A stretch of 64,000 nucleotides of DNA, from positions 7,125,484 to 7,189,483 of the forward strand of contig JABAKD010000029.1 of the NCBI GenBank assembly GCA_012845835.1. The letters are read 5' to 3'. Under the pieces are notes generated by a model. It was not told where the DNA came from. It was given only the letters and a program-made list of their open reading frames with translations, and did no database searches. The position numbers and the translations under genes are program-made. Source of the DNA: Undaria pinnatifida. Its lineage: Eukaryota > Sar > Phaeophyceae > Laminariales > Alariaceae. Of the stretch, positions 1-64,000 are shown piece after piece. Every line of letters begins with the position of its first letter. The stretch's first letter is position 1.

Positions 1-99
1 ATGTACACCCACCCACGGTTCGTCGAAAAACGTCTTGGAGTTTAAGAGAGGCAATTTTTTGTTGCAGTACTGGCTGGTATCACAAGTACAAGGGTTGAG

Positions 100-605
100 T
101 TATGTAACCCTTAGGCCGTTTCTTACGCAGTCGGATTTGTCAGTCGAAAACGGCCTTTTTCGACTGAAGCCCACCCAACTCGGTCTTTTCTTGCACAGTC
201 GAAAAGAGTTTTTTTCGACTCAACTTTTTTTCGACTGAGTTTTCCGACTGGGGTATCCAGTCGAAAAACTCAGTCGAAAAAGTTTTACACATGTTCTTTT
301 TTAACCCATCGCATCGCTCATCCCTTCACCAAACACACACCCATACCAGGTACCACACGGCAGTATGATACACAACGCCGACGCTGGCTTGGCTATCGCT
401 GCTGTTGCTTCTCGTTTCAAGTCAGCGTGGCGCATTCCTAGCTCCGTTCGCCAGCAACGTGTATCATCACACGACGGCAGCAGCGCGCGATATGGATCCC
501 ATTTTGCCAACAACGGCTACGCCGTCTGCTGTAGCTTTGACGGCTCTCGGCTGAGTACAATTCCCCGAACGTAGCTTTGGCGGCTTTCGGCTAAGCCCGA
601 AGCCA
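100..605 (-). repeat. Dispersed element L, copy 1 (inverted partner at 29875-30440)
   Basis: This block lies inside a CAP intron. Read on the minus strand it matches 29875-30440 on the plus strand over its full length: a CAGCCGAGAGCCG block, a stretch around GGAGCTAGGAATG and CCACGCTGACTTG, a GATGAGCGATGCGA stretch, then repeated TTTTCGACTG / CAGTCGAAAA motifs that can pair with each other. No coding capacity is seen. It is a non-autonomous dispersed repeat of unknown class. The ends are approximate. Confidence 0.7.
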
Positions 606-957
606 CCAACTCGCAGGGACGTGGGTTCGTCGAGCGCGAAGCACGCGTTGCACGCGGAGAACGCGCGAAGTACAGAGCTACCAACCCATTTTCGAGTGCT
701 TTACAGCAGTACTCCCTCGCACCAACCACCCCTAGGAAGAGCACAAAAACTATAAAATTGACTCGACTGAAGATAAGAAGAAGGACCAGAAGAACTTCAT
801 CCCGTTGAGAGTTCGAAAACCATAGGTCTTTTTTTTCTCCATCTTCGACGCTTGATAGAGAGCTGAGCGCGTGAAATTCTGAAATTTTGTTATCGTATTT
901 CTTTCTGCCTATGACATGTTTTTTTTTCTTGTGTACGGCTGTTACGGCTGTTTTTAG

Positions 958-1230
958 GTCTACATCTATGGGTGCGTGGACGCTACGATCGACATCAAGG
1001 GCAAGTGCAAGATGGTCGCCATCGATGGCTGCAAGAAGACGCAGGTAAATCAAGATAGCTGCCCACGCCATCGGTCGAAAGTTATTGCAGCAGCAGCAGC
1101 AGCGGCAGCAGCAGTTGCAGGCAGCAGCGTGCAACGGCAGCGGCAGCGGCAGTTGCGAGCGGCGGCAGCAGCAGCAGCAGTTGCGGGCAGAATGCAGCGG
1201 CAGCGGCAGCAGCAGCTGCAGGCATGCAGC

Positions 1231-1269
<39 letters not shown>

Positions 1270-2966
1270 CAACATCATGAACAGCAACATCAGCCGCAGG
1301 ACCAACAGCAACAGCACCACCAGCAACAGCAACATCAACAACAGCAACAACAGCAACAGGAACAGGAACAGGAACAAGAACAACAGGAACAGGAACAGGA
1401 ACAGGAACAGGAACAGGAACAGGAACAAAAACAGCAACAACTGCACCAACAGCAGCAGTTGCAGGTAGCAGCAGCAACAGCAGCAGCAACAGCAGCAGCA
1501 GCAGCAGTCTATCCACGCCGCGGCGCGCGGTATCGCCTTCGATGGTGGTGATGGTGGTGTTGTTTGCTGTTCTTGTTGTTGCTTGCTGTTGTTGTGCTGT
1601 TATTGTTGCTGTTGTGTCGGCGTTACTGGTGGTGGTGGTACCAGTCGCAATCGCAACAGCAGCAGCAGAAGCAACAGTTTCTCGCGCTTCGTCGCCTGTT
1701 GTTTGCTGTTACTGCTGCTGCTGCTGGTGACGTCGGCTGTGGTGTTGCTTGCCTTGGCTTGGCTGCGCAACTGACCCGCTTGCGCCTTGGCTGCGCGACT
1801 GACCTACTTGCACCTTGGCTGCAAGGCTGATTTCATGTGTTAGGCCTATTATTGGTTTTTGCATTTGCTGCAGGTGCTCTTGGACAACGAAATCAGTAAG
1901 CTCGGGCTACTCTAAGTGGCTGTTGTATGGTATTTAGTATGACACCCCACCCTCAGCACCCCTTCGTGTGTGAAATGTCTTGCTTGGGAAAAACGAGCGT
2001 CAAGTTCTTATGATCGAATTTCTTAACTATAAAATTTCGTATGTGTCGTAAGAACACGAGCCTCAAGTTATTGTCGACCAATTTCTTCAGAGCGCGCGCC
2101 CCCTCTGTATGTTGTTGCTGTCTCTGCTGCAGGTGCTGTTGGACGACGCCATCTCATCGGTGGAACTGGTGAATTGCCAGCGCATCAAGGTGCAGGTCCG
2201 CGGCTCTGTGCCGTCGGTAGCCGTGGACAAGACCGACGGCTTCTTGTGCTACCTCGGCGAGAAAGGGCTGGAGACGACGTTCGTGACGTCAAAGGTGAGG
2301 CGGTTGGTAAAGGTCTATCGGTCGCTCGGTTCGAGTGAGAAAATCGGCTACAGTAGTGCATGCTGAATTCCCTGGTATTGATACCAAGCGTCAAGTACAC
2401 ACGTACGACCATGTTCGGTTTTTTGTTACATTATTTTGTTTTGTTTTTTGTATTTTTCTTTTCTCGTGTGCTTGGAAGCAGCTGGTTCATTTTTCTTTAG
2501 TTTTTTCGTTTGTTTCTTTTTGTCCTGATTCTAATTTACTCAGCTCTTGATATCGACAGGACAATAGTTATATACAAACGCCTTAGGGATGTGGTTACAA
2601 TTGGTTATTAAGGCTGGCACGGACGATCAGATGGAGATGCCCATCCGTGAGTAGCTCGTGCACACGTGTCAATGATTACCTCTCCCCCCCTCCCCTCCCC
2701 TCCCCTCCCCTCCCCTCCCTTCCCCAACTCAAACCCCAACCCTAACCCCCAACCCCCTGTCCCCGCCCCGCCTTGGCTTTTCGCAACTCCTTTACATTAT
2801 GCTTACTTCCAACGTAACATAGTCTTCGGAGATGAACGTGGCTTTCCCCAAACCTGGAACGGACGAGCAGATGGAGATGCCCATCCCCGAGCAGTTCGTG
2901 CACACCGTGAAGATGGACCCCTCGCCTCACATCACCTCCGACGTTTCCGACCTCTACTCTCACTAA
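958..2966 (+). CDS. CAP: Cyclase-associated protein (CAP), C-terminal exons of a gene that begins left of the window
   Basis: Three exons are visible: 958-1044, 2133-2294 and 2823-2966 (TAA stop at 2964-2966). All junctions are phase 0 with GT/AG introns (1045-2132 and 2295-2822). The exons read VYIYGCVDATIDIKGKCKM..., then VLLDDAISSVELVNCQRIKV..., then SSEMNVAFPKPGTDEQMEM..., which follow the C-terminal beta-helix (CARP) domain of CAP/Srv2 strand by strand, including the family's TDG turn, TSK-SSEMN junction and PIPEQF motif. CAP proteins bind G-actin and, with cofilin, recycle ADP-actin to ATP-actin in the cytoplasm; the CARP domain does the nucleotide exchange. That role is family knowledge, not seen here. 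The N-terminal helical domain, proline-rich linker and the first CARP strands must lie upstream of position 1. The tail after PEQF (about 23 residues) has the usual length. Exon codons are strongly G/C-ending, unlike the introns. No homopolymer occurs in the exons, but intron 1 is full of CAG repeats. Confidence 0.93.
1085..1740. repeat. CAG/CAR trinucleotide tract in CAP intron 1
   Basis: A long CAG/CAA/GAA-rich tract at 1085-1510 is followed by an interrupted TTG/CTG-rich tract at 1556-1740. Nearly every frame is open and would give poly-Gln, poly-Ala, poly-Ser or poly-Leu. It lies between clear splice sites at 1045 and 2132, so it is most simply intronic. The plus frame continuing from the upstream exon stays open to 1551. 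Confidence 0.9.
2610..2672 (+). pseudogene. Stray partial copy of the last CAP exon inside intron 2
   Basis: About 60 bp here resemble bases 2849-2910 of the true last exon. The shared core is ACGGACGA-CAGATGGAGATGCCCATCC, then GAG-AG-TCGTGCACAC. The copy lacks the SSEMN start and has an in-frame TAG where the real exon encodes Gln of PEQF, so it cannot serve as the terminal exon. It reads as a small local duplication that has decayed. Confidence 0.8.
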
Positions 2967-3039
2967 AACAAACGCCTCTGTAATATTGTGGATGCAGACT
3001 AGCTGTTTATGGCTGGCTTTATTTATCGCGGACGTGATT

Positions 3040-3500
3040 CCCCGCTGCCAAAGTTTGCTAAAAAGCGAGGCGTTTTTTGGGGGGGGGGGTGGGGAAGGTG
3101 GGGAGGTGTACTCTCTTCACGCATGGTCGTAGTCGTATATGGCCATAGACCCTCGCATCCCTCCAATTGGGGAGGGGGAGAGGCTGCCACACCTTGCTGA
3201 AGCGGAAGCAAGGCGTTTTTGGGTGTAGGGTGGGGGGGGGGGAGGGTTCCTCGCCTTGCTGGAGCGAGGCGGATATGGGTTGGGGGGGGGGGCAAGGAGG
3301 GGTTGAGACATGCTTTATGTTATGTTGCGGTCGTCTTTGTTGTGCTGTTAATGCGCAAGTTGTGGGCGGCTGTAGCTGTTCGCGTGCGTGCTTGCTTGCC
3401 TGCTTGCTTGCTTGCTTGTTTGCTTGCCAGACCTTGCTGGGAACGAGGCGTTTCTGGACGGGGCAGGGAGGGGGGGGGGGGGGGGGGCGGGCGGGGAGGA
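3040..3500. repeat. Degenerate G-rich tandem repeat downstream of CAP
   Basis: Three to four irregular units share CTTGCTG-AGCGAGGCG followed by a run of 8 to 18 G. A TTGC/CTTG tetranucleotide run lies at 3390-3428. The many apparent proline- or glycine-rich reading frames are by-products of the G runs. Confidence 0.75.
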
Positions 3501-4558
3501 GGTATCTCACGGCACGCTTGATGTTGCTGTCTTCCCTCTTGAGCTATTGATGCATGAATTAATACAGCAGTTTTTTAAGCTTGTATTTTTCAAACGTAGT
3601 ATACGCGTTTTGATGGGCTGGAGGAAATAACCGGCGCAGTTGGAGCCACCGGAGAAACAAACGGGTGTTCGCTCGGCATACATGCAACGTGCTGTGCACA
3701 CCCCCGCTTGTTTCGCACGGCGCCTCCTTCAACGCTCCGTTGTATTGACTGGGTGGATAGAGAGCGTGGTCGTGAGTTTTGGTGGCGGGTTCTCGAAGCA
3801 ACCCGTAGGTTCTGGACCGGTGTGTGATTTTTGCCCACCTGCCCGCTGCCTCGCGCTGCTGCATTAGATGCCTTCAGCGTTTGATGCTTGCAGTATTTCA
3901 TGTTTTCAGGGTTGGGGTATTTGCTGCCGGCAGCGTTTGATGCCCACATCGTTTACTGCCTGCTGAGTTGGGATGCCTTTAGCTGTGGATGCGTTCAGCG
4001 TTTAATGCTCGCAGTGTTACATATGCCTTAAAGCTAGATGTGGGTTATGCCCGCGTCCTGGATCCCAGCCAAGCACCGACGTGCGGGTTCCGTTTTTTGC
4101 GTTTTTTGTATTGTGTCCTGGTTAGTGATTGACTTCGTTTCGTTTTTTCTCCGCGTCGACTGGTTGAACAAGGCCAGCACAGACTAAAATTGGCCGACTG
4201 GAGTTTGTTTTTTTGGTGAGTGGCCGTTTAGGCACGACAGTATTAGTAATCCAGCTCGTTCGTGACATATTTTCATGCTCGCAGATGGGACAGATCATGA
4301 GCTATCACGGAGATGATGATCTATTAATAATAATAGATTAGTCTATATGCTCGCCGTTATGATATGTTGTGCAACAGCCGGAAAATACAGATCCCACCTC
4401 CTAGAAGTGCGCAGGAGTCGCGCCGTTGAGATCCCACTCGGCAAATATGATCTGTAGATCATACAGCTCATACAAACTGCGGATTAGATATGCCCCGCCG
4501 GAAGATGCCGGATGATGAAATAATGGGGATCTGATCTGCCTGATGCGCGGGAATGTTT
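3501..4558. other. Gene-free stretch with weak GCGTTTGATGC repeats
   Basis: No coding exon was recognised. At 3865-4030 the word (C)AGCGTTTGATGC recurs in degenerate form four to five times. The rest is unremarkable AT-richer sequence. Confidence 0.5.
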
Positions 4559-4881
4559 TTCAGGGCTTTTCGCGGGTCTGGTCATGGTTCGCGGCCCGTA
4601 ATATTTGAAAACCTCCCGACCCGACCCGACCCGTCACGTCCCGTGAGATTTCCCACACATCCTGACCCCACCCGGGATCTCTTCTCGCGGGTCGGATGGA
4701 GTCAGGGTAACCCGGGCCGACCCGTAATATTTGAAAAGCTCCTGACCCGACCTGACCTGACCCGACCCGACCCGACCCATCCCGTGAGATTCCAACACCT
4801 CCTGACCCGACTCGATCCGCGGATTTTCGAAGTACACCAACCCGACCCTCGGGCCTGATCATGTGATCCGTGAAAAGCCTT
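4559..4881. mobile_element. Inverted-repeat element family G, copy 1 (hAT-like MITE)
   Basis: It starts CAGGGCTTTTCGCGGGTC and ends GATC-CGTGAAAAGCCTTG, a good terminal inverted repeat of the CAGGG type seen in hAT elements. The flanks ATGTTTTT and ATATTATT could be a worn 8 bp target duplication. The interior is built from GACCC/GGGTC repeats, and the frames across it are repeat artefacts. Relatives lie at 48795-49105 and 50030-50192. Confidence 0.7.
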
Positions 4882-4916
4882 GATATTATTGTTCGCCTTC
4901 GTGAGCGAAAAGTCTA

Positions 4917-5259
4917 CGGGTGAGCTTGCGCAAGTCCCACACTACACTACCCGGAAAGATGACATTCCGGGTGGCTATCTCCGCCGAAACTGACCCTCAG
5001 GGGACAGGCCGGGTCGACATACACACGCATCCGTATACAACGGCAGCGTGCGCTGCCGGGGTTGTAACGAAGACCACTGATAGGGACAGCTTACGCTATA
5101 CCTACAATGGGACACGAAGGGTGCGCCAGCTAGCGTTGGGCTGCGAAAGCAACTGAGTTAAATCGACACACGACGCGTATGAAAATACGTGGAAGTGTGG
5201 TGAGCTAAAGCTTTATATTTTCCCCATCCGCCGGAGGATGAAAAAAAAAAAAAAAAAAA
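4917..5259 (+). mobile_element. SINE-like retroposon, copy 1, with poly(A) tail
   Basis: About 340 bp ending in CCATCCGCCGGAGGAT and an A run of about 20. A second full-length copy lies inverted at 27262-27615. Matching blocks run throughout (GGTGAGCTTGCGCAAGTCCC at the start, CATTCCGGGTGGCTATCTCC, CAGCTAG, GAGTTAAATCGAC near the end). The poly(A) tail and lack of coding fit a SINE mobilised by a LINE; no clear tRNA-type A and B boxes were found, so the class is inferred. Confidence 0.6.
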
Positions 5260-5535
5260 AGTTTGTACAGGGGGGTGTTGGTTTGCGCGACAAAAACGTG
5301 GTCTGGCGATTTATTGACCCGTGACACCTCCTCGTGTTTTTGTTTTTGCTTGGAAGAGTCTATTGAAACTACATCGATCGATGACCTGCTTGGGAACGGC
5401 AGATATCTCGGTGTTGGCGTGGCACTCTCTTGTACCCCTTGGCAAGACAGCCGTCAATGAAGTCCACACTAAAAACAAGTGTGTGTGTTGCGTCCCCTAT
5501 ACTACAGAGGGCTTGTGGCGGAACAAAGTGCTTTT

Positions 5536-6113
5536 GACGGTGGATAGAGAGGTGACTACTACACCGCTTGTTTTTCTTGAGAGAGAGGTTCCTCAACTTC
5601 GGATTTCAATACCTCTCCCAAAAAAAGCCGATTTTGGAAGAAAAACGAAACTTCTACCCCGGTGGACGAAAAATCCCATATCTGGCCTGGGTACACATAT
5701 GTAACGGGAATCACGAAATGTTCACAAAGTGAAAAATTGCCACAACTTTAGGTTAAGGAGCCCCCGTCATCCAAAAAACATTGTTGACTGATTCTACGAT
5801 AGCTCGCCCCTCTCCCACCCCAAAAAAAAACCAGCGATTTTTTTAATTGGAAAACGTTTCATGGCTACTCAACATACATGAGCAAACATGTGCTGGGAAA
5901 AAAACAGCTTCACGTATTTTCTTGTTTACGCGAAGGACCGTTGAGCGATGACGTCGGGGTGGCAATGGGGCACCGCATTTCAGGTGCGTTACGGCGGGGA
6001 GCTGGGGTTTCAGAACCGGCGATTTCGTTGAAGAAAACGGGGGGGGGCGGGGGCATCGTAGAACGACTCAAATATTGCAGCCAAAACGTGCTACCTCTGT
6101 CGTAGCCTGCGCC
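5536..6113 (-). mobile_element. Family A inverted-repeat element (reverse), carrying a nested family B element
   Basis: Family A consensus, read forward, is: terminal repeat GACGCGTGCTACGATAGAGGTG; GAATGACGGGGCTCCTTAACC; CAAAATCGTCGG; GATTCTCGTCGTTGTGTACC; CCATGGGATTTTTCATCCGG; GGGAGAGGTCTTAAGCTC; then CACCTCTATCGTAGCACGCGTC. This copy shows those blocks reversed. After GTCATCCAAAAAACATTG it is interrupted by family B at 5788-6069 and resumes with the terminal GCTACCTCTGTCGTAGC. No transposase is present. Confidence 0.75.
5788..6069 (+). mobile_element. Family B inverted-repeat element, copy 1
   Basis: It is bounded by ATTCTACGATAGCTCGCCCC and its reverse-type end GGGGGCATCGTAGAA. Shared internal blocks with the copies at 7211-7480 and 12459-12748 are CCAGCGATTTT, TTTCATGGCTRCTC, GATGACGTCGGGGTG and AACCGGCGATTTCGTT. 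It is nested in family A. About 280 bp, no coding. Confidence 0.75.
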
Positions 6114-6502
6114 GGTGACGGAACCAGCGCGAATGTTGGACGCGGACCCTTGCGGAGCACACCTCGATCTGCTTGACGGTGTAATTATGCCAAGACGCCT
6201 CGAGAGGCCCGATTTCTTGCCTGACCGCTCCCCCTTATACGCTAAAACTAGTATGTTAATGTTCACAAGAAACCCTTGACGCACCCCAAATGACCGGGGT
6301 CTCCCTACACGCAAGAGGATGTTTTATTTGACGGCGTGATCGTGCCCACCAATGGGCGGGGCAGGACCTCGACAACAAGATATCATAGAACTCCGACACA
6401 GTGAGTTATAAAATGTATAGTTCTGTATTGATGAGTGCGCGCAGCATTGTTATTACGGCAGGCCGAAATCGCCCTTAACGATTGCCGAACTACTGCACAG
6501 AT
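6114..6502. other. Gene-free stretch
   Basis: No exon, repeat family or RNA gene was recognised here. Short reading frames have no coding character. Confidence 0.45.
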
Positions 6503-6625
6503 GATCGTAAGGCTTAGTTTGGGTAAGTTATTGATTGACTTTTTTTGCAAATGGTCAAAAACGGACTAATACCCCCACTAATAATTTTTTCCTTAACAAA
6601 TATGGCGTCGTCTCGGCAGGACCAA
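6503..6625 (+). mobile_element. LTR fossil: end of a small LTR plus primer-binding-site block
   Basis: The stretch resembles the 87 bp LTR of the element at 60891-61275 and ends CCTTAACA. It is followed at about 6603 by a block like TGGCGTCGTCGGCAGGAC, the candidate primer-binding site. It is a broken fossil. A further fragment (CCAATACC...AGCAA plus the same site) lies at 6906-6936, beyond the inserted family A copy. Confidence 0.6.
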
Positions 6626-6626
6626 T

Positions 6627-6905
6627 GAGGCGTGCTACCATAGAGGCAGCAGTTTTCGTCCGAAATATTTTTTGAATGACGGAGCTCCTTAACCCATGAA
6701 ATCGTCGGAAATTAAAGCATTTTTTTTTCATGATTCTCGTCATGAACATCGGCCACGTGTGGGATTTCTCATCCAGTACGTAGCAGCTTTGGTTTTCTCT
6801 CCAAACCAGCTTTTGGGGGAGAGGTCTTGAGCTCCCAAATCGAGGGAAACCCTGGCAGAAAAAAAAAAAAAGTGGTGCACGTGCGCCTCTATCATAGCAC
6901 GCACG
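6627..6905 (+). mobile_element. Family A element, forward copy
   Basis: Complete copy from GAGGCGTGCTACCATAGAGG to CGCCTCTATCATAGCACGCAC with all internal family blocks in order. CCAAT directly precedes the left end and also follows the right end, a possible target duplication. It sits inside remnants of a small LTR element. Confidence 0.8.
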
Positions 6906-7210
6906 TCCAATACCTTTAGCAAATGGCGTCGTCGGCATATATATCCCACGGTCTATTAGGGGGGTGTCCCCCTTTTAAACGAAAGTTTCCGAGCCCCCTT
7001 TCATGGCAATGAGAGGAGAGAGAGAGCTCAATACATCACCGGACGCGTGACTTCGAAGGCGTTCGTTAGGACACAACACCCGACACTGGAAGAAGCTATG
7101 CCCTACTACTAGTAGCCCTGAAAATATATACTCCGGAGTATATATATATACGTACTCGTGACTTTTTAGATTTTAGCCCGTAGTTCCTCACCCCTGAGGA
7201 TATAGCCGTT

Positions 7211-7480
7211 CAACGGTGTAGTCCCCCCTAACGTTTCTTTAACGAAGTCGCCGGTTTCGAAACCAGCTCGTCGGCCGTACCTCCTGAAATACGACGCCCT
7301 TCGACACCCCGACGTCATCGATCGATAGACCTTTGCACACGAGAAAATATATATATATGGATACTTTTCTTTCAGTAGTACTACATCCTTCCTTGTGCCG
7401 AGCCGCCATGAAACGTTCGTTAAAGAAAATCGCTGTTTTTTTGTCGGGGGGGGGCTAGACAGCATCGTAGAATCAGTCAG
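7211..7480 (-). mobile_element. Family B inverted-repeat element, copy 2
   Basis: Reverse copy containing ACGAAGTCGCCGGTTTCG, CCCCGACGTCATCGATCGAT, GCCGCCATGAAACGTTCG and the terminal GCATCGTAGAATCAG. Unlike the other two it is not clearly inside family A. Confidence 0.7.
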
Positions 7481-7533
7481 GAGCTCCAGCGGCCAGAAAC
7501 CTTTTGGCTCACTATAACCTGCAATCCCCACAC

Positions 7534-7795
7534 CGTGCTACACGATAGCGGTGTGCACACCACTTTTTTTCTGACGTTTCCCCAATCTGGGAGCTTAAGA
7601 CCCCCTCTCCACCAAAACTGTTTTGGAGAAAAACAAAACCGCTCGAGTACGGTGGACGAAGACCGGATGAAAAGAGCCTCACGGAGCCTAGCTATAGGTA
7701 CGCACTAACGAGAATCTTGCGAAGAAAAACAAAGAAACAAAAAAAAATGGGGGTATTTTTCCGATGATTTTCTGGATCAAGGAGCTGCGTCATAT
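7534..7795 (-). mobile_element. Family A element, reverse, worn copy
   Basis: Recognisable blocks are TGCTACACGATAG, GGGAGCTTAAGACC, ATCTGG-free CGGTGGACGAAGACCGGATG and CCGATGATTTTCTGG followed by AAGGAGCTGCGTCAT. The right end is degraded. Confidence 0.55.
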
Positions 7796-7796
7796 T

Positions 7797-7972
7797 ATAA
7801 AAATATTAAAATACACTCCAGCTGTGAGATCGAAGATTTTGTCGAAAGTCATCTTTGCGAGCTGTGTGTGATACTCCGATCGCGCGCATTACGAGTTGTG
7901 TGTCCTCATTAAGGATATAGGTCGGCGACTCCCCTTGCAACTACAGTGTAGCTATCAGGGTCAACAGGGTGA
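7797..7972 (+). repeat. Dispersed repeat family C, copy 1
   Basis: Shared blocks are CACTCCAGCTGTGAGATC, CTCCGATCGCGCG-ATTAC and GATATAGGTCGGCGACTCCC. Other copies are at 25430-25582 and 59815-59975, with partial ones near 8570-8650 and 15660-15740. Class unknown; no coding. Confidence 0.65.
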
Positions 7973-8079
7973 TGTTAGGCAGCCTGTGCGCGGAAACTAT
8001 ATAACCCGTTTCTGAGGGGGACAAAATATGACAGCTGTGGAAGGAAATGCATCAGTTTATCAAGTGAATCCCGTAAGTC

Positions 8080-9075
8080 GAATATCCGGTGAGGGGAGGG
8101 CGGAGTTTTGAAGGACGTGGGGGCCTGATTTTGATCAAAAGGGGGGCGGGAGGGGGGGAGGGGGGGGAGGGGACGGGTGGGGCAGGTCTATTTGTGCGTG
8201 GAAACTACAAATATTTCTTGTGGGGGAGGAGGGGGAATGTGGCGGAGGGGGGCGGGGGCGGGGGGGGAGGGCTTTAGGTCGCATAGATGTAGGGGTTTGC
8301 TATACGCGTGGTGCTAGGTCTAGGCGATGGTGCAGGTGGTGGGTGGTGGGGAAGGAGGGGGCGTTGGGGACGGGGGTGGGTGGGAATTGCAGCAGCGGCA
8401 TGGACGGCTCTGAAACGATAACGAGGCGATACCCAGGGCGTGGAAGTGTTTATTACTCTGGCGGATTTCGATAGTAGGTGGGGCGTTTAAGCAAGAGGAA
8501 GCGAGGGCAAAAAAAAAAAAAGCGGGGAGGGGAGGGGGGGGAAGGGTTTTCAAGAGGTTTAGGTCACATATAATATAAAAATCAAGGATTTGGTCGACAC
8601 TGATGTTCGCAACGTTGTGTGTGATCCTCCGATCGCGCGTATTAATCATGTATGTAGGGGCCTACTATACGCGCGGTGCTGGGTCTAGGCGATCGTGCGG
8701 GGCGTGGGGAAGGAGGGGGCGTTGGAGGGGGCGAGCGGGGATGAATGAAAGCTACGCCATGGATGGCTAGAAAGATAATGACGTGATATCAATGGCTTAT
8801 TAGTGTTTATTACTCTGGCCGATTTCGATTGTAAGTGGGGCGTTTGAACGAACTGGGCGGGGAACAAAGGGGGGGGGGGGGGAGGTGAGTTGGAGCTACG
8901 GCATGGATGGCTAGATGGATAATGAGATGATGTCAGCTGGCTGGTAGTGTTTACTACTCAGGCAGATATTGATTTCAGGTGGTGCGCTTAAACAAGAGGG
9001 ATCGGGAGAGGGGGGGGGGGAGGGGGCGAGCATTTCAATATGTGCGCGGAAACTATAAACCCTTGAAGGGGACGA
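8080..9075 (+). repeat. Degenerate tandem array of ~300-370 bp units rich in G runs
   Basis: Units recur at about 8285, 8655 and 8880. Each has (where present) CTATACGCG-GGTGCTRGGTCTAGGCGAT, GGGGAAGGAGGGGGCGTTGG, CATGGA-GGCT, GTGTTTA-TACTC-GGC and a GGTGGGGCGTTTAA-type word. The intervals differ in length because the G tracts vary. Apparent glycine-rich frames are artefacts. Confidence 0.75.
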
Positions 9076-9320
9076 ATCTGACGGTTGCAGCAAGAAGACA
9101 CCCCTTTATATCACCCGCCTGGTAATGTTTATTGTTCTAGAAGGTTTGATGTTACATGTAGTATGCAACCATGTTCTTAGGTGTAGTAAACAACGTGTCA
9201 GAAGCTTCATAATTTGTTGTTGTACATGGATCGAAAGATAGAATATTTCAACCGATAGGTACAATCATGTAGATACCATTATTTTCTCACATTGCCAATT
9301 ATAAGGAGATGCATATTGCC

Positions 9321-9910
9321 AAATACAACAGGCGAGGTGATGGTCATGCAATGTCATCGCCATTGAGAACGACAGGGAGAGATGCGAATCGTTTTTGTTT
9401 TGAAAGGAACGCTTAGTGTACACGCGCTCAATTACGTTACTTCGTTAGTCATACTTCGCTTGGCATAGGTTGGGAGGCGATCATGCAGGCGGTATGTACG
9501 GAATACCTTACGTAGTAAGTTGGTAGTGCGGTTTACCGCAATTGTAGCATACCTCTCTGTATCTCCTTTTCACATTATTATTGTCTCACATATACGATTT
9601 TCCACATATACGATTTTACGCCTTTGATTTTTGCCGTGCCGATTTGGGGCTCTGAGGTCGCCAAATCCAAGACAGAGATACGTCTTATAAATACACCAAG
9701 CGAGGTGACGTGGGCATGCGATGTCACCACTGTTGAACGCGAGGTTGAATTTACTTTGTCAGGCATATGCTACTTCGTTTGGTAGAGGTTGTCAGGCGAT
9801 CATGCAAACGGCCGGAGGCACGAAATACCCTGCGTAATAGGTTGGTAGTGTGGTCTACCGCAGTGTTAACATAACTGTCTGTACTTCTTTTTCACATTGC
9901 TATTATCTAG
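9321..9910 (+). repeat. Two diverged direct copies of a ~250 bp unit
   Basis: Copy 1 (9321-9600) and copy 2 (9687-9910) share GCGAGGTGA--TG-GCATGC, ATGTCA-C-C, AGGCGATCATGCA, GGTTGGTAGTG-GGT-TACCGC and CTGTA-CT-CTTTTCACATT. No coding is seen. Confidence 0.7.
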
Positions 9911-10229
9911 TGTACGATTATACGCCCTGTTTTCTCCCCACTGTCGTCGAAGATGTTGTGGTCCTGTCGATGTCGCGTCCATGTCTGGTGCTCTTGTTAG
10001 TGGTGCTCATGAAAACATGCCCTAGCGTGTAGTAGATGATCGCTGAGTGGTGTTCCTTTCCTTTACATGAAGCCAGGTAGTATATATATGTCAACGCAAC
10101 CGCTTGCTTGAAAACGACAAATAAAATTCCGCACACACCTGATACAGAGGAGACGCGGCCCGAAGATTGTTCAGTATACCGACGGTCAGGACCATATATA
10201 TTTAAAAACTATATTCGCCAAAAAAAGGT

Positions 10230-10324
10230 ATACCTCTATGGTAGCATACCTCTATGGTAGCATACCTCTATGGTAGCATACCTCTATGGTAGCATGCCTC
10301 TATGGTAGCATACCCTTATGGTAG
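10230..10324. repeat. 16 bp minisatellite, left part
   Basis: About six units of TACCTCTATGGTAGCA. It starts right after ATTCGCCAAAAAAAGGTA, which is also the sequence next to the family A terminus at 16455-16493. The right part of the array is at 11780-11850, across the TRIM. Confidence 0.9.
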
Positions 10325-11779
10325 TGTCAAGATACGGCCTCGAAAGGCCTGTAGGTATCCGAATTTGAGATCATTTGGATGGGTTTCGTATGATAAGGTT
10401 GGCGGTTTATATTCGGGGAAGTTAGGAATTAGATCGGAGGAACGCGCCTCCGATCTCAGAAGCTATCCCGGGCTCTGGTGGAAACGAATAAAGCTACATC
10501 TCTACGAAGGAACGAAAGTGAGTACTCTCCGAGGACCTGCTCAATTGGCAGGCCTGCAGGGGGCACTCTGTGTCCCCCACCTTTAATTTAACATGTGGCG
10601 TCGACGGCAGGACAGAAAAAAAAATAAAGCGCGGCCGTGGCCAGTTGACTTCCAAGCCACCACCGCTTCTCGATAGTTCTTCATTTTTTTTAGGTATGAG
10701 TTTTGCGTCTTTGTCTTTGGGTTGTTCGTAGTGTCCTGAGGGTCTTTGTCGAGTTTTGGGGCGGTTCTTTCCATTTTTTTTTTTTTTTCTGTCCTGCCGA
10801 ACCCCCTGCTCAGTGCCGGGTCAGGGTTCGGGTAAAACGCCGCTATCTGAGGCGCAGGGTTGTCGCCTTTTTGTCATTGTTCAATTTCGCCCTGCCGACG
10901 CCCTCCTCAGCCCAGAGCCGGGGGGCGACCAGTGTACGGGTCTGTGTGTCTTCTTTCATGTTTTGTGTGTTGTATTTGTTCTGCTTTGTTTTTTTTTTTC
11001 GTCTAAACACTTCCTCCCCTAGCGGGGCTGTAGGTGTTGCCACCTTCCATCCCGGGTATTCGTCGTTTCCTCGTCTAACCCCCGCCTTGCCGATGGCCCG
11101 CGGGAGGTTTTTCGCATGACTTCTCCCTTGTGTTAGCGCCTGTGTTCCCCTCCATATCGACGAGGGCTCGCCTCGCCATAGTACCTTTTCTGTGGTTGGT
11201 TTACCGTAGAGCCTTTCCTGCCCCCCCCGCCACACCGGCGGCATGCGGCAGGTTCTAGAGCCTTTTCTGCCCCCCCCGCCACACCGGCGGCATGCGGCAG
11301 GTTTTTGATGGGTGACTATTGCCTTGCTGTAGGGTCTGCTTTTCTATCTACTGCTTTTCTTCGCGTGTTCCTGGCTCCATAGCCAGACGGTTAGAGGTGT
11401 GGGAGTGGGTTTTGAGGAGCCGCATCTTCGACTCATGGTCTAGTTCGTAGAACCGGAGTTTCCCCGAATCTCCCATATTTCTGCATATGCGACTCATCAG
11501 GGTGGACTAGTGTTAAGATACGGCCTCGAAAGGCCTGTAGGTATCCGAATTTGAGATCATTTGGATGGGTTTCGTATGATAAGGTTGGCGTTTTATATTC
11601 GGGGAAGTTAGGAATTAGATCGGAGGTACGCGCCTCCGATCTCAGAAGCTATCCCGGGCTCTGGTGGAAACGAATAAAGATACATCTCTACGAAGAAACG
11701 AAAGTGAGTACTCTCCGAGGACCTGCTCAATTGGCAGACCTGCAGGGGGCACTCTGTGTCCCCCACCTTTAATTTAACA
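10325..11779 (+). mobile_element. TRIM: small non-coding LTR retrotransposon with two 269 bp LTRs
   Basis: The LTRs are 10325-10593 and 11511-11779. They begin TGTYAAGATACGG and end TTTAATTTAACA, and differ at only about half a dozen places by eye, so the insertion is fairly young. A candidate primer-binding site, TGGCGTCGACGGCAGGAC, starts at 10596, two bases after the 5' LTR. GTAG flanks both ends as a 4 bp target duplication. The ~920 bp interior has no gag or pol; it contains a 49 bp unit in two tandem copies at 11207-11302. The element looks structurally whole for a TRIM and would depend on enzymes from elsewhere. It sits inside a 16 bp minisatellite. Confidence 0.85.
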
Positions 11780-11850
11780 GTAGCATACCTCTGTGGTAGC
11801 ATACCTCTATGGTAGCATGCCTCTATGGTAGCATACCTCTATGGTAGCAT
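11780..11850. repeat. 16 bp minisatellite, right part
   Basis: Four to five further units of TACCTCTATGGTAGCA, continuing in phase with the left part once the TRIM and its 4 bp duplication are set aside. The array then runs directly into the body of a family A element. Confidence 0.9.
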
Positions 11851-12118
11851 AGCACTTTTTTTTTTTCTTGACCCAAAATCGTCGGGGAAAAAAAATATGC
11901 TTCCATTTTGTTTTGTTTTTTTCAAGATGCTCGTTGTGTGTGTACCCTAGGCCGCGAGGGAGTTTTTCATCCGGGGGGTGTATGTGTAGCAGCTATATTT
12001 TTCTCCCAATAACAAATCAGTTTTTTTGAGGAGGTCTAAGCTCCCAAATTGAAGCAAGCAACAGCTCACAGAAAAATAAAAAAAGTAGTGCGCGCCTTCT
12101 TCTGTCGTGGCACGCGTC
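11851..12118 (+). mobile_element. Family A element, forward, left end replaced by minisatellite
   Basis: Blocks present are GACCCAAAATCGTCGG, CTCGTTGTGTGTGTACCCTAGG, TTTTTCATCCGG, AGGTCTAAGCTCCCAAATTG and the terminal TGTCGTGGCACGCGTC. The left terminus is the TACCTCTATGGTAGCA array. Confidence 0.75.
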
Positions 12119-12189
12119 CCGTCGGACATGACTCTGTACAGGCGATTCATGTATCTTAAGAACAAAGAGCAAAAACGGTGTGTGCTTCC

Positions 12190-12778
12190 GACGCGTGCTA
12201 CGATATAATAGAGGTGACACTTTTTCTTGGAGACGGTTGCTGAATGACGGGGGCTCGCCTTAGCCCAAAATCGTCGGGAAAATAGGCTATTTTTTTTTGC
12301 ACGAAATTCTCGATGTGTACCCCTAGAGGCCATGGGGTTTGTTCATCCGCAATAACAAAAAAAAGTGCTCTGTTTTATTTTTCTCCAAACATAGTTTCTG
12401 GGAGAGGTCTGATTAAGCTCCCAAAACTGGAGGAACCTCAGAACAAAAGTGGTGTGGACTGATTCTACGATGATAGCTTCCCCCCCCCGGGAAAAAAAAA
12501 ACCCAGCGATTTTCTTTATTTAACGAACATTTCATGGCTGCTCGACACAATCAAGGATGCTATTGCCAAACAACAAGTATCTCCATACATTTTTCTTGCG
12601 TGCAAAGGTCTCTATCGATCGAGATGACGTCGGGGTGTCGAGGGACATCCGGCGTTTCAGGACGTACACGGCCGACGAGCTGGTTTTTGAAACCGGCGAT
12701 TTCGTTAAAGAAAAGTTGTAGGGGGGGGCTACACCGTAGAATGATTCTGCGCACACCCTCTATCGTGTAGCACGCGTC
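12190..12778 (+). mobile_element. Family A element, forward, with nested family B
   Basis: Left end GACGCGTGCTACGATATAATAGAGGTG in two parts and right end CCTCTATCGTGTAGCACGCGTC are both present. The element is split near its right end by family B at about 12459-12748. Confidence 0.8.
12459..12748 (+). mobile_element. Family B inverted-repeat element, copy 3
   Basis: Ends GATTCTACGATGATAGC and GCTACACCGTAGAATGATTC form the terminal inverted repeat, each followed inward by a C or G run. Internal blocks match the copies at 5788 and 7211. It sits in family A. Confidence 0.8.
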
Positions 12779-12826
12779 TTCCCCCGTCATATTAGACCAA
12801 GGCTGCGCGGCAGGGGGGTGACTTTT

Positions 12827-13120
12827 GACGCGTGCCACGATAGAAGTGCACCGCTTATTAGTTTTTTTTTTTTCTGAGGTGTTCCTCAATTTGGGAGCGT
12901 AAGACGACCTCTCCCAAACAACGGATTTGGAGAAAACTATACCTGACTGCTACCTACCGGACGAAAAATCCCATGGGCTGGAGGGGTACACAACGAAAAT
13001 CATGCTAAACAAGACGGCCGATTCCCGACGATTTTTTGGGTTAACAGGAGGCCCGTCGTTCAGAAAACCATTTCAGAGGAAAAAGTAAGTGCTAGGTTAA
13101 CCTATATCGTAGCACGCGTC
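12827..13120 (-). mobile_element. Family A element, reverse, complete copy
   Basis: It runs from GACGCGTGCCACGATAGAAG to TATATCGTAGCACGCGTC, 294 bp. It holds all internal blocks reversed: CCTCAATTTGGGAGC, CCGGACGAAAAATCCCATGG, GTACACAACGAAAATCATG, CCGACGATTTTTTGGG and CCGTCGTTCAGAAAACC. Confidence 0.85.
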
Positions 13121-13139
13121 TTCTGGCGGTTATTTTTTC

Positions 13140-13600
13140 AGTGGTCTTCGGGGAGGGGGGGGGGGGGGGGGATTGGGTCACTCGCGCGAGTGAGTGACGC
13201 GCCCCTCTGTTTCTTTTGGCTACAACGGTCTTCACCGTTCGTCGTGCTGTTTTAATTTTTGCGATATATGTCAAGAACCCAACATCCGCAGTGGAGTGGT
13301 AGTAGGAAACGCTGCGCCAAACAACATAAACTTCTTGTCGGTGAGGGACAGAGTCACTCGTGCGAGTCGTGAACACTCCGTGGTGAAAAATTGGGGGGGG
13401 GGGGGGGGGGGGGGGGGCGTATAATGTCGTCATAATGGGAGAGGAGGCGTAATTTCTTGCGAGAAAATGGGGGGGGGGGGGGGGGGAGGGGCGTATGATG
13501 TCGTCACAATGTAACGGGGGGTGTACAATGTCGCGGAAACGGAGGGGGGGGGGGGTGCGCAGCATGTCGTCATAATGGGGGGGGGTGCCCCCTCCCTACC
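13140..13600. repeat. Degenerate tandem repeat with poly-G tracts
   Basis: The word ATGTCGTCATAATGGG or a close variant recurs four times, each next to a G run of 8 to 22. It is prone to slippage. Proline- and glycine-rich frames here are artefacts. Confidence 0.75.
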
Positions 13601-15134
13601 GTGTAGCCTTTGCCATTAACGCTTTCGTACAATGGTCGAGGGTTGAGGTCGTACATCACCTACCTTCGTATCAGATAATAGTACCAGTGTTGTTCAGTCC
13701 TTTTTTTCGTGTGTACACGTCTCGACGACTGCTTGTTTGATTTCCCAGTGTGGGTAGATCTCTATGTTGCTGTGTCCGGTCGATTTTTCGTCCTGAAGAA
13801 AGCAAGGGTAAACGGCCCCAAGGCTTTTCCTCGTCGGTTTTCTCCTTGTGTTGTCATCTTTTTTTTTTTTTTTTTTTTTTATCCTCCGGCGGATTGTCCT
13901 CACTGCATGACATGGAGTATAATTTGGTACACTATCACTTTTTATCCAAGTCTACTGAACTATTCATACGCCATATACATGCGCAACTCGATGAAATATT
14001 GCGCCTTCTACAGCTGGTTCTATCCGCCCAGAGATCATCTCCGTACGAGGTATGTCTATTCGCCGTCACTCACGTCAGTACACAGGAGTTCCCCGAGAAC
14101 CATATTGGAACATCATAATATGTACCCAAAAAGGTGTGGGAAAAGGCATGATTTGTCATTTAATGGTGGCAGCTTGATTTCCAGGATGGGGGGCAGACCA
14201 AAACAAAACATTACACCCGTATTTTCGAATAACCTACCGAGCGACTTGGGTCTACAGGTTCAACCCGGTTGGGGGTTACTAAAAAGCCTTGTGGTGGCTC
14301 TGGTGCTTTGCTTCTTCAATAATGATTTGTCGTACCAGCAGGTACGAGCGGTATCATTGCAAGCTGGAAATACGACATGCCTATCACTAGTGCCGCCTCT
14401 AGATCATTAATATGGCCGGCCAGACGCACATGTGGCTGATGCTGGCTCGCCGCCGCCGTGAAGAATGTACACTGCGCGACGACGCAACTAACGGCGTTAC
14501 GTAGACCAGGGGAAGCATTGTTGTCGCGGGCTTCAGTGGAAGGGATGGGCTGAGCCTTTACCTGTAGCAGTGGGGCATGGTTTCGTGGCACGCACTTTCG
14601 TGGCACGCACACGAAAGCATACATTGTAGCAGCAGCCGTCGCTAATCAGAATATCTTGTCTATTTTCTTGCTGTTGAATATGGTGAAGCCAAGATATAAG
14701 TATTCAGCCGTTCGATCAAGACGCGCGGTCGCTTGAAGCTGAAGACAAAGTAGGTGTAACGAGATTTCTCCTTCCTGAGGGTGTCTCAAGTGCCCCCCCC
14801 CCCCCCCCCTCCCCCCCCCACCAACCCACGGCCGGTTCCAAGCGATTTTCTGACAGGGCAGTCGACAGCGCGTACGCACGCAGCGCATAGTAGTATCGGC
14901 CGGCACCAGGTGTCAGGTTCTCGTGTGCTTTGTGCGCGTAGGAGGTATCAAGAGAAAACAAAGTGGAATCTACATATATATATATGTGACACGCGTAGAA
15001 GGATTGCATTGTTTTTCTTGTGGAGCTCTAGACAATCTGTTTTTTCGTAACGGACCTTTTTTTTTCGCCTCGATCGCGTGTGGTGTGGCACATATGTGTC
15101 ATATGTGGAAGCGCGTACAAACTGCTGCCGGAGA
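13601..15134. other. Gene-free stretch with one reverse poly(A)-tail junction at 13861-13900
   Basis: At 13861-13900 a T run meets ATCCTCCGGCGGATTG. On the minus strand this is CCGCCGGAGGAT followed by poly(A), the same 3' end as the SINE-like copies at 4917 and 27262, but with an unrelated body to the right. Otherwise there is a C run near 14791 and a short TA run near 14972. A 233-residue frame at 13709-14410 reads through the T run and shows no coding character. Confidence 0.5.
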
Positions 15135-15360
15135 TCAAAAACCCAATGGCCTAGCTAGGTGTACACAACGAAAATCATGCAAATAAAACGGCGCATTTCC
15201 GACGATTTAGGGCTAAGTGAGCCCCGTCATTCAGAAACCATTTAACGCCTTTACAACTGGAAACCCGTTTTGGGGACAAAATTACTTGAAATTAGTATAG
15301 GGAGGGGTTTGGGGGCTCTTAGGGGGTTAATGCGAAAACTGATACCTGGATATCGTAGCT
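15135..15360 (-). mobile_element. Family A fragment, reverse, carrying a TTAA mini-element
   Basis: Blocks CCCAATGGCCTAG, GTGTACACAACGAAAATCATG and AGCCCCGTCATTCAGAAACC are followed by the insertion at 15242-15330 and then by GAAAACTGATACCTGGATATCGTAGC, a worn family A end. Confidence 0.7.
15242..15330 (+). mobile_element. TTAA-flanked mini-element (piggyBac-type MITE), copy 1
   Basis: 89 bp including TTAA at both ends. The outer bases are TTAACGCCTTTACAACTGG and CTCTTAGGGGGTTAA, with GGGGACAAAATTA and TAGTATAGGGAGGG inside. TTAA duplication and CCC/GGG-type termini suggest mobilisation by a piggyBac-like transposase; that is inference. Other copies are at 16201, 21989 and 60222. Confidence 0.8.
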
Positions 15361-15654
15361 CTTGCTTATACATACGCCAAACGTACCATGCATTGTCAAA
15401 ATGTGATGATTGAAATCATTACAATGTAATTAATTTTTTGGCGTTTTTCCGGCGTAAACGTGCTACACATACAGCAGTCTTGTATAATGAGATGTATCGC
15501 CGAGTGTGATGAAACCATGTTTATTACTCTATCAACCCATGCCATGCGCGCACACCAGCTGACACACGTGGTCGAAGCTAGAAGAGAGGCGGATGGAAAA
15601 GCAATTTTTCTCAAGTAAAAACAATGCAAGATGTTTCTCCTGCGGGGGTCACTT

Positions 15655-16149
15655 TATAATAACATTTCAAGGACGTCCACAGCCGTGAGTTCGACGAATT
15701 TCGGGTCAATACTCATCTTTGCAAGCTGCGTTGTTTTAGTACTTTGTAATATGCTATGTGGGTGAGATTCTTAAATGGGAGGGGGGTCCAACTATTATTT
15801 TGCTTTTTAAAAATCTAAATGCGGAGCATTCACTATTTCCCGTCTGTAGATACCTCCGCTTAAAGAGCACACGAGAACCTGGCACTTGGCGCTTGCCAGT
15901 GCTACACGCTGCGTGCATGCGTTGCCGTTTTCTTTACAATTGATTCCGTTTGAATCGGCGTGGGGCGAGGGGGGGGGGGGGGGGGGAGGAAGGGCGAGTC
16001 AATCCCAGGAAGAGGACCAAGCTGGTCACACATTTTTTTCACAGGAAAAGTGAAATCGCCGTGATCGACAAGGTGAAGCGTTATCGAGAAGTCAACTTAT
16101 ATTCAGGTAGAGGAAAAACTGACGCGATTCCGATTGACGAATTATGCGG
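15655..16149. other. Gene-free stretch with a partial family C copy and a G run
   Basis: A degraded family C copy lies at 15660-15740 (CAGCCGTGAGTTCGACG, TCATCTTTGCAAGCTG). A poly-G tract lies at 15969-15988. Nothing else was recognised. Confidence 0.5.
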
Positions 16150-16493
16150 ATACCACAGATAGAGAGGTTCACCACTCTTTTTCTGAGGTTCCTCAATCTA
16201 GCCCCCCTTTAGAGCCCCAAAAGCCCTCCCTAAACAAACTTGAAGTAAAGCTGTCCCCCAAAAAGGGCTTCCAGTAGTCAAAGCGTTAAGATCTCTCCCA
16301 AAACCTGGTTTGTAGATGAAAATAAAAACTGCTACAATCGCCGGATGACAAGTCCCACGGCCTAGTAGGTACAAACAACGAGCATCACGCGAAAAAAAAA
16401 TGGACGAAATTCCGTCGATTTTGGGTTAAACAGCCCCGTCATTCAGAAAAAAAAATCGCCAAAAAAAGGTATACCTCTATCGTAGCACGCCTC
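16150..16493 (-). mobile_element. Family A element, reverse, carrying a TTAA-type mini-element
   Basis: It starts near ACAGATAGAGAGGTTCACC and ends TATACCTCTATCGTAGCACGCCTC, with the internal blocks reversed. A TTAA-type mini-element at 16201-16289 splits the GGGAGCTTAAGACC block. Immediately right, at 16494-16515, is the reversed primer-binding block ATTGGTCCTGCCGACGACGC, the same junction as at 6600-6627. Confidence 0.8.
16201..16289 (-). mobile_element. TTAA-type mini-element, copy 2
   Basis: It runs GCCCCCCTTTAGAGCC to AAGCGTTAA with GTCCCCCAAAAAGGGCTTCCAG near the right end. The left TTAA has decayed; the right one is intact. Its target is the TTAA of the family A word GAGCTTAAGACC. Confidence 0.7.
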
Positions 16494-16861
16494 ATTGGTC
16501 CTGCCGACGACGCTTTTTTGTGTGTGTACGGTTCGTACTGCTTTCTCCTTCTCCCTCCCTACTTGTAACCAAGATCCGGATTCACTACGCAGGCTCTTCT
16601 TCCCCTTCCCCACTACTAACTAGTACGCGCATTGATCGTTATCGCGAGAAGACTTCAGCCTTTCTTCCTTCGTCGACTCGACTCGAATTGCCGACCAATG
16701 GTTAGTACTGTTCGTGCTCTCTTGGCGTAGCATGGCCCCCCATTCTTGCCTACGAGATGCCTCACTAGGAAGAAATTTGCGCCACCTACCCCCCATGGTG
16801 GTGGCCGCAATCGGCTTACCCCTTGCCACAGGTCGCATCTTCGGCACGGACGATGCAAAAT

Positions 16862-17160
16862 CAGACTCCACAAACAGCCCCGCACGCGCCCCCCACGCAC
16901 GCGCCCCCCACGCACGCGCCCGTACACCAACACCTACTGCCGTACACGAACACCTACTGCCGGACACCAACACCTGCTGCCGGACACCAACACCTACTGC
17001 TGGACACCAACACCTACTGCCGGACACCAACACCTACTGCTGGACACCAACACCTACTGCTGGACACCAACACCTACTGCCGTACACCAACACCCACTGC
17101 CGGACACCAACACCCACTGCCGGACACCAACACCCACTGCCGGACACCAACACCTCCTAT
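16862..17160 (+). repeat. 20 bp minisatellite, 12 units, preceded by a 14 bp repeat
   Basis: Positions 16921-17160 are exactly twelve units of CGGACACCAACACCTACTGC with minor variants. Just before are three copies of a CGCACGCGCCCCCCA-type unit at 16880-16920. Because 20 is not a multiple of 3, all three frames cycle through a 60 bp period and stay open, giving long Thr/Pro/His-rich frames that need not be genes. Confidence 0.9.
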
Positions 17161-19180
17161 GCCAACCCCAGATCCCACGCGTTCGCCCCACCGCTACAAA
17201 ATAGACTTGGAACAGGTGAAGGTTTGACACACTCTTTGCACGATGAAAAACGGAGGGCGGCCTTTTCCGGCCTACGCAAGGCCGCGTGCTACGTCGATGT
17301 AGCACAAGTTTCACAGCGGGGGCTGAGAGCGAGGGCTATAGCTACTCGACAAGATTGAGCGTCAGGCACATGCGTCTGGCCGGCTATATAATGCACTGTG
17401 ATACACACGTGGCGAACCTGAAAAAAAAGTTGATGCACTAGAGTATCTGCAATTGTGCCGTGTTACCCTGCCAGAGAGAAGGCGGCGAGCACTGGCGATC
17501 TTGTACTAACTAACAAGCAGCTGCTAAATTTTTAACCTCCCGCTCCACCGCCACTCGCCCAGCGCTACTCCACACAGTATTCCAAGAGTATGAGCTTTGA
17601 AGGGGTGACAGCTCTCGTTAACCCTGTAAGCGAGCTTTTACGTCTGAAATTAACTGAAAAAATGCTTTCGACTACACAGGTATAGTATACTCTTCACGTA
17701 CCAAGTACCGGTATATTTTGCTGAATGTTGCGAAAGCGCTAAACCCTGAACCCGAGACCACCCAAACACTGCAACGAAAAAAACAAACACAAAAACACAA
17801 AGCGGCCGAGGATGCACTTGTGTGGGCTCGGTAGCAGTGTTGGCGATATCTGCTCGTAGCAAGCAAGGGGCAGGCAGCAGGCAGGCAGGCAGCAGGCAGG
17901 AAGCAACGAGGGGGATAAGGGATAAGCGTATTTGGCCTTTAATTTTTCCACGATTTTTCCACGCTTGCCATGGTTCATGACATATCCTTTTTTGGAGAAG
18001 CAAATCATCAGCCACACGTGAAGTCAGCAGCACTACCATCTGTCGATGTTTCTGCCGCTCGCCAACGCTATAAAATGTAACTACCATCTCGACATAGGCA
18101 GCGACTACACAAGGGGGAGTACCAACCGTGCGAAATTCAACTACTTTTTCGTTCCGCGAGATCTCTGCTTCACCAAGTCCAGACGGTAGAGGTCTGCGGT
18201 ACAATGCACCGAGTGTGAACGTTTCACGTGAACGGAAACCCAGCGCTGTACATGCACCAATAGAAACGGGCGAAGGCGGTAACCAACCACTGACGCTAAA
18301 CGGTAACGAGATTGCACGGGTTCATGTATCGAGGGGAACAGAAAAACACGGAATCTGAGTTGTGGCGACATATATATACGATTAATAGTACTACTGCACC
18401 TCGTGCAGCAATCTGGAAGACGCGGCAAATGCCAAGACCACGGTGGCTGTGGCGAACACTGTTACCATACACACATCGACAAAACATTTTACCCGGTACG
18501 TAGTTTATGACACACTGCGTGCCAGTACCCAAAAGCGGCGCAGAGTCACGGAATTTTCTCTTGTTGATTGAGGGTGATGAACTTTCTATTCGTCGCGGTT
18601 ACGTGAAAACACAACCAGGGGCGAAAGACACGTACTTTCTGTGAGATTTGTCGAAACGCCTCTCACTAAAGTAAGCGAGCAACAATAGCCTCGTCAGTTA
18701 GAAAGTACTGGTACCTAGAAGCACAAGATGTATTAATAGTAATTCTTCAAGAACTGGTAGCATGTTTATGTTACGGGCAAACGGTTAAAAAAAAAAAATC
18801 GTGAGTTGACGACTGACGTTTGGGTTCTTACAAAATAACACCTGACATGCATCTTGCAATTTCACGAGACAGAAGTCCCTCGGCTGTTCCTGGAAGAAGT
18901 CAACGTCTGCCAATTCCAAAGAAATTTCTCGGTAGCAGCTCTTTCCAGGACGGTAACCAAACGATCGGCATTGGAAGACGGCAGACTGTTGCCATTTTTT
19001 TCCGTAACGAAACACCTCGGGAGTGGTCAGGACGGTAAAAAAAAAAAAAAACATACCTGGTACCAGGTATATTTTTCTTGAGCTTGTGAGCGGAAAACAT
19101 CGAAAAATACTTGCATGGTTGCAAAAGCCACGAGTAACGGCAACGTGATGCACCGGAAAGTTGTCAAGTGACGAAACGCC
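17161..19180. other. Gene-free stretch
   Basis: No exon was recognised on either strand. A short GGCAGGCA run occurs at 17870-17905. Reading frames to about 180 residues lack coding character and are not conserved elsewhere in the window. Confidence 0.45.
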
Positions 19181-19189
19181 TCCCGTCTT

Positions 19190-19440
19190 TTCCGTCGGTA
19201 TCGGATACGACGCCTACTACAAGGAAAACCCGTGAGTACGACGGTAAAGACGGTATCATCGCGGTTAACTCTGAAAGTTGGGCGACAATGGCAGTAATTT
19301 GGCGGCAACAGCAGTAACATGACGCTTACTGCAACGGTAATCGCGGTGATACGACAGTGGTCGTGGTGACATGGCGATAATCTCGGAAACATAACGGTGA
19401 TTGCGGCGACACGACTTGACACACAGCAATCACAAAAAAA
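19190..19440. repeat. Degenerate short-period repeat (CGGTAA / GCGGTGA words)
   Basis: Variants of ACGGTAA, GCGGTGAT and GACGACGGTAA recur every 15-25 bp. The periodicity is irregular. No coding is seen. Confidence 0.5.
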
Positions 19441-19964
19441 TGGCAACGGCGCTGGTAACACATGAGACAACGCGAGAGCGTGTAAACGGTAACATCTAAA
19501 ACCGAAACAACGCCAGCGACGATCCCAGCTCCCAGAAGACGAGGGACTAGCCCCGACTATGCCTGCTACGGGGCGCTGGGACCGGGGAAAATCCCAAAAC
19601 TATTAGAAGCGGACTTGCAGCAGTCCTCACGTGTCACATGTTCACGATCGAGTGCAACACATGGTCAGCGCTCATCGATTGGCTCATCTACGGATGACAA
19701 TCTGCCTCTTCTAACGGAGGCAAGCAGTACACACACGAGAGAACAAACGCGTCAACACTAAAAACCCCTTTAGATTCAGGGAGTACTAATTAGTGCGAGT
19801 AACAGCAGCAGTGGTGTGGCTGCCGTCCGGTTCAAGCGATGTACGCATTCTCGAACGGGTCTGTTTGCTGCACGACATGAGTCCGACACACCCAGTACCA
19901 TATTGACGGCAACTTTTTCGCAAAAAAAAAAACTCACCAAAGCTTCCGGGAGATCCATGCCGGG

Positions 19965-21752
19965 TTACACCGGCTGCACCAGGTCCATGATGAAGTTCTC
20001 GCACCCCCGGAAGTACACGTTGACAGCCTTACCGAAGGCCTCCGCATCGGCTTCCTTGATATGCACTCCGCCTGGCAGGACGACGCCGCCCTCCTCCACC
20101 AGCCCCGCCACCTCCCCCCGTTTCTCGCCCGCCTTCCCCGCTTTCGCGTCTCGACTCCACGAAGCGCGTTTTCTCATCCGTAGCACATCGAGGATCTTGG
20201 AGAAATAAGTCGGGTTACAGTCGATCACGCGCCCCCCGTATTCGTCTTTGTCTTTGCCGCTGCCTGGCCACCTTTCTGCGTCGAACATGGCGGCGAGGGC
20301 GGAGCGTGGGCAAACCTGCAGAGTGGAGCGCAGCGTTGTCATCCTCGTCCCACGCACGTTGAGCTCCACGACGGTATCCTGCTCGCCCGCCGCAACGCTT
20401 GGACCGTACATGGTGTTGAGGGCATCAGCAGCAGCGGATACCCTAGCCCCGGCCGTTTCCATTTCCTTTACGGCACGGTCGAGAACCACCCGCTCCTCCA
20501 TCAGCGAGCTTGCGATGATTTCGCCGAACAATCGGATATCGGGGGCCTCCATGTCGGTCAAAGTATCTCCCGGTTCGGTGGTGCCGAGCGCAGTGGTGGA
20601 AGGTGGGGCTGGCGTCGAGTAGCGATAGACCTCAACATCAATGACCCTTTTTCCATCCAACGCCAAGAAAGGGGAACCCTCCTCGACATCAAACGCTTTC
20701 CGCCTTGTGGTCAAGGTATAGTTCCCCGTTGTCCCGTCCAAGCACGTGAACAAGCCGTTCGCGCCGACGCAGGCACCGTGCCTCTCATTCAGTGTGTATC
20801 TTTGTCCCACCTCTTTGGGGAAGGGCTTCCACTTGGAGGGTTTGAACACGTCCTTGCGGGTGGCAGCGCCGTTCTTGAGCATGAACAAAAACGTCTCCGC
20901 GGCAATGGTTTGCTTGCTCCCAAGACCGCTACCCCAGGGGAGAATAGAGTAGCCTCCAACAACGCTGTCGTCGTCGACTCCCTCGCCCGAACTCACCCGG
21001 ATAAGGGAGACTACGTGGGATTTGATGTCCTCCTTGCCCCCAGGTGTGAACAACTTAGTGTCGAAACCGTCCCGGGTCGCGCGGTAGATGAGCGTCATGT
21101 CCTCAGTGGAGCCTCCAACCCACTCCCGAATCTTGGCAGCAAAAGGCGCGATTTCAAACGGCTCCAGTATGGTGCTGGCTCCATTCATGCTCGGGTATTT
21201 GGAACTCGTCGGGACAGACCCCGGCAGTCTCATCACGTGTGCAGTGTAAATAAGGCACGGTACCTCGTCAATAGCCACCGTCGAATGCGCAGCATTTTCC
21301 GACACTCTCTTCGCTCTTTTACTCGCGCGGCCCGCGGCGCCATTAACCGTCGAGTCTCGAAGCATGGTGTGCATGATGTGTTTGATGCACGCAGGGGACT
21401 CGTCGAGCACGATGCGGCCGCTGGCGTCTCTGGGAATAAGATCTTTGCCCCAGACTCCCTCGAGCAAGGCAAACAGAGTTGAATCCTCGAACCCCTCAGT
21501 CTCCGCGAGGAGATGCAAGGACACGGTAACGTTCGTGCCGCCGACATTCAGTTTAACCGCGCCTTCGTCGCTGGTACGGGGGCTGAGTCCTAACTTCGCC
21601 ATGCGCTCGTTAACCGCAACCCATCCTTCTTTAAGCCTTTCCCACGACGCGTCCATGTCGGCCCTCCTGTGCTGCAGGAGTCGCACTACCGGCTGAGCGT
21701 ATTCATCGGCCGACGTCGGGAACGCATCCCTCATGTTCAACCGCCGACGCAT
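19965..21752 (-). CDS. BTB(T1)-TLDc-BTB(T1) protein, family member 1 (intact, single exon)
   Basis: Single-exon gene of 595 residues starting ATG at 21752. Residues 10-55 are a charged helical lead. Residues 64-132 form a T1-type BTB domain (VKLNVGGTNVTVS..., then PRDASGRIVLDESP and IKHIMHTML). Residues 195-378 match a TLDc domain: LIYRATRDGF at 221-230, VVGGYSILPW at 264-273, ETFLFML at 286-292, ACVGANGLFTC at 327-337 and the closing IDVEVYRY at 371-378. Residues 405-448 are helical. Residues 459-531 form a second T1-type BTB (VVELNVRGTRMTTLRSTL, then GGRVIDCNPTYFSKILDVLR). BTB domains oligomerise and often recruit cullin-3; TLDc proteins act in oxidative-stress resistance and V-ATPase control. 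Both are family knowledge; the role here is unknown. The start is supported by the paralogue at 41847-43640, which aligns from the same methionine. About 30 bp past the stop, a GTGAGTT word is conserved in both genes and may be a 3'UTR splice donor. Confidence 0.9.
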   Translation of the reverse strand: MRRRLNMRDAFPTSADEYAQPVVRLLQHRRADMDASWERLKEGWVAVNERMAKLGLSPRTSDEGAVKLNVGGTNVTVSLHLLAETEGFEDSTLFALLEGVWGKDLIPRDASGRIVLDESPACIKHIMHTMLRDSTVNGAAGRASKRAKRVSENAAHSTVAIDEVPCLIYTAHVMRLPGSVPTSSKYPSMNGASTILEPFEIAPFAAKIREWVGGSTEDMTLIYRATRDGFDTKLFTPGGKEDIKSHVVSLIRVSSGEGVDDDSVVGGYSILPWGSGLGSKQTIAAETFLFMLKNGAATRKDVFKPSKWKPFPKEVGQRYTLNERHGACVGANGLFTCLDGTTGNYTLTTRRKAFDVEEGSPFLALDGKRVIDVEVYRYSTPAPPSTTALGTTEPGDTLTDMEAPDIRLFGEIIASSLMEERVVLDRAVKEMETAGARVSAAADALNTMYGPSVAAGEQDTVVELNVRGTRMTTLRSTLQVCPRSALAAMFDAERWPGSGKDKDEYGGRVIDCNPTYFSKILDVLRMRKRASWSRDAKAGKAGEKRGEVAGLVEEGGVVLPGGVHIKEADAEAFGKAVNVYFRGCENFIMDLVQPV

Positions 21753-21793
21753 GGTTCCTGGCTGTGTTGTGTCTTGCTGAAAGCTCGCTCAAG

Positions 21794-21931
21794 TGTGGAC
21801 AGCTACTCGTAGCCGTGCTGGAAGCCGAGCGCGAGGGAGACGTGCTAACCCCAGACCAAAAGTTCGGACAGCTTCTCGCAGCCGTGCTGGAAATCGCGCC
21901 TAGAGAGAAGTGCTCCAACCCCAGACCCAAG
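21794..21931. repeat. 69 bp tandem duplication just upstream of BTB-TLDc-BTB gene 1
   Basis: Two adjacent copies share CGGACAGCT-CTCG-AGCCGTGCTGGAA and GTGCT-AACCCCAGACC. It lies 40-180 bp upstream of the ATG, so it falls in the likely 5'UTR or promoter. No TATA box was seen. Confidence 0.8.
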
Positions 21932-21988
21932 CCTCTGGTAGTCAATGAGGCCCTAGACCGATAGCCTCTTTCTTCTTTGCTCTGTCGA

Positions 21989-22078
21989 TTAACCCCTTTA
22001 GAGCCCCCGAACCCCTCCCTATACTAAATCCAACTAATTTTGTCCCCAAAAACGGGGTTCCAGTTGTAAAGGGGTTAA
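21989..22078 (-). mobile_element. TTAA-flanked mini-element, copy 3
   Basis: 90 bp from TTAACCCCTTTAGAGCCC to GTTGTAAAGGGGTTAA, both TTAA ends intact, with the internal CCCTCCCTATACTAAATCC and TTTTGTCCCC blocks. It is the best-preserved copy and the only one not clearly inside family A. Confidence 0.85.
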
Positions 22079-22689
22079 GCACGCCAGTCCCGACCGTGGT
22101 TGTAAGCACGTGGACGGGAGAGAATCTCTAGGTGGTTGTCTTCCCCATGGTGCTGGTATGTGCCTGCCACAGAATACCAGCAATATATCGGACACCAGCA
22201 CTATTGGATATTATTGTTGAAACTGGTACTAGAACTGCATTGCTTCAGTAGTCGGCACTATGAAGCATGTAGGCACTATTGAAAACGGCACTATAGGGGA
22301 ACCCCTGCGGTACGTGTAACCGTAACGCTTCTAGGAAAAACTGAAACCCTTCCCCCTGCCGCTGCTGCGATCAGAGGGCAAAGGGCAAAGGATCAAAGGG
22401 TACCATTTGACTGCCATCAAGATATTCTTTCAACCTGAGGCTATAGGGGACAAGGGACAAGGAATGCTCCATGCCCGACTTCTGCACGGTTTCAGCGCTG
22501 TAGGATTATCTGGGGGAATTCAGGATGTGAGTCTGTAGGTTGCATAACCTGGCATTGGCCGTGTCAGTCACGCGTCCCAATTTCCAACACAGAACATGGC
22601 GGATTTGCACTATGATATCGGTATCACTCTGTTGGTATCGGATTGGCACACTCCCGTCCTGTGTGTGCTGCTGTTGCTGTACGATCACG

Positions 22690-23040
22690 TGTTTTCCTGA
22701 GATATAGCGTACCGCGGCAGCCATGCGGAGCAGCAAAGCAGTACTGCGTGGCCCGCCGCACCTGTGTTATCATTTTCCTGCAACGATACTTGTAGTGCTT
22801 CTAAAGCCGTCATGTCCGCATCCAAAGTAGAGCGGTACGCGTGGCAAACGTCGAGAATATCGGAATATCCCAAGCTGGATCCATCGCGAGGTAGGGTTGC
22901 AAGTTGCAAGATTCCAAGGGCAGTGAAGGGTTCGTTTAGCAGAGCAGGATGGCAGGGTACCGGTAGGAGTACCGAACCAGCCATCAGAAGACTACCGTTA
23001 GGCCTGCTCCTTGTAACGGTGCGCGGGTATCGTCGAAAGC
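22690..23040 (-). CDS. Coding-like segment, unidentified (low confidence)
   Basis: The minus frame contains a smooth, repeat-free stretch (ALGILQLATLPRDGSSLGYS, then ILDVCHAYRSTLDADMTALE and ALQVSLQENDNTG) that could be an exon or an old element's ORF. The open frame continues rightward only by running through a poly(A) tail and into the duplicated block at 23164, so the long frame is chimeric. No family was recognised; the opposite strand is also open. Confidence 0.25.
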
Positions 23041-23084
23041 GCCAGCTTGCCTTGCTTGCGCCGCTTTTTTTCAAGCATCGAGTA

Positions 23085-23150
23085 GTCGGCTGATGTATGC
23101 TGCTCGTATAATTTTGCCCATCCGCCGGAGGATAAAAAAAAAAAAAAATA
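23085..23150 (+). mobile_element. Poly(A)-tailed retroposon 3' end
   Basis: ATTTTGCCCATCCGCCGGAGG is followed by an A run at 23131-23148. The last ~16 bp before the tail are the same as in the SINE-like copy at 4917-5259, but the sequence further upstream is unrelated. Confidence 0.55.
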
Positions 23151-23163
23151 CCTGGTACTTCCA

Positions 23164-25427
23164 TAAATCTATATATCTTATTAGTTCGCTTATCACATAT
23201 GCACATCCTTACGTCTGCGGATATCTCCCGCCTCTGACCGCCTTTCCGCGCGGTTTCTTCGCTGAGGCGTGCCCCCGCCTCGCCTGCAACCACCGGCTCA
23301 GCTGATCCGCCCGCTCGGCGCCGTAGCGCGCGCGCGAGGCCTCGACGTCGAGATCTACGACGAGATCTCCGAAAAATCGTGCCCTGTGAGACGATTGGTG
23401 CGTAGTCTGCACACAGTGCTAATGTCTTCGCGTTATTTCTTCGGTACGTGTTCTCTGACCTCCGACACACGGGGGGTCGATTACCTGGTCGGCGTCGCCA
23501 TTGTAAAGGCCACTAAGCGAGGTTTGTGCTAGGATCTGGGGAAGAAAAGTTCGTAATCCCCGAGAACACATGCCACCCAGGCGTAGTGGAGAACTGCGAA
23601 CTCTCCATATTTTTGAACCCCCGGTAGTCTACAGCAGCACGTATACATGTACATGATGTACAGCAGTAGCTGAAGCTATGATGAGCCTGCAGCATCACGA
23701 AGCTACAAATGGTATATGCACAGCAGCATCACGAAGCTACAAATGGTATATGCACAGCAGAATCACGAAGCTACAAATGGTATATGCACAGCAGCATCAC
23801 GAAGCTACAAATGGTATATGCACAGCAGAATCACGAAGCTACAAATGGTATATGCACAGCAGCAGCTAGGCGTCGTGGAGAACCGCGAACTCTCAATATT
23901 TTTGAACCCCCGGTAGTCTACAGCAGCACGTACATGTACATGATGTACAGCAGTAGCTGAAGCTATGATGAGCCTGCAGCATGACGAAGCTACAAATGGT
24001 ATATGCACAGCAGCATCACGAAGCTACAAATGGTATATTCACAGCAGCAGCTGTGGCCGCGCCTTTCTGCGTAGCAACGCAGAGCGTCACCCAGCTGGGG
24101 TGAACCGCCATGCTCTCCCATAATTTCCAGGCTGCCTTCTCGCATTGTTCCGCCGCACACGGGAAATCGGGAAAAATTTGTCGGCATTTTCCCTTTCCAG
24201 TATCTCCCATACATGAATTAACAAACTTCGTCTAACTCTTGGCATTACTTCTTACCCTCTTAATATTTAGTATCCTGCGCTGCGACCGGCGGCCGTCCAG
24301 GCCGCCGGCGTAGCCCCTTGTAAATCTATATATCTTATTAGTTCGCTTATCACATATGCACATCCTTACGTCTGCGGATATCTCCCGCCTCTGATCGCCT
24401 TTCCGCGCGGTTTCTTCGCTGAGGCGTGCCCCCGCCTCGCCTGCAACCACCGGCTCAGCTGATCCGCCCGCTCGGCGCCGTAGCGCACGCGCGAGGCCTC
24501 GACGTCGAGATCTACGACGAGATCTCCGAAAAATCGTGCCCTGTGAGACGTTTGGTGCGTAGTCTGCACACAGGGCTAATGTCTTCGCGTTATTTCTTCG
24601 GTACGTGTTCTCTGACCTCCGACACATGGGGGGGGGTCGATTACCTGGCCGGCGTCGCCATTGTAAAGGCCACTAAGCGAGGTTTGTGCTAGGATCTGGG
24701 GAAGAAAAGTTCGTAATCCCCGAGAACATATGCCACCCAGGCGTAGTGGAGAACTGCGAAGTCTACAGCAGCACGTATACATGTAACATGTACATGATGT
24801 ACAGCAGTAGCTGTAGCTATGATGAGCCTGCAGCATCACGAAGCTACAAATGGTATATGCACAGCAGCATCACGAAGCTACAAATGGTATATGCACAGCA
24901 GAATCACGAAGCTACAAATAGTATATGCACAGCAGCAGCTAGGCGTCGTGGAGAACTGCGAACTCTCAATATTTTTGAACCCCCGGTAGTCTACAGCAGC
25001 ACGTATAAATCAGCAGCACGTACATGTACATGATGTACAGCAGTAGCTGAAGCTATGATGAGCCTGCAGCATCACGAAGCTACAAATGGTATATGCACAG
25101 CAGCATCACGAAGCTACAAATGGTATATGCACAGCAGGTATATGCACAGCAGCAGCTGTGGCCGCGCCTTTCTGCGTAGCAACGCAGAGCGTCACCCAGC
25201 TGGGGTGAACCGCCATGCTCTCCCATAATTTCCAGGCTGCCTTCTCGCATTGTTCCGCCGCACGCGGGAAATCGGGAAAAAATTGTCGGCATTTTCCCTT
25301 TCCAGTATCTCCCATATATGAATTAACAAACTTCGTCTAACTCTTGGCATAACTTCTTACCCTCTTAATATTTACTATCCTGCGCTGCGACCGGCGGCCG
25401 TCCAGGCCGCCGGCGTAGCCCCTTGTA
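23164..25427 (+). repeat. 1.1 kb tandem duplication (R1 23164-24321, R2 24322-25427)
   Basis: Both units start AAATCTATATATCTTATTAG and end GCCGGCGTAGCCCCTTGT, and are nearly identical outside length changes in internal minisatellites. A 67-residue minus frame (23209-23412 and 24366-24569; contains VVDLDVEASRARYG and ERADQLSRWLQARRG) is preserved in both units, but identity this high may just mean the duplication is recent. The other strand is open too. No transposase or other known domain was recognised. Confidence 0.85.
23693..23862 (+). repeat. 34 bp minisatellite inside R1 (five units)
   Basis: The unit is a CATCACGAAGCTACAAATGG word followed by TATATGCACAGCAG. Two more units lie at about 23980-24047. 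R2 holds three units near 24833-24935 and two near 25069-25136, so unit number differs between the duplicates. Confidence 0.9.
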
Positions 25428-25429
25428 AA

Positions 25430-25582
25430 ATTAAAAATACACTCCAGCTGTGAGATCAAATATTTTGTCGAAACTCATTTGCAAGCTGTGTGATATCGTA
25501 CTCCGATCGCGCGTATTACGGGTTGTGTGATAAGGATATAGGTCGGCGACTCCCCTTGCATCTACAGTGTAGCTATCAGGTA
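25430..25582 (+). repeat. Dispersed repeat family C, copy 2
   Basis: ACACTCCAGCTGTGAGATC, ACTCCGATCGCGCGTATTAC and GATATAGGTCGGCGACTCCC match 7797-7972 closely. Confidence 0.7.
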
Positions 25583-26175
25583 TATGCTGCAGCAATGCAC
25601 TCACTCGCTCAAAACGTTGTTCCGGTACCAGATACCCGACTCTGTGATACATGCTTTCGCTGGAAACACGTGGCCGCTGCCCTAAAAAAACACCAACCAA
25701 AAACTTTGCTGCTGAAATGGAAAAAAAAAGCGCATCTTCCGCGCTAAAGAGTACAGCAAAAATTACGGCCTTCACCCGCGTGCTCTGTCTTGCATTGTGT
25801 GCGACGTTTGGGCGTCCTCTTGCGCGGCGCATCGCGCGCAGAAGCCGTCCAGCTCCACACCCGGGAGGATGAACCAACACAGTGTGCAATCCATTTTTTT
25901 CAGGTTATCCCCCATGCACAACAGGACATCGCTGAGGGTATTCGTTGCAACGCGTGACGAATCTAACTTTCGAGACTGTCAGTAGGCACGTGATGGTTAC
26001 CCCCCTGAGACCCACGATTTTGCTGAAAATCCACCCAGAATTAGTGTGGGACAGTTTTGTTCGCGGCGGCAAGGGCTAAGGAAGTAGTCTAAGCTGCTAC
26101 AAGCAGTTCCAGATACCCCCGTTGGTCGCGTCGTAGTGTTCGGTATCGGTCCCCTTTGCGAGTCATGTGCTATTC
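25583..26175. other. Gene-free stretch with a short block shared with 34550-34690
   Basis: Around 25850, CCAGCTCCACACCCGGGAGG followed by ATG resembles 34637-34660. The similarity is short, and no function is suggested. Confidence 0.45.
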
Positions 26176-26179
26176 GTGG

Positions 26180-26550
26180 AGGCGGGAGTCTACAACCACA
26201 TAGTGTGTTTCCAGCTGCTGACAGGATTGGCGCATGGGCTATAGGGCTAGGGTGGGCCTTGGGGCGGGGCTAGGGCCGGTGCTGGGGCTGGAGCTGGGAC
26301 TGCGACCGGGGTTGGAACCGGGACTGCAGCTTGTCTTGAGGCCGGGGCGCAGATGTCGTGGTGTCCTGCGCGGAGGGTTTACATACTATGGGCAGGGCTT
26401 GAGCTGTTGGAATGTTAAGAGGTTGTGAGATGTCTCAGGATGATAATGCCTCTTCCACATGTGGAAAACTGTCAAGAATGTGCAACCAACCTGGTGTCTA
26501 TCGGTGCCACTCGCCCGAAAAAAGGAAGCCAAGTCCCACACGTGGGCACA
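26180..26550 (+). repeat. Dispersed element M, copy 1, short G-rich core
   Basis: Left flank GTGTTTCCAGCTGCTGACAGG and right part CAACCTGGTGTCTATCG with CGAAAAAAGGAAGCC match copy 2 at 34995-35745. Between them is only about 105 bp of GGGCTGGAGCTGGGACTG-type hexamer-like repeat. Confidence 0.7.
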
Positions 26551-27176
26551 CGTGCGCCAATTTGTCTGGGCGGTCTTACGATGAGGCGATTCGACGAGGG
26601 CATTCATTCAGAACCGATGTAACCAATAAATAGGGTGTAAGAGAGGCACTAGAGACAGAGGGCGGAAAATGCGGAGTATATGTGCGCCCAAGACAGAGAT
26701 GATGGTGCATGTCAGATGGGAGGATGGGGTGGGCAAGAGGGGGAAGGGAGGGGGTCACGAAGGGGAAACGGGTCGTAGCTTAACGTATCGATTCGTGATA
26801 TAGGTCCGAGGGATGGGTAACGGGTCTCAGATATATTGCAGGGGGCACGGGGGGGTTGCAGGATGCTGCAGATGGGGGGGAATGGAGGTACACACCACCG
26901 AAGGGACTGCAAGGCTATGCGCTTGGCACGAACAGGTCTAGCTGATTGACCCGTCACCATTCCTTCCGTGTTCTCGCGTTTTTTCGTTCTGAATGTGCCG
27001 GGCTGCAATGTCTCGCTTCACAGCAGTGTGAAACGTTTCTAGTCGTGCTGGAAAATCGAGCCGGATGCAACCAAACGTCCGACTGAAGTTTTCGGTGTCA
27101 CCCCCCCTGTAGATTCTCTGAACCAAACCACGCACGGGGAACAAGTCACACCTCTTACGTCCCCTTTCGACGGTGG
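26551..27176. other. Gene-free stretch
   Basis: Purine-rich, with short G runs near 26720-26890. No exon or repeat family was recognised. Confidence 0.45.
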
Positions 27177-27260
27177 GACGCGTGCTACGATAGAGTTAGC
27201 GCTTTTTGGCCATTTGTTTTTTCAGTGGCCATGCTCCTCAACCCTGTACCTTGTTTTTTT
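27177..27260 (+). mobile_element. Family A left-end fragment
   Basis: GACGCGTGCTACGATAGAG followed by a worn TTTTTTCAGTGGCCATGCTCC. It is cut off by the SINE-like copy that begins at 27262. Confidence 0.6.
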
Positions 27261-27261
27261 T

Positions 27262-27615
27262 CTTCTTTTTCTTGTTCTCCGGCGGATGGGGAAAAATATA
27301 GCTTATTCTCACGACACTTCCATATATTTTCGTACACGTCGTGTGAGTCGATTTAACTCAATTGCATTCGCAATCCACCACTAGCTGGCGTGTCCTTCGG
27401 TTCCCGCGATAGCGATAGCGCGAGCTGTCCCTACCGGCGGTCCCCGCTACTACTCCGGCAGCGCAAGCTACCGTTATATGCGGATGCGTGAGTATGTCGA
27501 CCCGACTTGACCCCTGGGAACCAGGTGCGGTGGAGATAGCCACCCGGAATGGCATGATTCCGGGTAGTGTGGGACTTGCGCAAGCTCACCCACTAACAAA
27601 GCCTCCGGCCATGAG
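27262..27615 (-). mobile_element. SINE-like retroposon, copy 2 (reverse)
   Basis: It starts with a T/C-rich tail and TTCTCCGGCGGATGGGG, then matches 4917-5259 in reverse to ACTTGCGCAAGCTCACC. Its tail abuts a truncated family A element, as expected for insertion into it. Confidence 0.65.
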
Positions 27616-27664
27616 AAAACTGCCTTCCGCCGAACTCGGTCCAGTTACGGTCCACCCTACCCAT

Positions 27665-27900
27665 TCAGGCGTTTTGGTCTAGCACCGTCGGAATGCCGTT
27701 CTTGTTTTGCAAAATACTGTTTTATTTTCTTGTATCCCTGTCAATCGGGCTGCGGGTTTGTTCCCCGGACTGCGTGTGTTCAATTTTTGCTCAAAAAACA
27801 ATCGGCGGTGATGGGTGAGGCATCTAGTGCTCATCAAGCAATCACCCTCAGAAGGAAAAATAGAGCCAGTGCGGCTCTACCGTAGTGGCATGTTTCATAT
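27665..27900 (-). mobile_element. Diverged family A relative, reverse
   Basis: TCACCCTCAGAAGGAAAAATAG followed by GCTCTACCGTAGTGGCATG and an upstream CGTCGGAATGCC resemble the parts of the diverged copy at 38375-38690. Identification is by a few short blocks. Confidence 0.35.
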
Positions 27901-28611
27901 ATTGATAGTGCCAAAACAAGAATCACAACCCGACGATTTTGGTGGGGGAATGACGCAGCCCTGCCAAGCAGAAAAGTCTTTACAATTCGCTTGAAAAAAC
28001 TAGCAGCCGAACGGTGCTTGGATGCTAGTAGCAGTGTCGGGGGGGGGCGACGCGCCCCCCCCCGAATCCCCCCCCCCGGGACGCCCTTCAGTGTGCGTTG
28101 GCAGGGGCCCGACACAGTGTGCGTTGGGAGGACCCTCACCAGTGTGCGTTCGAAAAAGTACATGGAAAAACTATTGTATATATATATTTTTTTAAATGCT
28201 CCCCCTCGATCGTGCAGCACGCGTCCACTCGCGTGTGGCACAGCTCCTTACGTAGCGGCTCGGACGTGTCGCCTTCTACCCCGGCTTCTTCTTGTGGTTG
28301 ACGTTGTTGTGATCTCGTCGGTTTCTTTCGGCGTGAAAAAATATCGAAAGTTCCGAAGTCCCTGAGGGGGTTGATCGGAACCGTGGCTTTTCGTTTCTTG
28401 TTCTTGAATATGAGCACGTCACGCTACCTTTTCGGCTCTTCGATCCAGACGATTTCGCCTTGCCTAAAACTGACGAGTGCGTGTGACCAGATTGCTCCTG
28501 AGATTGGATTGCGCCCCTCCCCCCCCCCCTCCGCCAGCCGGTTCAGCATTTTTTTCGGGGGGCAGTTAGGAACTTGTGTACACGGTGTAGTCTATAGCAT
28601 AGGCCGGTGCC

Positions 28612-29745
28612 CAAGTGTCGGGTTGCACCAAGGGGGGGTCGGAGCCCCTAACGAGCTCGCCACGTTCAGATTTCACGACGCTGTCGATACCTTCGTCGAA
28701 CGAAGTGTGTGGTGAACACGAAATTGCGCCGCGTCAAATCCAAGACCTGCGTGAGAAATTCTCAGGCCGATGTTGGCCAAGATCGCCGCGAGAAATCGTT
28801 TTTTCCCGGAATTCTGGAAAGTTTCGAAAACAAATTCTACCAAATTGGATCCATAGGCGACCGTTCAGGCAAAGTTTGGCTGAGATCTTCGGGAATTTCA
28901 AACTTTTGGCCTTCCATTGTCACCGGCGTTAAGACCGATGGCAATGGAAGGCCGATAGTTTGGCCAAAGAGTTTGCAAACGTTTTTGGGGGGTTATTTGC
29001 TAAAATATTCCGGGTAACGTCGCTATGGGGAAAAAATGACTATTTTTTCTTCTTCCTGGTTCTTTTTTTGGTCATGTGGTCCAATGGGTCAATGTGTCTA
29101 TTTTTTATCAAACCTTGATCAACACTGCCCACCGAACACAATTGACCTTCGATGTGGAGATAGAGACAACCCATGGTCACTCCTCTTGGTTCCGGACGAG
29201 GACATGAGTGTAGGTGACAGCGCTGAGGAGTTCATCTCGATCCATGCCCTAGGGCGTGAGAGGTTGCTTGTGGTGTCCGGTGGTCTTCCGTCCATTCCTC
29301 TCAAAATTCGTTTTTTTTTCCCGTTGGGAGAGTTCTTGTCTCAGTTTTCTGCACACCAGCCGCCAAATGTGTATTTAACAAGAAGCCTGGTCGGCGCCTG
29401 CCACAAATCACCGGCCGTAGAGTGACCACTGTACACTAAGGGGGGGTCGGAGCCCCTCGCGAGCTCGACACTTTCAGAGCTAACGACGCTGTCGTTGATT
29501 TCGTCGAACGAAATGTGTGGAGAACACGAAATCACGCCACGTCTATTCCAAGATCTGCTCGAGGATTTCTCAAGCAGATGTTGGCCAAAATCGCCGCGAG
29601 AAATCATTTTTTCCCCGAAAAATTGGAAAGTTAAAAAAAAAAAAAAACTACAAAATTGGGCCCATAGGCGACAGGTCAGGCAAAAGATTGGGCTGGTATC
29701 TTCCGAGAATTTCAAACTGTTGGCCTTCCATGTGTCACCAGTCTC
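28612..29745 (+). repeat. Dispersed element N, copy 1, arranged A-B-A
   Basis: Block A (about 28612-28935 and 29430-29745) is repeated directly around block B (28936-29425). A starts after an AAGGGGGGG run with TCGGAGCCCC and contains GATGTTGGCCAA-ATCGCCGCGAG. B contains CCTTGATCAACACTG, CATGCCCTAGGGCGTGAGAGG and CACAAATCACCGGCCGTA. Direct repeats around a core resemble an LTR layout, but the ends are not TG...CA and no primer site was seen. Frames are open but show no known domain. Confidence 0.7.
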
Positions 29746-29874
29746 AAGTCCTAAAACAATATACAAACTCGTGAAATTTCTGGACCAATCGGTAGTCCCT
29801 CACGTGAGGAGCTCAACCAATCAGAAGGCCGGGAACGTTTCGGCCCAAAAGCTGCAACCCTTCCGTGGAATAAC

Positions 29875-30440
29875 TCAGCCGCCAAAGCTGTGATGCGTTC
29901 GTGGCGTTGCACTCAGCCGAGAGCCGCCAGGGCTACACCAAGCGTAACCGTTGTTTTCCAATGACATCGATACCGCGCGCTGCTGCTATTGTATGATACA
30001 CGCTGCTGGTGGGCGGAGCTAGGAATGGGCCACGCTGACTTGCGGCGAGAATCAGCAGCAGCAGTGATAGCAGCCACGCCACCTTCGGCGCTGTTGTATG
30101 ATGCTGCTGTGTGGTGCCTGGCATGCGCGTGTGGGCGTGTGGGTGTGCGTTTTGTGGCGAGATGAGCGATGCGACGGTTTCAAAAACACGTTTTTTTTTC
30201 TGACTTTTTCGACTGGATCTGCCAGTCGAGTCGTCCAGTCAAAGAAGTTGAGTCGAAAAAGCCCTTTTTCGATTGTGTAAGATGCCCGATTTGGCTTCAG
30301 TCGAAAAGGGTCTTTTTCGACTTATGGATCCGACTATGTGTAAGAATCGAAGCCCGATTTGGCTCAGGTCGAACAGGGCCGTTTTTGACTTTATGAATCC
30401 GACTATGTGTAAGAATCGGCCTTGGATCCGATTTCTTATT
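29875..30440 (+). repeat. Dispersed element L, copy 2
   Basis: Direct counterpart, in opposite orientation, of 100-605. It has the same block order: CAGCCGAGAGCCGCC, GGAGCTAGGAATG, GAGATGAGCGATGCGA, then pairs of CAGTCGAAAA and TTTTCGACT words. This copy repeats its CCGACTATGTGTAAGAATCG end twice. Confidence 0.7.
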
Positions 30441-31680
30441 GGGCGAAGAGATGCACAACGCCAAACTCACAAAAATCAAATATTTTACAAAGGCATTCAA
30501 TGCGGTCTTTTTTTCTTGCGCGGTTGCCAAGGATGTGCTTTCCTCGTATCCTCTGCCCCAACGGTCTGCAGTCTGCACGTACTCTAGCAGCGAGTAGTAC
30601 ACCACTGACCGCCGCGCTGATTCTATCCGTATCGAAAAAATCGGGAAAGAAATGAAAAAATGGTGTTTTGCAATATTTAATTTTCATGCTTGCTGAGGGG
30701 AAGAGATTTCGTTTGGTGAAATGAAAAAAAAATGCGAAAAACGCCACCTGTGGACGGTTTTTGAGAGGAGGCAGCTTGATTGGGGGCCTGATGTGGCCTT
30801 GACGGATGTTTGGGCAGTTTTTTGTTTGTCAGGGGTACAGTGCGTTCAGGCAGATTGTTACCTGCTGACTACCTTGCGCTTGCCAATTTCGAATTATTAT
30901 TTCCTCATCAAGTTCAACGCAAATGCTTACCTGCACATTCTAAGATTTCACTGAACCTTAGCTTGAGATTCTTCACGTCCAACATATTTTGAAATGCTGT
31001 ATGGCGTGCTACTGCTGTGGCGTCGTATTTACGCATGGCGCTTGTCGGGGCAGGGGGTGAGAATGCGGGAACAGCGCAAACTTCTATATACGAGTAGATG
31101 GAGTCGCGTATAATATGTGGCGAGAGCTCCTTGCAATCCTAGAACTGCAGCATCATAAATGTTGCAAGCATCAGGGTTTTATTATTAGTGTGTTGGTGTT
31201 TTGAGGGTGAAACGTGAAACGTTGTCTCGGGCCAACCCCAATGGAGCTCACCTCCCGTTTTGATTGGCCTACGCTAATCCCACCGCACAAGCTGATCCCA
31301 CCCCCTGTACTGCTGTTGGAGCTAGGTTGGGGCTTAGGGTTCTGGTTGAGTCGGCATCTGATCCTACCTGGCGGCGGCCCGTGAACGCGTCAGCGCGACC
31401 CGTAATCGTGTGGCTCGCAACCAGTGCTGCAGTTCTAGGATTGCCAGGAGCTGGGCCCGTAGAATGCGTTCTGGTACGTGCATGCTGTACAAGCGCCTGG
31501 TGCCTGGTATCATGTGATATGGCACACGGCGCGACGGACTGATGCCCGCCGCTGCTCCGCGTATGCCCGTCATGGTTCGCGTATTCCCGTAATGGGAGAT
31601 GTGTTCGGGTGCGGTGTATCAAGCCGAAGTCGTAGTAACGATAGTGCTGCCAAGTGGGGCCTATGCTGGTCATGCTGTCG
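30441..31680. other. Gene-free stretch
   Basis: No exon, RNA gene or repeat family was recognised. A 225-residue minus frame at 31269-31946 spans mixed and CTG-rich sequence and is not credible as a gene. Confidence 0.45.
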
Positions 31681-32044
31681 TGCAGCTGCAAGAGCTGCTG
31701 CAGCAATATGATACTTGCCCTGTGATGCGGCAGCATAGTGTGCCTGCACAGCAAACTTAGAGGCAGTACGCTCGACCGACCGTCAATATCACCCGAGTGC
31801 TTCGACAAACGTACGTACAACACCTGCAGCAACAGCGCAGGCCAGAAGCAGAGCAGCGGTCGTCGCTTCGTGCAGCAGCGACACAGAGCGGCGGCAGCAG
31901 CTCTCGTCGTAAATAGTAGTCGTGCGGCAGCAGCCAGCAGCAGCATCTACTACCGGTGTGTTCCAAGAGGTGCGTAGCAGCAGCAGCTGCAATGCCCGCT
32001 CATCCAACCGTCAGTCACGCGGGTAGCACTACGTATATTTTTGC

Positions 32045-32076
<32 letters not shown>

Positions 32077-32110
32077 GCACCGCCACAAGCACCACCAGCA
32101 CCGCCACCAG
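31680..32110. repeat. CAG/CTG-rich region
   Basis: CAGCAG words are scattered throughout, with a pure run of nine CAG at 32046-32073. All frames rich in Gln, Ala or Ser arise from it. Confidence 0.8.
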
Positions 32111-33599
32111 CACTGCAGCAGCAACGGTACAGTATGGACTACAAGGTACGGTACTCAGCAGCGGCAGGTAGCAGACCACACGCGCAAACACCCTTGAAAA
32201 CATTGAATAGTGCACTACCTGGTACTGTTTACGTTAACCCTATGATATTGCCTCCAGGAAAATACGCTGCTACTGCTGTCGTATGTATCGAACAATCTAG
32301 ATCGACCCTGGAATAAATTACTGGCGCCAACCCCCCCCCCCCCGACTCCGCATGGCCTCTTAGCGTGGCCCTCCCGGGTGCGGTGGAGGCAGGCGAGCAC
32401 GATGTTGGAAAAAACGAATGAAACATTAACTTCATCGAGAAGAAAAAAAAAAATGAAAGCGAGCTTCGGCGAGCCAGGGGAGATCGACTTCCAGTCCAGC
32501 GATCTCGGAAGCCGATGGATGTTGTACATTAATTTTGTGATGTGGTACGTAAGAGACGTATACGACAAGTATCACACAGTTGTTGCTGTTCATCGCCTAC
32601 TGTACAGTGTAGTCTGGTGTCTGGTCCGTGGTGCAAGACAGAAGCGAAAGGAGAGTCTTCAATAACTCGTGGAAGATTACCTCAGAAAAAAATTATAAAT
32701 GTGCCGTATTGCAATATGCCCTAAGTCTTGCCCTAAATAAAAAAGTAATCTGTCGCGCACAATGTAATACTCTATGGCAAGCCGAGGAAGTCCAGATGGT
32801 CCTACGCTCGCTACCACTTTTCTGCCAGTACGCATTACTCAAGTTTACCTCTGTAGTCTAAACCCTAGACTACCAAGTATACTGGTATTGCTGTCACTGC
32901 TGCCCGTGTGGTATTGCTAGGTTTTTACCAGGTACCTGGTACGAGGTATGATAAGCTTTTTTGACCATAGAAAATGGAAACCATCACCGCCGGACGTGAA
33001 GTCAAGTACAGAGTTGAGTTTTTTTCAGCCGATCGCCCGCACTGAAAACACGACCACATCTCCGGCGGGAATGCAAAAACAAGGTGAACGTGTATTAGTA
33101 ACGCACATCTTGCACAAAAAAAACAATTCGTAATCCGTATCATACGAGCAGCTGAAAGAGCTGAAGCCAGGCGAGAGGCACACGCACCACTTCATGCACA
33201 CAGTAGGCGTGGAAGAGTATGCAAATCCAACGCAGTCGTGAACCACGGCCGATCCAGGTTTATGCAGTAGTAGCAGCATGAGCGTACAGCTGCAGTTGTT
33301 TTCGCTACTAAAAGAGCATACATCATTCGCACCTTCGTGTTCATTAAGCGTGGATAGATGGAACTGCGGATGATATTGTCAGAGGCTTGGGGTAGCAAGC
33401 AAGGCAAAGGTCAAGGAAGTAGCTGCATATCATACGTACCTCACAGGCTTCAACTGCTGCTCTCTCCGCCTCAAGCGCAACGATATCAGTTTTCCCAGGA
33501 ACTAAAGCTCGATGACACAGCCCGCGGGTCTCAACCTGGGAACGAAGGTGGGTTGAGCGGCTTCCTACCACGGTGGCGAGCTATTCCAACCCGGCCGTT
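32111..33599. other. Gene-free stretch
   Basis: A run of about 13 C lies at 32331. No coding exon or repeat family was recognised. Confidence 0.45.
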
Positions 33600-34460
33600 G
33601 CTTGTTGAAACCACCCCCGTAAGACCGATGACAAATGGAAAGCCGATAGTTTGTCCAAAAAGTCCCAAAAGTTTCCAAACTTTTTTGGGGGATTATTTGC
33701 GGAAAGATTCCGGGTAACGTCGCTATGGGGGCAAAAACGGCTAGAATGTTTTTTTTCTGGCTCGTGTTTTTTGTCATACGGTTCAGCAGGTCAAATTGTC
33801 TATTTTTCACCAAGCCTTGATCAACACTGTCCGCCAAACACAATTGACCTTCGATCTCGAGATAAGAGACAACCCATGGTCACTCCGCTTCGTTCCGGAC
33901 AAGGCAGCATAAGTTTAGGTGACAGCGCTGAAGAGTTCATCGCGATCCATGCCCTAGGGCGTGAGAGGTTGCTTGTGTTGTCCTGTGGTCTCCCGTCACA
34001 TCCTCTCAAAATTCTGTTTTTCGCCCGTTGGGAGGCGATAAAGTTTTTGTCTCAGTTTTCTAAACACCAGCCGCCAAATGCGTTTTGGACAGAAGCCTGA
34101 TCGGCGCCCGCCACAAATCACCGGCCGTAAAGTGAGCGTTCTACAACAAGGGGGCGTCGGATCCCCTCACGAGCTCGCCGCTTTCAGAGTTCACGACGCT
34201 GTCGTTGATTTCGTCGAACGAATTGTGTGGAGAACACGAAATTACACCGCGTCTAATCCAAGAATTGCTTGAGAAATTCTCATACCGATGTTGGCCAAGA
34301 TCGCCGCGATAACTCGTTTTTTCCCGGAAATCTGAAAGTTTCAAGAACAAATTCTACCAAATTGGGTCCATATACGACCGTTCAGGCAAAGTTTGGCTGA
34401 GATCTTCGGGAATTTCAAACTTTTGGCCTTCCATTGTCACCGGTCTTTCGGCCTTCCATT
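33600..34460 (+). repeat. Dispersed element N, copy 2 (B-A)
   Basis: Block B is at 33600-34120 and block A at 34130-34445, matching 28936-29745. The left A block is missing. A 27 bp word, GGCCTTCCATTGTCACCGGT plus seven bases, is duplicated at the right end. Confidence 0.7.
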
Positions 34461-34781
34461 GTCACCGGTCTAATAGTTATCCGCTTCTACTTTTACATGT
34501 GTTGGGTCTATGTTCGATTCGCCGTTACCAAGACTACGCCTGTTGTCGGAGCGAGCTGCACATCAATTGTGAACGTTGTGCGCGGCGCTCTTTTTTATGT
34601 TCTCTCGCGCAGCACACCGACACATGAGTCAACGAGCTCCACGCCCGGGAGGATGGACCGGACACGGATGATTCTCGCAGCAGTCGGCATGCACACCTGC
34701 GCTGTGCGTCGCTGAGTTGCTGTTGTTGACGATTCGTTTGCTGAGATAGATCGAGCCCGGCTAGGTTCCAGATGCCTTTAT

Positions 34782-34975
34782 GTGAGTGATGTGATATGAG
34801 TGATGTGATATGAGTGGTGTGATATGAGTGATGTGATATGAGTGATGCGATATGAGTGATGTGGCATGAGTGATGTGATATGAGTGATGTGATATGAGTG
34901 ATGTGATATGAGTGATGTGATATGAGTGATGTAATATGAGTGATGTGATATGAGTGATGTGATATGAGAGATGTG
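34782..34975. repeat. 14 bp minisatellite, about 13-14 units
   Basis: The unit is GTGATATGAGTGAT with single-base variants. On the minus strand it gives an open Ser/His/Ile-rich frame that is a repeat product. Confidence 0.95.
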
Positions 34976-34994
34976 AAACGGTATTCTCTGAGGG

Positions 34995-35745
34995 GCGGGG
35001 GTATTCAACCACTGCTCGTGTTTCCAGCTGCTGATAGGACTGGAGCTACAGCTGGGGCTTGGGCTGGACCTAGGGCTGAGGCTGGGGCAAATACTGGGCC
35101 GGGGCCGGAGCTTGGGCTCGGGCTGGAGCTGGGACTTGGGTCGCGGCCGGGGCTGGGACTTGGGTGGGGCTTGGGATCAGGGACGGGGCTTAAGCCAGGC
35201 CTGGAACTGGGACTGGGTCTTGGGTCGGGGCTTAGAGTGGAGTCGGGGCTTGGGTAAGGGGCTGGGGCCAAGGCTGGACCTTAGACTGGGCATGGGGGTT
35301 AGGTCGGGGGTTGGGTCGGAGCTTGGGCTAGAGTCGAGGCTTGGGTCCGGGCTGGGGCCGTGTCTGGGACTGGTCTTAGCTTAGAGCTAGGACTTGGGTC
35401 GGTGCTGGAGCTGGGGCCGGGGCCAGTGTTGGGGCTGGGGCCGGGGCTCGGCCTGGAGCTGGTGCTTGCGTCGAGGCTGGGGCTGGAGCTGTGACTTGGG
35501 TCGCGAATGGGGCTGGGGTTGGGGCTAGGGTCGGGGTTTGGGGCAGGCTGGGGCCGACGCTCGGGCTGGGGCTTGGGCTGGACATGGGACTGAACTGTTT
35601 GACCATTGGAAGAACGGAGGGTTTTTTCGAGGACGGGGATCCCTTCTTTGCTTCTGCAGTTTGAAGAATCACATGCAACCTGGTGTCTATTCGATATCGT
35701 CCACCCACGAAAGAAAATTAAAAACCCAAACATGTGAACCCAGTG
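34995..35745 (+). repeat. Dispersed element M, copy 2, expanded G-rich minisatellite core
   Basis: Flanks GTGTTTCCAGCTGCTGATAGG and CAACCTGGTGTCTATTCG match copy 1 at 26180. The core (35035-35590) is about 555 bp of degenerate GGGCTGGGGCTTGGGCTGGA-type repeat, roughly five times longer than in copy 1. It leaves Gly/Leu- and Pro/Ser-rich frames open on both strands. Confidence 0.75.
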
Positions 35746-36078
35746 TCACGGCGAAGCGAACATTCACACGGAACCAACATCGCTATGGTGTACAATAGCT
35801 CTAGACCAAACCTTGCAGCCGGGGGATCTAAACAAACACGTCGTGCGTTCCTACTCTTCTCGAATGCATTTCTTTTTTTCTTTGCTGAGGACCAGCACTG
35901 CGCACCGTTATTCGAGGTGCGTTGGCGTTGGCGTTGCAGCTTGTAGGATGTTTCGCTACGTCAATGAAACGACGTTATTCCAACCATGGATACTTCGTAT
36001 ATACAAAGTACGTGGTATATGTGTGTGATTGAACAACTCGAGCCAATGCCGAGACTCAGGGCCAAGATGCTATTTTTT

Positions 36079-36909
36079 AGGGCTGTTAGTCGGCTTCATT
36101 TCACGACTAATGATTAGTCGCTAGTCGGCGAAGCCGACTAGCTGACTGTCGAGATGATGACCCGAACCATCTTGCTCGTGAAGGGCTGGACGCCGTCCAT
36201 GTAGGCAATGATGCTCCCCGCACCTTTCTCGCTCGAGGCCCTGCCACTGCCCGCGCCCTTGCCGCCCGCTCCACGCGCCTCGTGTTCTTTCAGGGCCTCG
36301 CGATGCCCTTTCCTCTTCTTCGTGTCTAGATGCTGCCTCGAACGGGTAGGGGACCCGAACCTAACCTCGGCATCGGCAAAATCACCGTTCGCCTCGCAGA
36401 GCTTGCACACGGCTATGCCAGGGAGCGAGTCCTTGAGGTAAGACCATGAAAACTTCCACAGCGGGTTGTTGGATCTGAGCGGCTTGCTCCGCCTCTGCTC
36501 ATGCTTCACGCGGTAGAGCACCATTTCGGGGTCGCGCGCATTCGCCAGGGTGGTCCGCGGGCCGATAATGGCCACAACGTCACCGACGGGATCTCCGGCC
36601 CTCAGCGTTGGCATTGGGTGTGCCAGCGCTGACGCCGTCGGCACCGTCGAGGGAGAGATGGGCTGTTTCGCCATGTGTGCGTGTGTGTGTGTGTGGATCT
36701 CCCGCTGTGCGCTGCAGTGTCACAGAGGGCATGCGAGGGGTATCCGCAGCCCGCAGCAATTCACGTTTAAGGCTGTACCCCGCATTAAATAAGCCTTCCT
36801 ACAGTTAAGGAAACCCAATAAGTCGGATAGGCGGCACCTCCGTTTCACGACTGACTATTAGTCCGACGAATAACTTGTCGGCGACTTACGTCGTGCCGAC
36901 TCACAGCCT
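36079..36909 (-). mobile_element. hAT-type DNA transposon remnant with BED-finger ORF
   Basis: Ends are GGCTGTTAGTCGGC and GCCGACTCACAGCC, a terminal inverted repeat with further GACTA/TAGTC words just inside each end. At about 830 bp it is far shorter than an autonomous hAT element (2.5-4 kb) and has no catalytic domain. An element internally deleted to its first coding segment fits best. Confidence 0.65.
36138..36674 (-). CDS. BED-type zinc-finger protein, transposase N-terminal fragment
   Basis: Open frame of 178 residues with an ATG at 36674. Residues 70-125 look like a BED finger: an aromatic patch (PLWKFSWSYL, 71-80), C90 and C93 in AVCKLC, then H115 and H124 in RQHLDTKKRKGH. The spacing between the two histidines is wider than usual for BED, so the match is moderate. 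BED fingers sit at the N-terminus of hAT transposases and bind the element ends. The frame then becomes Gly/Ala/Lys-rich and ends IISTVS, running into the terminal repeat. The hAT dimerisation domain and catalytic residues are absent. Confidence 0.55.
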   Translation of the reverse strand: MAKQPISPSTVPTASALAHPMPTLRAGDPVGDVVAIIGPRTTLANARDPEMVLYRVKHEQRRSKPLRSNNPLWKFSWSYLKDSLPGIAVCKLCEANGDFADAEVRFGSPTRSRQHLDTKKRKGHREALKEHEARGAGGKGAGSGRASSEKGAGSIIAYMDGVQPFTSKMVRVIISTVS

Positions 36910-37092
36910 TATTATTTTCCCAAATGTTCCTCTTTCTTTTCTTTTTTTCTAAGGAAACCCAATAAGTCGGATAGGCGGCACCTCCGTTTCACGACTGACT
37001 ATTAGTCCGACGAATAACTTGTCGGCGACTTACGTCGTGCCGACTCACAGCCTTATTATTTTCCCAAATGTTCCTCTTTCTTTTCTTTTTTT
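36807..37092. repeat. 144 bp tandem duplication at the hAT element's right end
   Basis: Positions 36807-36950 and 36951-37092 are essentially identical. Each contains the inverted-repeat end and about 40 bp of flanking sequence, so the duplication happened after the element had inserted. Confidence 0.95.
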
Positions 37093-37094
37093 CT

Positions 37095-37576
37095 TGCCCA
37101 AAAATTTCCTGAACGAGGAATGTGAAGCGTTCCTGATTTTTTCATCTCTTTTTATGATAAATATACACTGTGTTCAGGATTCTTTCACCTATTTTTTCCC
37201 GTTTTTTTCTGATGTTTATGACATATAAAAAGAAGATCACGCTGGAAAAAAAACTTTATTGTAACAATCGGTCTTGGAACAGATGAAGAGATTGATGAGA
37301 GATTGATGAAAAGGGAACCTATTGATAAGAGACACCCGACACGCCAGCGTGTGCGATTCATTTTGCTCACAGCCGACTTCGACGTTCAGGATAAGCCTAC
37401 AGCAACCAATAACCCCTCTCGACGTATAACTTCGCAACAAACGCGTGTGTCGCAATCCTTCGTCTTGGAGTGTAGTTTTCCATAGAGATGGAGAGACATG
37501 CTGCGACAGGCTTGGCAAGTTTTGGCCTTAACATTTCTGACTGGAGGGGCTTTTAAACGGAGGATTACTAGAATCC
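37095..37576. other. Gene-free stretch
   Basis: AT-richer, with several T runs. No exon or repeat family was recognised. Confidence 0.45.
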
Positions 37577-38216
37577 GTGAGTCGGCACGACTTAACTCAC
37601 CAACTAGATATTAGTCGGACTGAGATGGTCGTTTCCCGAAGTTGCTGACTATCCGAGCTATTTTGGTTTTTTCATACCTGTAGGAAAGATTGTTTAATGT
37701 GGGATTTGTTTTTTTTTTATTTTTGCCCGCCACCCTCTCCGACCGGGGGAGGCAAAATTTGGCTCGCTTCACTCGCCTGGCTTGAGGCGGCAAGTCGGCT
37801 GGGCGACGCGTGCTAGGATAGAGGTGGCACTTTTCCTGTGAAAAGTTTTCTGAACGACGGGGCTGCCTTAACCCAAAATCGTCGGAAAATACGCCCCCTT
37901 AATTTTTGCATGATTCTCGTCGTCGTGTACCTATAGTCCATGGGATTTTTCATCCGGTATGCGGTAGAGCCGTTTTTATTTTTCGGTTTTTCATCAGTTT
38001 TTTTGGGAGAGGTCTTAAGCTCTCTCCCAAACGTAGGAAGCCTTTAAGAAAAAAAGTATTGGTTGGTGCACCTCTATCTTTTGTAGCACGCGTCTTTTTT
38101 TTCCTTTTTCATTGGCTGAAATCACCGCTTGCCGGGACTTGCCGACTAAAGTCAGTTAGTCGGCTAAGGACGCCTACCGAGATTAGTTGCTGGTTGTGAA
38201 AATCTTGCCGACTCAC
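37577..38216. mobile_element. hAT-type MITE interrupted by family A
   Basis: Ends GTGAGTCGGCACGACTTAAC and TGCCGACTCAC match the right end of the hAT element at 36909. Without the family A insertion at 37804-38092 it is about 350 bp, rich in AGTCGGCTAA/TTAGTCGGAC words. Confidence 0.65.
37804..38092 (+). mobile_element. Family A element, forward, complete copy
   Basis: It runs GACGCGTGCTAGGATAGAGG to TTTTGTAGCACGCGTC, 289 bp, with all family blocks in order (GAACGACGGGGCTGCCTTAA, CAAAATCGTCGG, GATTCTCGTCG, CCATGGGATTTTTCATCCGG, GAGGTCTTAAGCTC). It serves here as a reference copy. Confidence 0.9.
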
Positions 38217-38374
38217 CCAGCTATGTAAGGATTGGCCCAACATCGTTGGAATGCTATTTGTGCCTATTCAATAGCAGTTTCACGCACGTTTCGTTCGTGT
38301 GCGTCTAGGCCATGGGATTTTCCGTAGACTTTTCCCTATGTACCATTCGCTCTTCTGTTTTTGAGCTAATTTTA

Positions 38375-38690
38375 TCATAGAGAGGTAGCACTTTTTTGGT
38401 GGTGTTTTCTTCTTTTTTTTTCTTCAACTTTTCTGTCAAAACGACGCGGCTCCTTAACCCAGAATGGTCGCAGTCGACAATTTCGTTGTTTATTAGCCAT
38501 GATAAATTGTTTGCTTTTAATGTACCAGGTACCTATTAGGAACTACACCATGGCATTGTTCATCATCGGGTTGGGAATCTTTTCTCCGAACATCAGTGTG
38601 TTGGGTGGGGTAATAGAGTAGCTTTATCAAGCGGTGTCACCCTTAGAAGGAAAACACGGTGCATCTCTACCGCATATAGCATGTGCGTCG
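38375..38690 (+). mobile_element. Diverged family A element, forward
   Basis: ATCATAGAGAGGTAGCAC, CGACGCGGCTCCTTAACCCAG, GTACC-rich middle, TTCATCATCGG, TTTTCTCCGAAC and GGTGCATCTCTACCGCATATAG follow the family order, but with much divergence. Confidence 0.55.
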
Positions 38691-38699
38691 AAGAGTCAG

Positions 38700-40534
38700 T
38701 TTCTGGGTGAAGGCATAAAGCTCTTCGAGTGAAGAGCCTCAACGACAATCAGGAGCGCGTAACCCATCGTACAGTTCGCAGCATGCGCCATCGGCGCCAT
38801 CAAGGCAGATGGCTTCTTCGAGTAAAACTATGCAGCCTTCCCGTTGCACATACCGATGAGAAGGAGCCCAAGCGAACCTTAGACTTGGCATTCCCGATGG
38901 CGGGTTTTAACGGTGAGCATCCGTTGTCGATTGCTTCCCCATACACTTTTGTATCGGCTGGGGAACAAGGAACGCGATGGTAAACCCGATCAGAACGCAA
39001 GATCCCGATGTTTGACAGCTCATTTTTTGTCAGCCTCACGAAAGCGAACGCTACAACATAGCCGACCCGCGAAGTCCGCACAACAGCGAACAAACAAGAG
39101 AAACGAAAACACCCTTTTGTGCTTGCTGCGTGTGGTTTGATCGTACGTAAGTGGCAGACATCATAAATAGCCCAATTTCGGCAAGCACAGAGAGAAAACC
39201 AATGGTTGGCACCTGGTGTTCGCGTTCCTTTGCATAAAATATGTCACTCCAAGCTTGCCCGCTTTGTTCTTTTGTATAAACCTGCCACTCCAAGCTTGCC
39301 CGCTTTGTTCCTTTTCCTACACCGCAACATTGATTCCAGTCTAATTTCAAGCAGTGCATCCCCAAATACGTTAGTACAGCTTCAAAGGGGTTACCGCGTG
39401 ACTGACCCCCCTTTTCCCATTTCACACTCCCTCGCCGAGGCCGAGAAGTCGAATTTTCGTTCAACACACGCAGCAAGCTCGGCGAGGGTGGATGAAAACG
39501 ACACAAAAAAAAACAGGCCCGACAACACCTCCCACATGTGCCCCTCTCCCGCCTTATATTTGTTCTCGCGCTCCTCGTTCTAGAAGCCTCCACCGCTAAA
39601 ATGATAACGTCGAAGTTGTAGGTTGAAGGCTTTGACCCAGTCCACTTGTTATTGTAGAGTCCACCGCTAAAAAGTGGTAGGTGTCGGTTTGATGCGTCCT
39701 TTCCTATTGAACACAGCGCTGTGGTGGACATCTTTCCCGAGCCTTGTGCAAACATGCTGAAATGTGCTGAAACAGCGGGCGATGGCTTCGTAAAGTTGCG
39801 CAGTCGGCGAGCAGCGTTGGTCGGTCCCTGTCTGTACCAAGCAGGGGGTGGGAAGCGTTCAGGCGACGAACGAGATGGAGGAAACCCGAGTGTGTGTGTC
39901 ATCGTTTCACAGCTTGTCCCGTTGAATCTGGTTGAAAGTTGGGAGGATTTCGAAACAGCGCGGGTGAACTAATTCTTCCTCAATGCTGTCGCGGGATTGC
40001 ATGGCGGTGGTGGTGGTGATGGTGGTGGTGGTGGCGGCGGTGTGGAAATACTTTCACAAGTTTCAGCAAGATGTTGCGTACACGGGGGAATTCCAGAGTA
40101 TCACGTCATCAGGTTACGCATCACAACTGATTGCTCCGTTGCGCCAGACAGTTGCGGTTGGCCAAAGCACGCGTAAGGAAAGGCTCTATAACATATCGAA
40201 GAGCCGTCTACAAATGCGTGAACATACATGAATGTGGCATTGTACTTTTTCAGCATATACACGAGTAGTAAAATCAAAAGAGAGTGACCGTGTGCAGGTG
40301 GATCTTAGTCGATGGCGAGATGCTCACCCCATACGTGCGCCTGCATCGATGCGTTTCGGGGCCCCAAAACTACAAACTGATCCCGCTTTTCTTCTCCATA
40401 TCGTTGTGGTATATGTAGACGAACTGGCCTGCCCGCTGGCGTGCAATCTGTTTAATATTTTTACGGACACACGTGAATTAGATACGTTTTTTTCAGGGTC
40501 GTCCTCGGTATAATCCCCGCTGTAAAATCACCGG
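38700..40534. other. Gene-poor stretch with a ~41 bp direct duplication
   Basis: CACTCCAAGCTTGCCCGCTT-type units lie at 39232-39272 and 39274-39315. A 283-residue minus frame (39051-39902) has a short plausible stretch (residues about 57-105, containing ALCSIGKDASNRHLPLFSGG and YNFDVIILAVEAS) but no recognised domain. TGG/GGT triplets cluster at 40003-40035. Confidence 0.4.
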
Positions 40535-41620
40535 CTTGGTGGGAGGTAACGGTATTTCGGCGGTTTACCGACATATTTTTGGGACTACCGCCTTTCGCCA
40601 AAGTCGTTACCGCCGAAAATTTGAAAAACCGCCTACCGAAAAACGAAATACCGCCGTATTGCGTTACCGCTCCCCGACAAAATACCGCCAAATTTTGGTT
40701 TTACCGCCTACCGCCGACAAAATAATACCGCCAACTCTCGATACCGCCCATAAGCTATCGCTACCGCCCAAAAAGGCACCACCAACATTGGACACCGCCC
40801 ACAACGTATCGCCAACTCTTGATACCACTCAAAGAGGTCCCGCCAATACCGGATGCCGCCCAAAAGTACCGGCTTTCCTTTTTCGTGCACTGTATTTTTT
40901 GGTGGTTCCGCGTGTTTCTTGTCAGTAGAATCTATTTGTGGACGTGTGGGCAGAGATACGCCCCACACCTGCCCACGCACCTGCCCCGACACCTGCTCCC
41001 ACTACGCTCAGCGTGGTCCAGCAGGACAAGGAGCGGTTTAGAGGGGAATCCCAGTGCTGCACTAGTAGTGTAGTGGCTGGGTCTGCTACTAGTAGTAGAG
41101 TAGAGGATGGGTCTGGTGATTCCTCAACCCCTGCTGCAGAAGATCCGGTGGATGAGAGTGAGCCGGTGGTGTTGCAGCCCCCGTCCAGGGCTGAAACCAC
41201 AAACCAGCGGCAGCTAGGCATCGCAACTACCGCCAAGATGTTTTGGATTAACGTCTAGGTTACCGCCTAAAAACGAGAAATCGTCAACCGCCAAAATAAA
41301 ACCGCCGTATTATATCACCGGCGGAAATATACCGTCGTATTTAAGTATTACACCGCCTACAGTCAAGTCGATACAGCCGAAACACTAAAGGTCGCCTACC
41401 GCCCAAAACATATTGCCGTATTGCATTGCCGTTGAAAAAACATCGCCATAATTTGGTATTACCGCCTACCGCCGAAGTCGTTACCGCCGAAAAAGAAGAG
41501 AACCGCATACCGCCAAAACCAATACGGATGACCAATGCCTCCCGCCTGTGTCCGCCGCGAAAGCCAATACCGCGGGATGACCGATGCCTTCCCGCCTGTG
41601 TCCGCCTACAAAATCAATAC
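40535..41620. repeat. ACCGCC-rich degenerate repeat around a short open frame
   Basis: TACCGCC and its variants recur dozens of times at 40545-40880 and again at 41225-41610. Between them (40938-41258, +) is a repeat-free frame containing SVVAGSATSSRVEDGSGDSS and AEDPVDESEPVVLQPPSR, with no ATG at its left end. It may be the worn ORF of an element whose ends are the ACCGCC tracts; no family was recognised. Confidence 0.5.
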
Positions 41621-41846
41621 CGAGGATTATTCTGCAAATGCTGGAAGCCCTACGAGGAAATCGCATGCTTCGGGTATTGGTGGCGGGTGACATCAATCAC
41701 GGAGTGCTTAACGAAGGGACTCCTAGAGTGTCTTGCCAAAAATGCTATACTATCGTAGGCGACAGTCATCCGACGAACGGCAAACCTCTCACAAAAAAGG
41801 GAACTCACCCACCAAGCTGCCGGGAGATTTGTGTGTCCATGTCGAG

Positions 41847-43640
41847 TTACACCATCTGCACCAGACTCATGATGAAGTTCTCGCACGCGGGGAAGTACAT
41901 GTTGACGGCTTCGCCAAACATCTCTGCATCGGCCTCCTTGATAAAAACTGCACCCGGCGGCACACAGCCGCACTCCTCCCCCCCCTCTTGCGTAGCTCCT
42001 GTCGTCGCGCCTCGACTCCACGATGCGCGTTTCCTCATCCGAAGCACGTCGAGGATCTTCGAAAAACATGTCGGGTCACAGTCAATCAACCGCCCCCCGT
42101 GTTCGTCTACATCTTTATCGGTGGCTGGCCACCTGTCCTCGTTGAACATGGCGGCAAGGGCGGAGCTCGGGCAAGCCTGAAGTGTGGAGCGCAGTGTTGT
42201 CATCCTCGTTCCATGTACGTTGAGGTCGACAACGGTATCCTGTTCGCCCCGCGCCACGCTCGGACCATACACGGTTTGGAGGGCGCCCGTAGCAGCCGCT
42301 ACCCTTGCCTTAGCCCCTTCCATCTCCTTTACGGCGCGATCGAGGACCACCCGCTCTTCCATGAGCGAACTCGCGATTGTCTCGCCGAACGACCTGATGT
42401 CTTGGCATTCACATTCGTTCAGAGCATCTCCACCCGGATTGGCGGTCCCGGGCGCGGTCGTCTTGGGTGAATATTCTGGCAGACTCGAGCAGCGATAGAC
42501 CTCGATATCAACAACTCTTTTGCCGTTCAACGCCAAGAATGGGGAGTCCATGGCGATATTAAAAGTTTCCCGCCTCGTCTCTATGGTGCAACCCTCCGGG
42601 TTTTTGCTGAATTTTGTTATCAGGTCTCCCACGCCGAAGCAAGGACCAGCGTTCGTGTTTAGGAGTATGCGCGGCCCTTTGTATGTGCCATCCACGGGTT
42701 CATACTTGATGGGTTTGTATAGATCCTTCCGGGATGAAGTGCCGTCCTTGAGCAAGAACACGAACGAAAGCTTCTCGGCATCGGGAGACCATTCCGGAGA
42801 CGTACCGGCGGGTTCATCCCAAGCCTGGTTACAATATCCCCCGACAATGCTGTCGTCGTCGTCGCTTCCTGGGCCCGGGCTCACCCGAATGAGGGAGACC
42901 GTGTTGGGGCTGTGCTTGGTGCATCTGCCTTTGAAGAATTTCTCGCCGAAACCGTCACGCGTCGCGCGGTAGATTAGGGTCATTTCGTCGGTCGACCCCC
43001 CAACCCACTCCCGAATCATCGCACTAAACGGAGCGATTTCAAACGGCTCCAGCATGGTGCTTCCTCCGTCAACTTTGACGTGCTTAGAGTGGGCCGGCAC
43101 GTATCCCGGCAGCCCCACCACGCACGCGGTGTACGTAAGGCACGGTGCCTCGTCGATGGCCACTGCTGAGTGCGCGGCACTTTCCGCCATTTCCTCCGCG
43201 CTTGATTTTTTTGCTGGATGGTCTTTCCGGCCTTTAGCCCTCAGCATCGTCTGGACGATGATGTGCTTGATGCACGCAGGAGACTCGTCGAGCACGATGC
43301 GGCCGTCGGAGTCTCGGGGAATCCGGCCCTCGCCCCAAACTCCCTCGAGTAAGGAACCCAGGATAGAATCTGAGAACCCCTCCGTCTCTGCGAGGAGGTG
43401 CCAAAACAGGGTAACGTTCGAGCCGCCGACGTTGAGTTTGACCATGCTCTCCTCGTCGGTTCGAGGTCTGAGCCCGAACTCCGCCATGCGCGAGTTGATT
43501 CTAGCCCATCCGTGTTCGAGCTCTTCCCACGTCTTGTTCAGTTCCGCCCTCCTGTGCTGTAGGAGCCGCCCCACCTGCCGAGCGTGATCGTCCGCCGTCT
43601 TCGGGAAGGCATCCCTTACCTTGAGGAAGCGGCGATGCAT
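41847..43640 (-). CDS. BTB(T1)-TLDc-BTB(T1) protein, family member 2 (intact, single exon)
   Basis: Single-exon gene of 597 residues from the ATG at 43640, collinear with member 1 (595 residues) from its first methionine (MHRRFLKVRDAFP here, MRRRLNMRDAFP there). Domains in order: helical lead to about residue 60; first T1-BTB (VKLNVGGSNVTLFWHLL, PRDSDGRIVLDESP); TLDc (MTLIYRATRDGFGEKF, VGGYCNQAWDE, KLSFVFLLKDG, PCFGVGDLI, VDIEVYRCSS); helical stretch; second T1-BTB (VVDLNVHGTRMTTLRSTLQ, GGRLIDCDPTCFSKILDVLR); and a C-terminal FPACENFIMSLVQ tail shared with member 1. By eye well over half of the residues match member 1. The open frame extends 75 codons upstream to 43865, but that part is largely translated minisatellite (SVLSVHCSVLSG) and is rejected as the start. 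The function is unknown beyond what the families suggest: oligomerisation or cullin-3 adaptor activity for BTB, stress or V-ATPase roles for TLDc. Confidence 0.9.
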   Translation of the reverse strand: MHRRFLKVRDAFPKTADDHARQVGRLLQHRRAELNKTWEELEHGWARINSRMAEFGLRPRTDEESMVKLNVGGSNVTLFWHLLAETEGFSDSILGSLLEGVWGEGRIPRDSDGRIVLDESPACIKHIIVQTMLRAKGRKDHPAKKSSAEEMAESAAHSAVAIDEAPCLTYTACVVGLPGYVPAHSKHVKVDGGSTMLEPFEIAPFSAMIREWVGGSTDEMTLIYRATRDGFGEKFFKGRCTKHSPNTVSLIRVSPGPGSDDDDSIVGGYCNQAWDEPAGTSPEWSPDAEKLSFVFLLKDGTSSRKDLYKPIKYEPVDGTYKGPRILLNTNAGPCFGVGDLITKFSKNPEGCTIETRRETFNIAMDSPFLALNGKRVVDIEVYRCSSLPEYSPKTTAPGTANPGGDALNECECQDIRSFGETIASSLMEERVVLDRAVKEMEGAKARVAAATGALQTVYGPSVARGEQDTVVDLNVHGTRMTTLRSTLQACPSSALAAMFNEDRWPATDKDVDEHGGRLIDCDPTCFSKILDVLRMRKRASWSRGATTGATQEGGEECGCVPPGAVFIKEADAEMFGEAVNMYFPACENFIMSLVQMV

Positions 43641-43787
43641 GGATGGCCCTTCGTCACCAGTTGCGTGAACAGTCGCTGTCTTGCTGCTGCGTGTCTTCGG
43701 CAGATCTAAAGCTCGAGCAGCAACCCGGGAGAGATCCGTGATGGAACTCGCGCCAGAGGAGGTAAGAGTAGCACGAAGCAGTGAAAA

Positions 43788-43985
43788 CCGACCGCTGAGC
43801 ACTGAGCAATGGACACTGAGCACTGAGCACTGGCCACTGGGCACAGAGCACGGAACACCGAGCACTGAACACTAAGCAACTGTGTCCCCGCCCAATAACT
43901 TAAGACCTAGCAATGACCACCGAGCACTGGGCATTGCGCATTGGGCTCTAGGCAACCAGTGAGCACTCTGGCAGGGGCAAGAGAC
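43788..43985. repeat. 7 bp-type minisatellite (ACTGAGC) upstream of BTB-TLDc-BTB gene 2
   Basis: GAGCACT/ACTGAGC words repeat through 43788-43875 and again, degenerate, at 43915-43985. It lies 150-350 bp upstream of the preferred ATG and so falls in the promoter or 5'UTR. Confidence 0.85.
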
Positions 43986-44204
43986 AAGATACTAGAACAC
44001 CAGGTCGTAATAACCCGTAATTTATTGAGAAGGCGTCGAAATCCGTTTCGCTCGAAACGAAACTCTGGTTCTCTGGTTCTTGAAAATTGATGCATAAATT
44101 AAAAAGGGAAATGTAATGACCGTTTAAACTCCATATTAATATTATAAAATGTTCTTAAATTCATGTCTATAGTGGATTTTATTATTCCTAGTATTGGTCA
44201 TTGT

Positions 44205-44234
44205 ATCGCCTCCGGAACCAATCGAAACCCTGGC
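44205..44234 (-). promoter_or_regulatory. Block upstream of gene 2 shared with the region upstream of the pseudogene
   Basis: ATCGCCTCCGGAACCAATCG plus AAACCCTGGC, about 565 bp upstream of the gene 2 ATG, matches 54595-54625, about 300 bp upstream of the pseudogene. It may be promoter sequence copied with the gene. No function is shown. Confidence 0.35.
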
Positions 44235-44239
44235 CTGCC

Positions 44240-45200
44240 CGGCAAACCTGCAACCTGCTGCTGGAGGACAGGAGACAGGAGACAGGAGACACCGCAAGAG
44301 GGGTTCGACAGGCTTCATACCTCGCCACTACGCGGCTGCAGTGCTGTGGATTTATCGGAGAAGTGTCATGATGTCGCTAAGTTGCTCGACAAGCTTGCAT
44401 GAAGCTCGTCTTTGTTTGCGGTGGACAGTGACTAGCATTTTGAAGAAATCTACGGCGCAGCTTCAAATCACCAGAACAAGAGTATAATAGCAGCAGCAAT
44501 GCCATTATACGGGAGCAGTACACCAGCAGCGATTGGTGGCCTGCTACGCATGTGTCGCCGTTTTTCTGCGACGCCATCAAAATCACAGTGCGGGGTGCAT
44601 GGTGTAGATCAAGCGGAGTGAGTAGGCAAGAATACATGCGGTACCTATCTATATAGTCTATACAAGGTATAGTCTATACCGCTGCACCGCATGTTGGTCC
44701 TGGAATTTTTTCTCGAAACGTGCAGGCGGACGTCAAACTGCAGGACTATTAATACAAGGTTTTTACGGCTGACTCCGCCCGCTCAATGAAGCGAACCCAA
44801 GGTCTTGACATTGGCCGCCAGTGGTAATAAACGTGAATTGTCATTGCTCCATAATCCTTCTATATCTCCTTGATTAGACTAGTACTTGATTTGCTTTCCG
44901 ACGATATGCAGGGGATCCTTCATTAAGAAGCAACGTGACGTTGTGCAACACTATTCAAATATCTATCTCGCTCCGTATATATACCGAAAGCACGCACCCC
45001 TTATCCTTGTGAAAAAGGCAACGCCACAAAGGCATTGCCATTAAGCGCAAGACTCTTCGTCCCATATCAAACAATTGCAACACACCAACAACCAGTTGAG
45101 CGGAAGGCATATAACATATCGCACCATTACCCTTGCAACATGATTATTAACGCCTCAGCTAGAACTAGAAAACGTAAACGCAACTGGTAAGTGCCTACAC
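44240..45200. other. Gene-free stretch
   Basis: No exon or repeat family was recognised. A short GGAGACA triplication lies at 44268-44290, and a TATAGTCTATAC-type palindrome at 44650-44685. Confidence 0.45.
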
Positions 45201-45530
45201 GTTCACCGCGCGCGTGAACTCAAGGTCATCAACCCTCCGCTTGGTAGGGGGGGGAGAAGCGCTAAATATGCTTTTGGACATCGGTGGTTGTTATAGGCCA
45301 GGAGAAAAGCTTTTGGACGGGTGTTGCTGGTGGCTGTCGTGTTGTGTTTCGAGGGGGGGGTGGCCGCGGCGCAACGAGACCGGCTAGCCGATCTTGCCGG
45401 TAGTCCCGGTTCACGATACGCCGGTTCGGAGCCCAACACAGCTGACGTGCGTGACAACAACAACTGACGTGTGTGACGCAAAGGGCGCGAAAAGTCGATC
45501 GCATATCGCGCTGAGGGTAGTGACAAAGGA

Positions 45531-45760
45531 AATGGAGGAACGTTCCAAGAGTTCCACCATAATAGATCTACGACGGTAGCGAAAACTCCCAAGGGGCGCG
45601 ACGGCACCGCAGGCAAGGATCTCGTCGGAACTACTGTAAGGGGGCGCGAAACGGAGAAACGTATGGCGAGAGTTGAGCGAAACGTATGGGAATGGCAGGA
45701 CGTTCCGAGAGTTCCACCATACTAGATCTAGGATGGCAGCGAAAAGTTCAAAGGGGCGGG
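45531..45760 (+). repeat. Two ~70 bp direct repeats, 160 bp apart
   Basis: Copies at 45531-45602 and 45691-45760 share GGA-GTTCC-AGAGTTCCACCAT followed by A-TAGATCTA and GG-AGCGAAAA. No coding is seen. Confidence 0.75.
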
Positions 45761-45899
45761 AAACGGAGCGAAGTTTCGATTAATCTAGAGCACCGCAGGG
45801 ACGCCGGGCGGGTAAACGACGGAGCAGTACGTCCCACAGAACGCTTCTCAATGCCAACGTAATCGATTAGGTTTATTATAGCACACATGTTTGTTTGCG

Positions 45900-48500
45900 A
45901 CGGATTATTTACTGTAGAACAACTTAAAAGCGTTGTTGCTATTAATGGTAAGTTGAATGGCTTCTGCTGCTTCGTGGTTACGGATGGTTGGCTGCTGCTT
46001 GCTGATTGCTAAAAGTGCTTGTCCCGTGAGCGAAGCGTACGGCAGTAGTAGTACATTATACGTCGTCTACAGCACAGCACTCGTAGGCGAGCATAGGCTT
46101 GGAGTAAGTTGGGTCACGTCATTGGCGAGCTTTAAACGAAAAAAAATGACGTGGATTCGTACTCGTGTGGAAGTAGGAATCAGGACTGCTGCTGAGGAGA
46201 CAGATCTTGCCCATCTGGTGACGGTACGAGTGACGGCACGAATACCGGTAGTTGCGGTCGCGAGGTCGATCGACCGAGCCACACGGCGCGAGCGAACGCA
46301 ACCGGGAACTGTCGACGACTCCGTAATATGTACCAATATCCCTGCTCGCATTTAATGATACCAAAAAGTACGAGATTGTATGGGTGGAACAGTTGCTCGT
46401 GCTCGCGAGTGCGTACCATGTGATATACACAAGTATCATCAAAGAGGATTGCTCTAGATTTATTGGGGACATATCCTCTGTGCATGCACATTTTTTTTCG
46501 TTTTATCTGCACCCCAGTCGCTCATCCCGCGACGCCCGCCTCACCGATTCGATCGAGATCAAAACGCCGATATGTTTTTTGTCGCACGGAATCCTTGAGT
46601 CCCCCAGAAGCACGAGCCGCCGCGCTTCGCGACACTCGTGTGGCGGCTCTTGTGCGTTTTTGGGTGAACTACGGGTCACAAGCGACAAAAATATGACCAC
46701 AATCGCTGTACGAACGGCATAGACTACTAACTACACTATAAACTCATGTGGGCTGGTCGGTGTTACCTGCCGGGTTCACTTGCACGGTGGCTGAATAGTT
46801 TTTCGCTAGTTTTCGAAACTTTCCTCGCCTGCTTTTTTCACCTTAGAACACCCACCGGATTCGGAGCCGACCACATCCCGGAGCGGAACCTTGTGTACTC
46901 GTACCTGTTACGATCACAACATTATTCATTCGTCACGAATTCAAAGGTATTATAATCATTTCTACGGGATCTCTCCTCGAACGATTGTTTTCTGATCTCC
47001 TCCAGTGACCACCGCGTGCCAGCGAAGAGGTGTGAAAACAAAGGACACCTCGACGTTGTGTCTCGCTCTCTCCCTGATTGTGTACGCCAAAAGCCGCAGC
47101 GATACCCCCTTTTTTCCGTTCTTTAACATGCACGGAGACCAAAAAGCGCTGCCGGGTGCGAAGATACACCGTGAATTGTGATTTTTGAGTCATTATCGAG
47201 GTTGAGGAGCCAGTTAGCTCGGTTTTGGCGTGCTCGTTCCGCGCTGAGCGTGGGCCGGGCTCAGCGTGGTGCGAAACGACGATTTTAACCCATTTTGTTG
47301 CTCACGCTCCCGACCCGCCATGAAAAACAGGACTGAAACTTCCGGAAACGGCCCAAGTGCAAGACCCTACTATAAATAAACCAAACAAAGACACCATCAC
47401 CATCAACTCCAACACCAACGAAGACACGAAACCACTTATTAATAAGAGCATTTCGTTTAGCTTTGATAAGAGTGCCCGTCGTAGATCAAGGAAGTGTTCT
47501 TCGGGTACCATCAAATGCAAGAGCTGCCCTTCTTGCAGTTTAACGCTCTTGCGCCTCTCAAAGGGGCAACGACCGTATCCCCGTCATGGGTTCAGGTAGT
47601 GAGGTCTAACAGGCGGTGCCCCGTGTTGGCGCGTTCACCTGGTAATTTTTTCGGAGTGACCGTACTAAGAGCGACCCACGATGTACGCAAAAACCTACGT
47701 ATTCCATTGTTTTTGCTAACGATATTTGGTCCTGAGTAATAGATTCCCCCCCCGTAAACAGGCGTGCAGGTTGTTTGAGAAATTGCTCGCCCACAGCACG
47801 TGCGTTCTCATATTCCGCAGAGCCTTATTCAAAATGTTGTTGGTTTCCTTCTGCACGCAGGCAGGCCAAAGCTGCAGGAGAGGAAGCTGCGCAAGAACAT
47901 GACTTCATGCGAAAGAAAAGCAGGAGATGAGGCGAGAGCTGACACATACTGTCGGAGGCAAGGTAAAACCTGTTTTCAGGGGCGTGTTGGGGTCAAGGTT
48001 TTGGAAAGTTTCGATGACGCGCGCACTTGGTATATGGTATTAGTAGTCACAAAGTTTGAGCTGTAGAAGAACACGGTATTTCCCATGTCCGCGCCCGTCT
48101 ATAATATGCGGGATTTATGTTATTTTTAGCTTTATTTTTTAGTAACGAATTAACAATTTTTGGTGCGCGACATTTTTGAGTGACTGCATCCCGTTTTTGG
48201 CGGCACAGACTACTTGGAATTTATGTGAAATATGTTTTGAGGTCGTGTAAGGGTCAAGTCTCGCTGCCGTGAAGATGCGACACCGTTTTTTTCGTATAAC
48301 CGCCACCAGAACCCCGCTTTCTCTGCAGGTGGACGCTGGAGGTCATGCAAGGGCGTAGGGGGGCAATATACGTAAAGCGCAAGATCGGGCGACTGCGCGG
48401 AAGATCGTGCTGCGGCAGGAGAATGGTGAGAAAGCAGAGTGCTGATAATAGAACTGTTGTGGTGATTTGAGGTACTGATCTCGTCGATAGCTTACCTAAC
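45900..48500. other. Gene-poor stretch
   Basis: No exon could be supported. A plus frame at 45957-46355 and one at 47357-47599 (the latter with a KCSSGTIKCKSCPSC Cys cluster) are open, but lack homologues in the window and clear splice sites. Confidence 0.4.
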
Positions 48501-48794
48501 AAGTTGTCCGCCCGGATATTTGGGGCGGTGGCCTGATGGCGGTTTGCGAGCGCTAGGAAGCACTTCCTGGTGGGATCGAGGTACGGACGTAGACTTAACC
48601 CCTAGCACTAACCCTAACCCTAACCCCAACCCGGACCCAAAACGGGTCAGAAACGGGCGAGAAACGCGGCTGCGCCGCTTTTTTGTGTTTTTTTTTGTTA
48701 TTCCGATCTTCCGACCAGCACATAGCCCTCGGCCATTGAGAGAGCGTAGAAACTTCCCACCAAGACCCGAGCGGCCACATGGTTGAGGTGTGCT

Positions 48795-49105
48795 GCAAAA
48801 TCTTGCGGGTCAATAGGCTTCAAAATTTCGCGGGTCGGGTCGGGTCGGGTCAAGAAGAGGTTTCAAAACCTCGCGGGTCGGGTCGGGTCGGGTCAAGAGG
48901 TTTTCAAAATCTCGCGGGTTGGGTCGGGTCATGACCCGCGAGATACAGGTCACTCGCGGGTCAAGCCATCATGACCCGCGAGTTGTTTTCGGCTGACCCT
49001 CGGGTCAAGCCCGCGGATCTGGCCAGCGGATCCGCCTTTTTCACACTTGCAGCTGAGGGCCATTGCCTTGCAGGCGCCCCGCGGGTCCGACCCGCGGATC
49101 CGTAA
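48795..49105. mobile_element. Family G element, copy 2 (GGGTC-rich)
   Basis: GCGGGTCGGGTCGGGTCGGG runs followed by CAAGA and TTTCAAAA recur three times; the right part holds GACCCGCGAG and GCGGATCCG words. The terminal CAGGGCTTTTC repeat was not found, so it is degenerate or partial. Confidence 0.5.
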
Positions 49106-49306
49106 ATCATACAAAAGTTACCGCTTCCTGCCTCTCTCGTGCCGATGCTCCGATTAGATATGCCATCACAGCGTGTAGAGCAATCACCAGGCAGTACCCC
49201 TAGCTACTCGTACCAAGGCATGAAGAGTGACGCGAATCCCGTGCCGGCTGAAGCCGTAGCAGTAGTAGTAGTAGTAGTAATAAGGTGATACCAGTGGTAC
49301 GATTGT

Positions 49307-49762
49307 GACCAAACGTAAAAAGGCAAGGGCAGTCGTCGTCGAAGCAGCAGCAGCAGCACTGGCAGCAGCAAGCACCAGCAGCATATTCCGGATTCTCGCG
49401 GATCACAGCCCTTGCTGACAGATCCACCGTCCCAGTTGTGGGCTCGCTGCCGGAGACGGCTCAGCTAGGCTACTTGCCGGGGCTGGAGACTGCATAGTAG
49501 ATAGATAGATAGAAGATAGATACATAGCTAGCTCGAGAACTATCATATCAGTACCAAATGTGACCAAGCGTAAAAAAGCAAGAGCAGTGTCGTCGTCGAA
49601 GCAGCAGCAGCAGCAGCATTCTGGCAGCAGCAAGCACCAGCAGCAGCAGACAACGCATCCTCGCGGATCGCAGCCCCTGCTGACAGACCCACCACCCCAG
49701 TTGTGGGCTTGCTGCCGGAGGCGGCTCAGCTAGGCTGCTTGCCGGGGCCGGAGATTGCACTT
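49307..49762 (+). repeat. ~200 bp CAG-containing unit in two direct copies
   Basis: Copies at 49307-49500 and 49562-49762 share CCAA-CGTAAAAA-GCAAG, GTCGTCGTCGAAGCAGCAGC, CCCAGTTGTGGGCT and CGGCTCAGCTAGGCT-CTTGCC. A TAGA/GATA run at 49497-49530 lies between them. The second copy stays open as KRKKARAVSSSK followed by Gln residues. Confidence 0.8.
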
Positions 49763-50029
49763 ATAACTTATAACTAGCTCGCTCGTCGGGTCGCTCGTCG
49801 GGTTGATCCGGTGGTCAAGCGGTACGGGCGTGGCTAGTTGCCAGCGCGTGGGGGTTGCGTTTTTTTTCTCATTTTTCGCGCGCACATCACCAAATAAATG
49901 ATGATGCAAACAATAATGCCGGTAGAAAGAGCCGTAGAGCACGACATCCTGGGAAAGTACGAGGGACCAAGAACCAACCAACCGACCGACGTATGACAAG
50001 TGACTTTTCGACTTTGACCGGTGAGAAAC

Positions 50030-50192
50030 GTCACGGGTCGAGTCGACCTGACCCGCATGAAACCCGCATCTCGCGGGTCACCCGGATTGTTGCGGGTCGG
50101 GTCGGGTCGGGTCGGGTCAGGTCGGCTACCCGACCCGACCCGACCCGACCCGACCCGACCCGCGAGATTTGACCCGACCCGTGAAAAGCCCT
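50030..50192. mobile_element. Family G element, copy 3, with (GGGTC)n/(GACCC)n hairpin
   Basis: GGGTC repeated four times at 50093-50115, a short spacer, then GACCC repeated six times to 50160 form a long perfect-looking stem. The right end CCGTGAAAAGCCCTG is the same terminus as at 4881. Confidence 0.65.
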
Positions 50193-50199
50193 GATTTTC

Positions 50200-53100
50200 C
50201 AATCGCTATCGTACGTATAGCTGAAACGTCAATATATCATTTCCCGCCCGGCCCAGGTGCATCCTTTGAAGCAAAAGGTGCATTGACAAATCTTTCGTAG
50301 ATAGTTAAACGGTACCAGGCGCTCCGTATTGCGCGTAGCCACCACTTAGACGCCCAGCATGGGCCGAACTGGGCCCTTTGGGATTGGAGACGGGCGTAAC
50401 TGAATAGTGGACTTGTTTTGGCTTCTTTTTAAGCATGATAGGGATGCCACCACACGTGCCTTTTTCGCTTACTCTGAAAGGTTCGACAACCCCATGAGTG
50501 CTACGTGTGTAAGCTCCGCTATATTTTTCATCGCGCAGTTCGGTTTTCTCGGACGTCCTCTATCCTGACACGCACGTGTCCTAGAAGTGCCGCATTATAA
50601 AATGTATGGGAACAAACTGAACAATACCATAGCACAGGCTAGCAATAAGATCGAGGCATACCTCTGCGTACCAAGTATCAGCGCATATGATAGGCATCGG
50701 CACTTAAAATAGTTACAGAATTGTACTAATCTGGTGGGGGGTCACCTCCCACGATTCGTTTTTTTCTGTTCATCATCATTTTCGTCATCACATTTACTTT
50801 CCAGCTTAACTCGTAACAAGCTTTACTTACCATCAGCGACCTTCCGGACAAGCCGTGGCCACAGACCCCGGTACGTGGGGCCTTCACTTTTATCGCGCAT
50901 AGGGTTCAGCAATCTCACTGTTTTATCAGCTATTTCTTGTCGATTTTTGATCATTTTTTGCTAGCTCAGGCTCTCTCTCGCACTTTCCGTTAGATCTGTA
51001 CTCTTCAATGGTGTCGAAAAGCTTAGAGGTGTCATACACCTCACTTGCAACTCCCCCCCTCCCCGCGTCCGTGAACGTTTTTTTTCCAGCAACAAGACAA
51101 ACCGCAACCGCACAGTCTGCTGCCGGCTACCAGTGATTGCACTGGGGACGTCGCCACAACAGAGAGGGCAAGTATTCTCTTCGGCGTTTTCTTGGCTCTT
51201 GACTCCTGGTCCTCGGACGAACGACAACCAAGCTGATCGGCGACGGAGAGGAGGAGGAGGAGGAGGAGGAGGAGGAGGCTGCCGAGGAGCAGCAGGTACG
51301 AACAGAAAGGTGCGCAGCATTTCCTGAAGTATAACCTCGTCTTCTCAATAAGTGTAATCACACCCCAATATATTATGTATGATGGCGTCGGCGCCCCGGA
51401 TGGAGTAGGTAGGTGAAGCTCGTCCGTGCTAAAGCCAAAGGTCGCGGGGTGAATTAGGTTTCACTGAGTGCATAGTGCTCGAGCAGGGATTTTTTTCCTG
51501 CGATAACTTGACGCGCGGAAAGCGCGAGTTAATAGCAGAATTCGATGAAAACCGACGAGCATGAAAATAGCTGAAAGGTGGGGATGCGTAGCCTTTTTAC
51601 GCGCGATAAAAATGAAAGCAGGTACCGGGGGGGGGGGGGGGGGGGGGAAGGGACGACACCCAGAAGATCGCCGAGGGTAAACCCCCTATGTTATGATGAG
51701 AGTTGAGTTGGAAAGTGAAAGTGATGTGACTTGAAAAAAAAAAAGAAGAAAAAAGCGCTGCAGTGCTGTCTGCGGTGCTGTTTGAGCCCTAGGTTTAGCA
51801 TGCGAGCAACTGCACGAGTTTGTTCTTGCCTTTTTATCACCGACCTTGATCACGAAACTTGCCCTTTTGCCATTCCACTAGGAATTTCAAGCCGCGAGAG
51901 CGGCCTGGACCACAGACTGCAACACCTTCGTATCGCATAGTTCGCTAGATATTCCGTAGTACCTTATTTGGGATATTTACAAGCTCCAGCCCTGTCACGC
52001 GTTCTGCTCGGCGTTTCTGCGTTATCTCTCGCACCTCGTTGCACAGAGCTCTTTGAGGCCCACGCCTTGGGGGACAGCCGGGGCATGACAGGGCATGACC
52101 GACCTGTGGTCGGCGTGTACGCCAGGACGTCACTGAAGGCATTCCGTGCAGTGCTTGACGGTTCAAGTCCTGAGACAAGAGAACGTTGTATGAAAATATG
52201 TTACAAGTTCAACTCCTGCAATCGATCACATTGTTGTGAAAAACTTCCCGCAGCTGGGCAGTTCGCTGCTACCTCGGCGGCTATTTTTTTTCTTCGGGTT
52301 AGGGTGTTAGGGGTGGGCGGACCCGTATATGTATTGGTATTGGTTGGCCGTTTTTCCAAAAGATCTTCGTTCTGCCACAGAACGACGTCCCTTGCAGGCG
52401 CGTCTCCGTGTTGGTGCTGTTGTTTTTATGGGTTTTGTAGTGTGGTTGGGTGGATCGTCTCTGTTGCAGTCTGGATTGTACAACCGCAGCCGGCGCAGAC
52501 CAAACGTGGGTGGCTGGAGGTTTTCACAACGAGCGAGCACAAATAGAAAGTTGTGGGATCACACGTACACTCCAGCCCGTTCGTAAACGTATGACACTCC
52601 CTCGCGGAGCCGTGTATCTGGTACTGGGGTTTTGTGGATGATACAGGTGGGGGACCATTGCTGATGTTGACATAGAGTGCCTTTTCAGCATGATGAAGCG
52701 ATTACATACTCCTAGCTTTTCGATGGAGGGGGAAAGGTGGGGGAAAAACCGCGCCGCATCGCACCGTGACAAAGCTCTCGTTTTTCTAGACCTCAAGGCC
52801 TTTTTTCATCGTTTGTAGGCTTGTACATAGGAGTCGGAAGGTGCGTTTCGGCGCGGATTGTTATTTATACTCACCGAACCGCGCCGCGCCTTAAGAAAAA
52901 GCCGTGCCGTGAAAACCCTTGATGCATTCAGATTCTTCAGCCGATCGCCCTGCATCGCCACATGAGGCGTGGCCTGTGCTTGTTGTTTTCGTGTGAAACC
53001 GTTCTGAACGGCGTCCAGTACGCCCCGTGGTCCGACATAATCTGTAAGCAATGGGTGAATAGTGTCAAATATTATCAATGAAGGAGCCTGGAAGAAGAGC

Positions 53101-53700
53101 GAACGAGCGAACGAGCGAACGAGCGAACGACCGCAGCAGAGTGAAATAATAGGCACGCTGTGTATACTTCGAAGTAGAAGGTTAAGCGGCGTTCCTAGCG
53201 ACACGTTGCAAAATACCTGGTACATATTTTTTGGCGTGTTGCAAGTTTTCGGCAGGTTTTTGTTTCTAAGTGTCCAAATAGCAAATCATATAGCAAAGAG
53301 CTAATCAAATTTCTTCATATACTTACCCGCGAAGCACCAAAAAAATATGTACGAACTTTTTTGTCAAATATCTTGTTAACACTTGTCAAGCCCACTTTTT
53401 TATTCAAGCTTGCTAAATATGTCGTTAGACACGGCCCTTAGCCTCAAATATAGCCAAAAACACATGACCGTCGAACATAATGCGTACGCAGACATATGTA
53501 TGTATGATGTGTGCTCGGGATATTTTCTGACATGAACAGGTGCAGAGCATGTTTGTTGGCCAATCGCAGGGCGAGTGGGGTAGTCTAAACTATGGGTTTT
53601 ACTTCTCAAGAAGAGTGTTTGCCTTTTTGGCTCCAAACGGACCGGGTATACCTTGACAATTGTGCGTTTTTTTCCTATTTTGATCAAAAATTATAACACG
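50200..53700. other. Gene-free stretch with simple repeats
   Basis: A GGA run lies at 51246-51280, and a pure G tract of about 22-26 at 51627-51648. GAGCGAAC is repeated at 53098-53130. No exon or RNA gene was recognised; the GGTTCAAGTCC at about 52166 lacks a T-arm stem. Confidence 0.45.
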
Positions 53701-53704
53701 GTGC

Positions 53705-54305
53705 TGCCACCCCCCAGTTATTCTCACGCATCCAGGATGCGCTGGTACCCATTCCGGCGGTCCCAACACGTACAAGTATGCGGTGTAAATAAGGCACGGG
53801 AACTCGTCAATAGTCACCGCCGGGCGCGGCGCAACTTCCGGCTGTCCTTCCGCGAGTGCTATTATTTATACACTACTGAAGAATAACTCGACCCGCCATT
53901 CATTGAGCATCGCGTGCATGATGTGCTTGAAGCACGCAGGCGACTCGTCAATCACGATGCGGCCGTCGGCATCTCGAGGGACGCGACCCTTGTCCCACAC
54001 TCCCTCGAGCAAGGCAAACAGCGTATAATCCTCAAACCCCTCCGTCTCTGCCAGGAGGTTCCTAAAGACGGTAACGTTTTCGAGCCGCCGACGTTTAGCT
54101 TGATCATGCCTTCCTCGGGGTTTCGAGGTCTGCGCCCGATCTCTGACAGCATATGGTCCAGTGTTTGCTTTCCATCCCACTTTGAGCTCTTCCCATGCCG
54201 CGTTCAGTTTTACCCTCTTGTGCTGTAGGAACCGTGCCACCTCCCGAGCGTGCTCGTCCGCCGACTTCGGAAAGGCACCCCTCAAACCTTCAGGAACTGC
54301 CGAAG
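53705..54305 (-). pseudogene. BTB-TLDc-BTB pseudogene, family member 3 (5' third only)
   Basis: The sequence follows members 1 and 2 from their N-terminus (FLKV, then GAFPKSADEHAREVARFLQH and AAWEELKVGWKA) through the first BTB (MIKLNVGGSK, NLLAETEGFEDYTLFALLEG, DGRIVIDESPACFKHIMHAM) and then IDEFPCLIYTAYLYVLGPPE to about 53705. There is no ATG at the aligned start. A TGA replaces the Arg codon after FLKV. The reading frame shifts near 54155 and shifts back near 54085. Sequence around 53870-53900 is replaced or deleted. The TLDc core and second BTB are missing. It lies in the same orientation as the two intact genes, about 10 kb to the right of member 2. Confidence 0.9.
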
Positions 54306-54594
54306 ACTCCTATTATACCGAGGGTTGCCTGTTACGCTACAACAGCTAGCTACAACCCTGCTGCTGTGTGGCGTTTGGCTTGTTGCAATCCTGTTGAAAT
54401 GTGCGCAACAATCGACCTGAAAAGCAAGCCAAGAGCCGGGAGCGCAGTGCCCCTACCGTCGCTAAAGGGCTCTGGTCAAGCAGTGCGATTACAACGCTCT
54501 GTGCTTCGCTATGTGGCACCGACTGCTGTCTGCTGTGCAGGCGATGGTGTCGCGTCTCGCGCTAACGTTTCAAAAGTTCAAAAGTTACTTTTCA

Positions 54595-54625
54595 TAACGC
54601 CTCCAGAACCAATTGAAACCCTACC
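54595..54625 (-). promoter_or_regulatory. Block upstream of the BTB-TLDc-BTB pseudogene shared with gene 2
   Basis: TAACGCCTCCAGAACCAATT plus GAAACCCTACC corresponds to 44205-44234 in both sequence and orientation. It shows that the duplication included upstream DNA. Confidence 0.35.
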
Positions 54626-54629
54626 ATGT

Positions 54630-56018
54630 AGAAACGCGGGGAAATTCCGTTTCGACGGTTTCATATTTCAGTTTTCCTGCCGCAACCGACAACAGCAGTG
54701 TGTCCACTAATTCTGAGTAATTCGACAATTAGATTCGACGAAGAACATCAGACAGTTATCAAATCTCAAACAAGTAATTCTACCGAGAGCTTCGCTAAAA
54801 AGCCTCGCCTCGCCGCAACTCGCCGCACACCCCCTGCCCTTGCCAGAGCTATGTACGCCAACCCTGAGACCTTCGGAAGGAAAGGAAAAAAGCATCACAC
54901 ACGACAGCTCTCCGGTCAAGCGTTTTCTCTCCCACACGGACTCACGGAATAGATCGGTATACGCCTCCTATACCCATGCTCGCGGCTTTGCCCGGTGGCG
55001 GCGGCGAGGGCGGCGGCGCCGCACAGGTTGCAAGTGTCTCGTCGCTTGGAATACTGCAGCAGCAGCAACAGCAGCAGCAGCAGCGGTCGCCCTTCGATGG
55101 GAACAGCGGAGCTCCCTTGTGGACCAACCGCCGAAGTAATGACGGGGTCCCCCAAACCTCCAAGAAGGAATGCGGCATGACGTTCTGCGGTGAGAGAAGA
55201 GGGACAAGGAGAGAGAGAGAGGGGCGATCGCGTCGAGATAGCGTATCGTCCGTCCTGACAAATGTCAATGCTTGTTGCGCTCGAGCAGAATACGAGTACG
55301 TACGTAGGAACGAGTGTGTCAGCAATTCTCTTCCCCGGTTCTCGTTCATCGTTGTTGCGCTAAGAGTAGGATAAATACAAGTAATCGGAGATCTGGTGGT
55401 TTTGGTTGCGGGCGATCGATGGCATGTGCGGCCTTCGGTTAGTCACGCAGCAGTCACACGCAAGTATCTCATCCGATACTGGTTTATCGTACCAAGTGCC
55501 ACGTACTCTATAGTATCTCCAACTCGTTGGCCACCGTTATGCCTCTCTTCCATGCCCACATGTTCTGCTTGCATGTTCAACCACCCTCGGGTACATCGCG
55601 CAATACAACCCAGTCATAGGTCATACAAACCTGGGTTTCTAGTTCACGAGTAAACTGCTAATGCCTGGCTTCCAACTGCGAGGTAATAATTCGTGATCAC
55701 CGCCGCAATCTTCAACGCATTGTACCCGTCGCGCCAACGCTATGTTCTCTTTCCTCCCACCCCTCCGCCGTCTGGACGGCCGATGCTTTCACGTCCCGTC
55801 ACGGAACCTGTTGCCTGTGAATACAGTTTGATAATAAATTATACTCCGGAGTACTTGTCATATACCTGGTACAAGTTACCGAAACTTGAGACGACTGTTC
55901 CCTATCGCCACCCACCTCGACATAAGTCTCCAGCCCGTCGCCCATGGCGGCATCTTCACCTTTTTTTTTCAGGCACTGAATCTCCTGATTGCGCTTACCG
56001 CCCTGGTTGCACTAAATA
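54630..56018. other. Gene-poor stretch with CAG run
   Basis: CAG triplets lie at 55054-55085. A C-rich TTTTTTTTTCAG acceptor-like site ends at 55973, shortly before the small reading frame at 56019. No exon was identified. Confidence 0.4.
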
Positions 56019-56345
56019 ATGGCAGAGAACGAGTTCGACGGAGACAAGGCAGCGAGGTACTGCCACATGTGCCCGTCTAACCCCTTCTGCCGGCGTTGCA
56101 GGCTGCATATCGAGGTGGGAAAAGGTCGAATTTTCCTCCCGAGAGCCCCGGGCATCCACCTCTTCGTGTATAACTGCTCCGACGTTAAGTTTAGGACAAA
56201 ATCTCGTGGAATTATCACAGGGAAATGTTCGCAGTACTGTAGTTTAAGGGCCATAATCCGGGCAGTAGAACTGCACCCACGTTTCGTCGGCGACATATTA
56301 CTTGCAGTTAGGGATAAGGACAAAAGTTTTTGTCGTGGTAAATGA
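56019..56345 (+). CDS. Small Cys-containing hypothetical protein
   Basis: Open frame of 108 residues starting ATG at 56019. Residues 14-27 hold a dense Cys/His group (YCHMCPSNPFCRRCR), with further Cys at about 54, 70, 74 and 105. Codons in the first half end mostly in G or C, like the CAP exons. A zinc-binding knuckle is possible but cannot be assigned to a family. Immediately downstream is a GT-rich minisatellite, so the gene may end here or continue by splicing. Not recognised. Confidence 0.4.
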   Translation: MAENEFDGDKAARYCHMCPSNPFCRRCRLHIEVGKGRIFLPRAPGIHLFVYNCSDVKFRTKSRGIITGKCSQYCSLRAIIRAVELHPRFVGDILLAVRDKDKSFCRGK

Positions 56346-56470
56346 GATAAGGTTGCCGGCTGTTGTTGTTGGTCGACTCGTCCCACCCTCCTTCCCCCGA
56401 CCAACTTCACATTCGGCACAGTTCCGTGGACGAAGGTGTTTCCGATCGGGGTCGAGTATGTATCTGTCAT

Positions 56471-56745
56471 GTGTACTAATGGTGTGTACTTTTGGTGTAC
56501 GTTTGCTGTGTATCTTTGCTGTGTACCTTGGAGTGTACATTTGGTATGTACCTTTGGTGTGTACCTTTGGTGCGTGTACCTTTGGTGTGTACCTTTGGTG
56601 TGTACCGTTGGTGTGTACCTTTGGTGTGTACATTTGGTGCGTCCCTTTGGTGCGTACCTCTGGTGTGTGCCTATGGTGTGTACCTTCGGTGTGTACATTT
56701 GGTGCGTACCTTTGGTGTGTGCCTTTCGTATGTGCCTTTTGGTGT
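56471..56745 (+). repeat. 13 bp minisatellite (GGTGTGTACCTTT)
   Basis: About 20 units with variants. Thirteen is not a multiple of 3, so all six frames tend to stay open; the Val/Cys/Tyr-rich and Lys/His/Thr-rich frames here are artefacts. Confidence 0.95.
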
Positions 56746-56836
56746 GTATTTTGGATACATTCGACGGCAATGTTAGCCCTGTTGGATAATCAGACAATCA
56801 GAGAGAGAGAGTGGTCACAAAAGGGCAGGTTTGGTC

Positions 56837-57127
56837 TACGATCGAGGTATTACAGCACATTTTAGCTTCTTTTTTCCCCGAATAACGGGGCTCCTTAATC
56901 CAAAGTCGTCGGAGAATTTCTTTTTTTGTTTTTGTACGAATGCGTTTTCGTTGAACGCACCTGGGAATAGGACAAGGGATTGCTCATCGGGGAACTCTTT
57001 CAATTATCCCCAAGTCGGTGTGGGGTGTTGTTGTTGTTGGTGTGGTTGTTATTGTTGTCGTTGTTGTTGAGCTTCTCAAGCCACCTCCCTCAGAGGGAAA
57101 ATGGTGCGCCTCTCCTGTAGCACGCGG
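56837..57127 (+). mobile_element. Family A element, forward, worn copy
   Basis: TACGATCGAGGTATTACAGC, GAATAACGGGGCTCCTTAAT, AAAGTCGTCGGAG, TTGTACGAATGCG and the terminal GGTGCGCCTCTCCTGTAGCACGCGG are in order. A GTT/GTTGTTG run has expanded at 57025-57067. Confidence 0.65.
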
Positions 57128-57284
57128 CCAGCCGCTCACGAATATTAAGAGTGAAAGCGCACAGCAGTGCGAGGAGGATCACGTAGCACCCGTGTAGTAC
57201 GACGTCCCATGCAATGAGCTGGTAGTCGTACCTGGTAGTTCGGACGCCGTTTTTTTTTCCCCTCCCCAAATCAAGCGGTAGCCG

Positions 57285-57797
57285 ATGGTGTATTCATCGT
57301 GTTTTCCCGTCGTCGCTCTTTCTCTCAAAATACCCAAAAAGGTACTTGGCCAGCACGGACCAATCATTCCAGTGACTCAGAATATAATCAGACGGACGCG
57401 CCGGGCTATGTGGGATTGCCACGCGTACATCACAATAAATGAAATTAACCGTGTGCCCGGCGCTAGCGCCAAGGTGTCGGGCCAAATATTGGAGTGTTTT
57501 CTCACCGCAGTCGATCCCCTTTCCCTTCCTCCCCCCCTTATTCCCTCGCTCCCTCCCTCCCCCTATCCATCCATACTCCGCCAGAGTTTACCTAGCACCC
57601 TCTTCGACCACGCGCGGCTCGTGACGGGCATAGACTTGGTGCTTTGCCACTCCTGCGTGGTGTGGGCTTACCGGGACAAATCACCCACCGTCAGGGACTC
57701 CATCCCCGCTTGCCTCTCGCCCATGTTTCGCCCGGCAACATCAGCAGCGGCAGCGGCAGCGGCAGTTGCAGCAACAGCAAAGTCAGCAACGAAAACG

Positions 57798-57828
<31 letters not shown>

Positions 57829-59318
57829 CAACAACAGCAACAGCAACGGCGGAACCAGCAGCAGCAGCGGCGGCGAAGGCACCGATCGCTCGTACTCGGA
57901 CGCTCGGAAGTCAAACTCCCGAGCTCCAAAACGATCCAGATGATGAATCGAAAGACAGCAGCGACGACAACATTTTCGGCGCAGCTCACGAAGCAGCAGG
58001 AGCAGCAGGCGAAGCAGCAGGCGAAGCAGCAGGCGAGGCAGCAGGAACGGCAGGCGAAGCAGCAGGAGCAGCAGGCGAAGCAGCAGGAGCAGCAGGCGAA
58101 GCAGCAGGAGCAGCAGGAGCAGGCAGAGCGGACGGTGAAGGCTGGGGTGCATCTCCCGCCAGCGCTCTTACTCCCCGCTCGCCCTGCCCGGGGCTGCCGG
58201 CTCTATCCCTGACCCAGCGGAAGCGGAAGTGGGTAGGCATGCGCGTCCTGCCGGTGTCCACCCTTCCGTCCATCGCCACGTACGATGAAGACGGGGCCAG
58301 GGACCCGGCGACGGTGACGGTGGCGTCGGTGGTAGCGGCAGTCAAAGCGGCGGCGGCGGAGGCAGCAGCAGCAGAGGCGGCGGCAGCAGCGGCAGGGGAG
58401 AAGGGGATGGAGGTGGAGTTGGAGGTGGAAGTGGAGGTGGAAGTCCAGGCGGAAACGGATGCGGAGGCTACCTCGCCACTTTTTTCTTCTCCGGCAGCTA
58501 TTTCCAACGCAAACCGCCGTTGCTGGAAGCACGCACGCCCGACGTCGTCGACGCGGAATCTCGCCGAGCGGGATGGCGCGCGGCGTACGCTTATTAAGGC
58601 CAAGCATGCTTTGGAACGAGAGGCATCAAAGCGCGCTCTGCTCGCTGCGCGCTCTGAGCACGCTGAGAGCATCGAGAACACTGACCACTCTGAGCGCGAT
58701 TTGAACACTGGTCACGCCAAGTCCGAAGCTGCAGCGGGTGGGGCTATAGCACCGCGCCTCCCTCCACCTCTTCCGCCAGCTCCCAGCAGTTCCCCGACTG
58801 CTGCCATGTCCCCTGGCGAGTTCATCGCAACCGAACAAGAGCGGCAACCAGGACTCGGACGCGCTCGAACAGACCGACGGGTCTGCAAAAAAAACTCGCA
58901 GACCACTAGCAACGGTCGCTACGCTACGACAGTTAGCAGCGGTGGTCACTCTGTCGCTCGGGGGGCCGAGTCGGAGAGCGCGGGTCGAAGCGCGGTTCGA
59001 AACGAAAATCGACACGCGGATCGAAGCGCCGGTCGAAGCGTTTTTCGAGGCCCGGGGGCTGGCGGTTCTGGCCATAGGCCGCGGCTTTTTCGTCCGGTGG
59101 CGTCGTCCCCGGAGAGAGCAGCGGCGATGGAGCACGCGAGGGCGACGGCGGAGAATTGCGTCCGGGACGAGCGGAAGCACAGCGGTGGGATGGGAATGCT
59201 GCGTGGCTTGCGTGGGGCTATTGGGTGTGGGGCATTGGGTATCGGAGTTGGTATTGGAATCGGATTTGGGGTCGGCGTGGCTGTGTGCGCCGCCTTCATG
59301 CGGGGGCGCCGCTCCTAG
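57285..59318 (+). CDS. Long Ala/Glu-rich hypothetical protein with C-terminal membrane anchor
   Basis: The open frame spans 677 codons. Its left end is uncertain: residues up to about 105 pass through C-rich sequence and may be non-coding or upstream exons. From about residue 106 (LFDHARLVTGIDLVLCHSCV, then VWAYRDKSPTVRDSIPACLS) codons are G/C-ending. Then come an Ala/Thr tract, an acidic spacer (NDPDDESKDSSDDN), tandem EAAGEAAG/AAGEAAGAAG repeats, a Glu/Val repeat (EVEVEVEV) and a basic region rich in Arg/Ser/His. The last ~35 residues (GAIGCGALGIGVGIGIGFGV, then GVAVCAAFMRGRRS) form one hydrophobic Gly-rich segment with a basic tail, as in tail-anchored membrane proteins. Repeats keep other frames open too, so this frame is preferred mainly for the membrane segment. 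No family was recognised. Confidence 0.5.
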
Positions 59319-59324
59319 ACAGGG

Positions 59325-59500
59325 TCTTCCGCTAGGAAACCCCGGGAGGAAACCCCGCGAGGAAACCCCTGCAGGAAATCACTCTATTAGGAATTCCCGG
59401 GGTTCCTGCAGGAAACCACGGATTTCCCCCTAATTTTTCCCGAGTTTCCTCTATGAACCCCCCCCAGAAAATCCCTCTAGAAATAGGAAACCCCGGATTT
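59325..59500. repeat. GGAAACCCC-type degenerate repeat after the long reading frame
   Basis: GGAAACCCC, CAGGAAACC and related words recur about ten times. It would lie in the 3'UTR of the gene on its left. Confidence 0.7.
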
Positions 59501-59814
59501 TTGTGTGGCTTTCCCCTTGTATTGTAAACCCGAAGGAGGCGTTTTGATCCGTCGCCGCGGGGTGGACATAACGTGTTTCATGTGTGTGCGTGTTTACCTG
59601 TGGTTGAGTTTCGACGTACCAGGCAGACTGTATCTGTTCGCGTCTGCTGCATGTGTAGACTATATTGGTGGTGTTTACCTATTAGATGTCATGTATTGTA
59701 ATTGTTTCGATCGGTCCCCGCGGCGCGAAGAAAACGCGTTCTGTGCTTGTGGCCTACGGAACGACATCGTGCCCTGCGCCGGAGTAGCGAGTAGCGGTTT
59801 TGTTTGTTCAAGGT
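59501..59814. other. Gene-free stretch
   Basis: A 103-residue plus frame lies here without recognisable features. No other signal was seen. Confidence 0.4.
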
Positions 59815-59975
59815 AAATGCGCTGCAGCCGTGAGATCGAGGATGTCGTCGAAACTCACACACTTGAAGGGGCTGTGTGTGATGCTACTCCGATAGCGCGT
59901 ATTACACGGGGGGGGGTGTATGTCCTCATGAAGGATATCTCGATCGGTGACTCCCCTTAGTGCTAGCAGTTATAG
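59815..59975 (+). repeat. Dispersed repeat family C, copy 3
   Basis: GCTGCAGCCGTGAGATCGAGG, CTACTCCGATAGCGCGTATT and GGTGACTCCCCTTAG correspond to 7797-7972. Confidence 0.65.
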
Positions 59976-60153
59976 TGCCAGAGGGTAAAACAGTTTTCTT
60001 GCTGCGGTAGCAACGGGCGTGTGTACTGCTGTGTTTCGGGGGAAGCAGAGTAATCAGGACCAAATGCGGTCAGTAGAAAGGGGGTGGTATATAGGATTTT
60101 TGCCTTTATCGTGCGAGTCGTGATTACTACTTCGTATGGTACTCCGAGATAGG

Positions 60154-60345
60154 GAACGCGTGCTACGATAGAGATATATACCACTTTTTGGCTGAAACGG
60201 TTTCTGAATGATGGGGGCTCCTTAACGCCTTTACCACTGGAAACCCTTTTTGGGGACAAAATTAATTGGATTTAGTATAGGGAGGGATTTGGGGTTCTAA
60301 AGGGGTTAACCCAACCCCGGCTCCTAAAACGATCCCAGTCTAACT
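60154..60345 (+). mobile_element. Family A left half, forward, split by a TTAA mini-element
   Basis: GAACGCGTGCTACGATAGAG, then GAATGATGGGGGCTCCTTAA; the insertion follows, and CCCAACCCCGGCTCC resumes on the right. Confidence 0.75.
60222..60309 (+). mobile_element. TTAA-flanked mini-element, copy 4
   Basis: 88 bp from TTAACGCCTTTACCACTGG to TTCTAAAGGGGTTAA. It is inserted exactly at the TTAA of the family A word GGCTCCTTAACCC, with TTAA on both sides. Confidence 0.9.
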
Positions 60346-60452
60346 CCAAGTGTTTTTTTTTCCATGTCGGGAGTGCGGTGCAATAAAGACGGTTCTATTT
60401 ATAACCCGAAAAAAATCGTGTCGGAATTTCATTTATCGTGTGGCAGTGCGAA

Positions 60453-60553
60453 TGTGTTGTGTTGTGTTGTGTTGTGTTGTGTTGTGTTGTGTTGTGTTGT
60501 GTTGTGTTGTGCTGTGTTGTGCTGTGTCGTGTTGTGTTGTGTTGTGTTGTGTT
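60453..60553. repeat. TGTTG pentanucleotide repeat, about 20 units
   Basis: Near-pure TGTTG array with a few T-to-C changes. Being 5 bp, it keeps several frames open (Cys/Val/Leu-rich or Asn/Thr/His-rich). Confidence 0.95.
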
Positions 60554-60890
60554 TATGTTTTGTTTCGTTGTAAGCCTAGGAATGAGGGTTGTTCTTCCGC
60601 TATTATCATAGCACTCCAACTTTTGGTCAAGAAAAAGCACATTCCTCAAAAGGCATGTGCAACTCCTTCCCTCGAATGGTTAGTACCCTCAGAGAAAAAC
60701 AAAATCGATTAAACTCCACCGTAGCGTGTGACATATAGTAGAGAGGTATGATAGCATTTATTTTTCGTCTGAAAAATATAGTTTCTGAAGGCCGGGGCTC
60801 CTTGAACCAAAATCGTCGGAAACGTAGGTCAAATTTTCCTGAATGATTCCCGTTGTGTCCCTAAACCATGGAATTTTCATCCTTACGGCA

Positions 60891-61275
60891 GTGTTAACAA
60901 GGCTTGGTGTGGGTGAGCTATCGGTTAACCTTTTTGCAAGGGGTCAAACGGACAAATACCCCACTAATACCTTAACAAATGGCGTCGTTGGCAGGACCAT
61001 GTTTTTTTTGGGGGTCGTGGGTTCAAGTCCCACATCCACCATAATAAACGTTTTTAGACTTTCCTCAGATGTCGAAGTTGAAAAATACTCTCCCCGGTAT
61101 CCCCAGGAAAAGAAACCCGCTTGGATATTGGCAGGTCCGCCCGCATATCCGGCCGACCTGCTATCCCGCCGTTTCAGGGGGGGGAGAGTGTTACAAGGCT
61201 CAGCTTGAGTAAGCTATTGGTTAACCTTTTGCAAGCGGCCCCAAACGGACTAATGCCCCAACTAATTCCTTAACA
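60891..61275 (+). mobile_element. TRIM: very small LTR element with two 87 bp LTRs
   Basis: LTRs are 60891-60977 and 61189-61275, starting TGTTA and ending CCTTAACA. A candidate primer-binding site, TGGCGTCGTTGGCAGGAC, begins at 60980. A purine tract, AGGGGGGGGAGAG, directly precedes the 3' LTR. The ~211 bp interior is non-coding and holds a tRNA-like 3' segment at 61014-61041. The LTRs differ at more places than those of the element at 10325, so it is probably older. A second primer-site block follows the 3' LTR at 61278, which hints at a tandem or nested relative. It looks structurally complete for a TRIM. Confidence 0.8.
61014..61041 (+). ncRNA. tRNA 3'-half-like segment inside the TRIM
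   Basis: GTGGG-TTCAAGT-CCCAC forms a perfect 5 bp T-stem with a 7-base loop and a B-box (GGTTCAAGTCC). It is followed by ATCCACC and A, so the segment ends in CCA like a mature tRNA. No 5' half or GGTGGAT acceptor partner was found upstream, so this is not a working tRNA gene. Confidence 0.5.
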
Positions 61276-61479
61276 AATGGCGTCGTCGGCAGGACGAAAA
61301 AATGATTCCCTAACAGCAAGCAGTACGAGGCACTTTCTTTTTTTCTTGTCTTCTCTCCAAATCAGTTGTTTGGGGAGAGGTCTTTTTAAGCTCTCCCAAA
61401 TTGAGGAAGCTCAGAAAAAACAACAATGGTTGGCGTACCTCTATATCATCGTGGCACGCGTCTCATCTTGCCGTAGCGT

Positions 61480-63198
61480 GACATAGTAGTGCTCGGGGAG
61501 AGGGGTGTGCAGGCGGGTCTACCGTATAGGACCGCGTTTTTAACTCTCGCCCCTCGGGACTAATTTCAATTGTCATTTTCTCGAGGACCCCGCGGGTATG
61601 TATGTAGAGAGTGCAAGCGCCAGCAGCGACCCGCCTGTCTATGTGGGGGGGGGGGGGGAGGAAATCTTCGACGAGATCTTCCACTGAAAAGTCACCGTTT
61701 TTGTAATGCATCGTGCTCCCCGCTGTTTTAGGAGGAAATCGGCTCAAGCAATTCATTCGTCGGGGGAGTGTATAGACTATGCGCTGCCGTATACGGGTAT
61801 GCACGTGCGATATTTGTGCCTGCAAGATATGTGTTCAAAGGGGCTGTTGTTTCGTCAGGTGAAAGGAGGGGTGCAGAAACCGGCGTGGCGGCGAGAGATG
61901 GTGCCGACAGAGGAATGACGCGCAGTTTTAAAGATACCAGACGGAGTCACGTTGTTTGGTTAGCTTACCCCGCTGTCTGTTTTGTTGTTTCCCGTTTTTT
62001 GTAGGGACGGTATCCCTGTGCGTACCGCATACAATACGTGCACGTTTACGTAGATAGTTTGGGTGGTGTTCTGGATGTGCCCTTCGTTCCCCCCCCCCCC
62101 CCTCAAATGAGCCCCAACGTTCGCCTGAAGGTCGTTGTCATGATGTCCCCCTGGGTTTATATTGTTTTGAAAGTTGTGAACAACCTGTGCGGGGTGTAAA
62201 AAACCCCGTAAACACAGCAATAATGGTGGAAAGGCCGTAGTCTTGGAATAAGCGCAGCAACGTAGTTGCGACAAGGACTTACCCTCGCTGAGCTGGGCAC
62301 CATACCCGATAACATTCTTCAGACCAAACGAGCATATGCATGATACATTATGATACTGACCAGTAGTTCATCCAACGCGCAACTCCAAGGCTTCTGGAAT
62401 CTGTCCCCAAAAATGCGGGTGCAATACCTCGTAGTTCTATAAAGGTGCGCTATTCATACATACAGCGGTAACTAACGAGCAATACAATGTTGTGGAATCG
62501 GGACGTCCTTGCAGTGGAAAATCGTGTGGCATACACGATATCACAGCAAGAATCGTGAGACAGGGGAAGAGTGTACGTACAGCGGTTCGTGACATTATCA
62601 CGAAGAACGCGCCCAGCTTTTTTTTTTTTTTCTCAAAACTGTCAGTGTCACGGTTCTTGACTCGTTAACACGACACGACTTGTTTGTATTGCGGTGAAAA
62701 TGACCATTTCCCCCCCCTTTTTTTCCTTTTTATTTAGTTGTGGGCATAACAAACCCAAGAAAACAAAACACCATAGGTGTGTAATTTTTTATATTCAGAC
62801 AGAGGGAGGAGATTTTGCCCTTAAAGAGGCAGCAGACGTTATCGCGCGTTCTCGAAACCCCGTCGAGCAAAGTAAATGAGCAGGAAGGGGTGAAGAAATG
62901 AAGGAACGAGAAGAAGGCAATAAAAACAAAAAGTCGAAGGAACCGAAAAGCTTAAGTCTATATATATAAATCACGACGTTCGAAGCAAAGACACCGAAGC
63001 AAAATACGATTAAAAAAAAAAAAAAAGACATTTTAAAAAAGAGTAGAAAAACAAACGACTGCGCACGCGCACAACGACTACGCCGAGGGGAAAAATTTGC
63101 CAATATATATGACATCACGCCGTTATTCCGCAAGCTCAAAACAAAAATCGTCCCCTCACAATTCACGTGTGCTTTAGAGCGCTCGGTGCCTGCCGTGA
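61480..63198. other. Gene-free stretch
   Basis: G and C homopolymers occur at 61648 and 62089, with A/T runs near 62620 and 63012. No exon or RNA gene was recognised. Frames up to 161 residues lack coding character. Confidence 0.45.
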
Positions 63199-63514
63199 GA
63201 CGCATGCATGCTTTCGATAGAGGTGCTCGTTTTCGTCTGAAGAAATGTTTTCTGAATAATATCGGGGCTCCTCGACCCAAAATTCGTGCGAAATCAAGCC
63301 ATTTTTTTTTTAGGCAAGTGATTCTCGTCGTTGTGTAGACCTAGGCCCCCTGGGATTTTTCATCCGGTGTACTACTTGTAGAGCGCAGTTATATGTTTTC
63401 TCTCCCCAACAAATCATTTTTTTTGGGGGGGGGGCAGAGGTCCCTTGAGCTCTCTCAAATTCAAGAACCTCAGAAAAAAGCGCGGTGCGCGGCGCCTCGA
63501 TCGTAGCACGCGTC
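63199..63514 (+). mobile_element. Family A element, forward, complete copy
   Basis: GACGCATGCATGCTTTCGATAGAGGTG in two parts at the left, GATTCTCGTCGTTGTGTAG, GGGATTTTTCATCCGG and CCTCGATCGTAGCACGCGTC at the right. The A and G runs have lengthened it to 316 bp. Confidence 0.8.
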
Positions 63515-63722
63515 GTCGTGACGGTTACATATATCCCTCGCCACGGCGTGCGAAATTGACAAACAAACGCTGACTGCTTCGTGTGTGTGGCCGATGCTGA
63601 AATCAGGTAACTTTTTTCGTCAAAAATGTTGCGTCTGAAGATCGAAAAAGAAGGCATGAACCGGGGAGGGAGAAGGGATGGGACACCCGTGACTACGGCT
63701 TGAGTCCAGCTAACGTCCCTCG

Positions 63723-63995
63723 GACGCGTGCTGCGATACAAGTAGAGGCGCACCATCGTCCTTCGGCAGAGATTCCTCAATTTTGGAGCTCAAGATTCCC
63801 CCAAAAACTGACTTGAAAAAAAAAAAAAAAATGCTACCTGGTACACAGGATGAATAATCCCATCTGGCCTAGGTACAACGACGATAATCAGGTGGGGGGG
63901 AATGTCGTATTTCCGAAGATTTTGGGTTAAGGAGCCCCGTCATTCAGAAAACATTATGCACGAAAACTGCTACCTCCTCTGTCGCAGCGCGCGTC
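63723..63995 (-). mobile_element. Family A element, reverse, complete copy
   Basis: GACGCGTGCTGCGATACAAG at the left, CCTCAATTTTGGAGCTC, GGCCTAGGTACAACGACGAT, TTTTGGGTTAAGGAGCCCCG, then CCTCTGTCGCAGCGCGCGTC at the right. The internal TTAA site is intact and empty. Confidence 0.85.
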
Positions 63996-64000
63996 GTCCT

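Follow-up and report, generated by a model that had tools for sequence, protein, structure and literature searches.

A TLDc domain between two BTB domains, the first divergent, in a small gene family of the brown alga Undaria pinnatifida

What kind of protein places a TLDc domain between two BTB domains, and what might such a protein do? This question is raised by a stretch of 64,000 nucleotides from the genome of Undaria pinnatifida (hereafter the window), which carries two intact single-exon genes, g1 (19965..21752, minus strand, 595 aa) and g2 (41847..43640, minus strand, 597 aa). The products of both genes share one architecture: a helix, a divergent BTB domain, a TLDc domain, a further helix and a BTB_2 domain. 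As a sequence-only reading had proposed, each gene is a single open reading frame (ORF) that runs from aligned start codons through to the stops, and the two proteins are 60% identical over 609 tblastn columns (63% in an alignment). A third copy on the same strand (53710..54285), described earlier as a truncated member, is indeed decayed. Inspected by eye in three frames, it lacks a start codon, contains a TAA and changes frame within its BTB core, and it encodes N-terminal sequence only and not the whole architecture; tblastn found neither a TLDc domain nor a second BTB domain beside it.

A search of the host genome (511 Mb) identified six members of this family, three intact and three broken. 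The third intact gene, g3 (C36:7005299-7007194, plus strand), lies on the window's own contig (C36), approximately 138 kb from the window genes and on the opposite strand. The same contig carries a C-terminal fragment (C36:6983867, plus strand), and a further copy, on contig C13, is split by a long terminal repeat (LTR)-type element. When the N-terminal and TLDc parts were compared by tblastn with the DNA upstream of these last two copies, nothing convincing emerged beyond the known pieces. The initial impressions of three genes in this interval, all on the minus strand, were therefore effects of the window, as g3, the C36 fragment and the C13 copy lie outside it and the first two of these are on the plus strand. 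All three intact frames are intron-free and encode 595-631 aa. The evidence for g1 and g2 as genes is their conservation and not ORF length, since a 678-residue stop-free frame without a Pfam match occurs elsewhere in the same window. Six other ORFs of the window contain no Pfam family over its cut-off.

The C-terminal BTB domain is the most readily assigned part of these proteins. Its core is the best-kept region of the family (79-83% identity among g1, g2 and g3) and exceeds the curated cut-off of Pfam PF02214 in each intact copy (36.4, 39.6 and 40.3 bits in g1, g2 and g3, respectively, versus 21.4), so the BTB_2 match expected at the C-terminus of both window proteins was found. In g1, the core spans residues 459-529 (20166..20378, minus strand), with the Pfam match covering residues 462-526 (E 6.9e-9), and in g2 the domain spans residues 471-535 (42036..42230, minus strand; Pfam E 6.7e-10). 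A profile of this domain matches KCTD16 and KCTD5 with E values of 6e-10 and 6.7e-9, respectively. It is preceded by a segment (g1 residues 402-455; 20388..20549, minus strand) that is helical in a low-confidence model and 70-78% identical among the three intact copies. The C-terminal tail that the sequence-only reading had singled out as conserved (g1 residues 557-595; 19968..20084, minus strand) is indeed 54-72% identical among the copies, but it is better read as candidate helices A4-A5 of the C-terminal BTB than as a separate element. The BTB_2 match stops at position 62 of the 94 in the Pfam profile and, according to PMC1257465, the A3-A4 connection varies among BTB folds. The tail thus probably completes the last BTB domain as its second half, following a variable A3-A4 loop (g1 residues 530-556) that separates it from the BTB_2 core.

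The N-terminal BTB domain is considerably more divergent. Its core, which appears to be of the T1/KCTD type, occupies residues 64-133 of g1 (21354..21563, minus strand) and residues 65-135 of g2 (43236..43448, minus strand), and it is absent from the Pfam listings of whole-protein scans of both. Scanned alone, the domain gives E values of 0.12, 0.057 and 0.056 in g1, g2 and g3, with scores (13.2, 14.2 and 14.2 bits) that lie below the PF02214 cut-off of 21.4. Nevertheless, all five matches (E up to 10) to its profile in the structural database (PDB) are BTB proteins, with E values of 0.016-0.96. When the N- and C-terminal BTB cores were compared with hhalign, the score was 30.5, whereas nothing above 14.1 arose when the columns were shuffled 150 times, and a further run gave a probability of 75. 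In a Foldseek search with a poor model (pLDDT 40), 48 of the best 50 of 160 rows carry titles naming KCTD, Kv/Shaker, POZ or BTB, two of these being a designed BTB fusion, whilst none of the 160 rows reaches an E value of 0.001. Taken together, the profile, profile-profile and fold evidence, weak but concordant, suggests that this domain is a divergent BTB. A further proposal, that the whole helix-BTB module was duplicated within the chain, was rejected, as the helices by themselves show no resemblance (114 of 150 shuffles give a score at least equal to theirs); relatedness is therefore claimed for the BTB cores only. Residues 7-148 of g1 do align to the helix-BTB region of the C36 fragment, with 22.5% identity and an E value of 0.004 when composition correction is switched off. 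Of the three domain matches anticipated from sequence inspection, the TLDc and C-terminal BTB_2 domains were thus recovered, whilst the N-terminal BTB stays under the Pfam cut-off; the BTB-TLDc-BTB order itself is upheld in g1, g2 and g3, with the first BTB divergent.

The anticipated TLDc domain in the middle third of the protein is present, spanning residues 195-378 in g1 (20619..21170, minus strand; Pfam match 215-376) and residues 217-384 in g2 (42489..42992, minus strand). The PF07534 cut-off of 24.5 bits is exceeded in two of the three intact copies: by g2 as a whole protein (29.7 bits, E 7.1e-7) and by g1 when the domain is excised (26.0 bits; 22.1 bits and E 1.6e-4 in the whole protein). 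The domain of g3 falls below it both in the whole protein (18.6 bits) and excised (21.8 bits). A TLDc profile searched against the PDB returned seven chance matches and no TLDc chain. The domain is 63% identical between g1 and g3, and 51 and 47% in the comparisons with g2; only in the latter is it the least conserved domain. Two glycines, placed by eye in the first loop and in the FGG turn through comparison with the other TLDc exons of this genome, are kept in all three copies and probably correspond to G815 and G845 of Ncoa7. The position that by eye matches Ncoa7 S817 is D, G and D in g1, g2 and g3, respectively, and the glycine-rich bend of the domain is poorly kept. G815, S817 and G845 were used here as the residues of a V-ATPase-binding TLDc domain, on the basis of PMC8608904. 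Together, the changed serine position and the poorly kept bend imply that V-ATPase binding may have been lost.

Comparison of the intact copies supports long-term purifying selection in the past, as the sequence-only reading had suggested. The dN/dS ratios lie well below 1, at 0.330 for g1-g2 (578 codons, bootstrap 0.25-0.42), 0.395 for g1-g3 (584 codons, 0.33-0.50) and 0.393 for g2-g3 (580 codons, 0.32-0.49), with dS values of 0.63-0.81 between the intact pairs. However, the broken copy of the window also has low ratios, of 0.18 against g1 (64 codons), 0.38 against g2 (59 codons) and 0.24 against g3 (59 codons), so that a low ratio is by itself no proof of present function. The C36 fragment and the C13 piece form the sole pair of broken pieces with a ratio near 1 (0.78; 71 codons, 0.47-1.52). 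These low values in a broken copy, coupled with the breakage of three of the six members, could be taken to mean that the intact ORFs are themselves recently silenced copies, all heading towards decay. This scenario is very improbable given three stop-free frames of 595-631 aa at a dS of 0.63-0.81. In neutral simulations, with substitutions only and 300 runs per gene, 1.3, 0 and 1.0% of runs for g1, g2 and g3 remained free of stops at 0.1 substitutions per site, and 10.7, 6.7 and 3.7% at 0.05. Neutral drift beyond approximately 0.1 substitutions per site is therefore unlikely, the argument losing its force below that value.

The idea that the copies arose by duplication followed by repeat invasion is also supported, with some copies lost by truncation and by mobile-element insertion: an LTR-type element sits within the C13 copy, and a related element borders the start of the C36 fragment. 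The spacing of the genes in the two arms of the locus is similar (about 21.4 and 21.9 kb). An inverted duplication of a gene pair was considered and rejected, as a quartet tree joins g3 to the C36 fragment and not the pairs that this would require; support for this grouping is weak (ultrafast bootstrap 77, 180 codons). The longest blastn matches of the C36 fragment speak on the other side of this question, being 81.9% identical over 436 bases for g2 and less close, 76.9% over 559, for g1. The single exon, the repeat-rich surroundings and the LTR-type elements adjoining broken copies might alternatively reflect a gene borne through the genome by a virus or mobile element. In the C13 copy, however, the element breaks the gene, and no relative was found in viral contigs or prokaryotic genomes by insensitive short-pattern scans, which exclude only close relatives, or in phage records by tblastn with g2. 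We regard such an origin as very improbable.

How might such a protein work? The C-terminal BTB, perhaps together with the preceding helix, could form a small ring-like oligomer, by analogy with the KCTD proteins, described in PMC10856315 as prevalently pentameric, and with the Kv T1 domain. AlphaFold models built from two or three sequences were poor (pLDDT 31 and 40). The N-terminal BTB would supply a second, different contact site, for self-association or for a partner, so that both BTB domains together may gather several TLDc domains into a single particle. These TLDc domains would be the working heads, with the V-ATPase or a complex related to it as their most likely docking site, as for TLDc proteins of animals and yeast (PMC8608904, PMC11066047 and PMC11094088). 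In this way the protein may regulate the assembly or the location of the proton pump multivalently, perhaps during stress. The domain order (with the weaker first BTB), the copies, the past selection and the breakage of three copies are read from the sequences themselves; for the complete proposal, of a TLDc-displaying BTB oligomer scaffold that regulates the V-ATPase multivalently and whose genes were duplicated and in part lost, we would put the probability at roughly 0.4. A more elaborate version, which we consider distinctly improbable, envisages a lineage-specific double-ended scaffold in which two different BTB rings per chain would arrange TLDc heads into a cage or lattice. Such a scaffold would regulate the V-ATPase multivalently, would have no counterpart in animals, fungi or plants, and would keep its assembly parts fixed whilst the TLDc head changes in g2 at least among the paralogues.

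Two other functions merit consideration. In the first, one BTB domain would bind cullin-3 (Cul3) and the TLDc domain would recruit a substrate for ubiquitination. The best profile match of the N-terminal BTB is the Cul3 adaptor BACURD1 (4uij, E 0.016), and PMC4498158 places the BTB protein BTBD6 among the proteins bound to the TLDc protein Oxr1 after H2O2 treatment, but in the alpha2-beta3 loop of the printed alignment this N-terminal domain exceeds BACURD1 by three residues. The C-terminal BTB can be aligned gap-free with KCTD16, which is validated as not binding Cul3; in its alpha2-beta3 loop (placed by eye) this C-terminal domain has two residues more than KCTD5 and carries an invariant proline (P496). 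In PMC10856315, non-binding is ascribed to a long loop in KCTD8/16 or to a proline in KCTD1/15. The earlier guess of a Cul3 link thus appears unlikely for the C-terminal BTB, on account of its gap-free match to KCTD16 and its proline, a verdict that does not extend to the N-terminal BTB; an adaptor role for the protein as a whole also seems unlikely. The stress-adaptor part of that earlier guess is likewise conjectural. The second possibility is a regulator resembling KCTD1 or NCOA7, in which a BTB oligomer and the TLDc domain would serve oxidation resistance or transcription independently of V-ATPase or Cul3. A link between TLDc proteins and oxidative stress is described in PMC7702705 and PMC8608904, and KCTD1 is described in PMC7618933 as an atypical member and transcriptional repressor. 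This alternative draws on general family knowledge only and is likewise doubtful.

The individual domains of the proposed scaffold have familiar relatives. TLDc joined to one BTB domain is known; such proteins have the same domain partners, and g1-g3 add a second BTB across the TLDc domain. OXR1, NCOA7, TBC1D24 and mEAK7 share the middle domain (PF07534, over its cut-off in g2 and in excised g1), which in g1-g3 is internal and divergent, and below the cut-off in g3; none of these four proteins is known to carry a BTB domain. The C-terminal BTB is of the same type as those of the KCTD and Kv T1 proteins (KCTD16, KCTD5 and KCTD9; PF02214), and the N-terminal BTB weakly so. PMC10856315 places the BTB of KCTDs in the N-terminal region, whereas g1-g3 have one at each end with TLDc between, and, unlike in KCTDs, their C-terminal BTB seems to be interrupted by a loop of low complexity. 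More than one BTB per chain also occurs in KCTD19 (PMC10856315) and in the RhoBTB proteins. In the latter, according to PMC1257465, two adjacent BTB domains of the long form come after a GTPase domain, TLDc not being part of the architecture described there. No account of TLDc with BTB in brown algae, or as a domain architecture, was found in the literature covered, which lies mostly outside subscription journals; excerpts on algal TLDc mention no BTB partner, and among the matches listed for papers naming both domains, the excerpts describe no protein carrying both. Judged from this partial literature, and with the host genome as the sole eukaryote compared, the arrangement of these known domains may be new.

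Should this architecture prove common in brown algae or beyond, its identification here would become ordinary annotation. The family also offers a view of live genes alongside fragments and alongside a copy that a mobile element has split. TLDc proteins are now viewed as V-ATPase regulators and, if the proposed working is true, a TLDc domain set between two oligomerising domains would represent another way of controlling the proton pump, in a probably multicellular lineage far removed from animals.

The genes g1 (21752-19965, minus strand, 595 aa) and g2 (43640-41847, minus strand, 597 aa), which encode a TLDc domain (Pfam PF07534) between two BTB domains, are both open from ATG to stop, and their start codons align. 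The proteins are 60% identical by tblastn and 63% by alignment, and the likeness of the DNA begins ~20 bases past the ATG and extends ~60-70 bases beyond the stop. Compared by eye, the in-frame sequence 5' of the ATG is dissimilar among the copies, which supports the choice of start codon and, as the sequence-only reading had proposed for two intact genes, a coding sequence in one exon. The open frame of g2 extends a further 231 bases upstream of its ATG, across a 7/14/21-base repeat (43777-43878), and this extension was not counted as coding. The window, with a G+C content near one half, also contains a 144-base unit in two tandem copies (36806-37094) that, as these match at 100%, represents a recent duplication, and a single 34-base unit in four arrays separated by other sequence (23689-25152). 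A stop-free, simple-repeat-rich frame of 678 residues (57282-59318, plus strand) matches no Pfam family at E 0.1 and could be either an exon or a product of chance.

A search of the genome (511,146,479 bases, 68 contigs) with g1 and g2 recovered three intact and three broken copies. The third intact gene, g3 (631 aa), lies on the same contig as the window (C36:7005299-7007194, plus strand; window at C36:7125484-7189483), as does a C-terminal fragment (C36:6983867, plus strand); the family is thus not confined to the minus strand, on which all three copies first noted lie. The broken copy within the window (54285-53710, minus strand), previously described as a truncated pseudogene of the whole architecture, is indeed decayed, lacking a start codon, containing a TAA and changing frame near the first BTB strands, but it is a remnant of N-terminal sequence only, next to which tblastn found neither a TLDc nor a second BTB. 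The remaining copy, in pieces on contig C13, is interrupted where its C-terminal BTB starts by an LTR-type element of ~6.3 kb (C13:6970420-6976710; L011:4421 to L012:2210 in the fetched stretches), with direct terminal repeats of ~393 bp that are 86.8% alike and, as judged by eye, a short direct repeat on each side. On its left, the C36 fragment (in L010:1-3870) starts where a related element ends. In a six-frame genome search with PF02214 (BTB_2, the KCTD/T1-type BTB), which is insensitive as introns hide domains, all four matches belonged to this family, so T1-type BTBs may be rare elsewhere in the genome or hidden by introns. The equivalent search for TLDc picked up g2 and five further matches, none of these five on C36, and missed g1 and g3; none of the five lay near any of the six PF00651 matches, within the same limits of sensitivity.

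The predicted domain order is supported, its first BTB being divergent. The C-terminal BTB_2 exceeds the Pfam cut-off of 21.4 bits in every intact copy (g1 36.4, g2 39.6, g3 40.3), and its profile matches KCTD16 (E 6e-10) and KCTD5 (E 6.7e-9). For TLDc (cut-off 24.5 bits), g2 passes as whole protein or excised domain (29.7 and 32.2), g1 only when excised (22.1 and 26.0) and g3 neither way (18.6 and 21.8). The N-terminal BTB fails Pfam BTB_2 in g1, g2 and g3 (13.2-14.2 bits). Despite this, it is very probably a BTB: its profile, run against the PDB, matches five sequences at E up to 10, every one of them a BTB protein, and hhalign scored it at 30.5 against the C-terminal BTB core, the maximum of 150 column shuffles being 14.1. 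Foldseek points the same way, with KCTD, Kv/Shaker, POZ or BTB in 48 of the 50 titles listed from 160 matches (two of the 48 being a designed BTB fusion, and the other two rows the structure dVGAC, whose title lacks BTB). None of the 160 reached E 0.001 (best 0.044), and this support counts little alone because the query model was poor (mean pLDDT 40).

The C-terminal BTB Pfam match ends at position 62 of 94 and is followed by a loop (residues 530-556 in g1) whose length is highly variable, after which a stretch reaching the C terminus is partly conserved (54-72% identity); the g3 C terminus is ~30 residues longer. The connection between helices A3 and A4 is variable in BTB folds (PMC1257465). 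We infer that the kept C-terminal tail of the earlier reading represents helices A4-A5 of the BTB itself.

Nei-Gojobori dN/dS between intact genes was well below 1, as anticipated: 0.330 for g1-g2 (578 codons, bootstrap 0.25-0.42, dS 0.81), 0.395 for g1-g3 (584 codons, 0.33-0.50, dS 0.63) and 0.393 for g2-g3 (580 codons, 0.32-0.49, dS 0.76); four methods applied to a first g1-g2 alignment gave dN ~0.28 and dS 0.83-1.08. These values should not be over-read, since the broken window copy is likewise low (0.18, 0.38 and 0.24 against g1, g2 and g3). The stronger argument for selection is that three frames have stayed open: in neutral simulations at 0.1 substitutions per site (300 copies), only 1.3% of runs for g1, 0% for g2 and 1.0% for g3 were stop-free. 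Identities for g1-g2, g1-g3 and g2-g3, respectively, are 79%, 82% and 83% in the C-terminal BTB core, 75%, 67% and 71% in the N-terminal BTB core, 78%, 70% and 76% in the helix preceding the C-terminal BTB and 51%, 63% and 47% in TLDc. TLDc is the least conserved domain only in pairs involving g2; between g1 and g3, identity is lower than in TLDc for the N-terminal extension (48%), the segment that follows the N-terminal BTB core (54%) and the C-terminal tail (54%). The g2 TLDc (42489-42992) is further from g1 and g3 than these are from each other, which is not so for its BTB core.

Matched by eye to the probable Ncoa7 motif positions, the TLDc loop and turn glycines are seemingly kept in all three intact copies, the position of S817 is kept in none and the glycine-rich bend shows little conservation. 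In PMC8608904, the TLDc domains of Ncoa7, Oxr1 and Tldc2 bind the V-ATPase, mutation of three glycines abolishes binding by Ncoa7, and those of Tbc1d24 and Tldc1 gave no pull-down; thus, not every TLDc binds the V-ATPase alone. The C-terminal BTB aligns without gaps to KCTD16, a validated Cul3 non-binder, and its alpha2-beta3 loop carries an invariant proline, such loop features being named for non-binders (PMC10856315). A Cul3 role for this domain, as in the cullin-3 link guessed previously, therefore looks unlikely, a verdict that does not extend to the N-terminal BTB, whose best profile match is the Cul3 adaptor BACURD1 (E 0.016). BTBD6 is listed among the proteins bound by Oxr1 (PMC4498158).

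The component domains are already known, and chains with more than one BTB have precedents in RhoBTB (PMC1257465) and KCTD19 (PMC10856315); no description of a BTB-TLDc-BTB protein was found among the matches listed in a literature search. Pentamers prevail among KCTD proteins (PMC10856315). Most economically read, the proteins described here would form an oligomer presenting several TLDc heads.
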